Source of the DNA: Apostichopus japonicus
Lineage: Eukaryota; Echinodermata; Holothuroidea; Aspidochirotida; Stichopodidae
Assembly (NCBI RefSeq): GCF_037975245.1
Contig: NC_092562.1
Coordinates: 4,332,001 to 4,396,000, forward strand
DNA length: 64,000 bases
Reading direction: 5' to 3'
The notes below the pieces were generated by a model. The model did not search any database, was not told the origin of the DNA, and saw only the letters and a list, made by a program, of their open reading frames with translations. How positions within the stretch are numbered: the first letter of the stretch is position 1; each line of letters begins with the position of its first letter. This document shows, one piece after another, positions 1 through 64,000 of the stretch. A program made the translations under genes and the position numbers.

Positions 1-3000
1 AGTTAAAAGTGGAATTCTATGGGATCTTCAGCTCTAAACATTAAAAAAATGATATTTCATATTTATTCATAAAATCGGTCCATTTCTCAGATTGGGGACG
101 GATTATGAGATGATTATCGACTGGTGGGTAATCAGAAGGGCGCCACCGATCCCACGGATGATTTTGGAGAGAAATAAAAAAGTCACGATTTTGGCCGAAA
201 TTTGAAAAAAACATAAGGGTATAGCCTTACCAAAAAATTGGCCGAAAATAAAAAATGTTCGATTTTCATATTTCGATGCTCGTTTTGGATTCCCAGGGCT
301 CACAATAGCATTTTCATCTAGTTAAAAGTGGAATTCTATGGGACCTTCAGCCTCTAAACATTAAAAAAATGATATTTCATATTTATTCATAAAATCGGTC
401 CATTTCTCAGATTGGGGACGGATTATGAGATGATTATCGACTGGTGGGTAATCAGAAGGGCGCCACCGATCCCACGGATGATTTTGGAGAGAAATAAAAA
501 AGTCACGATTTTGGCCGAAATTTGAAAAAAACATAAGGGTATAGCCTTACCAAAAAAATGGCCGAAAATAAAAAATGTTCGATTTTCATATTTCGATGCT
601 CGTTTTGGATTCCCAGGGCTCACAATAGCATTTTCATCCAGTTAAAATTGGCATTCTATGGGATCTTCAGCCTCTAAACATTAAAAAATGATATTTCATA
701 TTTATTCATAAAGTCGGTCCATTTCTCAGATTGGGGACGGATTATGAGATGATTATCGACTGGTGGGTAATCAGAAGGGCGCCACCGATCCCACGGATGA
801 TTTTGGAGAGAAATAAAAAAGTCACGATTTTGGCCGAAATTTGAAAAAACATAAGGGTATAGCCTTACCAAAAAAATGGCCGAAAATAAAAAATGTTCGA
901 TTTTCATATTTCGATGCTCGTTTTGGATTCCCAGGGCTCACAATAGCATTTTCATCTAGTTAAAATTGGCATTCTATGGGACCTTCAGCCTCTAAACATT
1001 AAAAAAATGATATTTCATATTTATTCATAAAATCGGTCCATTTCTCAGATTGGGGACGGATTATGAGATGATTATCGACTGGTGGGTAATCAGAAGGGCG
1101 CCACCGATCCCACGGATGATTTTGGAGAGAAATAAAAAAGTCACGATTTTGGCCGAAATTTGAAAAACACATAAGGGTATAGCCTTACCAAAAAATTGGC
1201 CGAAAATAAAAAATGTTCGATTTTCATATTTCGATGCTTGTTTTGGATTCCCAGGGCTCACAATAGCATTTTCATCTAGTTAAAAGTGGAATTCTATGGG
1301 ATCTTCAGCCTCTTACATTAAAAAATGATATTTCATATTTATTCATAAAATCGGTCCATTTCTCTGATTTGGGGCGGATTATGAGATGATTATCGACTGG
1401 TGGGTAATCAGAAGGGCGCTATCGATCCCACGGATGATTTTGGAGAGAAATAAAAAAGTCACGATTTTGGCCGAAATTTGAAAAAAAAACATAAGGGTAT
1501 AGGCCTTACCAAAAAATTGGCCGAAAATAAAAAATGTTCGATTTTCATATTTCGATGCTCGTTTTGGATTCCCAGGGCTCACAATAGCATTTTCATCTAG
1601 TTAAAAGTGGAATTCTATGGGATCTTCAGCCTCTTACATTAAAAATGATCTTTCATATTTATTCATAAAATCGGTCCATTTCTCAGATTGGGGACGGATT
1701 ATGAGATGATTATCGACTGGTGGGTAATCAGAAGGGCGCCACCGATCCCACGGATGATTTTGGAGAGAAATAATAAAGTCACGATTTTGGCCGAAATTTG
1801 AAAAAAACATAAGGGTATAGCCTTACCAAAAAAATGGCCGAAAATAAAAAATGTTCGATTTTCATATTTCGATGCTCGTTTTGGATTCCCAGGGCTCACA
1901 ATAGCATTTTCATCCAGTTAAAATTGGCATTCTATGGGATCTTCAGCCTCTAAACATTAAAAAATGATATTTCATATTTATTCATAAAGTCGGTCCATTT
2001 CTCAGATTGGGGACGGATTATGAGATGATTATCGACTGGTGGGTAATCAGAAGGGCGCCACCGATCGCACGGATGATTTTGGAGAGAAATAAAAAAGTCA
2101 CGATTTTGGTCGAAATTTGAAAAAAACATAAGGGTTATAGCCTTACCAAAAAATTGGCCGAAAATAAAAAATGTTTGATTTTCATATTTCGATGCTCGTT
2201 TTGGATTCCCAGGGCTCACAATAGCATTTTCATCTAGTTAAAAGTGGAATTCTATGGGATCTTCAGCCTCTTACATTAAAAAATGATATTTCATATTTAT
2301 TCATAAAATCGGTCCATTTCTCTGATTTGGGGCGGATTATGAGATGATTATCGACTGGTGGGTAATCAGAAGGGCGCTATCGATCCCACGGATGATTTTG
2401 GAGAGAAATAAAAAAGTCACGATTTTGGCCGAAATTTGAAAAAAAAACATAAGGGTATGGGCCTTACCAAAAAATTGGCCGAAAATAAAAAATGTTCGAT
2501 TTTCATATTTCGATGCTCGTTTTGGATTCCCAGGGCTCACAATAGCATTTTCATCTAGTTAAAAGTGGAATTCTATGGGATCTTCAGCCTCTTACATTAA
2601 AAAATGACTTTCATATTTATTCATAAAATCGGTCCATTTCTCAGATTGGGGACGGATTATGAGATGATTATCGACTGGTGGGTAATCAGAAGGGCGCCAC
2701 CGATCCCACGGATGATTTTGGAGAGAAAAAAAAGTCACGATTTTGGCCGAAATTTGAAAAAAACATAAGGGTATAGTCTTACCAAAAAATTGGCCGAAAA
2801 TAAAAAATGTTCGATTTTCATATTTCGATGCTCGTTTTGGATTCCCAGGGCTCACAATAGCATTTTCATCTAGTTAAAAGTGGAATTCTATGGGATCTTC
2901 AGCCTCTTACATTAAAAAATGACTTTCATATTTATTCAGAAAATCGGTCCATTTCTCAGATTGGGGACGGATTATGAGATGATTATCGACTGGTGGGTAA

Positions 3001-6000
3001 TCAGAAGGGCGCTATCGATCCCACGGATGATTTTGAAGAGAAATAAAAATGTCACGATTTTGGCCGAAATTTGAAAAAAACATAAGGGTATAGCCTTACC
3101 AAAAAATTGGCCGAAAATAAAAAATGTTCGATTTTCATATTTCGATGCTCGTTTTGGATTCCCAGGGCTCACAATAGCATTTTCATCTAGTTAAAAGTGG
3201 AATTCTATGGGATCTTCAGCTCTAAACATTAAAAAAATGATATTTCATATTTATTCATAAAATCGGTCCATTTCTCAGATTGGGGACGGATTATGAGATG
3301 ATTATCGACTGGTGGGTAATCAGAAGGGCGCCACCGATCCCACGGATGATTTTGGAGAGAAATAAAAAAGTCACGATTTTGGCCGAAATTTGAAAAAAAC
3401 ATAAGGGTATAGCCTTACCAAAAAATTGGCCGAAAATAAAAAATGTTCGATTTTCATATTTCGATGCTCGTTTTGGATTCCCAGGGCTCACAATAGCATT
3501 TTCATCTAGTTAAAAGTGGAATTCTATGGGACCTTCAGCCTCTAAACATTAAAAAAATGATATTTCATATTTATTCATAAAATCGGTCCATTTCTCAGAT
3601 TGGGGACGGATTATGAGATGATTATCGACTGGTGGGTAATCAGAAGGGCGCCACCGATCCCACGGATGATTTTGGAGAGAAATAAAAAAGTCACGATTTT
3701 GGCCGAAATTTGAAAAAAACATAAGGGTATAGCCTTACCAAAAAATTGGCCGAAAATAAAAAATGTTCGATTTTCATATTTCGATGCTCGTTTTGGATTC
3801 CCAGGGCTCACAATAGCATTTTCATCTAGTTAAAATTGGCATTCTATGGGACCTTCAGCCTCTAAACATTAAAAAAATGATATTTCATATTTATTCATAA
3901 AATCGGTCCATTTCTCAGATTGGGGACGGATTATGAGATGATTATCGACTGGTGGGTAATCAGAAGGGCGCCACCGATCCCACGGATGATTTTGGAGAGA
4001 AATAAAAAAGTCACGATTTTGGCCGAAATTTGAAAAACACATAAGGGTATAGCCTTACCAAAAAATTGGCCGAAAATAAAAAATGTTCGATTTTCATATT
4101 TCGATGCTCGTTTTGGATTCCCAGGGCTCACAATAGCATTTTCATCTAGTTAAAAGTGGAATTCTATGGGATCTTCAGCCTCTTACATTAAAAAATGACT
4201 TTCATATTTATTCATAAAATCGGTCCATTTCTCAGATTGGGGACGGATTATGAGATGATTATCGACTGGTGGGTAATCAGAAGGGCGCCACCGATCCCAC
4301 GGATGATTTTGGAGAGAAATAAAACAGTCACGAATTTGGCCGAAATTTGAAAAAAACATAAGGGTATAGCCTTACCAAAAAATTGGCCGAAAATAAAAAA
4401 TGTTCGATTTTCATATTTCGATGCTCGTTTTGAATTCCCAGGGCTCACAATAGCATTTTCATCTAGTTAAAATTGGCATTCTATGGGACCTTCAGCCTCT
4501 AAACATTAAGAAAATGATATTTCATATTTATTCATAAAATCGGTCCATTTCTCAGATTGGGGACGGATTATGAGATGATTATCGACTGGTGGGTAATCAG
4601 AAGGGCGCCACCGATCCCACGGATGATTTTGGAGAGAAATAAAAATGTCACGATTTTGGCCGAAATTTGAAAAAAACATAAGGGTATAGGCCTTACCAAA
4701 AAATTGGCCGAAAATAAAAAATGTTCGATTTTCATATTTCGATGCTCGTTTTGGATTCCCAGGGCTCACAATAGCATTTTCATCTAGTTAAAAGTGGAAT
4801 TCTATGGGATCTTCAGCCTCTAAACATTAAAAAAATGATATTTCATATTTATTCATAAAATCGGTCCATTTCTCAGATTGGGGACGGATTATGAGATGAT
4901 TATCGACTGGTGGGTAATCAGAAGGGCGCCACCGATCCCACGGATGATTTTGGAGAGAAATAAAAAAGTCACGATTTTGGCCGAAATTTGAAAAAAACAT
5001 TAGGGTATAGCCTTACCAAAAAATTGGCCGAAAATAAAAAATGTTCGATTTTCATATTTCGATGCTCGTTTTGGATTCCCAGGGCTCACAATAGCATTTT
5101 CATCTAGTTAAAAGTGGAATTCTATGGGATCTTCAGCCTCTTACATTAAAAAATGACTTTCATATTTATTCATAAAATCGGTCCATTTCTCAGATTGGGG
5201 ACGGATTATGAGATGATTATCGACTGGTGGGTAATCAGAAGGGCGCCACCGATCCCACGGATGATTTTGGAGAGAAATAAAAAAGTCACGATTTTGGCCG
5301 AAATTTGAAAAAAAAACATAAGGGTATAGCCTTACCAAAAAATTGGCCGAAAATAAAAAATGTTCGATTTTCATATTTCGATGCTCGTTTTGAATTCCCA
5401 GGGCTCACAATAGCATTTTCATCTAGTTAAAATTGGCATTCTATGGGACCTTCAGCCTCTAAACATTAAAAAAATGATATTTCATATTTATTCATAAAAT
5501 CGGTCCATTTCTCAGATTGGGGACGGATTATGAGATGATTATCGACTGGTGGGTAATCAGAAGGGCGCCACCGATCCCACGGATGATTTTGGAGAGAAAT
5601 AAAAAAGTCACGATTTTGGCCGAAATTTGAAAAAAACATAAGGGTATAGCCTTACCAAAAAATTGGCCGAAAATAAAAAATGTTCGATTTTCATATTTCG
5701 ATGCTCGTTTTGGATTCCCAGGGCTCACAATAGCATTTTCATCTAGTTAAAAGTGGAATTCTATGGGATCTTCAGCCTCTAAACATTAAAAAAATGATAT
5801 TTCATATTTATTCATAAAATCGGTCCATTTCTCAGATTGGGGACGGATTATGAGATGATTATCGACTGGTGGGTAATCAGAAGGGCGCCACCGATCCCAC
5901 GGATGATTTTGGAGAGAAATAAAAAGTCACGATTTTGGCCGAAATTTGAAAAAAACATAAGGGTATATAGACTTACCAAAAAATTGGCCGAAAATAAAAA

Positions 6001-9000
6001 ATGTTCGATTTTCATATTTCGATGCTCGTTTTGGATTCCCAGGGCTCACAATAGCATTTTCATCTAGTTAAAAGTGGAATTCTATGGGATCTTCAGCCTC
6101 TAAACATTAAAAAAATGATATTTCATATTTATTCATAAAATCGGTCCATTTCTCAGATTGGGGACGGATTATGAGATGATTATCGACTGGTGGGTAATCA
6201 GAAGGGCGCCACCGATCCCACGGATGATTTTGGAGAGAAATAAAAAAGTCACGATTTTGGCCGAAATTTGAAAAAAACATAAGGGTATAGCCTTACCAAA
6301 AAATTGGCCGAAAATAAAAAATGTTCGATTTTCATATTTCGATGCTCGTTTTGAATTCCCAGGGCTCACAATAGCATTTTCATCTAGTTAAAATTGGCAT
6401 TCTATGGGACTTTCAGCCTCTAAACATTAAAAAAATGATATTTCATATTTATTCATAAAATCGGTCCATTTCTCAGATTGGGGACGGATTATGAGATGAT
6501 TATCGACTGGTGGGTAATCAGAAGGGCGCCACCGATCCCACGGATGATTTTGGAGAGAAATAAAAAAGTCACGATTTTGGCCGAAATTTGAAAAAAACAT
6601 AAGGGTATAGCCTTACCAAAAAATTGGCCGAAAATAAAAAATGTTCGATTTTCATATTTCGATGCTCGTTTTGGATTCCCAGGGCTCACAATAGCATTTT
6701 CATCTAGTTAAAAGTGGAATTCTATGGGATCTTCAGCCTCTAAACATTAAAAAAATGATATTTCATATTTATTCATAAAATCGGTCCATTTCTCAGATTG
6801 GGGACGGATTATGAGATGATTATCGACTGGTGGGTAATCAGAAGGGCGCCACCGATCCCACGGATGATTTTGGAGAGAAATAAAAAAGTCACGATTTTGG
6901 CCGAAATTTGAAAAAAACATAAGGGTATAGCCTTACCAAAAAATTGGCCGAAAATAAAAAATGTTCGATTTTCATATTTCGATGCTCGTTTTGAATTCCC
7001 AGGGCTCACAATAGCATTTTCATCTAGTTAAAATTGGCATTCTATGGGACCTTCAGCCTCTAAACATTAAAAAAATGATATTTCATATTTATTCATAAAA
7101 TCGGTCCATTTCTCAGATTGGGGACGGATTATGAGATGATTATCGACTGGTGGGTAATCAGAAGGGCGCCACCGATCCCACGGATGATTTTGGAGAGAAA
7201 TAAAAAAGTCACGATTTTGGCCGAAATTTGAAAAAAACATAAGGGTATAGCCTTACCAAAAAATTGGCCGAAAATAAAAAATGTTCGATTTTCATATTTC
7301 GATGCTCGTTTTGGATTCCCAGGGCTCACAATAGCATTTTCATTTAGTTAAAAGTGGAATTCTATGGGATCTTCAGCCTCTTACATTAAAAAATGACTTT
7401 CATATTTATTCATAAAATCGGTCCATTTCTCAGATTGGGGACGGATTATGAGATGATTATCGACTGGTGGGTAATCAGAAGGGCGCCACCGATCCCACGG
7501 ATGATTTTGGAGAGAAATAAAAAAGTCACGATTTTGGCCGAAATTTGAAAAAAACATAAGGGTATAGCCTTACCAAAAAATTGGCCGAAAATAAAAAATG
7601 TTCGATTTTCATATTTCGATGCTCGTTTTGAATTCCCAGGGCTCACAATAGCATTTTCATCTAGTTAAAATTGGCATTCTATGGGACCTTCAGCCTCTAA
7701 ACATTAAAAAAATGATATTTCATATTTATTCATAAAATCGGTCCATTTCTCAGATTGGGGACGGATTATGAGATGATTATCGACTGGTGGGTAATCAGAA
7801 GGGCGCCACCGATCCCACGGATGATTTTGGAGAGAAATAAAAAAGTCACGATTTTGGCCGAAATTTGAAAAAAACATAAGGGTATAGCCTTACCAAAAAA
7901 TTGGCCGAAAATAAAAAATGTTCGATTTTCATATTTCGATGCTCGTTTTGGATTCCCAGGGCTCACAATAGCATTTTCATTTAGTTAAAAGTGGAATTCT
8001 ATGGGATCTTCAGCCTCTTACATTAAAAAATGACTTTCATATTTATTCATAAAATCGGTCCATTTCTCAGATTGGGGACGGATTATGAGATGATTATCGA
8101 CTGGTGGGTAATCAGAAGGGCGCCACCGATCCCACGGATGATTTTGGAGAGAAATAAAAAAGTCACGATTTTGGCCGAAATTTGAAAAAAAACATAAGGG
8201 TATAGCCTTACCAAAAAATTGGCCGAAAATAAAAAATGTTCGATTTTCATATTTCGATGCTCGTTTTGGATTCCCAGGGCTCACAATAGCATTTTCATCT
8301 AGTTAAAAGTGGAATTCTATGGGATCTTCAGCCTCTAAACATTAAAAAAATGATATTTCATATTTATTCATAAAATCGGTCCATTTCTCAGATTGGGGAC
8401 GGATTATGAGATGATTATCGACTGGTGGGTAATCAGAAGGGCGCCACCGATCCCACGGATGATTTTGGAGAGAAATAAAAAAGTCACGATTTTGGCCGAA
8501 ATTTGAAAAAAACATAAGGGTATAGCCTTACCAAAAAATTGGCCGAAAATAAAAAATGTTCGATTTTCATATTTCGATGCTCGTTTTGAATTCCCAGGGC
8601 TCACAATAGCATTTTCATCTAGTTAAAATTGGCATTCTATGGGACCTTCAGCCTCTAAACATTAAAAAAATGATATTTCATATTTATTCATAAAATCGGT
8701 CCATTTCTCAGATTGGGGACGGATTATGAGATGATTATCGACTGGTGGGTAATCAGAAGGGCGCCACCGATCCCACGGATGATTTTGGAGAGAAATAAAA
8801 AAGTCACGATTTTGGCCGAAATTTGAAAAAAACATAAGGGTATAGCCTTACCAAAAAATTGGCCGAAAATAAAAAATGTTCGATTTTCATATTTCGATGC
8901 TCGTTTTGGATTCCCAGGGCTCACAATAGCATTTTCATCTAGTTAAAAGTGGAATTCTATGGGATCTTCAGCCTCTAAACATTAAAAAAATGATATTTCA

Positions 9001-12000
9001 TATTTATTCATAAAATCGGTCCATTTCTCAGATTGGGGACGGATTATGAGATGATTATCGACTGGTGGGTAATCAGAAGGGCGCCACCGATCCCACGGAT
9101 GATTTTGGAGAGAAATAAAAAAGTCACGATTTTGGCCGAAATTTGAAAAAAACATAAGGGTATAGCCTTACCAAAAAATTGGCCGAAAATAAAAAATGTT
9201 CGATTTTCATATTTCGATGCTCGTTTTGAATTCCCAGGGCTCACAATAGCATTTTCATCTAGTTAAAATTGGCATTCTATGGGACCTTCAGCCTCTAAAC
9301 ATTAAAAAAATGATATTTCATATTTATTCATAAAATCGGTCCATTTCTCAGATTGGGGACGGATTATGAGATGATTATCGACTGGTGGGTAATCAGAAGG
9401 GCGCCACCGATCCCACGGATGATTTTGGAGAGAAATAAAAAAGTCACGATTTTGGCCGAAATTTGAAAAAAAACATAAGGGTATAGCCTTACCAAAAAAT
9501 TGGCCGAAAATAAAAAATGTTCGATTTTCATATTTCGATGCTCGTTTTGGATTCCCAGGGCTCACAATAGCATTTTCATCTAGTTAAAAGTGGAATTCTA
9601 TGGGATCTTCAGCCTCTTACATTAAAAAATGACTTTCATATTTATTCATAAAATCGGTCCATTTCTCAGATTGGGGACGGATTATGAGATGATTATCGAC
9701 TGGTGGGTAATCAGAAGGGCGCCACCGATCCCACGGATGATTTTGGAGAGAAATAAAAAAGTCACGATTTTGGCCGAAATTTGAAAAAAACATAAGGGTA
9801 TAGCCTTACCAAAAAATTGGCCGAAAATAAAAAATGTTCGATTTTCATATTTCGATGCTCGTTTTGGATTCCCAGGGCTCACAATAGCATTTTCATCTAG
9901 TTAAAAGTGGAATTCTATGGGACCTTCAGCCTCTAAACATTAAAAAAATGATATTTCATATTGATTCATAAAATCGGTCCATTTCTCAGATTGGGGACGG
10001 ATTATGAGATGATTATCGACTGGTGGGTAATCAGAAAGGCGCCACCGATCCCACGGATGATTTTGGAGAGAAATAAAAAAGTCACGATTTTGGCCGAAAT
10101 TTGAAAAAAACATAAGGGTATAGCCTTACCAAAAAATTGGCCGAAAATAAAAAATGTTCGATTTTCATATTTCGATGCTCGTTTTGGATTCCCAGGGCTC
10201 ACAATAGCATTTTCATCTAGTTAAAATTGGCATTCTATGGGACCTTCAGCCTCTAAACATTAAAAAAATGATATTTCATATTTATTCATAAAATCGGTCC
10301 ATTTCTCAGATTGGGGACGGATTATGAGATGATTATCGACTGGTGGGTAATCAGAAGGGCGCCACCGATCCCACGGATGATTTTGGAGAGAAATAAAAAA
10401 GTCACGATTTTGGCCGAAATTTGAAAAAAACATAAGGGTATAGCCTTACCAAAAAATTGGCCGAAAATAAAAAATGTTCGATTTTCATATTTCGATGCTC
10501 GTTTTGGATTCCCAGGGCTCACAATAGCATTTTCATCTAGTTAAAAGTGGAAGTCTATGGGATCTTCAGCCTCTAAACATTAAAAAAATGATATTTCATA
10601 TTTATTCATAAAATCGGTCCATTTCTCAGATTGGGGACGGATTATGAGATGATTATCGACTGGTGGGTAATCAGAAGGGCGCCACCGATCCCACGGATGA
10701 TTTTGGAGAGAAATAAAAAAGTCACGATTTTGGCCGAAATTTGAAAAAAACATAAGGGTATAGCCTTACCAAAAAATTGGCCGAAAATAAAAAATGTTCG
10801 ATTTTCATATTTCAATGCTCGTTTTGGATTCCCAGGGCTCACAATAGCATTTTCATCTAGTTAAAAGTGGAATTCTATGGGATCTTCAGCCTCTAAACAT
10901 TAAAAAAATGATATTTCATATTTATTCATAAAATCGGTCCATTTCTCAGATTGGGGACGGATTATGAGATGATTATCGACTGGTGGGTAATCAGAAGGGC
11001 GCCACCGATCCCACGGATGATTTTGGAGAGAAATAAAAAAGTCACGATTTTGGCCGAAATTTGAAAAAAACATAAGGGTATAGCCTTACCAAAAAATTGG
11101 CCGAAAATAAAAAATGTTCGATTTTCATATTTCGATGCTCGTTTTGGATTCCCAGGGCTCACAATAGCATTTTCATCTAGTTAAAAGTGGAATTCTATGG
11201 GACCTTCAGCCTCTAAACATTAAAAAAATGATATTTCATATTTATTCATAAAATCGGTCCATTTCTCAGATTGGGGACGGATTATGAGATGATTATCGAC
11301 TGGTGGGTAATCAGAAAGGCGCCACCGATCCCACGGATGATTTTGGAGAGAAATAAAAAAGTCACGATTTTGGCCGAAATTTGAAAAAAACATAAGGGTA
11401 TAGCCTTACCAAAAAATTGGCCGAAAATAAAAAATGTTCGATTTTCATATTTCGATGCTCGTTTTGGATTCCCAGGGCTCACAATAGCATTTTCATCTAG
11501 TTAAAATTGTCATTCTATGGGACCTTCAGCCTCTAAACATTAAAAAAATGATATTTCATATTTATTCATAAAATCGGTCCATTTCTCAGATTGGGGACGG
11601 ATTATGAGATGATTATCGACTGGTGGGTAATCAGAAGGGCGCCACCGATCCCACGGATGATTTTGGAGAGAAATAAAAAAGTCACGATTTTGGCCGAAAT
11701 TTGAAAAAAACATAAGGGTATAGCCTTACCAAAAAATTGGCCGAAAATAAAAAATGTTCGATTTTCATATTTCGATGCTCGTTTTGGATTCCCAGGGCTC
11801 ACAATAGCATTTTCATCTAGTTAAAATTGGCATTCTATGGGACCTTCAGCCTCTAAACATTAAAAAATGATATTTCATATTTATTCATAAAATCGGTCCA
11901 TTTCTCAGATTGGGGACGGATTATGAGATGATTATCGACTGGTGGGTAATCAGAAGGGCGCCACCGATCCCACGGATGATTTTGGAGAGAAATAAAAAAG

Positions 12001-14297
12001 TCACGATTTTGGCCGAAATTTGAAAAAAACATAAGGGTATAGCCTTACCAAAAAATTGGCCGAAAATAAAAAATGTTCGATTTTCATATTTCGATGCTCG
12101 TTTTGGATTCCCAGGGCTCACAATAGCATTTTCATCTAGTTAAAAGTGGAATTCTATGGGATCTTCAGCCTCTAAACATTAAAAAAATGATATTTCATAT
12201 TTATTCATAAAATCGGTCCATTTCTCAGATTGGGGACGGATTATGAGATGATTATCGACTGGTGGGTAATCAGAAGGGCGCCACCGATCCCACGGATGAT
12301 TTTGGAGAGAAATAAAAAAGTCACGATTTTGGCCGAAATTTGAAAAAAACATAAGGGTACAGGCCTTACCAAAAAATTGGCCGAAAATAAAAAATGTTCG
12401 ATTTTCATATTTCGATGCTCGTTTTGGATTCCCAGGGCTCACAATAGCATTTTCATCTAGTTAAAAGTGGAATTCTATGGGATCTTCAGCCTCTTACATT
12501 AAAAAATGACTTTCATATTTATTCATAAAATCGGTCCATTTCTCAGATTGGGGACGGATTATGAGATGATTATCGACTGGTGGGTAATCAGAAGGGCGCC
12601 ACCGATCCCACGGATGATTTTGGAGAGAAATAAAAAAGTCACGATTTTGGCCGAAATTTGAAAAAAACATAAGGGTATAGCCTTACCAAAAAATTGGCCG
12701 AAAATAAAAAATGTTCGATTTTCATATTTCGATGCTCGTTTTGGATTCCCAGGGCTCACAATAGCATTTTCATCTAGTTAAAAGTGGAATTCTATGGGAT
12801 CTTCAGCCTCTTACATTAAAAAATGACTTTCATATTTATTCATAAAATCGGTCCATTTCTCAGATTGGGGACGGATTATGAGATGATTATCGACTGGTGG
12901 GTAATCAGAAGGGCGCCACCGATCCCACGGATGATTTTGGAGAGAAATAAAAAAGTCACGATTTTGGCCGAAATTTGAAAAAAACATAAGGGTATAGCCT
13001 TACCAAAAAATTGGCCGAAAATAAAAAATGTTCGATTTTCATATTTCGATGCTCGTTTTGAATTCCCAGGGCTCACAATAGCATTTTCATCTAGTTAAAA
13101 TTGGCATTCTATGGGACCTTCAGCCTCTAAACATTAAAAAAATGATATTTCATATTTATTCATAAAATCGGTCCATTTCTCAGATTGGGGACGGATTATG
13201 AGATGATTATCGACTGGTGGGTAATCAGAAGGGCGCCACCGATCCCACGGATGATTTTGGAGAGAAATAAAAAAGTCACGATTTTGGCCGAAATTTGAAA
13301 AAAACATAAGGGTATAGCCTTACCAAAAAATTGGCCGAAAATAAAAAATGTTCGATTTTCATATTTCGATGCTCGTTTTGGATTCCCAGGGCTCACAATA
13401 GCATTTTCATCTAGTTAAAATTGGCATTCTATGGGACCTTCAGCCTCTTACATTAAAAAAATGATATTTCATATTTATTCATAAAATCGGTCCATTTCTC
13501 AGATTGGGGACGGATTATGAGATGATTATCGACTGGTGGGTAATCAGAAGGGCGCCACCGATCCCACGGATGATTTTGGAGAGAAATAAAAAAGTCACGA
13601 TTTTGGCCGAAATTTGAAAAAAACATAAGGGTATAGCCTTACCAAAAAATTGGCCGAAAATAAAAAATGTTCGATTTTCATATTTCGATGCTCGTTTTGA
13701 ATTCCCAGGGCTCACAATAGCATTTTCATCTAGTTAAAATTGGCTTTCCATGGGACCTTCAGCCTCTAAACATTAAAAAAATAATATTTCATATTTATTC
13801 ATAAAATCGGTCCATTTCTCAGATTGGGGACGGATTATGAGATGATTATCGACTGGTGGGTAATCAGAAGGGCGCCACCGATCCCACGGATGATTTTGGA
13901 GAGAAATAAAAAAGTCACGATTTTGGCCGAAATTTGAAAAAAACATAAGGGTATAGCCTTACCAAAAAATTGGCCGAAAATAAAAAATGTTCGATTTTCA
14001 TATTTCGATGCTCGTTTTGGATTCCCAGGGCTCACAATAGCATTTTCATCTAGTTAAAATTGGCATTCTATGGGACCTTCAGCCTCTAAACATTAAAAAA
14101 ATGATATTTCATATTTATTCATAAAATCGGTCCATTTCTCAGATTGGGGACGGATTATGAGATGATTATCGACTGGTGGGTAATCAGAAGGGCGCCACCG
14201 ATCCCACGGATGATTTTGGAATGAAATAAAAAAGTCACGATTTTGGACGAAATTTGAAGAAAAAAAACATAATCAGGAGGGCGCCACCGATACCACG
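1..14297. repeat. Satellite array, ~45 units of 317-320 bp
   Basis: About 45 head-to-tail units are present, counted from the recurring GATTATGAGATGATTATCG block near 113, 433, 1071 and so on to about 14158. Units differ by single substitutions and by A-run length. Two main variants exist: one begins AGTGGAATTC and the other ATTGGCATTC, and the end of the unit reads either TTTTGAATTCCC or TTTTGGATTCCC. A shorter subtype (317 bp) has TTACATTAAAAAATGACTTTC. The array runs off the left edge of the window. On the right it decays: the last full unit breaks in the poly-A stretch near 14265 and resumes 27 bp of satellite (14271-14297) before unrelated sequence. No gene is seen in the array. Confidence 0.97.
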
Positions 14298-14309
14298 CAA
14301 ACTTCTCAA

Positions 14310-14700
14310 CCTCAATATCAAAGGATCCATGGTTTGTCCCAAAATATATTTCCAGCTTACCCTAAAAATTCCAACTTGCCAACTCAGATATTGTTCCTAA
14401 AGCCACCAAAAGTTAAAACTAAAACGTACGGTAAGCGGTCTTTTCAATTTTCGGCCACAAACTCTGGAACACTCTGCCGCCCACATTAGGAATGCCCCTA
14501 CCATACACAACTTTAAAAGCGTCTTAAAAACTCACCTTTTCACTTGCTACCATCGTTGGACCTTGTTATTTTTCCAATCCTTTCGTGTATCATTAAGTTT
14601 TGTTCTTATATGCTGTATTTTTGTATTAATTTTGTTTCTTGTGAAGCGCTTTGAGACCGACTGTATAATGTGTTATAATAAGTATTATTATATTGTCCTT
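14310..14700 (+). mobile_element. 3' end of a non-LTR retrotransposon (CR1/L2-like), decayed
   Basis: Read in shifting plus-strand frames, the sequence gives YGKRSF, then KLWNTLPP, then HIRNAPTIHNFKSVLKTHLF. This is the usual C-terminal tail of CR1/L2-group LINE ORF2 proteins. At least two frameshifts separate the pieces. An untranslated tail with GCGCTTTGAGAC and an ATTATTATA-type end follows (about 14645-14700). It is a dead fragment lying against the end of the satellite array. Clade assignment is by pattern only. Confidence 0.7.
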
Positions 14701-14819
14701 GACATTTCTAGTGACTGAAGCTTTCTGTAATCTCCTATAATACTTTCAGACCTACCAAAACCAATCGCTGTTGCCATTAAATAATTGCTAACCACAATGG
14801 TGTATAACCACAATGGTGC

Positions 14820-15035
14820 CCCTCCCTCAAACAAGGTTCCCAAGCGGCCTGGGTGGTCGCCGGGACCAGATCCCCCTGATAAGGTTCCACAGGGTGATGG
14901 CCGGCACCCCACCCCCTGACAACGTTCCAAAGTACCACATGGTGATTGCCTGCACCACACCCCCTTGACTAAGTTCTAAAGTGGACCAGGGTGATTGCCG
15001 GCATATCCTTTCCCCTGACTAGATTCAATAGGGAA
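14820..15035. repeat. Short GC-rich minisatellite, ~4 units of 40-51 bp
   Basis: Units begin CCCCCTGA(C/T)AA or CCCTTGACTAAG and end GGTGAT(T/G)GCCGGCAC. Visible starts are at about 14871, 14911, 14960 and 15011. The units are imperfect. No gene overlaps; the minus-strand open frame here is an effect of the base composition. Confidence 0.6.
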
Positions 15036-15107
15036 AAACTTTTATAAATGAAAAGTCCAGACAACTAAAGATTTTAATATTTGAAAAGCTTCTGCTTTCA
15101 GTGCCTC

Positions 15108-15172
15108 ATGTAATTGGTCTAGTGGTCGAGAAACTTTTTTCATCACAAGGTCCCTGGCTCAATCCCAACTGT
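15108..15172 (+). mobile_element. tRNA-like SINE head (A and B boxes)
   Basis: TGGTCTAGTGG at 15115-15125 fits the pol III A box. GGCTCAATCCC at 15156-15166 fits the B box with one mismatch. The spacing is close to that of a tRNA, but the acceptor arms do not pair, so this is not a working tRNA. The sequence that follows (about 15195-15640) belongs to the GACCTCTGTTGACCT-type dispersed repeat, so the two parts may together be one SINE family. Confidence 0.35.
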
Positions 15173-15194
15173 TGCTTTCTTTTAACTACTCCAT

Positions 15195-15640
15195 TTAAAG
15201 ACCTCTGTTCACCTTTAATGACCTCCACAGAAAATAATTGGGTTTCTGTACTCACTAGTTGTCATCATGTTTAATAGGTTTTTAGACTTTAACCTCTGTT
15301 GACCTCAAATTACCCTCTGACCTCCACAAAAACCACAGGGTTATTGTTGTCACTAAGGTGAAACCATATACCATGTATGATCTTCATCCAACGTTTACTT
15401 TTGAAATAACAGTGTTTTCAAAGAAATTCAGACAACACCCTCTGTTGACATCATGTTCACCTGATCTCTGCTTCCAAGTTGCGATGTTTAGGAGGGTTCC
15501 CAGAGTGTAACCTCTCTTGACCTTTTGACTTCCACAGAAACCGATAGGGTTCTTACACGCACTATGGTTAATCCACATATAAAGTGTGGTGTTGATCGAA
15601 CGTGAAGGTTCCAGTGTTACACAAGCCAAAGCTTCACACA
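15195..15640. repeat. Dispersed repeat with TGACCT/TTGACC motifs
   Basis: Phrases such as GACCTCTGTTGACCT, GACCTCCACAGAAA and GTACTCACTA recur at spacings of roughly 80-130 bp. The same phrases occur at about 17935-18060, 31680-32090, 32490-32600 and 42770-43130. I recognise it as one dispersed family within this window; its class is not clear. Confidence 0.5.
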
Positions 15641-16182
15641 TACATGCCATTTACACTGCATACATTCCTTCGGGTATCCAAAAAAAATAAGCATATTTCC
15701 TCAATTTTTCTCAAAAAAGCAATTGTATTTTATTTTGCCTTATAACAAATGAAGACAGCTGGGCACAACCATCGCTAGAATCCTAAGCCTTAATGCTGCG
15801 GACAATTGCAAGTGAGATTTTTTACCTTTGGCAAATTTATATAAACCACAAAATATACAAACAGGGTTGAGCTACCCATTGCATCAGCAGAGTTTACCAT
15901 TGTGTACACGGTTACACTGTCTATTCTTGAATTTAAAAAAAAAAAAGTTTTCCTTTATACTTAATTAAATTACACACAGTGATCATGATATTTGAAACTT
16001 TTTTCTCATATTTAGAGTGATCATAAACTATAGTAATTTGGGTAAAATGCTGTGGAAACCACCTTGTACTTTCTGGTTGTGAGTCTAACAGTATCAAAAC
16101 TTAATTTACAAGCGCAGGCGAAAAGAATTCATTTCTTTTTTGGCTCTTTTAACATTTTGGTTTTATAGCAAGCAAAACTGGT
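15641..16182. other. Unannotated spacer
   Basis: AT-rich sequence with short A runs. I see no gene, RNA or clear repeat. It ends where homology to the second segmental copy begins (TTACCGTA at 16183). Confidence 0.5.
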
Positions 16183-16836
16183 TTACCGTAGTTTCTCATT
16201 CGATCTTAAGCCAAGTCTTAAGTTTTGGAATTAGAGGCCATCAGTAATTGCCCTCCAAAATTAACATTCTTAAATTTGTTTGAAGTTTTCAAGAGGACTC
16301 TCCTGAGGTATCAGCCCCTTCTTATTCCTAGAGTCTTCACTGTAGGGAATCTAGTATGTAAGAGAGGTGCAAACACTGTTACATGTGGCAGTAAACTTAT
16401 TTTAAGTTTTAACATGAGTGACCAATATTTGACTTCCTACTATATTTTGGGAACAATACTGACTAACTTTAAGATAGGTCCAAGTAGAAGAAATTGCTCT
16501 GACTGCTGGGCATAAATATGGAGTGAATTTTTAACGCAATTTTGTCCTTGTTTCAAGTATTTTCATAATATCGGCCTTGAAAGCAGTTATTACAATGTTT
16601 AGCCGCTACATGAGACATGCGGGGGAAGTAATTGCTATATAACTTCGGGTGGCTATCCATTTTACAGCCTTTTGCTTATTTTTTAACTGGCGAAGTCTGA
16701 TTAAACCTTTAATGAGATCAAGAACAGAAGTAAACCACAGAGCAAAATCAGAGAGATTTGTCCTCTTAAATATCGCAAATTTACCACATAGTGAACCATC
16801 CTACCATGTGTCCAACTAACCGACAACTTAAAGTGT

Positions 16837-17201
16837 ATGTGTAAAAGTTAGTTGGCCTGACGTTTCGATCCTAGCAGGATCTTCTTCAGAGGCTAAATAA
16901 CAAGTAACAGAAGTGACAAAAACACGCACAGAACACAGACAGGTTAATGAGCAGGGTGAACACAAAGAGATAGATGTAAGGATGATGAGGATAGACAAGG
17001 GATGGAGATAAGAAAGCAACATGCTCATTAATCAGTATGTGTTCTGTGCGTGTTTTTGTCCCTTATGTTACTGTTACTTGTCATTCAGCCTCTGAAGAAG
17101 ATCCTGCTAGGATCGAAACGTCAGGCCAACTTACTTTTACACATTCTCTTACACAGGCTCTCTAGTGGATAAGCAGTTTGCTAACAGTTTTATTTTACTT
17201 T
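16837..17201. mobile_element. 365-bp inverted-repeat element with hammerhead-like arms (Penelope-like, non-autonomous)
   Basis: Two arms of about 115 bp (about 16839-16954 and 17021-17144) are reverse complements separated by about 66 bp. Each arm carries CTGAAGA, a perfect six-bp hairpin (GATCCT-GCT-AGGATC), then GAAAC and GTC. These are the core elements of a hammerhead ribozyme and occur at 17092-17122 (plus) and 16859-16889 (minus). In the plus copy GCCT before the core can pair with AGGC after it, as stem I would. The insert is flanked by the 12-bp direct repeat AACTTAAAGTGT (16825-16836 and 17202-17213). Copy 2 has that 12-mer once, uninterrupted, at 30500-30511. Hammerheads of this kind are known from Penelope-like retroelements; the family call is inference. 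Confidence 0.75.
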
Positions 17202-17213
17202 AACTTAAAGTGT

Positions 17214-18814
17214 AAATGGAAACTTTCATTTAATTATTTTATTAAATATGAAAGGAACCAAACTTGCTTGTAATAAAAAAAAATAATAATAATCATAAAA
17301 ACGGGCAGCTTGTTTGTGATATCAAAAGTTTGGTCAAGAGGCAGCCAAACATATCTAACAGGTAATTTGCTAGAGCAGCTCTACGAGCCAAAACATCTGC
17401 GATTATTCTTCTCTTTGTTCTTAAGTTTAACATGTTCTTGGTGGTGTTAAACTGTAAAGTAATGAAAATAATACCAATATTTGGTGACAATTATACACTT
17501 TCATAAAATATACGTTTATAAACAAAATCCTCTAAACTTCCAAGCATTGTGATGTTACCATAGACTTACTGAAGTATGTAGACCTGTCCATGAACCATAC
17601 TTGAATATATAGGAAATAAAAAAAAATATTTCATTTCTATTTTTGGAAGTGTTTCAAAATTGATACTGGATGAATTCTGCTTCAAAGCAGTAACTTTCCA
17701 TTTAAAACCTCAAGATTTCTTAATCCAATTACAGTTGTGTAGTTGGTTTGAAAGTGCTATTAAGATACCACTCTATATAATACCATAAAAATAAGAGCAA
17801 TGTTGTCAATCTTTGAACAAGGTTGGTTCAATGTTATCAAATGTTCTTGCACGAGTAGAGACTGACATAACAAGTTTGAATTTCATCCAAGATAAACCTT
17901 ATGTTTTACTGAGTACAAGGTTTCCACAGTTTAACTGCTGTTGACTTCAAATGACCTTTGACCGACAAAAACAGCACAAAGGTTCTTGTACTCACTGAGC
18001 TGGATCCATATTCCAAATATGAGGTTAATATGATGTTCTTTGTCAACTATCAAGCTCAGGAGTAACCTACATGTACCCTCGCACAACACCACCATCCAAT
18101 GGAATTCCTTTGGTTTTCAAACGAATGTAAATGGAACCTACTGCATGTGATGGTCATGTTGTGTGTGGAGGGGTGGGGTATCTGGGGGAGGGGAAATTCA
18201 TCTAAGATTATTTATACGACTGAACAATATTTTAACCAGACAAAATGTGAAAACTGATATTCCTATAAAAAATATATGTACATACGTTTGGAGAATGCTT
18301 AATATTTCTGGAATAATATCCTTTGTAAATATTCTTGGTTGATATAAAACCAGTCGTCTGACAAAAATTAATTACCAACCAGGCCAATCAATGCAGAATT
18401 CTAGATCTCATCCAAACCTACCTAAGCTATAATACTTTCGTATATGAAAATCACCCCTACAATTCTTCTAGTAACATGTAACTGCAGATATCGAATCTTG
18501 TACACAAACTTAAATAAATTTTCAAAGACCATTTAATTAAGGCACTTTATCTCTCAAAGACGAAATTGACATCTTACAGTTTAATTTGAACAACTTGAAA
18601 TTAAGTAACTCATAATTCAATCAATACATACTCAAAATATCCAGTGATCCAAAACTTTTCTATTTTACAATTTATCTCAGATAACCATAGTTTAACAACA
18701 TCATCTTTAGAAAGAAGGATGATGGGTTGAGGAAAAACCCGAAAGAATTTTACTTCGGTGATATTATACAAAAATAACTTTGGTGTCAACTGGTAAAAAT
18801 AAGTAAATAATATT
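17214..18814. other. 3' flank of zinc-finger gene copy 1
   Basis: AT-rich non-coding sequence homologous to about 30512-33382. It contains one block of the TGACCT-type dispersed repeat (about 17935-18060). Open frames at 17293-17490 and 18610-18831 are not preserved as proteins between the copies. The 3' UTR of the minus-strand gene presumably occupies the right-hand part. Confidence 0.6.
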
Positions 18815-21800
18815 CTATGAAGGTTTGCCAATTTCGCTTGCGGAATGTGTGTTAGATTGATCTGGAATCACTGTAATGTTAAATACGTCGGCCATTTCTA
18901 CTTCATTAGACTCGCTTGGATGATTTGACTCCTCTTTCACAATTGCCTCTTCTCTGTTGTTTTCTTGGTCCAGCTGATTGGTTCTGATCTCCTCCATCTC
19001 CTCCTCCTCCTCTTCCTCCTCTTTAACTTGCACAATAGACACTGCAGCGCCCTCTCTTGGCTCCTGTTTCACTTGCAGTAACTCTCGTTCCTGTTTTGCA
19101 GCCTTTAGTCGTTCCTCGTGAGTTCTTTCGTGTTTGGCCCGATTCATAGTGTCAAAGAACAAGATGTCGCAGAATGAGCACTTGTACGGCTTCACGCCTA
19201 GGTGTCGTTTCTTCATGTGGTTCCGCAGGCAGGCTCTATCAACAAATGCCTTATTACACTCTGTGCACTTCCACGGTCTATCTCCAGTATGTATCATTTC
19301 GTGCCGCCGTTTTTCATAGGAAGTCCGGAAAGGTTTGCCGCAATAATCGCAGGGGTAGGGTCTTTTACTTCTCCAGTTGTCATCTGATAATGTACGAATA
19401 CTAAGGTCGTTGACCTTTGGTATCGATGGCCTCGGCTGTATGACCATGACTTGCGATTGGTTTGCACTAGCCGTACTGCTGGTAGGGCTAGGCTGACCGA
19501 GGCCATTGGCGTCATTGTAAAGAGCAACCCCACTGCACGAAGAAGAGTCCAATAACTTAGAGACAAATGGAGATGAATGAATGTTAAATTTTTCTCCCAA
19601 ATGAATGCTATCCGAGTTGTTCGAACTAGAGTTGGTGCTGGTGGTGGGTGTAGGGGCAGAGGCGACTGGACTTGTCAAGACAGGGGGACAGTTGTTCTTA
19701 CACTTACAACTGATGAGTAGACCCTCCTGTTGATTCTTACTCTCATCCCACCATGTCAACAAAAGTTCTGAGTGATGATCAAGAACTTGCCGCTTAAGAT
19801 GAATCTCTTCCTGTAAATGAGAAAAGAAAACAAGAAAAAAGTCAGAAAATTCAAAAAATTCAAAAAATAGTTCATATTTCATTAGTAGCTAATGGGTTGT
19901 TTTTATTTCTCTCTCTTTCACTTTCAGCAGGAAGGATCTTATTTTTGTCTTAAATCACCATTTGCTACCAATAATAAATCATTTAACTGGTTAAGCAAAG
20001 GAAATTTATAGAGACGAGGGCAAAACTGCTACATTATAAATGGAAAACCAATGTTTGCACCCAGAAAGTTACGATGAATTTGCATAGATAGGATGGCTCT
20101 ACAACATCTAGACACTACAATATATGTTCTCTCTGCGCCCATCTATAGTGATAAATATACTGAAGAATGATATATAAAAGACACCTCAACTGACCTACTG
20201 CAGGCTGTGTACTTGACAGCTTCTAACAGTTTTCAAATACTGTAAATCCATCTTACTGTATTAACTGGCCTAGTTTAACTTATATACTGTAATTTCATTT
20301 ACATATATATGCAAAAAAGATAGCAGGCATTGTTAATGTTGACAGTTTGAGCACTATTGCTCAATATCAACAATATAAGGGACAGCTGAACAAGAGACAT
20401 CTTTAATATTTGTCTTGTCTAAAAATAAGCCCTGATGAAATCTAAGACCATAACATAGGGAAAACAGTTTGCATAGTGTCTACTTTGGAGGTTGATGAAG
20501 TTTGTATCATGACAGAGTAAAATTCCAAAGTGTATGTCCACTAAAGAAGGAAAGTATTAATTTGTGCAGTAACATATTCAATATCTTGTACTGTAATGTA
20601 ATAATCTGATGTTGGCCATGCATTCATGAACTCCTGCTGCAAAGTAACACAGTTGCCATGTAGGCATATAATTCAATTCAGTGTGGACATTATTGGAAGT
20701 CTGTGACAAAAGACCACATAAAAGACAGCATGACGTGTTGAATTGACCTCTCACAGACAGTGGTGTCGCCAAATGATCGATGCCCCAAGAACCTGGTGAC
20801 CCCCAAAATGATATTTGTCTAAGGAAACATAAATAGTGGTGATTTGAAGCTGATATAACTTCTGCAAACAGTGAAAACCGCAATGCTTCTGAGGGTCTTT
20901 TACCCCTTGACCCCACCCTATGGCAGGCCCGGGATCCCACGGCTCTGCGCTTGAACCTCTGACACCAGCTTGCATTACCCACATTTTGTTGTTTCCTGTG
21001 CCCACCCCCTAACAAATGTCTAGTTTGGTCATATGATAAAATCAAATTATTTAGAAGCTCAGGAGATATTCACAGTTTGATTACTGCTCAGAAGGGTTTG
21101 GTTAAATGGTCAAAAATAAGTGACTAAGATGCAAGAAGTGGTGGGGGTGCTTCAATTTGGATATATAATTCATATCCACACCGTAACTGAACTTACCATT
21201 TCATTTGATGAGGAGTAAGTGTTGTTGACATTCAAAGTGTTGTGAAGAGGTTCCCTTCTCCGATGCTTCTGTGAGATAAGAAGAGAGAAATGTTAACAAC
21301 ATTGCTTCATTAAAATGAATCACTGAAGATCAGAAAGAGGTACATTTGCACATACTGTAATTGATAATGATAGGGTTTTGCAGACCAGCCTGATATACTG
21401 ACACAAGAACATGTTACCTACTGAATGTTAAAAATGTGCCACACTATGCTAGACTTGAACAAATGCTAGAAGCATTTTGTCTTTGAACTAAAGACTAGGG
21501 ATCCAAGGTCATGATGGACTAAAAATAACAAGGGGTAACACTAACTTGACCAGATATAGGGCTAAACTTGTCTCTCAGAATAATTATATGAACCTAGTCT
21601 GTACACAAATGTCTAGAATATTTGCAATACACCAGCATGGTGGTTTGGTAGCAGTTTAAATACTGAATAAACATAGGATACACCTTATAATTAAGACATG
21701 AAAAAATGAAAAATAAATAAATAAATAAAATGCTATTCCAAGGAGAAACAAACAGAGTGCATTACAGGGGACCTACTGTGAAGAGGCAACAATATGGTCT

Positions 21801-23890
21801 GGACTGTACGTGTCAACTGAAGAGTATAATATGCTGCCCTCATCCAAGCATTTTGTTTCTATGTCTGAGTCGGAGTGATGATAACTTACAGAATTTACAA
21901 ACTTATTTCCTCATATTATTCCAGTCCAAGGATAAAATGTCATGTACCATAACAGTACGGTGTGTTCCTTTTTCTTCTTCCTTTGACTAGCATCGGAATC
22001 ACAGTAGAGATGAAATATTTCTTTGTTTATGTGAGTATTGAGAATCAGGGCCAAATGTTTAATGGTCTTCCGGGAAGACCAAAACTTCTGTTTGGAAGAC
22101 CAAACTTAGCAAAGGAGGTTGTTTGATTGATGACTAGTTCTTTAAGTCAAATTCAGATTGCATTGGAACTTAATACCCTTAAATAGATTAAATGATAAAA
22201 TGGTTTCACCCTCGTTCACTTTGGAGATCATGAAATTTGACATAAAACAACTTTAACAGTACCACAGCTGTTCTATTCACCAAACTTGTAATGTACAAAT
22301 TCGTCAGTCATTGTTTTCTGGCCTCAATTTTTAGGATAACTAATTCTGCTGTTCAGACAACCAAAAGGTAAGAAAAACTCTCAAGAAAAATCCACTGACA
22401 ATTATTACTATTGTTTTGTGCTGGAGTTGGAGAAGCATTGGGAGTGACACTGATGAGTTGAAGGTGGATAGTTACATGTACAGTTTTACTTCATCAACAC
22501 CGTTGAGAAGGACACATATTTGAGAGTGGCACATAATTGCCGAACACTAACTCTTGTTGAACAGGATATGCTAGCTTGATTTGGTGTTGAATTTTTCTTA
22601 ATTTTTTCTGTTTTGGCTGGGGTCCGAGTCGCAGTGGAGAAGAATGATTTCTTTTATCCCTGTGAAGTGTTAGTTTTTTTAATTTTTATTTTATGTCACA
22701 TTTTTTAGAACAAATAACTAAAGTGCAGAATATTTACACCTTGTCAAGCAGGAGATTCTTCCTGTGTTTATTTCTGTACTTTTTGGCTGGAGTCTGTGTT
22801 GCAGTGGGGAAGAATTATTAGGAACATTTAGGTTGTATTACTGCATAATTATTTCTTAAAGGGTGTGAAGACTCGCGCACATAGAAATGTCTCATGCCGG
22901 TAATCTGACCTAGTTTTGAAGAGGTGTAACAGAAGTGTTAGACACTGCAATCGATCCCAGAAATTAAACACACAGCTTGCTACCGTCGGTAATTAGACAC
23001 TATAGTACAGTCAATATATACAGCTACGGTCAAAACCCACAACACAGTGTACATAGCAGTGATGAACATCTCAGGTCTAGATAAAAGACTGTCTGCATTT
23101 TGTAGCGACAAGAAAAAAACTTCACTCGCAAGCAACAGAGTTAACTTTTTCAGAGTGCGGCACGCGATTTGGGGTGATTCTTCAATGCCTTTAATACATG
23201 ATAGAATGCAGAACAATAACATCTTGCCAAACATGGTACTTTTTCTGGAGTCAAAGTCACAGTGTTTTATACTGTACACATTGCTGCCACAGTCATAGTG
23301 GAGAAGAATGATTTCTTGTTTACTGTTATTGGTAAAACTAAACAACATGATTGTGTCTCCACTCGAAAAATAGACCTTCTCAATAGTATGGTAATCTATA
23401 AACAACTTTATCAAGTCATTTTCTGCGGTGTTGAGAAGCAACCATTATCATAGCGATACCAAATTTCAATTTGAAAGATTTTGCCTGTTCTAGATTCCTT
23501 ACTACAGGATACTGTATGACTAGGCTAGCCTAAGTCCATATTTGCAGTAGGCTAGGGCCTAAGTTAGGCCTTTCTTATCCCTCATTGCCTGCTTAGGCCT
23601 AATCATATTTTGTCCCAACAGGGACTGTCTACATGGACAGGTTACAAGTGCACCTACCCTAGACGCTTTGGCTTACTAGTAATATATATATTGGCTGCAC
23701 TGCCTATGTGCCACACCATATTTATTTTCATATCGGTGCAAGCCTAACTTAGGCCTAGGGTACGTAATTGTTACTGTAGTGTACTGCAGTGTTAGTGTAA
23801 CTAAGTCTAAGCTACTAAAAAGTCCGATTTTCTTACTGATCTCTTGCGACGTCTACTAGCTTTTAACGACCTTTCACTAACACCCATCAT
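18815..23890 (-). CDS. C2H2 zinc-finger protein, tandem copy 1
   Basis: Coding exons on the minus strand are 23837-23890 (18 codons from ATG, donor GTAAGA), 21197-21268 (24 codons, acceptor CACAG, donor GTAAGT) and 18815-19810 (331 codons plus TAG, acceptor TTTACAG). All joins are phase 0 and give about 373 residues. The N terminus is strongly basic (ASRRRKRS then KHRRRE), probably a nuclear localisation signal. A hydrophobic/charged segment (LKRQVLDHHSELLLTWW) and a Ser/Thr/Asn-rich linker follow. Three C2H2 fingers lie at about residues 194-273: CDYC-X12-H-X3-H, CTEC-X12-H-X4-H and CSFC-X12-H-X3-H. An acidic tail has a poly-Glu run and three possible SUMO sites (VKQE, VKEE twice). An in-frame TAG lies just upstream of the ATG. 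It is likely a nuclear DNA-binding regulator; I cannot name the orthologue. Introns hold a MITE (22860-23190) and an AGGCCTA-rich stretch. Confidence 0.85.
22860..23190 (-). mobile_element. TTAA-flanked MITE, copy A (331 bp)
   Basis: The ends are AGGGTGTGAAGACTC and, inverted, AGGCATTGAAGAATC. TTAA lies immediately outside both ends (22856-22859 and 23191-23194). The body is the reverse complement of the element at 25997-26365. TTAA target duplication is the hallmark of piggyBac-type transposition, but no transposase is present. It sits in intron 1 of zinc-finger copy 1. The overlapping open frames here are not genes. Confidence 0.75.
23520..23790. repeat. AGGCCTA-rich low-complexity stretch
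   Basis: Frequent TAGGCCTAA, CTTAGGCCTA and GGCTAGCCTAAG phrases occur. The counterpart in copy 2 is at about 40270-40620. It is intronic, and no coding signal is seen. Such AGGCCTA-rich sequence is, in my experience, common in echinoderm DNA; this is a weak taxonomic hint only. Confidence 0.5.
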
Positions 23891-24263
23891 TTCAGAACAC
23901 TTGTTTTGCTACTGCACTGGCGAAGTTTTCTTACAACAGCCTAACTTAACACTCGGCAAGCAACCTAACGTGTGAAACAACAACCAACAACTGGATTATG
24001 ATGGACGAACTGTACTGCATTATCATACAGTGTTATTAGTGGAGACCGAGCTGGTAGTATAGCGCTTATATTTACAGCGTTATTTGCGTACACGTATAAC
24101 AAGCACGCAGAAAAAAAAAAAAAATGAGTTGCTCGCGTTTAAGCTCGCAAAAGCGTGTTGGGTTTGCAAGTCAATTATCAAGTTTTACAAGAATACTAGA
24201 TACATTAAGTTGATAAACAGCATAATACTAATAGATAACAAGGATCTATTTCTACTAACTTAC

Positions 24264-24480
24264 AAGTGCGGACGAATCCAGTAACGAAAGGAATACGTAG
24301 ACAACAAAAATGTTTGCGAACTTTCGTGGCGCTTTCGTTGATTAGAGCTTGCTGGAGGGAACTTGCTACGTATAGCACCAGTATAATGTATGTAAAATAC
24401 ATAGGACGTCACTGACACGTACGCGGCGCGGCGCCCAACTGACTTATGCTAACATAGTTTGTTATTTGCCGCGCCTATAA
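24264..24480 (-). promoter_or_regulatory. Putative 5' UTR exon and promoter of zinc-finger copy 1
   Basis: Read on the minus strand, a CpG-rich conserved block ends CCGCACTT then GTAAGTTAG, a good splice donor, so 24264 would be the 3' edge of a non-coding first exon. About 140 bp further upstream is GGACGTCA (24404-24411), one base from a CRE; copy 2 has the perfect TGACGTCA. CpG-dense sequence (CACGTACGCGGCG) adjoins it. The exon's 5' edge and the transcription start are not determinable by eye. Confidence 0.45.
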
Positions 24481-24561
24481 GTTAACGCTCTGTTGTGTGG
24501 GAAGTACGCCGTGTGCGTGATTATGGGTTTGTTGTCATGTATTTGTCTGTTATGTCATAGG

Positions 24562-25485
24562 AGATAGTGCAAGTGCACTATTTTTTATAACTTATCTAGC
24601 CAACTCTATGAAATCAGATGATAATGATATCGATGCAGTTATCCTGCCATCGCAGTTAGTTGATCATGATTACAGCACTACCACCACTAATTCTTTTTTC
24701 ACAGTAGACCAACAATACGCTGATGATATCTCTTGGGCATCAACTGGTCAGCATATACTGCAAGACATCGAAAAACGAGTCTCTGACAAACTGGCAGTAA
24801 GAAATCTGAAAATCAATTGCACAAAAACTGAGAAATTTACAATCACAAGAAAAGGAAATGACAGTTGGAAGAAATGTAAATATGTTGGAAGCTTGCTGGG
24901 GACCGAAGAAGACATTAACAGAAGAATTGGTATAACCAACGGTGCTTTCAACACACTGTCAAGCATTTTTAAAAGCAAAAACATAAGCCGGAAAATTAAG
25001 CTTAGGATCTTTGAGACTTTATTAAAGAGTATTTTTTTGTACAATTGCGAACTGTGGGGCACAACGAAGGATCTTGATCGCAAAATTGACACTTTTCAAA
25101 GGAGACTACTTCGAAATATCCTCAACATTAGATGGACCAATAATAATTGGTTATCAAATGATGAGCTCTACAACGAAACCAACCAAACACCTTGGTCATC
25201 GATAGTCGCACATAGAAGATTGAGATTTTTCGGTCATGTAGCAAGACTCCAAGAGGACGCTCCAGCAAAGGTTGCTTTAAGAGAAGCACTGAGACATACT
25301 GCTAAACCAGTTGGAAGGCCCGTGACTACATTGCTTGGAAAAATAAAATCGCAATTCAAGGACATTAATATTAACAATTTCGAAGAAGCAATAAACCTTG
25401 CGCAAGATCGTGATACGTGGCGGAGGTTAATCACTGAGCATGTCGGATAGACGAGACTCAACTTACTACTACTACTACTCATAGG
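24562..25485 (+). mobile_element. 5'-truncated non-LTR retrotransposon insertion
   Basis: The insert begins directly after CATAGG (24556-24561) and ends with a TAC-repeat tail followed by a second CATAGG (25480-25485), a six-bp target duplication. The uninterrupted site is seen in copy 2 at 41356-41361, with the same flanks on both sides (TATGTCATAGG then TAACTCC). The insertion therefore post-dates the split of the two copies. It contains the C-terminal half of a reverse transcriptase ORF (see the CDS at 24608-25450). Confidence 0.88.
24608..25450 (+). CDS. Reverse transcriptase C-terminal half of a LINE (truncated)
   Basis: The frame is open from the insertion boundary: codons from 24560 read GDSASALFFITYLAN, which fits the RT block with the (Q)GD...LF motif. 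The Met at 24608 is therefore probably internal, not a true start. The catalytic box YADDISWAS follows at about residues 37-45 of the frame. Then come the KTEKF and KYVGSLLG blocks of the thumb region, and a C-terminal FGHVARLQED...VGRPVTT segment typical of LINE ORF2 tails. Stop is TAG at 25448-25450. The frame is intact over about 280 codons, so the insertion is recent. The fingers domain and any endonuclease are missing, so it cannot be an autonomous copy. Expression as a gene is unlikely. Confidence 0.85.
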   Translation: MKSDDNDIDAVILPSQLVDHDYSTTTTNSFFTVDQQYADDISWASTGQHILQDIEKRVSDKLAVRNLKINCTKTEKFTITRKGNDSWKKCKYVGSLLGTEEDINRRIGITNGAFNTLSSIFKSKNISRKIKLRIFETLLKSIFLYNCELWGTTKDLDRKIDTFQRRLLRNILNIRWTNNNWLSNDELYNETNQTPWSSIVAHRRLRFFGHVARLQEDAPAKVALREALRHTAKPVGRPVTTLLGKIKSQFKDININNFEEAINLAQDRDTWRRLITEHVG

Positions 25486-25693
25486 ATAACTCCAAGTAAT
25501 TTTTCCACTACACAGGAGGGGATGACAATATACGGGTTTTGGAACTACAAAGTAATATCCCTTTACCCCTCCTCCATTAAATTGAATACGGGAAATGTTA
25601 TAGGCCTACAGACTGAGGAAAACTTAGACTTGGAAAGCACTGTGCCAGGACAAAGCGTTAACGTTATCGTTTTATGACCGATAGGCAGGGGCG

Positions 25694-25739
25694 CAATAAT
25701 AATAATAATAATAACAATAATAATAATAATAACAATAAC

Positions 25740-25790
<51 letters not shown>

Positions 25791-25792
25791 TA
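25694..25792. repeat. (AAT)n microsatellite
   Basis: Nearly pure AAT repeats with a few AAC units. Copy 2 has only GCGCAATTAGT here (about 41484), so the expansion, together with the following TTATATAGCG-containing segment to about 25900, is specific to copy 1. It may be the tail of a further retroelement insertion. Confidence 0.85.
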
Positions 25793-25996
25793 GTCTTATA
25801 TAGCGGAGACTCCAACAAAAGTTGTTCAATGTTGCGTAGGGGATATACAGTAAAGTTGCAGGACTAGATGTATTATACGGCTTCTTGAAATTGGTATAAT
25901 ATGTACAGCACTACAACCTATATATTTAGTTCATTCGTGTAGGGGAATTTGGGAGGGGAAGGTTTGAGAAATTTGCGTTAGCCACCGATCGGTTAA

Positions 25997-26365
25997 AGGC
26001 ATTGAAGACTCACCCCAAACCGCGTGCATGCGGCCATCTGAAATAGTTAACTTTCTCTTGCTTGCAAGTGACGTTTTGTTCGTGTCGCTACAACATGCAG
26101 ACAGTAATGAAAAGTGATACCTTTATTGTTATATCTTAAGCTGAACCTGAGATGTCCATCGCTGTATCGTTTGTAAACTGTGCTGTGGGTATTGACCGCA
26201 GCTGTATGTACTGACTGTACACTAGTGTCTAATTACCGACGGTAGCAATCTGTGTGTGGATTTTCTGGGATCGATGGTGGTGTTTAACACTTCTGTTACA
26301 CCTCATTCGAAACTAGGTCAAATGACCGGCATTAGACGTTCTTTTTGCGCGAGTCTTCACACCCT
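25997..26365 (+). mobile_element. TTAA-flanked MITE, copy B (369 bp)
   Basis: The left flank is TTAA (25993-25996) followed by AGGCATTGAAGACTC. The right end is GAGTCTTCACACCCT followed by TTGA (26366-26369), a mutated TTAA. Copy 2 has the empty site with a single TTAA at 41610-41613 between the same flanks (CCGATCGG and CTTCCGAATG). It is the same family as 22860-23190 in the opposite orientation. Confidence 0.82.
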
Positions 26366-26869
26366 TTGAAATTTGCTTCCGAATGTTCACTCTGGTCATA
26401 TTTGTAAACCCTCGTCATGCCAAATTCAAACAACGCAAAATGATTTGAAAGAAAGTTTCTCTAATCCGTACAACTGTTCGAATCAGTAATTTTGTATCAG
26501 TACATCTGAATCCATACATCTGAATCAATTCATCTCGAATAACCAGAAATATCAACAAACTAGCATCAAATTTCTCGGAAACAGTACTTCAGTCACTCAA
26601 TAACATTACATCAGTAAGATAGGAAAGGAAGAAAGGAAAAGAAACGGAAGAAAAATAAGTACATGAATTGTTGGCATCCGAAATACTTACGTCAAGAATC
26701 GTTCGGTACCGAGCATACCGTCTTAAGAATGAATCACATTTTAAATTATCCTTAACTGAATGTAGTCCAATCGTGTAGGGTATATGGTCGTGTACTTCAC
26801 GCGCGCTCTAGACGCTCCACGCGTCGCGCTCTAGACGCTGTCGCGCTGTAGACGCTCCACGAGCTACAT

Positions 26870-28880
26870 TGTGTTTAGCTGCGCTGAAAGCACTGAAAGG
26901 AGGTTTGTCTGACGAAAACTCTCAACGGCAATGTGGTAATTACTTGTTTGGCTGGTCTTGCAAGCAATTCGCGGAAAAACAACACATGTACTCTTCGACC
27001 GTTCCTAGCCAAAACGTTTTGCAGTTAGTGTCAAAACCAAACCACCATGTCCAACTGACTCGTAGAAATTTTGATATCAAGTGTGGTTACTTCGCCTTTA
27101 GGACGTAAGATGATTGGGTGCTTGGCATCGTTTCTCAAATCAGCATTGTCAAGACGGCCAACCACACTGAGCAATTTTTCAAGGAGAACATATTTGAGTT
27201 TGAACAATTGTTGGTCATGCTGCCAAATGTAAATGCAGATTTTTGCATCGATGCAATTATGTGGTTTTACTCGTATCGGTTTCCGAAACAGACAGATTGC
27301 CGATACTAGTTGACGTTACACATCTAGACTTATCAACAATGCAAAGAACCCAAGCTGAAACTTTGCACAACTTGGTCCACGATGAGAATTTCGAAAATTC
27401 TCCATCCAACAAAAAGCTTGGTCCAGAGAGCCACGTTTTTGAGTCATTAGAACCCGCCGACCCATAATCGGCGGGGTTCTCCTTTGAGCCTATATTTCTC
27501 CACTGTGTTGGAGTGGAGCCTTCATGAATCTTGGACATGTCACCCTATTTGCACCAAAGGTCTTAAACCGTTTCTCCTCATTGCGAATGTACCCCAGAAC
27601 GATCATGGAATCTGACCAAAATGTGGTATTATCGATATCTATTGTATAATTGTTCTGCTCAGTGTTACAGCGAGCACGGCATCCATCAACTCGAGCCTAG
27701 AAATAGATAGGCGTTTTGGACCAACTTTGGCCTAGCCTTGGACAAACAAACAGGCTACTTCGTCATCCTAGCCATAGCGTCATATCCTCTCTGCGACGCG
27801 GCACAAAGAATGTGGACCTGGGTACTTTTTGGTTTATCTTATTTGAACAGACGAAGAAGAGACGCAAATTTGAGCCACTCCTTCCACGTCACAAGTTCTT
27901 CATCTGTTAAGGGTTCATCCCAATTAAATCCCTTGATTATCATTTGAAGGAGGGATCGCGCAATGAGAACATATTAATGGGGCTGTAAAACCAGCTACAA
28001 GGGGTCTAAATCGAACCTGTTGTTGATTTGTATTGTCTTGTATTTGTCTTGTAATGACACTTCGAAACCGAACTTGTTGTCAGTTCTGCATTCCAACTTT
28101 CTTCGAGTGTTCTTTAAGTTGGAAACAGTTCTAGACTGGTAAATATTGTTTGGGCTCAGATTCTGGGATACTGTTAAGAACAGCGCGATCATTTACTGAG
28201 CCACTTAGTAAGCCTGAAGCCACCATCACTCCGGATGTTCCTGAGACGCTGCACGAGTTGTATTGCGATGGCCGCATCGTCGACCGAGGAGACGTCGTAC
28301 ACAAAAGTTGTTTCTGGTAGATTTGTTGGCCTCTCACCTACAGGGTCTACGTGTTTCTTTGTCCTCTGCTGTGCATTGTAGTGCATTGCCTGCACAAGCT
28401 GGGCGCCGTGATTTGGCACCGAATATTTGCACTGTACTCAAACGGCGTAGCGTTTAAATTTCCACCAGGCAACCCCATGGACCTGATGGAACATCACCTC
28501 TGTGTCCGCGAATCATGTAATTATAGTTGCTGCCTAAATCCGAGGACGCCAACGATACTAAATATTAATCTTGCCTCTTCTCATCAATATAACATTCGTT
28601 TAATGGATTGTTCTTCCATTTGCTGCAAAATCGCACTCCACTTGGAAATTATCATTGTGAGGGCGAAGGAGTCGATGATGAGGTTAGTTCCAAGTTGTGC
28701 CATCCTTGCCTTCATTCTCCACAAGCCCAGCTTAGCCTTTCTCGATCTAGCCTTCCATGGTTTCGGGGTAGTTTTGACGCATCACGTTGGCTTTCTCAAA
28801 ATTATTTTAGGACTATCGAGTCGAGATTCGGCCAATGGTCTGTTTGAAGGCACCTAGCGATCATTTTCCTTCCACCATAG
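26870..28880 (-). pseudogene. Decayed BEL/Pao LTR-retrotransposon pol fragment
   Basis: The minus strand holds pieces of a BEL/Pao pol in the correct order. RT region: LAWRM-type and MFHQV segments around 28440-28760, then VDD followed by IAIQLVQRLRNI and GGFRLTKWLS at about 28195-28270. A WDEPLTDEEL segment lies near 27900. RNase H follows with [19 protein letters not shown] around 27560-27640, then [13 protein letters not shown] near 27490. The integrase-side spacer is WTKLCKVSAWVL near 27370-27400. The zinc-binding start of integrase is VVGRLDNADLRNDAKHPIIL around 27070-27160. Several frameshifts and stops break it. No LTRs were identified. Copy 2 lacks the whole block. Confidence 0.82.
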
Positions 28881-28919
28881 AAGTCCCATTGGCCTTCACT
28901 AGTTAGCGAGATTTGAATG

Positions 28920-29607
28920 TCTATGGCTCTCATGGGAAGGAGTGGAGGGGGAGGGGGTGTTACAAATCGAAACGGTACCTTTCCTTAGACATTGCTTTTA
29001 ATGCCAGATAATTATACAAAAGGGCGGGCAACGGGAAAAGAGGAAGAAAAAGAGGGAGAAAAGAGGGAGGTAGGTCCCAGACTGTTTCCGTCAACTCTAT
29101 ACATGCCACCTTACCCGCCATTAAATAAGAAATATCTGAAATTGTCACATCTCTTTAACGAATGAAAATCTCGATGGATAGTTACCACTGCTATATTTAA
29201 CTCCCCTCCCACCCCTAAATAACCCCAAAGTAACACGGTTACATATGTACTGGCATATACATATATATTTGCAGGTGAACGAGAACCATACATTATTAAG
29301 GGGAGGGATAAGGAAAGGGCATATTCGTAACGAATGTCCTATTAGTACTTCACGTTAACTGCCCTAGTCATCATTTCTTGCCTCACTCGATTTTCAGTTT
29401 GATAATGTGAAGCAAACACATACAAGGCGGCCACTATACTGCCATTGAAGCCTGCCCTCTTCTCATAATCCGGACCAGAACGATGTAAAAAAAAACGTCC
29501 ATCGCCGAGAGCGAGCTGGCGCTGCCCTGTGAATCTGGTTTGCGCTGCGACTGTTACTAAGAGAATTAATAGATCTTCTCCTGGGGAAAGGGGGAGGGAA
29601 GCAACAC
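28920..29607. other. Right end of duplication unit, copy 1
   Basis: Non-coding sequence homologous to about 41660-42370, including shared phrases such as CTCTTTAACGAATGA and GGGAGGTAGG. No gene is seen. The junction to copy 2 lies at about 29605-29610. Confidence 0.7.
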
Positions 29608-29609
29608 GA

Positions 29610-31001
29610 GTTACCGTAATATCTCCTAAGATCCTTTAAGTCTTTAAGTTTTGGAATTAAAGGCCACCAGTATTACCCTCCAAAATTAACATTCTTAAAT
29701 TTGTTTGAAGTTTTCAAAAAGAATCTCCTGGAGTATCAGCCCCTTCTTATTCCTAGAAATAAAGAGTCTTCACTTAAGAGAATTTAGTGTGTAAGAGAGG
29801 AAAAAACACTGTTACATGTGGCAGTAAACTTCTTTAAGTTTTAACATGAGTGACCTTTATTTGATTTCCTAATATGTTTGAGGGCAACTTAGGTCCAAGT
29901 AGATAAAATTTCTCTGGCCGTCATGGGCATAAAGAACGGGTGCATTTTTTAACAGAAAAGGGTGGTATATGGTAACTCTAGACACTGTTGTTGCTGTGCA
30001 TGAAAGTGAAATTGTGACCACTTTTATGAACGCACAACCGCAACGAAAATGGCGAAAAGGAAACAACAATAGCGTCTTTTGAGGCACTTTCATGAATTAT
30101 TTTATACATTTACCGGAATTATGCAGTACACAGTTATGAATGCATGACGTTACGAATTATTAACCCTTTTTGCGAGCATTTTAATGATCTCGGCTTTGAA
30201 CGCAGTTATTTTACTATGTTTAGCAGCTACATGATGCATACGGGGGATACCGAGTGGTATATTTCTTTGGGTGGCTATCCATTTTAAAGCAGTAGCTCAT
30301 TTTTGACTTACAGTTATTCCACTTTGGTGAAGTCTATTTAAAGCTTTAATGAGATCACCAAACTGAAGGACATAAGTAAACCACAGAGAAAAATCAGATA
30401 GATTGTCTTTACCATTTTCCTTTAAAAAAAGCCTTTAATCTAAAATATCGCAAGGTTACCACATACTGTACCATCCTACTTTGCGTATAACTTACCGACA
30501 ACTTAAAGTGTAAATGGAAACTTTCATTTCATTATTTTATTAAATAAGAAAAAAAACCAAAGTTGCTCGTGACAAACAACTCCCCAAAATAAGAACAACA
30601 GGCAGCTTCTTTGTTGTTTGATATCGAAAGTTTGCTCAAAAAGCGGCCAAACATATCTAATAGGTAGTTTGTTATAGCGGCTCTACGAACCAAAACATTT
30701 GCGATGACTCTTCTCTTTGTTCTTAAGTTTAGCATTTTCTTGGTGGTGTAAAACTGTAAGTTAATGAAAATAATACCACCATTTGGTAACAATTATAATA
30801 TTCGATATAAGTTAATTAAAAAAAAATCCACGAAACTTCAAAGCATTGTGATGTCACCTATAGACTTACTGAAGTATGTCACCTGTCCATGAATAAACAG
30901 TCCTCGGGAAGTGTTCTAGAATTGATACTGGGTGAATTCTGTATGAAAGCAGTTACTTTGCATTAAAACCTGAAGATTTCTTAATCCAATAACAGTTGTC
31001 T
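29610..31001. other. Left part of duplication copy 2, non-coding
   Basis: Homologous to 16183-17740, with the hammerhead-bearing element absent (empty site 30500-30511). No gene is recognised. The minus-strand open frame at 30532-30792 overlaps the equivalent of 17293-17490, but many residues differ and the ends are not conserved. Confidence 0.6.
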
Positions 31002-32390
31002 AGCCGAACCAGAAAGCCAGTTGGCTTTGTGATTCCTTGTTAGAGCAAGTGAGTTAAACTTGTAAAAGAATTAAGTGACAACCAGAAAAGATCAGAGATT
31101 CCCACCTCTTATTTGTAGCACTCCCTTGCGGGTTTCAATCATTTCATTTCACTGGTATTAGGATTTTACAGTAAAGAATTGTTATTCCAAACTGTTTCAA
31201 TGTCCTGAAAGAAAAGTCTTCCTGTGTGAAGGTATAGATACATAGATGAATTAATAAACTCAGCTCTGCCACCTTGCAACCATCCCTTAATAATTATTAT
31301 TAATAAATGAGAGCTACACATGACATAGTTTATACACTGTGAAATATCTTCACAAGTAATTCAAAGCAATAGTCATCTAGTTTACATCATAGAGAAAATT
31401 TGAAATTTTGCGTCCAATTGAGATAACTGATAAGGGCCTACTAAGTGTCTTAAAGTGAGTGTGTTAAAGATTATCAACAGATTGAAGCAAATTTCATTTC
31501 CTGGATGACCGTATATTCTGTTGAAGACTTGTAAAGCCCGTTCTCAAAACTAAACTGAACTTGACCAAAGTACTGTATGTATAAAAAAAAAAGAAAATCA
31601 TTGCAATGGAGAATGCACAAATCAATTGTAGCTTTAATTTTCGAGTAATCATGTTTGAAAGCTTTCAAACTTTGGCACCTGTTGAGCTAATTTGACCTTT
31701 GACATCTACCAATATCAATAAGGCTCTTGCACTCCCAAAGCTGGATCTACACACTATGTATAAAGTTAAAAAAAAAGACGTACTTCTTGAGTTACCGTGT
31801 TTACATGATTTTAAAACTTTCACTTAAATGTTGACTGCAAATAACCTTTGACCTCCACCAATTTCCATTGGCTTCCTTTACTCACCAAACTGGATCTGCA
31901 TATCATGTACGAAGTTCAACACAGATGCACTTTTTGAGTTATCTTGTTTACAAAGTTTTCAGACTTTGACCTCTGTTGACCCCAAATGACCATTGAACTT
32001 CACAGAAACGAATAGGGATCTTGTACTCAATAAGACGGATCTACATACCAAGTATGAAGTTCATCCACCATGTTTTGACTTATGGTATTTACAAGCAAGT
32101 GTCACATATACACACACACACAGTCTGACACAGACACACACGCCATCACCTCGCATAGATTCCTTCTGCCTCTGGCATGGAATCAAAGAACGGTAACCAA
32201 GTTAGTACTGTAACAATCAAACTGGATAGATCTTGAAGAGGAAAAGGCTAATGGTGTGTCTTGGTTTGAACTAACTTCTGATCAAGGTTCAGTAGCAGTT
32301 AGAAAATTTGATAAAACATAGGCCCTTATTTTTTACCAAGTGATATGTATGTATATATAGATATATATGTATATATAGATATATATGAGA
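31002..32390. mobile_element. Copy-2-specific repeat-rich insertion (~1.4 kb)
   Basis: Copy 1 reads straight from the equivalent of 31001 (about 17735) to that of 32390 (about 17800) without this block. It begins near CCAGAAAGCCAGTTGGC, a phrase also found in a PLAA intron at about 59874. It contains three spaced TGACCT-type repeat blocks (about 31680-32090) and ends in CA and TATA microsatellites (about 32105-32145 and 32338-32390). No coding potential is recognised. Whether it is one element or several is unclear. Confidence 0.5.
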
Positions 32391-33382
32391 ACATTGCAAC
32401 GTTTTCAAATTTTGAACAATGTTGAAGAGACTGACATATCAAGTTTGAATTTTATCCATAAACCTTATGATTTACTGAGTACAAGGTTTCCACAGTTTTA
32501 CTTCTGTTGACTTCAAAGACCTTTGACTGCCACAAACAGCACAAAGGTTCTTGTACTCACTGAGCTGGATCCATATTCCAAATATGAGGTTAAACCACAA
32601 TGTTGTTTGTCAGTTATCAAGCTCAGGAGTAACATACATATACCCTCGCACAACACCACCATCCAACGGAATTCCTTTGGTTTTCAAATGAATGTAAAAT
32701 GAACCCACTGCATGTGATGGTAATGTTGTGTGGGGGAGGGCTGTGGGGTATCTGGGGGGCTTCATTTAAGATTAGTTATGACTGAACAAATATTTTAACC
32801 AGACAAAACTTCCACTTATATTTCTAAAAAAATATATGTACATACGTTTGGAGAATGCTTAATATTTCTGGGATAATATCCTTTGTAAATAATCTTGGTT
32901 GATAAAAAACCAGTCGTCTGAAAAATATTAATTACCATTGAGGCCAATCCATGCATAACTCTAGATCTCATCTAACACACCTAAACTAGATTACGCCCTT
33001 TTCTTTCATAAATAAAAAACACTCCTACAATTCTTCCAAAAACAGGTAACTGCAGATATTGAATCTTGTACACTAAACTTAAATAAATTCCAAAGTTTCA
33101 AAGACCATTTACTTAAGGCACTTTATCTCTCAAAGATGAAATTGACATCTTACATTTCAATTGAACAACTTGAAATTATTCAACTCATAATTCAATCAAT
33201 ACATATTCTAAATATCTGGTGATCCTAAACTTTTCTATTTTACAATTTACCTCATGTAACCATAGTTTAACGATAAGAAAGAAGAAATATGGGTTGAAGA
33301 AAAACCCCGAAAGAATTGTACTTCGGTGATATTATACAAAAATAACTTTGGTGTCAACTGATAAAAATAAGTAAACTATATT

Positions 33383-36300
33383 TTATGAAGGTTTTCCAAT
33401 TTCGCTTGAAGAATGTGTGTTAGATTGATCTGGAATCACTGTAATGTTAAATACATCGGCCATTTCTACTTCATTAGACTCGCTTGGATGATTTGACTCC
33501 TCTTTCACAATTGCCTCTTCTCTGTTGTTTTCTTGGTCCAGCTGATTGGTTCTGATCTCCTCCATCTCATCCTCCTCCTCCTCTTCCTCCTCTTTAACTT
33601 GCACAATAGACACTGCAGCGCCCTCTCTTGGCTCCTGTTTCACTTGCAGTAACTCTCGTTCCTGTTTTGCAGCCTTTAGTCGTTCCTCGTGAGTTCTTTC
33701 GTGTTTGGCCCGATTCATAGTGTCAAAGAACAAGATGTCGCAGAATGAGCACTTGTACGGCTTCACGCCTAGGTGTCGTTTCTTCATGTGGTTCCGCAGG
33801 CAGGCTCTATCAACAAATGCCTTATTACACTCTGTGCACTTCCACGGTCTATCCCCAGTGTGAATCATTTCGTGCCGCCGTTTTTCATAGGAAGTCCGGA
33901 AAGGTTTGCCGCAATAATCGCAGGGGTAAGGTCTTTTACTTCTCCAGTTTTCATCCGATAACGTACGAATACTTATGTCGTTGACCTTTGGTACTGATGG
34001 CTTCGGTTGGATGACAATGACTTGCGATTGGTTTGCACTAGCCGTACTGCTGGTAGGGCTAGGCTGACTGAGGCCATTGGCGTCATTGTAAAGAGCGACC
34101 CCACTGCACGAAGAAGAGTCCATTAACTTAGAGACAAATGGAGATGAACGTATGTTAAGTTTTTCCCTCCAGAGAATGCTATCCGAGTTGTTCGAACTAG
34201 AGTTGGTACTGGTGGTGGGTGTAGGGACAGAGGCGACTGGACTTGGCGAGACAGGGGGACAGTTGTTCTTACACTTACAACTGATGAGTAGACCCTCCTG
34301 CTGATTCTTACTATCATCCCACCATGTCAACAAAAGTTCTGAGTGATGATCAAGAACTTGCCGCTTAAGATGAATTTCTTCCTGTAAATGAGAAATGAAA
34401 AACAATATAAAAGTCAGAAAATTTAGTTCATACTTCATAAGTAGCTTATGGGTGTTTTTTTTTTCCACTCTCTCTTTCAGCAGGAAGGATCTTATTTTTG
34501 TCTTAAGTCACCATTTGCTACCAATAATAAATCATTTAACTGGTTAAGCATAGGAAATTACACAGAAGAGGGCGAAATTGCTGCATAAATGGAAAATGGA
34601 ATACCGATGTTTGCACCCAGAAAGTTACAATGAATTTGCATAGACAGGACAGCTCTACAACATCTAGACAATACAATATTTGTTCTCTCTGCGCCCATCT
34701 TTAGTCATAAATATACTGAAGAATAATATTAACAACACCTCAGTCGACCTACTGTACTTAAAAAATCCAAAGTGTATGTCCACAAAACAATTTTGAAACC
34801 TTTACAAACATTCCTTTGTGCAGCACATGTTACATTTTAAATTTCTTGTACAATGGTTCTAACTCCAGAACCTGGTGTGCCCCCACCCCCCCCCCCAAAT
34901 GAAATTTGTCAAGTCAAAAAAACAAAACTGATGATTTGAAGCTGATATATGTTCTGATAATGGTGAAAACCACAATGCTTCGGGCAGTGGGAGGCTTTTC
35001 CGCATGAACCCCCCTGGGCCCTATGGCGGGTCCCGGGACCCCATGACACCAGCTTGCATTATCCATATTTGGAACTTCCTCCCAAATTTTGCTCCCTCTT
35101 TGCACCCTCCCCCTCCCCCTTACAAATGTCTACCATCGCCACTGCTAACAGAAAGGGAGAGTAAGTGTGGTCATATGGTAAATCAAATTATTTACAAGCA
35201 CAGGAGACATTCACAACAGTGTCCATGAATTACATACCATAGAAGATGGTAGAGATTTCACTATCTAGAGTAACTTTGAAGTTCTGTAACAAAGGTCGGG
35301 ACATCTCCTAAGTGTAATAACATGGGGGTTTTTTTCTTATTATTTTGAAAGAGGTGTTTGTCATATGTAACCTTCAGATGAACCTTAACATAAGTCTCAA
35401 TTTTATCCATGGATGCTCTTTAGAAGATTAAGCACCTTTTTGTTGATTCTGGGGAAACATTAGCTGATATGCCAGACATTCTGGGTGATAAACTTTAATG
35501 AGGCAAACTCATTTGCTTCTCTTTAAGTACCATTGATTCATTAAAGAAAAATGACATTTTACTTTCATAAATTGTAATCTTGTAGTTTAAGTAATGCTCA
35601 GAAGTGTTTAGTAAAATGGTCAAAAATCAGTGACTAAAATGCAAGAAGGGGTGGGAGTGCTTCAATTTGTATATGGGCGATTCCATGGTAACTCGCATTA
35701 CACTTTTTGCTGTTTTTTTATAAACCAAGTGCTGTGGCTTGAATATGGGTTAGTGTAGCTCCTCAATTTTCTGTGGTGTTATAGCCAACATTCATAGCTA
35801 CAATATGAAATTATCAAGAATTATAATTCCGTTCGCCTTAATGTATGGTGCTCTTCCAAATATCGGTAACTCGCATTACGGAAAAAGGACACCTGAAAAA
35901 TTGGCACCGGTACAAAATGGCACCGTGCTCAAACAAAGAATGATTTCTTCAATTGCATACATGTACAAGATATCTACCCTACTGATGTTTATATATCAGC
36001 AGTAGAAAATATGAAACAACTTCAGATATGGTATGGAGGGGGGAAAAGTCTGGTAACTCGCATTACGGTAACTCGCATTACACCTTTTCCAGTCATCTAT
36101 TTTGCTCTTAATACATCAAATTCTTTGAAAGAGATATGCTCCAAAGCCATTTTTGAAACACTTGGAAACTCTTAGAAACTGTAAAACTCTTTCCAAAACT
36201 TTTAACAACAATTTGCAAAACATCCTGACAATTATATCAATAATAATCGAAGCTGATTGAATCAGAAAATCAACTGAAGAATTGTTGATTAACAAGATTG

Positions 36301-39300
36301 CAATGTACACTATTGAATAATCAATCCATATTTCCAATCAAGCTAATCCAAAATTGTTGACTAACAAGATTGCAATGTACACTCTTTTATTATCAATCCA
36401 AATTTCCAATCAAGCTAATCCATGCAAACTGGTAGCTCTCCTCTTCCATTTTAATGTCTCAAAACATCTACTGAAAGTTAAACAGGTTCACAGCTTATAG
36501 TGAATTACAAGAAAAGTTTCTTTGGCATGTTAATTAGTGATTGGTCCTTTGAAAATTTGTATTTAGGGTTCTTAGGAAAAGCATGAAACTAATAAAACAA
36601 TCCTTGTCCCTAATTCTATCAGTAAAATAACATTATCAACAATAACACAATAGATGTTTCATCATGTGGTATGAGGGCATGGTGGTAGGCCATTCTAAAT
36701 AACCTTGAATGGATGGTGTTTTGTATCAAATTAGAATTTTGATGCAAACTTGAATTGGCCACGACTATTAGCAATCAAAGCCGTTCCCAACTTCCTTATC
36801 ATCTGGCTTCGTCGATAGAAAGTTTTGTCATCCTTGACCCTGGGGTTTGGCCATTTCCAGTTATCGATCGTTCCCGTGAAATCCGGTGGCCTGCCTTATT
36901 TTGTGTAATTTGGGGATTTGAAATGCTTTGGAGTAAAGGTTGATTTTCACATTGTAGTGATAAGACACTCATATTGGGGAAAGGGGTTTGCACATCATGA
37001 TATTTGGGGAACACACATTTGACTTGGTAAACCACACCAATCAATTCCAACTGACCAAGCCTCCGCAATCCTGCCCCCCCCCCCAGCGGCCCCAATCCTC
37101 CCCTATGCAAACTCCCCGTCCGCCCCATCCCCTCTGCCCACCCCACTTATTCTGAGGTGCCCACACCCTTGGCAGCATCAGTTTTCATATCGTATAATTT
37201 CCATCAAGATGTTAGGCACATTATAATGGTCATGATTTACAATATTTGCCCATCCTTGAACAAACTAGATTACTCTGTGATAGGCTACAGACTAATATAG
37301 CCTAAGCTCTCACAATTTGTCCTAAATAGCAATTAATATCTCATGAAAATGCTAATGTTAAAATGGAGAAAGAATATGCTAAATTTACTCATTTCATGAT
37401 GTCACAGTTGAATGCAACTTGGAAGGTCCATGATTCCACAAAGGTCAGGTGATAAAATCATCAATGTCTGTTGAAACTGTCCTAAGGGTCACATGTGATG
37501 TAATGGAGGTTGCAGTGCATTCTGGGTAAAGGAAGTACCTACTGTGCACACCTTATATAAGTATATAGTGCGCTGTATTGTTTTGTTAATCAGTAGTACT
37601 GCAAGTAAGATTGGAATAATATATGGTAACTCGCATTACAGCGGTAACTCGCATTACTGGTAACTCGCATTACAGTTTTCAATGGCTCTTTACATCTATA
37701 TACTAAGTACATTTCTAATTCTTTCAACTATTTTTATACTCTTTACTTTGACTAGAAGCATAATATGAAATGGCAGGAAATTATTTGCTCCAGTGAAAAA
37801 AAAAAGTTAAAAACTTGGTCTCACGGTAACTCGCATTACGCTCTCAAATCAGCTCTGTGTCGTTACAGCCATATATGCCTACAAACCAAAAATGTTTGGG
37901 GGAATTGTGATTAATATTTTAATACATCACTTATGGCACTACCAATACATATATAACAAATTTATTTAGGGTGCTTTCAAATATGGAAATCTGAGACTTT
38001 GAAATATCAATACTATTTCCTAAAATATTCCCTCAAATATCAACATTAGTCATGTATTCGCATTTTTTGGTAGAAGAACATGGTATAGTTGTAAAAAAAA
38101 GTACATAACCTAGACCCTAAATGTGTTTATAGTATATTAGAAGCCAAAAATGGCTGCAGAAATGATTTTGAAAATTTGGGGTCATGTCCCTGTTTTCACG
38201 GAATCGCCCATATATATAATTCAAATCCACATCGTAACTGAACTTACCATTTCATTTGATGAGGAGTAAGTGTTGTTGACATTCAAAGTGTTGTGAAGAG
38301 GTTCCCTTCTCCGATGCTTCTGTGAGATAAGAAGAGAAAAAGGTTAACGACATTGTTTGATTAGAATGAAGCATTTGGAAGGTCAGAAGAAGGTGTATTT
38401 GCACTATAGATAATTATAGGGTTATGCAGACCAGCCTGACATACTGGCACAAGGACATGTTACCTTTATACTGAATGTTAAAATGTGCAACAGATGGTCT
38501 TGCCCACACGCTATGCTAGACTTGAACAAATGCTAAGCATTTTGTCTTTGAACTAAAGACATGGCAAGGGATCCAAGGTCATGATGGACTAAAAATAACC
38601 AGGGGTAACACTAACTTGACCATAGACATTAGATATAGGGCTATAATTGTCTCTCAGAATAAGGATACTATCCAAGTCTATACACAAATGTATATAATCT
38701 TTGCTATACAGCAGCATGGTGGTTTGGTTGTGCATTGAATACTGAATAAACATAGGATACACCTTACAATTTAGCCAATCTAGAAATGAAAAAAGATAAA
38801 TAAATAAAATGCTATTCCATGGAGAAACAAGCAGAGTGTATTACAGGGGACCTACTGTTATTAGGTAACAATATGGTCAGGACTGTACGTGTCAACTGAA
38901 GAGTATGTATATTATCCTGCCCTCTTTTCCAAGCCTTTTGTTTCTATGGAGTCGGTATGATGATAACTTACAGAATTTACAAACTTATTTCCTCATATTA
39001 TTCCAGTCCAAGGATACAATGTCATGTACCATATCAGTACGGTGTGTTCCTTTTTTTTCTTTGTTTGTATGATGGATGACTAGTTCTTTACATCAAATTC
39101 AGATTCTATGACACTAGTCTTAATACCCTCAAATAGATAAAATGATTTATTGGTATCAGCCTCCATCACTCTATACTGATATAAAACAAAAATAGTGGGA
39201 CTATGATCCAGCCGAAGGGGAGTTTTACTGTCTACTAGTGTTCTAATCATGTACATCTGTGTGGAGTGTGTTTGTTGCCACAAATTTTACGAAGACTCTT

Positions 39301-40688
39301 TCATCCCAGAAGGCTGTTTAACAGGCAATACAGACTTTGAAACCGTTTGCCAAAATAAAGGTACATGTACTACAAGCTACCTTAGTGATGAGGAACGACA
39401 TTCGTGGCCACACAAGAAACATTCCATTTGAATTGGATATGAAGTAAGCCTTAGTCTGGCAAGGCATACTGTATGCTTAACGTTACAGTCAGCCCACATT
39501 GTTACTGTTACTTTAGCGTTTAATAGGCCTAGCTTCAGTGTTCTTGTTTAGCGTAGCCTAGGCCTTCTTTTTAACAAAAATTGAGGAAAAGAGAATTCTT
39601 TTTTCTGTAACTAAGACCATCAGGTGCCTCTTTAATATTTTCACTACATTGGGCTTATAAAACATTGCAAGGCCTTCTTAAGTTCTAGCCCTAGCAACAA
39701 CTGCTGAATATTTTCCACGGGGAGTCTACCACATGGAAAATGACTTTGTAACGAGAGTTGTTCCTCTCTGACGTCATCAATATGGAATTTCAAGCATATT
39801 ACATAATCAATGGCGTCTTACTGTGTACTGTGGTGAGGGCTTAGGAGGTTATTTTCAAAGCGAGCCTATTCAGTCAAACAGGAAGCGGTTCACTTAAAAA
39901 ATGTATATTAGAGAGTTTTGAGGTTACTGAATAATATTAATTGTCTTTGATCCCTGCCTTTGTTATTCCTTTAAGGATGTATTACTGAATAAATGTTCTT
40001 AATACAACATACTGTATATACTCTGGCTGGAGTCAAAGTCACAGTGTTTTTTCCTGTACTTTCTTGCTGCCAGAATCAAAGTCATAGTGGAGAAGAATGA
40101 TTTCTTGTTTACTGTTATTGGTAAACTAAACAACTTGACTGTGGTTCCTACACGAAAAAGACACCGTCTCAACAGCATTGTAATCTATAACTTTATCATG
40201 TACTTTTCTGAGGTGTTTAGAAGCAACCATTTTCATGGCAATGCTTAATTTCAATTTGCGAGACATATACTAGGCCTAGATCACTTAATTCAGGTGACTC
40301 CACTTACTGTAGGCCTAAATACTACTAAGTAGTAGTAATACTAGCAAGTAGGCCTTAGTTCGGCTAGGCCTTGCATATCCCCAATTTCCTGCTTAGGCTT
40401 TATCATATTTTAGGCCATTAGGGTCAGTTTACAAGAACAGGTACAAGTGCACCTAGCCTAGGCAGTTTGGCAAAGCAATATATAGTGGCAGCACTGCCAA
40501 TATGCCACACCAAATGTATTTCAGATCGATACAGGCCTAACTTAGGTACCTAATAATAACTATTACTTGTTAAAAATGTTAGGCTAAGTCTAGGCTACTA
40601 GTACTAATACTAGTAAAAGGTTCGATTTTCTTACTGATCTTTTGCGACGTTGACTAGCTTTTAACGACCTTCCACTAACACCCATCAT
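33383..40688 (-). CDS. C2H2 zinc-finger protein, tandem copy 2
   Basis: Coding exons are 40635-40688 (18 codons), 38248-38319 (24 codons) and 33383-34381 (332 codons plus TAG), with the same splice signals and phases as copy 1. The product is about 374 residues. Exon 2 is identical base for base to copy 1. The three-finger block (about 80 residues) is identical in protein, with about four silent differences. The linker and acidic tail carry about 16 substitutions plus two one-residue indels (for example DDSKNQQ for DESKNQQ). The frame is intact, so it is presumably functional. Intron 2 contains a 2.5-kb DNA transposon (35675-38209). Its upstream region is conserved with copy 1. It could be a paralogue or the other allele; its role would be nuclear DNA binding as for copy 1. 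Confidence 0.85.
35675..38209. mobile_element. 2.5-kb non-autonomous DNA transposon with eight GGTAACTCGCATTAC motifs
   Basis: The terminal inverted repeats are GGGCGATTCCATG (35675-35687) and its complement ending CGGAATCGCCC (38199-38209), one mismatch in 13. The flanks are TATAT on the left and ATATATA on the right; copy 1 has an uninterrupted GGATATATAATTC at about 21157-21170. Eight direct copies of the 15-mer start at 35687, 35865, 36052, 36067, 37625, 37643, 37659 and 37825, all on the plus strand. No frame above about 75 codons is convincing, so no transposase is encoded. The superfamily is not assignable by eye. Confidence 0.85.
36281..36424. repeat. 72-bp tandem duplication inside the DNA transposon
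   Basis: Two adjacent units (36281-36352 and 36353-36424), each containing AACAAGATTGCAATGTACAC and TTTCCAATCAAGCTAATCC. They differ at a few positions. The duplication is internal to the 35675-38209 element. Confidence 0.85.
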
Positions 40689-41073
40689 CTCAGAACACTT
40701 TTTCAGCTACTTTACTGGGAAAGTTTTCTCACAACAACCTAACGTAGCTCTTACAACCGACCTAACGTGTGAAACAACAACCAGCAACTGAACTATGATG
40801 GACGCACTGCATATCATACATACAGTGTTATTAATTGAGACTGAGCTGGTACTTGGTGGTAATAGTGTGCTTTATTTACAGCGTTAGTTGCGTACACGTA
40901 TAACAAGCACGCACAAATAACACAACATAAGAGTTGCCCAGTCTTCCGCGTTTAAGCTCGCAAAAGCGTGTTGAGTTTGCGAGTCAATTATCAAGTTTTA
41001 CAAGTATTCTACAGATATGAAAAGTTGATAAATACTTCCTATAGATAACAAGGAACCATTTCTACTAACTTAC

Positions 41074-41290
41074 AAGTGCGGACGAATCCAGTAACGAAAG
41101 GAAGGCGTAGACAACAAAATTGTTTGCAAACTTTCGTGGCGCTGACCGTTTCGTTGAATAGATTACAGGTAACTTGCTATGCATAGACTGCAATGTATGT
41201 AAAAGACATATGACGTCACTGACACGTACGCGGCATGCCCAACGACTTCGCCAAGCTTGTTATTTGCCGCGCCTATAAATTAACGCTCTG
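41074..41290 (-). promoter_or_regulatory. Putative 5' UTR exon and promoter of zinc-finger copy 2
   Basis: The same donor (CCGCACTT then GTAAGTTAG) occurs at 41074. A perfect palindromic CRE, TGACGTCA, lies at 41211-41218, upstream on the gene's strand, next to CACGTACGCGG. The block from about 41074 to 41350 is conserved with copy 1 better than the flanking introns. CREB/ATF binding is inference from the motif. Confidence 0.45.
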
Positions 41291-42368
41291 TTGTGTGGGA
41301 AGAACGCCGTGCGCGTGATCATAGGGTTTGTTGTCATTTATTTTCTCTGTTATGTCATAGGGTAACTCCAAAGTAATTTTTCCACTGCACAGGAGGGCAT
41401 CACAAAGATAGGTGTAATTGGAACTACTAAGTAGGCAAATTACCCCTAACCCCTTCTCCATTTTATGACCGCTAGGCAGGTGCGCAATTAGTAAGTTTTG
41501 TAGGGGCTACACAGGCTACAACCTCTATAATGAGTTCATCCTGGTTCATCCGAGTATAGAGGAATTCGGGAGGGGAAGATTTGAGAAATTTGCGTTAGCC
41601 ACCGATCGGTTAAAGTTCTCTTCCGAATGTCCACTCTGGTCATACTAATGAAGAGCCGGAAATGGAGTAGGAAAAGAGATGGAAGGGGTGGAAATAGAAA
41701 CGACACCTTTGCTTTGACATAGTATTTCATTCCATGTACGATTTTCCTAATATTTCATATGATAAGTAAATTTGAAAGGTTAAGTTTAAGTTAAAACTCT
41801 TTTAAGTTTTAAATAGGGCAGTGAACGGAACATAGGAAGAAAACAGGGAGGTAGGACCCCCAGGCTGCCATGATGCTGTCAACTCTGTGGCAAAGTTCAT
41901 GCCACCGTACCAGCCATGGAATGGGCAATAGCTGAAATCGTGAATCTCTTTAACGAATGAGAGAGCTCGATGTATAATTTAACCAACCTTCCTTCCCCTC
42001 CAAATTCCCACAGTGTGTGACGGTTTCCTGTATAATGGCATATGAACGTATATATTCAGGTTTAAGTGAGCCATACATCGTAATGGGGAAGGACAAAGAA
42101 AGAGGATAATCGTAATGAATTTCCGATGGCACTGAACGTAAACTCCCCGTGTCATCCTTTATTCAATCTCACTGAAAGCAAATGCCTACGACGCGCCACT
42201 TAGCCTCTCGGTACTTTGAACCTAAAGATAAAGCATGCCCTCTATACACAATCCGAAACTGAGCGATGTAAAAAATATCGTGCGCCGATCGCCAACAACA
42301 AGCTGAAAATGCCACGTGAATCGGATTTGCTCTGCGAATGTTACTCCGAGCAATAATCCATTTCCATT

Positions 42369-42702
42369 GGGGAAGGAGAGAGGCGTGGGGGAGGGAGGGG
42401 TGAGGGAGGGGAGGAGTGAGGGAGGGGTAAAAGTGCGAGGGGTGAGGGAGGTAGGTAGGGAAGGGTGAGGGAGGGGTGAGGGAGGGATGAGGGAGGTATG
42501 AGGGAGGGTGTGGGAGGGAGGGGTGTGGGAGGTAGGGGTGTGGGAGGGGTGAGGGAGGGAGGAGTGAGGGAGGAAGGGGTGAAGGAGGGTTGTGGGAGGG
42601 AGGGGAATGGGAGGGAGGGAGGAGGGGATGAGGGAGGGTGAGGGAGGAAGGGGTGAGGGAGTGAAGGAGGGGTGAAGGAGGAAGGGAGGGGTTAGGGAGA
42701 GA
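42369..42702. repeat. Polypurine (GGGAGGG/GGTGA) minisatellite, ~330 bp
   Basis: The plus strand is almost wholly G and A with occasional T, in irregular units like GGGAGGGATGAGGGAGG. Four-G-run clusters are everywhere, so G-quadruplex or triplex structures are possible. The long minus-strand Pro/Ser frames over this stretch (42169-42756 and 42222-42743) are composition artefacts. It marks the right edge of the duplicated segment. Confidence 0.9.
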
Positions 42703-44177
42703 CTGTGGATGCTTGACAGTGATAAGAAGAACCCTAATGCCATATGTGCTGGTCAAACATCAATGAGGTCAACATCTGCACACCCTGTGAACTCTCTACT
42801 TCAAAAGCAAATCTTGAATGAACTTAAACCTCAGGAGGTCAATAATCAACCTTAGTAAATACAAGAAGCATATTATTTTTCATAATGGTCATTTGAGGTC
42901 GGCAAAGGTCAAAATCTGAAAATTTTGCTACCTTGATGTATTCAAAAGCAAAGCATTGAGAACTGCAAACTCTGTATGTGGATCCACGTTAGTGTGCAAA
43001 AGGACCCTGATTTTCATAGTGGTCAAAGGTCATTTGAGGTCACCAGAGGGCAACGACTGAAAACTTTTTAACTTCAAATGCAAAGCTTGGATGAACTGCA
43101 AATTCAGTAGTGGATCCACCTAAATGAGCACAAGAACCCCATGTAGCGGCTGTAGGGTCTTTAGTTTGCACTGATTGAGCAATATTATTATCGTTGGAAT
43201 AACTTGAGTATACACCTGAAAATTGTTTAGAATGCATTCTAAATGCTGTTAGACAATGTGACCAGATGTACCAAGATTCCATGTACCACAAGCCCGAAGT
43301 AGAAGTGTCCCTGGAGTTTATGTTCTTTCCCAGAATATTCCCTAATTTGTAAAGTGGCCCTGAATATTTTCAATTTTAACAATAATGTTTTCAATAAACA
43401 GCTTCAACGTTAGCCTTAGGTGTTTATCAAATTACATTCATGAATCACAAAATGAGATTTAAAGAAAAAATGGAAAATAGATAAGATATTCAGTGTTGTC
43501 ACTTTTATTTCAAAATAATTCAAATAAATCTTCAAAAATTCCAAATAACTCCAGTTGATTCTTTCCCTGAAAAAGAAAGAATTCTCAAGAAATATCTACA
43601 AGGAATCAACTCCAGAAGTGTTGATGATTTACATGCTACAAAACGCAGGCTTTCTCGTAATAAGATGTCTAGAGATGAGAGTCATTAGATACCTACTGAC
43701 TACCAAACAATCGCCAGAAAGTAAGGAACACCCAAACCATGATATTTTGCCCTTTGTGTACCTTGTTTGAGCAAAGATATGTTTGAAGTTTATTGTTTGT
43801 GTAAAGAAAAGGGATCCAGGCTCCCCCTCCCCTACCCCACCTCCCTGGATCTGCACTGTGTAACATTTGAAATAGCATAAACATGGTGATTTCTTTAGCA
43901 TTTGTTCAACTGGCCTGTCAGGATGGACTATGTATTAAAAATTAAATTACAATACCAGAAAGGTTCAATGCAAACAAGAGTCATTCGAGATGACTGGCGT
44001 GATTTATTCATTTTCCAAAGATCCATTACAATTGTTCGTACTGTAATCAGTTAAATCAGCTCCTCGGGTTTTGCTCCAGGGATGGAGAATTCCTTCACTC
44101 TATGAGCAGTTCTGAGAAAGCTTCAACCAACTCAAAGTTTTGAAAACGAGATATAACTTTTGATTAAAAGTTTTAAA
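42703..44177. other. Spacer with dispersed repeats; 3' flank of UBE2U
   Basis: About 42770-43130 contains the TGACCT/AGGTCA-type dispersed repeat on the opposite strand, including GGTCAAAGGTCA at 43021-43032. The rest is AT-rich with no gene. The right end should include the UBE2U 3' UTR. Confidence 0.55.
44003..44008 (-). terminator. Possible UBE2U polyadenylation signal
   Basis: TTTATT on the plus strand is AATAAA on the minus strand, about 170 bases past the UBE2U stop codon, a typical distance. Cleavage site and use are not known. Confidence 0.4.
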
Positions 44178-47100
44178 TCAAAACTCCAAGTCATCTTCAT
44201 CCAGCTCATTAGTCCAGGCAACTAGGTCCTCTACGTCCCCATCCCACGGTTCTCCAGACTCGCTCTGAGCGGCAGTTGATGGTGGGGGCGCTGTTTAATG
44301 AAAGAGAGAAATGGGGAAAAGAACTTGGAAGAACTAGTCTTAACACAAGTAACTCTTTCGATGCGTCTCTTGTTTTTGTCTTCGATAATAACTTTCCATG
44401 CGTCGCCCACCACTCCAATTTGAACTGACTTGATATAAACGATAATAATTATAATAATTATCTGAAAGAACAGAAACTCAGCTATATTGGGAATTTCAAA
44501 AGGAAAACATAATTTTTAGTAAATAATGATATGGTGCAAGCAGCTGACACTTTTGAGTTTTGATGAAATTGTTGCTTATGCATATTAATTGACCTTCAAT
44601 AATATGATTATTCATGATTTTCATCACAAAATGGATATAGTGTGATTTTGTACAACTTGCATACATTACTACCAATTGCTTACCAAACCACTGGTCCTCT
44701 GTTTCCTCTCCTCTCAAGTTCCCTAAGCCCCCCCCCCCCCGCCCCCTACACTGCACCTTCCCTCAACAGAAAAAAAGATACTATTAACTAAACAACATTA
44801 GGCACCTACAGTTCTAGTAGGGAATTTCTATCCATCTTCTCTCATCATCCCCTACCGCTCCTCCTACCCTACCCCCCGCCCCCCCCACCCCCTCCCCCCG
44901 CTTCTCCCCATCTCCTTCCCTTACCAGAGAATTTTTTTCTTAAATAAACTGCAGCAGTCACATCCAGCTGAATTTTGGACTCTCTATAGAAAGAAAAGAA
45001 AGAGTCAAGGGTGTAAACAACATAAATAATTACCACTCCTCCTTGGTAAGTAGATCTTTTTCATCTTGCTGATTTGATCCAGTCGTCTCTCTTGGGCATC
45101 TTGCGTCTTCTGTTTCTTGCCAAAGTTACCGTACATGATTGCATTATGCCTGCATGAGAGATCATTATATTTAGAAGTTGTCAGTTTTGGATCTCAAACA
45201 GTTGGCAAGGTACACACTTAAATTACACCATATTTGTGATGATGGTGTCCTGGATATGGCAAGCCTTATGTACACTAATTTGAAAAAACTCACATTTTCA
45301 AGTGTAAAACAGAGTATTCAAGAAGATAAACTTGGTTCATCTGCAATAAACATAGTTTATAGAATATTAGAATAACTCTGTTTGTTGGGCGAAAAACAGA
45401 GTTTTTATAAAAAATACTGTTCTTTAAAAACAGAGTTATTTGATATACTCGGTTTATCGGGTGAAAAACAGAGTTTTTACTATAAAGTCTGTGTTAAACC
45501 CTGTTTTTTGCTAAAAAAACATAGTTTATGTATAAGCCTGAAAAGTTTGCTAATTCTAATGCTAAAGATATGAACGATTTGTAACTTGATTTAGTCATAC
45601 TGTGAAATCTATCTTTTTAACTGGCATGCCAAAATATATGCTCTTTTATGTAATAGGACTACATATATGCTTCTGATCATCTTGGGGCAGAATGCTGAGA
45701 TTTTGATCATTTCAGCTCTATGACCTCTGGAGGTGCATGCATGTAACGAAAAAGTCCAATTGAACTTGCAAGAAATTTCAGCGGAAATCTGACTAACTAT
45801 AGGTACATCTTTTCTGTTTACTCACTCATTTAGCTGTTTCTTCATCTGTTCCTGTAAGTCCTCCAAAGTCAAACCAAAATGTGCCGCCTGTAATTTTGAG
45901 TCTCTCTTTATTGCCTCTAACACTGAAATAAACATAAGAAACAAGATTAATAAAAGAAATTTTTCAGCCTCTACATACTTTATTTATTGGCTAAACAGAT
46001 TATGCGTTTAAAAGTCATTTTGAAGTTTTACTGCTATAAAAATTAACACTGTAATATACACGCTCAAAAATACAAAAATACACCAGTTTGATTGGTCGAG
46101 GCAAACTGTTTTATGCATATTCAGCAACTCAGTGAGGGGTATCGTGTAACACTACACCAGAGAGCTGAGACACACAGCGAGAATAATGTTAACCACCAAT
46201 GGATTCTATTGTAGCCAGTTGGGAAGAATTAGCTAGTTTTCTAGTACCACCCTAAAGTGTACTTTGATGTCACGCTTTGTACTGACAGTATGAAGATATT
46301 AAATGAAAGTATGAAAGGTTCCAAAGCATAATCTAATACAAACAGGATATTAATACTACTTCATAGTGCATACCACCCTAAAGCTAATGACAGTATGAAC
46401 AGTTCCAAAGCATAATCTAATACAAACAGGATATTAATACTACTTCATACCACCCTAAAGTGTACTTTGATGTCACACTTCATACTTACAGTATAAAGAT
46501 AATGACAGTATGAAATGTTCCAATGCATTATCTAACAAAAACAGGATATTGATACTGTCACTACAAATGCTTACAAGCATGAAATGAAAGTAAAGATTAT
46601 AAACAAAAATCTTTCCAACTGTACACATTCATATTTCAAATCTATACATATATTCTTATTTCAAACTTTTGAACTGAAGCAAGATGGGTCTTTTGGCAGG
46701 ACCAGTGGTACTGAGTACAATGTGGAGATATGCAGGCATGTGAGCAACTGGCTACAGAGACCTGAGGTATACGTACATGGGTTTTTCATGTTAATCTGTG
46801 GTTTACTGGTTGCTATGCCCGTCCACGTTGTTAAATATTCATCAAATGAAACCTTTGAAAGATGATTGGAATGTCTTGTTTCAGAATCTGTAGGAATCTC
46901 TCTCTTTTTATCATCAGCTTCTTGATTTCTATCATTTGATCTTTGACCTGAATAAAGATAAAGGAAAACATGAGATGAAATAAATATGCAATGAGTCAAT
47001 TACTCGTTTCATCCACTTCGGAAATTGATATTGGTGGTATGAGCAGTATGAATACTATGTTGCTATCAGATAAAGGTAAGGAATTGTTCATACTGTCAAT

Positions 47101-50100
47101 ACGAGTGATATGCAGCATGACATGGGAAACCTGACAGTAAAGAGTGGTGTTACTGTAATAGCATTGGAAAATTTGTCCCAGTTTGGCTGCTTGTTCTGGC
47201 ATTTCTTTCACGCGGTGTATACAACTACTGTAGATGCAATTCTTCAAATATGAAAAATTTATTTTCTCTACATTATTTAAATTAAGTCAGTACAGTTTCC
47301 TACCCCAAATAAGGTAACTAATTTCTCAATATTGCAAGTAGGCAATGGCCCAGGCTTTGAAGATTGGAGTTGGGCCAATCATTAAAGTAGCGAATGTACA
47401 ATTACACTGGTAATGTTATGATACATTCCCTACTTATCTGTTCCTTTTACTTTCTGTAAAAATGATTTTTGTACGTCTCAGAATTATTTATGGCTTGTAG
47501 TCTACAAAATAGAGGCTCAAAGTGAATAAGGTGGAATAAACAAGGAGTCAACTTGCACAAAGGGTGAAACAATGTCCTAAGCATTCTGATATTCAAACTT
47601 TCTGCCTCAACTCAAACAAGCTGTCTGCAGCAGTGACGTACGTACGCTGTCACTAGATGGGATATAGAGTTGCCATGGGCACCAGGTTAGACTTACTGAA
47701 GAGATGTTGACTAGCTCTCACACAGTCTAATACCGTATGCATGTACAAGTCGGGCTGGTCCTCACAAATATTAGCTGCTTCTAGGTTGATTGCATTCTCG
47801 ATGACAGGATTTGAAAGCAGAAACTATCGATGTAAAACGAAGAAAGTCACAAGTATTAAAGTAGATACAAAATAGATGCCCAAAAAAAAACTTCTGGTCT
47901 TATGTTTGTTATCTCAGAAATGTATTTCTTGTTGACTAGATGCAGACAGAGCAGTATCACATGATGCTATATTTCAGCTTTAATATGTAGGGTACAGTTG
48001 GTTGAACTGAAAACACAGTCATCATACAACTTTATAGGCCTGCCTCACATTGTTAGGGGGAAATGAGGGGATGATAAAAAGGGGGGAATGAGGGAGGGGG
48101 GGGGGAGATGGGACAACTCCCTGGAAGCCTTTGATCACCCTTCTATTGAATCAATGATTTAAAATTAAGGTAACAGCTGGTACTGTTACTGGATAATGTG
48201 AATGCTAACAAAATGAATTTCAATCATTGGCTATCATTGTGTAGCATGGTTGTATATATACTCAAATCACACATGTTTGGGGGGGAATCTTATAAACATC
48301 TCAACAATGTGGTGAACAGTCTCTGTTGTTGCCATGTGAAAAAAATTGACAAACTGTACTGTGCTAAACTAAGTTATATCTTGACTTCAAAGCTGTCATT
48401 TAATCAAAATACATCTGTAACTTCTGTATATGGTTAGTTCTTTCTTGCAAATTGTACAATCTATCTAAATGTTCCTGACTTTCCACTTTCAGAATAGGAC
48501 ACTCCTGCACCTTCCCACCCCTCCCTAAAAAAAATAGCTAATTGCCTTGCTGTAATGGGATGTGTTTACAAGTTTACAATTTTCAAGGAAGTCACAGAGA
48601 AATATTGGAGAATCGAACCTGAAGGGAGAGCAGAATATAGTGAAGGCTGTAGGAATCCCTCCATATGTTGACATCATCCAGAAAGTCCACACAAGGACGA
48701 CCGGTCTTCATGTCAACTACAAACAAAAGGCATTATTTATCTCAAGTTACAAGTTTCAATGTAGCACATAAACAAATGGTCCATCAGGCTTTGTCCCTGA
48801 CATTACAAGTTTTGACACACCTCTCAGTGTACAGCCTCACCATTTGACTCGAGAAGGTTCAACTCACTGACGCACAAGGATACATCAAGGGTGAGACAAG
48901 CATTCATACATAACTTGAACAATAATCAGCAATAATTTAATTGTAATTAAACGGTATTGGCTAAACTGTTTCGGGGATTAATTATAATTAGCAAAAGGAA
49001 AACAGTGAGAATTCTGGGACAGAAAATGAGGAGAACCTACGATAGATGTCAAGATAAACTGGTGAAGACTTACTATTTGGGTGAAATGGAATTGTGTGGA
49101 AGTGGACATCTGGCGGTTCATCATTGTAATTTTCGGGAAACTTTAGACTAACAACAAAGACTCCTCCTGAGAGAAAAACATAAAGTAGAGCTCTTTCTTA
49201 ATACAGTAAATGAAAAAATTACCTTCCTACATGGACATACCTTCCTTCCTCCCCGAACCAACCCCCCCCCCCCCACCCATTCCTCCCAACACATTCACAC
49301 AGTGGCGTAGGAAGGTACTTTTGAGTGGGGGGGCTGAAGACTGATGGCCGGCCTGGGGGAGGGGTGTAAGGGGAGGGGGTGTCCATTTTTTGCATTTCCA
49401 GGTGGCCTCAGATGTAATTTGGTGCAATATAGCACACTTCAACACCCACTCCATTTTGTAAATAATTTTGCATTTTCACCTGGCCTTAGATGCAATTTGG
49501 TGCTCCAAATGAGATTTTTTTCTGCCCCCCCCCAAAAAAGGGGGGCTTTCTGACATGCGAAGCAGGGGCCGGAATGATACTTCCGCCCCCCATATTTTTC
49601 ACTGGGGGATGGCACCCCCCCAGCCCCCCTGGTTCCTAAGCCCTTGCATTCACACAAAATCTAGCATTAATGCATCATAACACTCTTGTGCTGCTCTGGC
49701 TGAAGTATAAATTTAATGCATGTTTCAACTTTGAAGATACAGTGCCAGTTTTATACAGTAATAGCAGCATTTCATGCAGCTTTATATCGTTCCCAATGGC
49801 TGTATATATATGCTGGTAACAAACATTTAGACTCTCTATCCTTACCTTCCCAAAGCGTATCTTTCAGCCCTTGAATTGTAGCAGTCCATTCAAAGAAGTT
49901 TTCTTCATTAAGAGGATGAGCTTCAATACCCTGAAATGGAGATGGCAACACATCCAACAAATATTGGTGTTATAACAAGTAGGGCCTAGAAATCATTCTA
50001 CTTCCTTATCCAGTTAAACTATCAAACACATTCACCCCCCCCCCCCACACCACCTCACGCAACCTCAAACAACTAATTCCATAAATTTGACATATTTACT

Positions 50101-50692
50101 ATTGTTTATTTATAGCTGACTGATCTCATCTTTTCTCTTTGCAAGGTACGGCCAAGTCAATGGTTACTCCCACGGTGTGCACCACAGCCATACACAGCTA
50201 CATTCAACTGAGATACAACACCACCCAAGTGCCCACCACTTTACAATTACCAGATGTTTTGATAACTACAAAGTTGAGCTGTGTACTTATTTCTGTCTTA
50301 CTTCTGCTTCCCCTTTAATTTCCTTCCCTGCAAAAACTTTTTTTTTTTTTTTTCCTTTTGGTTTATGATGCACATGACATTATATACAGTATCAAAAATA
50401 ACACGGCTGCTAGTTTCAATACTTAGTTTATTATTATAAACACAACATATATATATATGAAATATCCAGAGAAACTTAACCTGGGTCTGGTAAACTTATC
50501 AAAAACAAGATATTATGTTTAATTTTAAAGGTGGAGTGATTAAATCCAGCTGATGATGATGATAACCTGTAATCATACCTACCAAATGAACATTAAATCT
50601 GAAACAGACATCTTGATACAACTTACCCAGGCAGGGTGTCTTTGAAGGAGGACATAATCCCGCTCAAGAAACATGTATGCCCTTGAATGCAT
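44178..50692 (-). CDS. UBE2U: Ubiquitin-conjugating enzyme E2 U
   Basis: Ten coding exons: 50627-50692, 49846-49930, 49074-49166, 48619-48716, 47697-47823, 46777-46947, 45826-45922, 45034-45149, 44925-44981 and 44178-44290. Together they make 1023 nt (340 residues) with every phase matching. The first Met gives MHSRAYMFLERDYVLL, collinear with vertebrate UBE2U; a later in-frame Met lies six codons on. Residues 1-150 form the UBC fold, with HPN at 79-81 and the catalytic Cys at 90 (TGRPC then VDFLDD). The following LSNPVIENAINLEAA helix and a long C-terminal extension ending DVEDLVAWTNELDEDD match the family. It should carry ubiquitin as a thioester in the cytoplasm or nucleus for transfer with an E3. 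Exon 44925-44981 (57 nt, symmetric phase) uses the second of two overlapping AG acceptors and may be a cassette. PLAA lies 2.6 kb upstream in the same orientation. Confidence 0.92.
44725..44920. repeat. C-rich tracts in UBE2U last intron
   Basis: Runs of 7-11 C at about 44731-44740 and 44874-44900 within CCTACC/CCCCG-rich sequence. On the minus (transcribed) strand these become G runs close to the 44925 splice donor, which could affect splicing of the small exon. Confidence 0.6.
45360..45550. repeat. Imperfect ~85-bp duplication in UBE2U intron
   Basis: Two blocks share (T)CGG(T)GAAAAACAGAGTTTTT-type sequence (about 45385-45410 and 45455-45482). AACAGAGTTATTTGATA and TTTAAAAACAGAG lie between and around them. 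Non-coding; the plus-strand frame over it is incidental. Confidence 0.5.
46246..46560. repeat. Three-unit tandem repeat in UBE2U intron 6
   Basis: Units start ACCACCCTAAAG at 46246, 46372 and 46449 and share AGTATGAA, GTTCCAAAGCATAATC and ACAGGATATTAATAC. Lengths are about 126, 77 and 115 bp. It lies between exons 46777-46947 and 45826-45922. Confidence 0.8.
49300..49646. mobile_element. hAT-type MITE (347 bp) in UBE2U intron 2
   Basis: The ends are CAGTGGCGTAGGAAGG and, inverted, CAAGGGCTTAGGAACC (12 of 16 match). They are flanked by a perfect 8-bp direct repeat CATTCACA (49292-49299 and 49647-49654). Eight-bp target duplications and CA(G/A)-starting termini fit the hAT superfamily. The body is G-rich/C-rich with no transposase. 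Confidence 0.8.
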
Positions 50693-53286
50693 TCTGGCAG
50701 ACTTAATTTGGAATTTTGAAGAACATTGCACATCAATAATTTATGTAGATTTAAGGATCGAGACCAGCTCTGTATGTTACATTAGTCTGCAGTTACTGGA
50801 GAAGAAAGATAAATACAAAAAACATGATCATCTAGTCTGTAATTTGAACAGAATCAGTATCACATTATTTTTTGGATGCACATTATACTATTACCATGAA
50901 GTGAATCAATACTTTACTCTTGACTTGGGGGAGTTGGGGTCTCTTTACTTTATACTCAGCTTCCTATCCTAAAACTGAAAGTACAAACTTTGCACTTTTT
51001 TTTATTTATAACAAGTGCGGTATCCAAGTCAGTCTTAAGTTTTGACGGTCGAAGATCAAGGCCTATAACACACGCAGAACCAAACTTATTAAGAATAAGC
51101 GAGGCCTAGCCTATTAGCCTATTAGTTACAATGAACATCATGAGGTATTTCGCGTAAAGGGTACCAATACAAGTATGAGCATCAAACATTGTAACTGTAA
51201 CTCAAATAGCAAAGGCTATACTTTGAATACGAAGAGGGAATCCTATAATTATAATTAAGCAATTTACACTGAAAGTAAAAATTATCTGCTAAGGGGGTTA
51301 ATAATTCTATTATCGACATTACTATGTTGAACTATAAGTGTATACTGACAAATATTTCACAAACCATGTAGGCCCACCAGTTGTTCTTGTTTTGTTTACG
51401 TTGGAGTCCGCGCAGCAACCGAAGGCGTACCAATGTGTTATAAAACCTATAAGTCCAATACGAATGGCTCATTTGGAAAGCGTGTGTGTATGGTGGGCGC
51501 ATGTTATCCGAATTCCACCAAACATTCTGCAAAGGCGCAGTAGTGCTAAATATTGCAATAGGAGATGTGACGGAAGAGATTTCGTTCCGGAGGTGAACAA
51601 ACATAGACGGGCAGTGCAACATGTGTATTGATTTGAGGGAGCAAACCCCAAAGCTTTCCAACAGAACGGATCATCAATGTACTATTCAAATTCCAGTATT
51701 TGAATACTTTTCAACGAATGCGGACATTTTAGTTACCCATTGCTCTTTCTTTTTTCTTACATTTCCAACAAAAGGGGACTTCTTGAATAACAAGAGTACA
51801 TATGTTGGTTACAAAAATGGAAAAGGCTACTTTTTATTACCAGAAAGGTGCACTTGCAATATTTTGTAATTTAGGGAAAGGGACACTTCTGAGGTTGTGG
51901 TCACACAAGTGTGCATTAGAATCATCAAAGGTGTACCCCCAGTATCACTTTCTGAAGTAAGGAGGTGACGTTATCCTGTCCATATATGATTCCAGTACAG
52001 CCCTGGCAAACTAAGTTGCATGGAAACTCATGACTAACCACAAATATTCAATTCCAAATATAAAGTTGAGCCAAGAACAAAATTTTAAAAAAAAGTTGTA
52101 ACAAGCTACAAACAATGTTTCTAAGTGAATTTATTTGTTTGCCTTCTGCTTAGTCTCTCTGACAATAGTTCAAGTGAAAATTGCAAACATCAAATTTATC
52201 CTTCTAAAGGATGAAATTTTCGATTAAATTATGTTACAATAAATGGATTAATAAACAAAAAACAACCCCCCCAAAACCCCCTCTCAAGTGCCGAAATTAA
52301 GAAATGAAAACTACCACAACACCATCTCACAGGATCCAACAGCACCAAGATATCTAGAAGTCCAGTCCTATGAGAATAGGAGTTATAAGAAAGAAGTATA
52401 TTCTTTGATAATCTCATCTGACATTTATCATGGAATTGCAGAAGTGCAGGAATATAAACCACCATTGATACTCATTTCGCTATAGCTCTACTATTTACTA
52501 CTGTCTTATGATTGGTTGGCAGTAACAGAATCAGTCCTTTGTCTTCAAGTTTCTCATGAAAGAGGTTGTCGCCTTTCAGTATTGTTGATTACTTCAAACA
52601 CATAATAGCACTGTAATGACAGCAGGAATAATATTCCAATTCCTTTAGCAGTAAATTTTTCCATCCATTTTGTAGCTCATTTTCTTGCAAACTTAAGAGG
52701 TCTTATGAATTTAATTGCTTCGACTATGTATGCCCTCAATTGTGTAGCAAATAACCACCCCTGGTGTAGAATTTTGATATGCTAAATATTAGAGACAAAA
52801 GCAAGGACATTAATTGTTGAACTTAGTAACCGTCACATCAACTTCTAATATTGTGACTTAAAATAATAAATAAATAAATAATCCAAACTTTGTCATGAAT
52901 TTTTAAAGGGTAAATCAAAAGGGTATATCAGGGTTTCATTTTCCTGTCCTAAATCACCATCCCCCTTGCCATGCTCCTCACTAGTACATCAATGTATATC
53001 CATTGGTCACTAAACAACATAAAATATGAAGGTATCAAGTCATGTATTAACTGAGATGACTTTATCGATAACTACGAGTGGAGAGAACATCAACACTCTG
53101 CACACATACACACAAACGTTCAGAGACGCTGATCCTAAGATGGTCACTAAACAACATAAAATATGAAGGTATCAAGTCATGTATTAACTGAGATGACTTT
53201 ATCGATAGCTACGAGTGGAGAGAACATCAACACTCTGCACACATACACACAAACGTTCAGAGACGCCGATCCTAAGATGTCGCTCA
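50693..53286. other. Intergenic region between UBE2U 5' end and PLAA 3' end
   Basis: This should hold the UBE2U promoter and 5' UTR and the PLAA 3' UTR. A modestly CpG-richer patch lies at about 51400-51600 (GTCCGCGCAGCAACCGAAGGCG-like). Overlapping open frames there on both strands (51332-51661) look like no known protein. A poly-T stretch at 50338-50355 lies just inside UBE2U. No RNA gene is seen. Confidence 0.5.
53005..53276. repeat. 137-bp tandem duplication just past the PLAA stop codon
   Basis: Units 53005-53141 and 53142-53276 begin GGTCACTAAACAACATAAA. They are nearly identical, with only about two or three differences visible (for example CGATAACTACG against CGATAGCTACG and GACGCTGAT against GACGCCGAT). 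They lie within 11 bp of the PLAA stop (53287), so both units would be in its 3' UTR. Confidence 0.95.
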
Positions 53287-56200
53287 TCATAAAATTTTCT
53301 GCAGGCAAACAGCGCACTCTCCTACTTTGGCAGGGTCCGTTATACTTTCGTATCCTTTCAAAATCGGCTTTAAGTCTAACGATCGCACGATTGCTAGTGC
53401 GTTGTCGTCGGAACTGAGGGTTCCTATGGCAACCATTAAACGAAATACAGCCTCCACTTCTTTCTCGTCCTGTAATAACAATGCCGCTGACGACATGCAC
53501 TGGGCGCGGCTCTCAACGTCCCCCGATCTGGACAGTTTAGCCGCAAAGTTTAGGAGTAGGGTCGAGAGAGCGATACGTGTTCCTTTGTGAGATGAGGCTT
53601 TGAAATCGAGAACAGACTGAACCAGCCGTTCTCGATGCTGTTCCAGTAATGAAAGACCGTCAGGCTGACTAAATGCGTTACATAGCGTCCTGAGCGCGAG
53701 CATCTGATTGGTTCCTGGGTTAGCTTGACTTCCTAGCTTTAAGAGATGACTGATAAACTGGTCACCATCCTTGCTGTTGCATAGATGCTGGTTCACTACT
53801 GGGTGGCGGATAGCTAACCGTAAAACGTCAAGACCTGGGAACACTTTATCTGTGTGTAAGGAGAGGAAGGAATGTTTGTCAATGGCATCGCTCTTATCCC
53901 AATATATCTGTGCATGCAGTAGGAGGAGTAACAAACTGATTTCACAGAAAATAACATCTCTGGGGAGTTAACCCTCAGAAGATGGTTGGTGGAGTTGTCA
54001 TGACAACAGTTATTCACCTTTTCTCATCTCTAAAATTCTAAAGAGCAATAGTAGTTTTGGAGAATCATCAATTTACCAAAATCAAACACAGACATTAACA
54101 ATCAACTTTGTCTGGGAGTGGCCTCATAAATTGTACTCCACAAGTACAATTGGCACTTAACATGTTCTAATAGTTCAGGAAATAAAGATCTTTTACATCT
54201 CTAGGTAATGAACAATTCACTTTTGATAAATTAAATCCTTACCATGAGGCCATTGTAATAGCTTCCATAGTGTCCCTAGTTGATGAGCTGTGGGAGGATC
54301 TCCACTGGGATCGGCTACCCTTTCTATAAAACTTTCCAGAGTTGACATTTCCTCCTGGGAGAGCTGTTCTGATTCTGTCACTTGCGTGTTAAATTCCTGA
54401 ATCTTGCCTGGCAAACGGAAAACCGAAATATTTTACTTGATGCCGAGACTGGACAAAAATGTGCAGATGCAAAGTAGGATCTAATTTCAAAACGGACTCT
54501 TTAAGAGTGGACTGGTACACTCGAGATGGTGGGTCAATTCGAGAGTTTGTGAAAGTCATCACAGCAATCTGCAAGTTTCATTGGCATGCAATTTTTGTCT
54601 CCCCTCCCTCCTACCCAGGGTCAACTTTCATTTAGCCTGAAGCTTATTCATGTGTATAATACAAGCACAATTATCAACAAAAGATGGTGACCCAATGCTG
54701 ACATCCAACCAGCCCCCCCCCACCCCACCCTGCTCCACCCCCTCAATCTGCTTATATTCCCAATCCTTTGGCCTGAGAACACAAACACAACACTACAGAA
54801 TATCTTACGAGATGGAAACAGAATTTAATTTTCAACTTACCGAGGACAGCATTCGCTTTAATGGAGTCAAAGGTCACAAAATCTGTCTGAGGAAAGTACT
54901 GGTTGGCTCTAGATGCACCATTACTCAACTGTTGAGAGTGATTCATGGGCGGAGGTTGGGTGGCACCACCTGGGACATATCTAGACCCCCCTGTGAATGG
55001 GTCAGCGACATTCTGTGGTTCCACTGCCGCTCTTCCAACGGCTGGCAGTGATTGGTCAACTTGACCCCCTGGGATGTATCGAGTGCCTCCTGCATTACAG
55101 TTAAGAGAAAGTGCAATAAGGAAGATGAAACCTTGTAGACTAAAAGTCAAACTCAGAATTGGTTATCTGAGCAGTAGTATGCCTGACTTTAGTGAACAAC
55201 CATGCAATGCACAACATTCTAAACTAAGAATTATTACACAGTAATTTCAACAAAGTTCTTGGAATTGCTTGTTTTCTTGACCGTCTGAAAGAGAGACACA
55301 CCCTTTCCTTAAAAAATACTATAACAACAGCACAGTTTGTGTCTTTTGTATGAGATCTTGGTCAAAATTGCATCCAAACATATCCCTTTCAGTGATATGA
55401 GTATGTGGTGCACAGTAAGAAGGAAGTATTAGTGCAGTGAAGGGACAGTTAAGTAAATGAGGAGTAAGGGAGTAGGTATGGTACAGTATTGAAGTAATAA
55501 GTACAGCATGTTGTATGGTAGACGATAGTGCTACAGCAGTGAGGGCACAGGTTAGTGAGGAGTAAGGGAGTAGGTATGGTACAGTGTTGAAATAACAAAT
55601 ACAGCATGTTGTATGGTAGACAATAGTGCTATAGCAGTGAGGGCACAGGTTAGTGAGGTGGAAGGAAGTAGGCATGGTACAGTGTTGAAATAATAAGTAC
55701 AGCATGTTGTATGGTAGACGATAGTGCTACAGCAGTGAGGGCACAGGTTAATGAGGAGTAAGGGAGAAGGTATGGCACAGTGTTGATATAACAAGTACAG
55801 CATGTTGAATGGTAGACGATAGTGTTATTGCAGTGAGGGCACAGGTTAATGAGGAGTAAGGGAGTAGGTATGGTACAGTGTTGAAATAACAAGTACAGCA
55901 TGTTGTATGGTAGACGATAGTGCTACAGCAGTGAGCAGGGGCGGATCCAGGGGGGGTCCAGGGGGTCCGGACCCCCCTGCTCTTGGCCAAAAAAAAAAAG
56001 AGAAAAAAAAAAAGAGAAAAAAAAGAGAGAGAAAAAAAATAATTAAATTAAACGCCAATTTTAAACATGTAGGACGTCAGAAGGGCGGTTATCCTTACAA
56101 GTCAGCCAGGTGTGTCTTTTCCGTCAAATGAACTATATTGTGCACACGTGCTACACGTGCAAAAAATGCCTAAAAATCTCAATTTTCAGACCGAAAAGTT

Positions 56201-57198
56201 TCAAAATTGAGGTGGTGTTCAAATTGTTTTGGGCGGTGAGGTGGCAGAGCGGTAGGCTGCATAGGATGCGCCGACGAATTCTTCATGAGAGATCGTTTTC
56301 TGCGGTGAGAAGGCATAAAACTGTTCTCCAATCAACAATGGGCAAAGGAACATCTCACAGCTCTTGTTCTCATGAATATGTATTATATAACACTCCTATC
56401 GACACTGACGAAGTGGTCCGAAAGTTCATTGAGAAACATCCACAGCGTTTGTTCTCTCCAATCTACCATGAATAGATCATCAATAACACTAGCTAACTCG
56501 TACTGATGCAGATACATTTCGAGTGAGTTTTTGTAGGTGCTTTGAATGGCTAAATTGAAGGGGGTTCCCTGTTGTACTTAAATATCCAAGAATTTCACAA
56601 TGGATAGAGGGAAACCCACTCCCCTTAGACCCTAAGATCACTGGAGGCCAAACCCCTCACCCTTCCAGAATCCTGGATCCGGCCCTGAATCAAACAGTGG
56701 TGACTGAACGGGAGGGGGATTGGTGGCTAAAGGCATTATGATTTTTGAATCATCTCAACTCATCTGATATGTATTACCATATTTCATAGATTGTTTTTTT
56801 CTCATCAATTGAGAAATTGCAGACATGAGATCCATATTTTCAGGCTAGGTACATGCAGCTTAGAATACTCGGGAAGTGCCGTTTCCGGCCATCTGGGGGG
56901 GTTGTAAAGCCAAAAATTTTCTGGTACGCTCTGCGCCAACCGATGGTGGCGCTCAGCTTAGATAGTCTTTTGATCAGGCGTGGCTGGACCAGTCAGACCC
57001 CCCCTGTCAAAAATCCTGCATCCGCCCCTGGTGAGGGCACAGGTTAGTGAGGAGTAAGGGAGTGGAATGGTACAGTGTTGAAGTAACAAGTACAACATGT
57101 ATTATAAAGTAGAAGATAGTGCTATAGCAGTTAGGGGACAGGTAAGTGAACAGTGATGCAAGAAAAAACAGCAAAATGAAATACCTCATCAAATTGTT

Positions 57199-57247
<49 letters not shown>

Positions 57248-60200
57248 TGTATAATTGATAAACCATTACCTGTAAATGGGTCATGGAAACCAGGAGTTGC
57301 TGCCTGTAGTGTCACACCTTTGGTATTTTTGATGATGAAATTTGCAACTTCTTCCAAGTAATATTGACTGAGGTCGTTTCTATGGATAAACTTCTGCGCT
57401 TCCATCCAGGGGTCGTCCGTGAGGTTAAACGGTAACTTCAACGGCCTGGCTCCATCCTCGATGTCCACATCAAACACATGGTCGTATTCCTGTGGAAGAT
57501 TAACCAAAAGAGTTTGACAAAGCTTGAATACATGATATGAAAAACATCAAACATTAAAAACAATTTAGAGAGATAGTTAAGTCTTCATGAGAAAAAAATT
57601 ATTTCCATATTTTTTCATAAGTAGTTATAACACTGGGATTCACTCCTCTCGCAGACTTCATTGACTGAAAGTCCTCACTAGGATAGTATGCTTTTCATAT
57701 CAAAGTTACTTCTTAAACCCATAAAGTGCTGCTCCCTTCCCACACCCCCTCTTGTCATGCAATTGTCAGTGCATGCATCTTCCTGTTAATTTCAAACAAA
57801 ATTTTTTACTGGTATCAAAAGGAAACAGAAGAAAGTAATTACCTTGCCCTCATACATAACCTTGCTGGTACTTGGGGTCACGTCGTCTCCTTCCCCTCCA
57901 ACCACGTCACCGATCTTGGTCCACTTATCCTCCGCGACACTCCAACTGTATGCTTCAACCTTGTTACCGGCACGGATCAACTTTGTCTGCCCATCTTTAG
58001 ACCCTGTTCGATATTAAAAAAAAAGTATAATTAATGGCAATTTAATGCATATTTATCTTATATTTATCCTGAGACATTTACACAAATACATCATGTACTG
58101 GGTTGAGTTGGTAGGATGCCACCAAGCAGATGTCTTAAACTTGAGATGATAGATGAAAAGATAGAAGAAATCATCTGGCATCATCGCATGGCACACTGCA
58201 ATATAACAAAATGGTCACACTGCTATACAACAAAATGGTCGCACTGCTATATAACAAAAAGGTCACATTGCCAGGTACAACCAAACTATCACATTGCTAT
58301 ACTAACACAACAATACTCTACACAAGATTTTAGTACTCCCAGTGTTTTTGGATACAGTACATACAATACCCACAAAAGTGCTAAGCCAGGATTGTAAATA
58401 AGCCTGTATTCTAAGCATGTCTGCTTGAACTCATACCAGCCTTCATGGATTTGTACTCCAGCATTTTGGAATTCTAGTAATGGCTCTATTGCAAGACTAT
58501 TACTCATACTTGTGCTACAGTAATAGAGCCTTGTACTCTTACTCTTACCCTAGAGAAATTCTACTTGGACTCACACCAAGAAAAATCCTACTTGCTCTCA
58601 TACTCATACTGTTATACCTGTACTACAGTTCTCGTCTGTTTTATTCGATATTTAAGAACTATGTTATTCCCTGCTAGAAAGTAAACCATGCATGTTCACA
58701 AACCGAAAGTGCTCCTTCAGTCATACTATCTAGCAGGGTCTTACTACATCCTACGTTTAGGAAATCTAATTAACATCAAAGCAGTGTCTTGCTACATGGC
58801 AAAGTCTATGAAAATTAGAGTTATTTGACTGCCAAGTGTAGACTTGACACTTTTAAATTTGCATAATTGTAAACTACGAATTTTCATGACCTTTTCTCTG
58901 CAAGTGAATAGGGAACCTGCACCTGGCAGGTGGTTGCTTAGGCAACCAGTGCAATACACCGTCCTAGTAAAAAACAATATACACAACAAAACTTCTGATG
59001 TTTAAGTATTTGATAACTGCCTGTTCTGCATATCTCTGAGCAGGTAGTATAATTTGTCTCAAAAGAAGAAGGCAAGGGGATGGGGAGAGAGGGAAGGAGA
59101 AGGAGAGCAAAAATGATAGAAAGTGAGAAGAAAATTTATCAATGTTAAGAGAAAACAGCCTGAGTATTGTAACAGAACAAACAAATGTATAAACTATGGT
59201 TAAGTACCTGCACACCTCAAAAGCTGAAGTTGACACACAATGTCAACATCAATTTCCGTTCTTTCACAAACATTCTATATATATATTTTTTTACATACCG
59301 TTCAATTTTTACAAACTGTTCTTTTTTCAAAAATTCACAGAAGAATGTTTATTTTCCCTTTCATTACTCCATGTGGTGTCAGTTATTGTTACAGCTTGTA
59401 AAAGACTACGGTGGCCTTGAGAGGACCACCACGAGATCGTTGAAAGAGGCGGTAGAAACGTAAAATCTCTATACTCCAGCAGTCTGTTGCCTCTGACAAG
59501 GTTACTGTCCCTTCAAACTGTGTTTTTCGTTAATGAAGTGTACTTTACCCAAGTAACAAAAAACTACAAACTGTAGAGTATTATTAAAGTCAAACCTGGT
59601 TTTCGAAGATCTGAAGAATCTGGGAGGTCCTCCATTTTGATGTCTCCAAATGCTTGGGTCTTCGCTGGCATCGCAAAAGAGGATAACTGCCTCTCGAACA
59701 TGGCTTGGGTATCAGGATCAGCAATTCGTTCGGGATCTGTGGTAAACACTCTGGCTACACCGTCACTGTATCGGTAAATCACACAAGGAAGTCACTTCAG
59801 AGTTCAGACAGACAAATGGTTGTTTCTACCCTAAAATGCAGATATCTGTGTATCCCATACCACTAAATATACCAGAAAGCCAGTGGGCTTTTTGTGATTC
59901 CTTGCCAATTAAGATTATAATCCCAAGCTTTTGTCATTGTTGATTAAATTGATCAGCAAGGTTCTTTCACTGACTGTGGACCTACCTACTGAATATGTTA
60001 ACTAACCATGTTTACAAGCTATTTTAGCAAAAATCAACTCAAGCCCTGACCCCTAATAAATTTTGCATAATATCACATTGAACATACATTATCATGTACC
60101 CGCTATCTACCAACACCTTCACACAAAGTATGATTCAATTCTGAAAATGGTTACAGTTGACCCAATTTCTTGATATACAATACATTTGTGAGCACATCAT

Positions 60201-63050
60201 TATCTGCTGTACTAAACCTAGCGTACTCTATATCATATTACCTTTAAAATGTTTCCAATTAGGCTTTAATGATTTAATGGATGAAAATCTGTTAACATTG
60301 ACCTAAATTTGTAGAACACGAGGCATTGTGCGTTACGAAAGGGCGCTTCCCTGAAATGCACCCCTGAAATGGATAGAACGACTCGTAGAATGGTTGCCAT
60401 GGCAACGTAATCATTCGCATACTTTGAACTACTTGTTACATTCCTATTGTGTAGGAAACAAACAGGCCAGACTGTCTAAATGGATTGGTTGCTAAACCAA
60501 AAAAGAAGGGAGCACAATACAGTGTAAAAGTTTTGCAAAGCAGTTGTGAAGGCTACGAACTTTGTCTCTGATAAGATACTACCGTTCTGTGTACAAAGAT
60601 TGTTATGCATCTTGGCACCTGCATAGCAACTTGCCCGTTTTGCATATCACTTTTGCGATGTGATACCTGATGAAATATACACTGCAATGTAAACTACTGT
60701 ACATAAATTGAAAATCAGTCACTATGGTAACATAATCTGTCACATACCTTGCACCAGCCACTATATCACCATTCGGTAGGGAACAAACCGACCAGACGGA
60801 CTGAGCTGGCAAAGTAATAGTCTGCTTGCATTCTCCTTCTTTCCAGACTTTCACGGTCCTGTCCTCACCAGAACTAACAAACCCCTGACCATCTGCTAAA
60901 AGTGAAATGCTGTAAATGAAGTTTGTATGTCCGTGGAAGGTCTCCATGCATTCACCGGTGATGAGCCATCTTCGTATAGTTGTGTCGTTACTGACCGACA
61001 GAAACTCCACATCAGAGACCACTGCTAGACCTCGGACGCAATCCTGGTGTCCTGCAATATTTAATGAAATATTGAACATGACTAAAAACTAAAACCATTT
61101 GCTGCACTTCTTTTTGTAATATTCAAACTACTTTTCGAACGTTTCTCCACTACATCGAAAATACTCAACTGAACTACAATTTGTTACAGTATGTTAGAGT
61201 ATGTTTAACAGTTTGATACAGTTTGGTACAGTATGATACAGTTTGTTATAGTATGTTATTGCATGTTACAGTTTGTTATTGTATGTTAGAGTATGCTACA
61301 GTTTGTTTCAGTACGTTACAGTATGTGACGGCATATAACAGTTTGTTAGTCTCATTCTGGTGCATTATCCTGTCATCCGACATAGTGGTGGCGAAGGGGA
61401 TTACTTCCGAGTGACAAAAAATAGGACAACACAACACAAACCACACAAGTGACATCAATAAAAGAATGAACAATATTCAAAATGTATCAAGAATTGCAAT
61501 TTTGAAGCAAAGCAATTCAAAGGTACAGTACAACTCAACAAACCACAGGACGCAGATTTCCAGAAAAAAACCCAACGTGCTCTACCACAAAGATCTTACC
61601 TTTGAAAGTCCTCTCGCACTTGCCAGCCTTCCACAGTTTTATCAGTTTATCAGCAGATGCTGTCAACATTAACCCTTGGGAAGGCATAAGGGCCACATCC
61701 CATATGGCTGCCTCATGGCCCTCCAGAGTGAGCATACAACGACTGTCCAACCACACCTTTGCTGAGCAGTCCCAAGATCCACTCAGGAGGGTGCCAAACT
61801 TCCCAAAAGCCAAGGCACAAACTATAAGACACAAAAAATTGGTAAAATGATTATGCCATTTGCATATATATCCATAGCAGAGGTACAGTACCTACTAGCC
61901 CAGTTTACTTTGCAGAGAAATCAGGGCAGTAAGAGTAACCTTGTTACCTGCTGAAGATAAACTTCATCTAACTCAATATCACTGTTACTAAGTTAAACAT
62001 GGTTGTTTTAAGAGGCAACCATCTTCTTGAATAAACATGACATTAGCTAGAAAAATTACTTGATTTGCAGAGCAAACATCACCAAAAATTTGTGATTTGA
62101 TTTCTTCAATGATATTTAAGGTCACAAAAGTGCTATTGAAAACTGGATTTTTGTGTGCTACATTAGATAGTTCAGCCACTTCAATCGATGCACCATAGTT
62201 GCTTCCTGGGTATTGTTTTCCAAAGTGTTTAAAAGAATAGCCCAGGTCAAATTTTCGTTTTGATATGTTACAGAGGAACATAATCTAAACTTTCTGGTGA
62301 AATTTGCATTCAATTCCTTCCTATGTACCTTTTTTGAGATATTGACAGTTGAAGTTATCTGATATTCTACCAAAAGTGAACTTGAAGCAAACAGGTGTGA
62401 TGTCATACTGCAGTTGCACACTGACAAATAATGTTTTGTTTTTCTTTATTTTACAGTCTATTGATTTTACCTTGGCTAGGGTTACTAATTTGTCTAAAGC
62501 GGATGTGAAGTTTATAAAATACCAATACCTATGGTACATTCACATAATTGATGCATCCAATTGTGGATTTTAAAATTAGACGTAAATTTTAAAGGAAAAC
62601 AAAACATTATTTATCAGTGTGCAACAATGACATCACACCTGTTTGGTCCAAGTTCACTTTTGGTACGAAAGGTGACAACTACAACTGTCAATATCTCAAA
62701 AAGGATACATAGAAATTTAATGCAATTTTCACCAGAATGATTAAATTATATTCCTCTTCAAAATATCAAAATGACATTTTTACCTGAACTATTCTTTTAA
62801 GTGCTGTCAAAAGTACTCACTACTACAAATATTCTTGCAGAGAAAACTGTACATACCTGTTCCAGAGTGACCAGTGAGTGTATACACTGGCATAGGGCTT
62901 TCCAATGTATATGCGTTAATTTTGGCATCGTTTCCCCCAGTTACAATCAACCCTTGTGGATATTTCTCATTTGGTGGCAAAGTCGCGACTGATGATATGA
63001 AGCTTTTGTGTCCACTCATACAATGGCAATCAGAAAAGCTCTTTCCATCT
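53287..63050 (-). CDS. PLAA: Phospholipase A2-activating protein (Doa1/Ufd3 family), N-terminal exon missing
   Basis: Nine exons on the minus strand: 62857-63050, 61600-61821, 60748-61051, 59596-59765, 57843-58003, 57270-57489, 54841-55089, 54243-54407 and 53287-53849. The sum is 2248 nt, and all joins keep frame to TGA (748 residues). Order: WD40 propeller ([46 protein letters not shown]), the ubiquitin-binding PFU domain (KVEAYSWSV to PFTG, about 300-424), a linker with [13 protein letters not shown] repeats, and the C-terminal PUL domain that binds p97/VCP (about 515-748). The protein is a cofactor of p97 in ubiquitin-dependent sorting and degradation. The first exon, expected to encode about 50 residues with the first propeller blade, is not visible up to 64000. 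The donor after 59596 is GTTTGA, weaker than the rest. Despite the historical name, no lipase domain is present. Confidence 0.95.
55431..57150. repeat. 98-bp minisatellite in a PLAA intron, split by a transposon
   Basis: Units of 98 bp carrying GTAGACGATAGTGCTACAG and GAGTAAGGGAGTAGGTATGG run from about 55431 to 55935 (five units) and resume at 57031-57150 after the inserted element 55936-57030. Minus-strand frames with repeated [10 protein letters not shown]-like peptides are due to the repeat. Confidence 0.92.
55936..57030. mobile_element. hAT-like element (1.1 kb) inside the minisatellite
   Basis: The ends are CAGGGGCGGATCCAGG (55936) and, inverted at 57030, CAGGGGCGGATGCAGG. GTGAG is repeated on both sides (55931-55935 and 57031-57035), and the minisatellite reads through when the insert is removed. 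A third terminus, CCTGGATCCGGCCCTG, lies internally at 56672-56687, so the insert is composite or nested. A plus-strand frame (56110-56475) ends with [17 protein letters not shown], a pattern vaguely like hAT transposase C termini, but I do not call it a gene. Confidence 0.75.
57199..57245. repeat. (AT)n microsatellite
   Basis: About 20 uninterrupted AT units directly next to the splice donor side of the PLAA exon 57270-57489. Confidence 0.95.
58198..58305. repeat. 24-25-bp minisatellite in a PLAA intron
   Basis: Four imperfect units of the form (A)TATAACAAAATGGTCACACTGC. It lies between exons 57843-58003 and 59596-59765. Confidence 0.85.
59874..60010. repeat. Dispersed repeat in a PLAA intron
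   Basis: CCAGAAAGCCAGTGGGC and GTGATTCCTTG match the start of the copy-2-specific block at about 31015. Probably a fragment of one TE family; its class is unknown. Confidence 0.45.
61180..61346. repeat. 10-bp-period repeat (ACAGTTTGTT/ACAGTATGTT)
   Basis: Sixteen or so imperfect decamers run through a PLAA intron between exons 60748-61051 and 61600-61821. Steps near the helical repeat could give curved DNA. The plus-strand frame here is incidental. Confidence 0.75.
62214..62805. mobile_element. Fold-back element in PLAA intron (arms ~215 bp)
   Basis: The arm at about 62228-62447 is the imperfect reverse complement of the arm at about 62588-62803, sharing AAAAGAATAG, TTTGAGATATTGACAGTTG, AAAAGTGAACTTG and ACAGGTGTGATGTCAT. 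The loop is about 140 bp. The exact ends and target duplication are not clear (AAGTG occurs near both ends). No coding sequence. Confidence 0.8.
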
Positions 63051-63106
63051 CTGAAGTAAGAAGATATGTTATGCCATGTTTATCTAGTCTAGATATCTTT
63101 AATCTT

Positions 63107-63907
63107 TGGGTCATACTAATTAGCGTCAACAGGCCGATTTCACGACAACTCAAGACAACAAGTTTAAATTACCATCAAATACAATGGATGTAATCAGAGT
63201 ATATCTGGAAACACGTTTAAAACTGACTGGAACCAGCGTGCATACATATTTTTCACGGGGAAAAATGTTTTTGTCGTAAAAATCATCAAGTTTCTCTGTC
63301 CGTAGCATTGGACGACGTGATGCTAGTGCGCTTGCGCAATGACATTGGACCGCACCATTACACTACAGATAAGTGCAATTTTTAAGTCGAGAATGGTGCT
63401 CAAACAATCGTGTCAATGTCTTTACAAGACGTCTAAGTAAAATAAGCAAAGACTTATACAGAATAAAATACACGGAGAGAATAATAAAACCAGACAAAAT
63501 AATAGTTAGCAAGACTTTGTAAAAATTAATAAAAACATATGTAAATAACAAGATCAATGATTTGATGTGGAGTTCATTCATCATAATACTTTGGTGCTTT
63601 CTTACTACGTCAACCCGCCTTACCAGAGCCGTATATTCTAAATATAGGGCTCTGCACCTTACCAACACTGTACACAAAGGTAGTTCACAAACCCTAACAC
63701 AAACCAACCCATATCATAATGGTGCGGTCCAAACTCTTTGCGCAGGCGCAATAGCATCACGTCTTCCGATAGTTTCAGTCAATTTTAAACGTGTTTCCAG
63801 ATACACTTTGATTACAATCATTGTATTTGATGGTATTTTATACTTGTTGTCTTGAGTTGTCTTGAGTTGTCGTGAAATCGGCCTGTTGACGCTAATTAGT
63901 ATGACCG
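63107..63907. mobile_element. Fold-back element with ~190-bp terminal inverted repeats
   Basis: The left arm (about 63109-63360) begins GGTCATACTAATTAGCG. The right arm (about 63714-63906) ends CGCTAATTAGTATGACC. Inside them the arms share CAGGCCGATTTCACGACA, AAACACGTTTAAAA/CTG and GGACCGCACCATTA. TAATCTT occurs just outside each end (63100-63106 and 63908-63914), a probable target duplication. It lies just upstream of the first visible PLAA exon, so probably in its first intron or promoter. The central loop has no recognisable gene. Confidence 0.82.
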
Positions 63908-64000
63908 TAATCTTGCACATGTATGGCTATATTTTATTATGATGGTATACCTTAACTTTGTTATGTTGTTTTTTATATGGATAACAGTGTTATGAGAATA

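Follow-up and report, generated by a model that had tools for sequence, protein, structure and literature searches.

Does the sea cucumber Apostichopus japonicus carry two neighboring copies of a zinc-finger gene, or did the assembler place two alleles of a single gene side by side? A first-pass annotation of this locus left both readings standing. We analyzed the 64-kb stretch of DNA in question (hereafter, the window; G000:C2:4332001-4396000) and searched its parts against the genome assembly of 671,581,487 bp in 35 contigs. The sequence argues, with a probability of about 0.95, for a tandem duplication that is both genuine and old: a segment of approximately 13 kb, which contains one C2H2 zinc-finger gene together with its putative promoter, is repeated head to tail.

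Two collinear units and their edges

In a self-BLAST of the window, unit A (16170..29598; 13,429 bp) and unit B (29599..42383; 12,785 bp) are related by 12 collinear, same-strand blocks with E-values down to 0.0, in agreement with the earlier description of two segments matching in order and orientation. The boundaries originally proposed, 16183 and 42370 with a junction at about 29605-29610, were close; self-alignment moved the outer two to 16170 and 42383 and the junction to 29598/29599. The blocks cover 6,941 of the 13,429 bp of unit A and 7,062 of the 12,785 bp of unit B, that is, about half of each, with block overlaps making a few bases count double in these sums; the rest consists of insertions present in one copy or of sequence too diverged for matching. 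Eleven interruptions separate the blocks. One-copy or unmatched segments number 15 above 80 bp and 14 above 100 bp (with maxima of 3040 bp for A and 2537 bp for B), which bears out the estimate of at least seven large insertions. Three additional, weaker matches inside B were found for positions 17866-18051 of A. A B-only stretch (31004..32396) includes three diverged copies of a unit of about 120 bp, which also matches a conserved block at 17866-18029 in A.

Divergence between the two units is uneven. After realignment, the gap-free identities of the 12 blocks are 83.9, 81.6, 84.5, 92.4, 71.9, 87.9, 90.5, 80.4, 80.6, 83.0, 90.9, and 68.4%, which corresponds to differences of 7.6-12.1% for four of them, 15.5-19.6% for another six, and 28.1-31.6% for the remaining two. 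The block that contains the third coding exon differs by 7.6% overall, and the non-coding sequence around this exon differs by 10.4% (138 of 1326 sites). Heterogeneity among the seven of the 12 blocks that were compared is strong (chi-square of 166, 6 degrees of freedom); it is compatible with gene conversion or constraint near the gene, and the alignment quality of the poorer blocks contributes to it.

The A/B junction falls in a 19-bp purine run (29583..29601, forward strand), the counterpart of a run at 42369-42383; unit B is bordered on the right by a G-rich purine repeat (42369..42700, forward strand). The first-pass annotation had correctly noticed both the run and its counterpart at about 42370, and it suspected a repeat-mediated join. 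On such a reading, recombination between purine-rich repeats would have given rise to the duplication or produced a misassembly. The run at the junction and the longer repeat at the right edge speak for it; however, the left edge has no purine run. We compared the edges with 500 shuffled sequences over 60, 150, and 300 bp. The two unit starts agree with each other, as do the two unit ends, and no shuffle reached either score at any of these lengths. In contrast, 84, 423, and 329 of the 500 shuffles (at 60, 150, and 300 bp, respectively) scored at least as high as the outer left flank did against the left side of the junction. When the left flank was compared with the right unit end, the counts were 29, 329, and 121, where 29 of 500 is the nearest to a signal. 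Corresponding counts were 500, 422, and 496 for the right side of the junction against the outer right flank, and 231, 95, and 323 for the start of the left unit compared with that same flank. This three-edge comparison thus revealed no homologous repeat shared by the left edge, the junction, and the right edge. Because the unit ends agree with each other and the outer flanks mostly match no better than shuffled sequence, the purine run belongs solely to the right end of the unit, and the suspected recombination between purine repeats stands little chance of being correct. The most likely origin would be a right-hand break at the start of the G-rich purine tract, whose broken end may have been joined without homology to unrelated sequence on the left; we infer that end joining or replication slippage is preferable to homologous recombination here. 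Any small homologies at the edges would have been erased by now.

Two other features were noted in the surroundings. A satellite array of about 17.4 kb with a unit of about 320 bp occupies positions 1-14272 of the window and continues into the left flank (C2:4328850-4346272); its self-identity within the window is approximately 97-98%, and it ends 1.9 kb to the left of the duplication. A PLAA gene with PUL, PFU, and WD40 exons (53287-63079, minus strand) lies beside the duplication.

A pair of constrained zinc-finger genes

Each unit contains one intact predicted C2H2 zinc-finger gene on the minus strand, with three coding exons, GT-AG splice sites, and no internal stops; the first reading of the sequence had likewise described an intact gene in each segment. 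In copy A, coding exon 1 (23837..23890; 54 nt) carries the ATG and joins in frame; coding exon 2 (21197..21268; 72 nt), flanked by AG and GT sites and also in frame, has the same sequence in both copies; and coding exon 3 (18815..19810), an open frame behind an AG acceptor, encodes the C2H2 fingers, an acidic C-terminus, and the stop. The corresponding exons of copy B are located at 40635..40688, 38248..38319, and 33383..34381, respectively. A scan for frames combining an ATG with a splice donor identified the exon 1 frame as the only one conserved in both copies, and it superseded another candidate start at the end of coding exon 2.

Exon 3 of copy A matches the Pfam models zf-H2C2_2 (E-value of 5.6e-14) and zf-C2H2 (3.4e-09), and exon 3 of copy B matches zf-H2C2_2 (1.2e-14). 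Matches to these two models exceed their cut-offs, as in known C2H2 zinc-finger genes, and the product is probably a transcription factor. No named orthologue emerged from the libraries searched; the best matches among solved structures are generic C2H2 proteins. When the exon 3 protein was searched against the genome, two strong matches of 754 and 710 bits were obtained, whereas the other matches listed scored 78 bits or less (247 matches among the best 121 of 1772 candidates). C2H2 zinc-finger frames are densely clustered at G000:C17:1380949-1766392, where several matches near 1413571-1415079 and 1473380-1475056, about 60 kb apart, have pairwise equal scores, suggesting a recent segmental duplication. 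Elsewhere, five pieces of COX1 at G000:C29:14745-31219 suggest a mitochondrial copy that is either nuclear or misassembled. The COX1 gene on contig C35 was read under two genetic codes, tables 5 and 9; by our reading, table 9, with AAA as Asn and ATA as Ile, yields the residues expected where the protein is conserved, and it is the mitochondrial code of echinoderms and flatworms.

The predicted proteins, 373 residues from copy A and 374 from copy B, are identical at 354 of 373 aligned residues. Across the coding sequence, dN is 0.022 and dS is 0.098 (dN/dS of 0.23), with dS rising to 0.151 outside the identical run described below. Both gene copies are under purifying selection. Because the finger regions are identical, the two proteins would probably recognize the same sites on DNA. 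Copy A also has, in its C-terminal half, three psi-K-x-E motifs that resemble SUMO sites.

The duplication also includes a putative promoter, as had been proposed. A promoter-like stretch of copy A (24258..24479, minus strand) contains TATAGGCGCGGC, TGACGTC, and the donor ACTT/GTAAGT of a probable non-coding first exon, and the counterpart in copy B (41068..41277, minus strand) has the same motifs and donor. The N-terminal parts and the upstream regions diverge between the copies, which would leave room for them to differ in regulation.

Private insertions and the question of alleles

Several insertions are private to one copy. The first, found only in A (24562..25478, forward strand; 917 bp), is a young element identified by its genome matches, its ends, and an empty site in B near 41350. 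It is bounded by a target duplication, CATAGG or TCATAGG, and lies upstream of the TATAGGCGCGGC motif of copy A, at a distance of about 80 bp. Thirty-nine of the 42 other genome matches listed (among the best 40 of 3682 candidates) exceed 700 bp at 92-100% identity. Two other genome copies of this element that were examined carry identical sequence over the 15 bases further to the left, and the copy at this locus therefore appears 5'-truncated, as LINE copies are. With this truncation, an ACT tail, a DUF6451 domain, and a match to RVT_1 below its cut-off in Pfam, the element looks LINE-like.

The second insertion, found only in B (35675..38209; 2,535 bp), resembles a DNA transposon, with 10-bp inverted ends (GGGCGATTCC/GGAATCGCCC) and the target duplication ATAT. 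Its relatives are numerous: 22 of the 45 other genome matches listed span the query at 93-95% identity, and by eye, eight of 10 relatives examined are likewise flanked by an exact duplication of 4 bp. Several copies of GGTAACTCGCATTAC are scattered along its length.

Another A-only insertion (16846..17201) has inverted ends that can fold back and is a dispersed repeat, its right part matching 38 other places in the genome at 91-95% identity. These ends bear some resemblance to a hammerhead-like core. Nothing in the 64-kb window scored as high as the gathering threshold of an Rfam family, and the candidate was dropped after a permissive Rfam search of positions 16800-17250 returned seven sub-threshold matches, none of them a hammerhead. 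The largest A-only stretch (25999-29038; 3,040 bp) has minus-strand frames at 27257-27696 that resemble pieces of a BEL/Pao retroelement protein and have no Pfam match. A Pfam search of 10 small frames from the flanks and insertions assigned a family to only one of them, of WD40 kinds.

These observations bear on whether the two units might be haplotypes of one gene set in tandem by the assembler. On the one hand, this has precedent. Marine invertebrates are heterozygous. In an earlier zebra finch assembly, ZBTB11 was falsely duplicated beside its own gene (Ko et al. 2022, PMC9516828), which, in the part of that report available, resembles the present case in that neighboring copies of one gene appear in an assembly. 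Neutral diversity reaches 8-20% in a few animals, according to the available text of PMC8270832, and polymorphism is very high in some A. japonicus genes, the number of coding SNPs per kb ranging across genes from 0 to 222 (Li et al. 2018, PMC6018497, in the portion at hand). The exon 3 block, moreover, differs by just 7.6% overall and by 10.4% in its non-coding part. Given a figure of 222 coding SNPs per kb, A and B could in principle be rare, extreme alleles.

On the other hand, heterozygosity published for this species is 1.59% by k-mers and 0.73% by mapping, the latter called an underestimate (accessible text of PMC5638244), or 0.986% (PMC5437941, likewise in part); the available part of PMC9128100 gives no heterozygosity figure. 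Divergence between A and B is approximately 5-20 times these values. For the flanking PLAA gene, the single gene tested in this way, one exon was searched and has one match in the genome. The B-only transposon also appears older than an average allele: aligned with 10 relatives and assuming a common rate, its own branch is 1.4% long by private sites and between 1.75% (lowest) and 2.7% (mean) by triples, compared with 0.5-0.8% per lineage for average alleles, which is half of the heterozygosity. Finally, the window and four flanking stretches of 10 kb each (104 kb in total) are free of N bases, whereas the available part of Ko et al. (PMC9516828) characterizes false duplications by gaps and half depth. 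The A. japonicus assembly of Sun et al. 2023, as given in the accessible text of PMC10344927, is 671.6 Mb in size (671,643,915 bp in 34 scaffolds, with 23 chromosomes of 18.21-46.02 Mb) and was built with hifiasm from HiFi reads with a mean length of 14.7 kb.

Because of the divergence, the single-copy flanking exon, the absence of N, and the age of the B-only transposon, the proposal of an uncollapsed haplotype does not hold up: that A and B are alleles placed in tandem is extremely improbable, and an artefact of any kind behind the tandem pair is very unlikely. The same divergence, PLAA exon, and private transposon strongly support the alternative that the first-pass annotation had offered, a genuine older tandem duplication. 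The two units lie side by side, collinear and identically oriented, and have diverged beyond allelic variation. In their head-to-tail arrangement, intact genes, dN/dS well below 1, and private insertions, they resemble known tandem (segmental) gene duplications evolving under purifying selection, and we found nothing that departs from that system.

An identical tract and its meaning

Within the A-B alignment of exon 3, a tract of 395 bp (18888..19282) that spans the fingers and the acidic tail is free of substitutions, with one 3-bp length change in a Glu repeat. Its sequence suggests gene conversion: limited recent conversion may have re-copied this segment from one gene to the other. The competing explanation is that selection on the sequence itself, or chance, kept the tract identical, and we regard this as a somewhat doubtful possibility. 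The fingers are strongly constrained at the protein level, and the tract was put to the test only after it had been spotted; in a weighted permutation test in which silent differences were shuffled, a run of this length was reached in 145 of 5000 permutations over the whole block, a modest result. Against it, only 13 of 5000 permutations reached such a run when the exon alone was considered, and the tract has no changes at about 77 synonymous sites, where approximately 11.8 would be expected from the rest of the exon. The acidic tail is of low complexity and is not an obvious target of synonymous constraint. A literature search on tandem duplication, gene conversion, and sea cucumber retrieved nothing on this gene, as judged from titles and the beginnings of abstracts.

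The duplication itself is ordinary and old, and the general phenomenon is already well known. What the analysis does is to largely settle the suspicion of an assembly error in favor of a true duplication. It also provides a clean case in which the gene for a probable transcription factor was duplicated, and the binding domain stays identical while the control regions diverge. More tentatively, conversion may repeatedly re-copy the half of the gene that encodes the DNA-binding fingers and the acidic tail. If the conversion reading is true, both copies of this regulator would keep the same targets while their N-terminal regions and promoters diverge.
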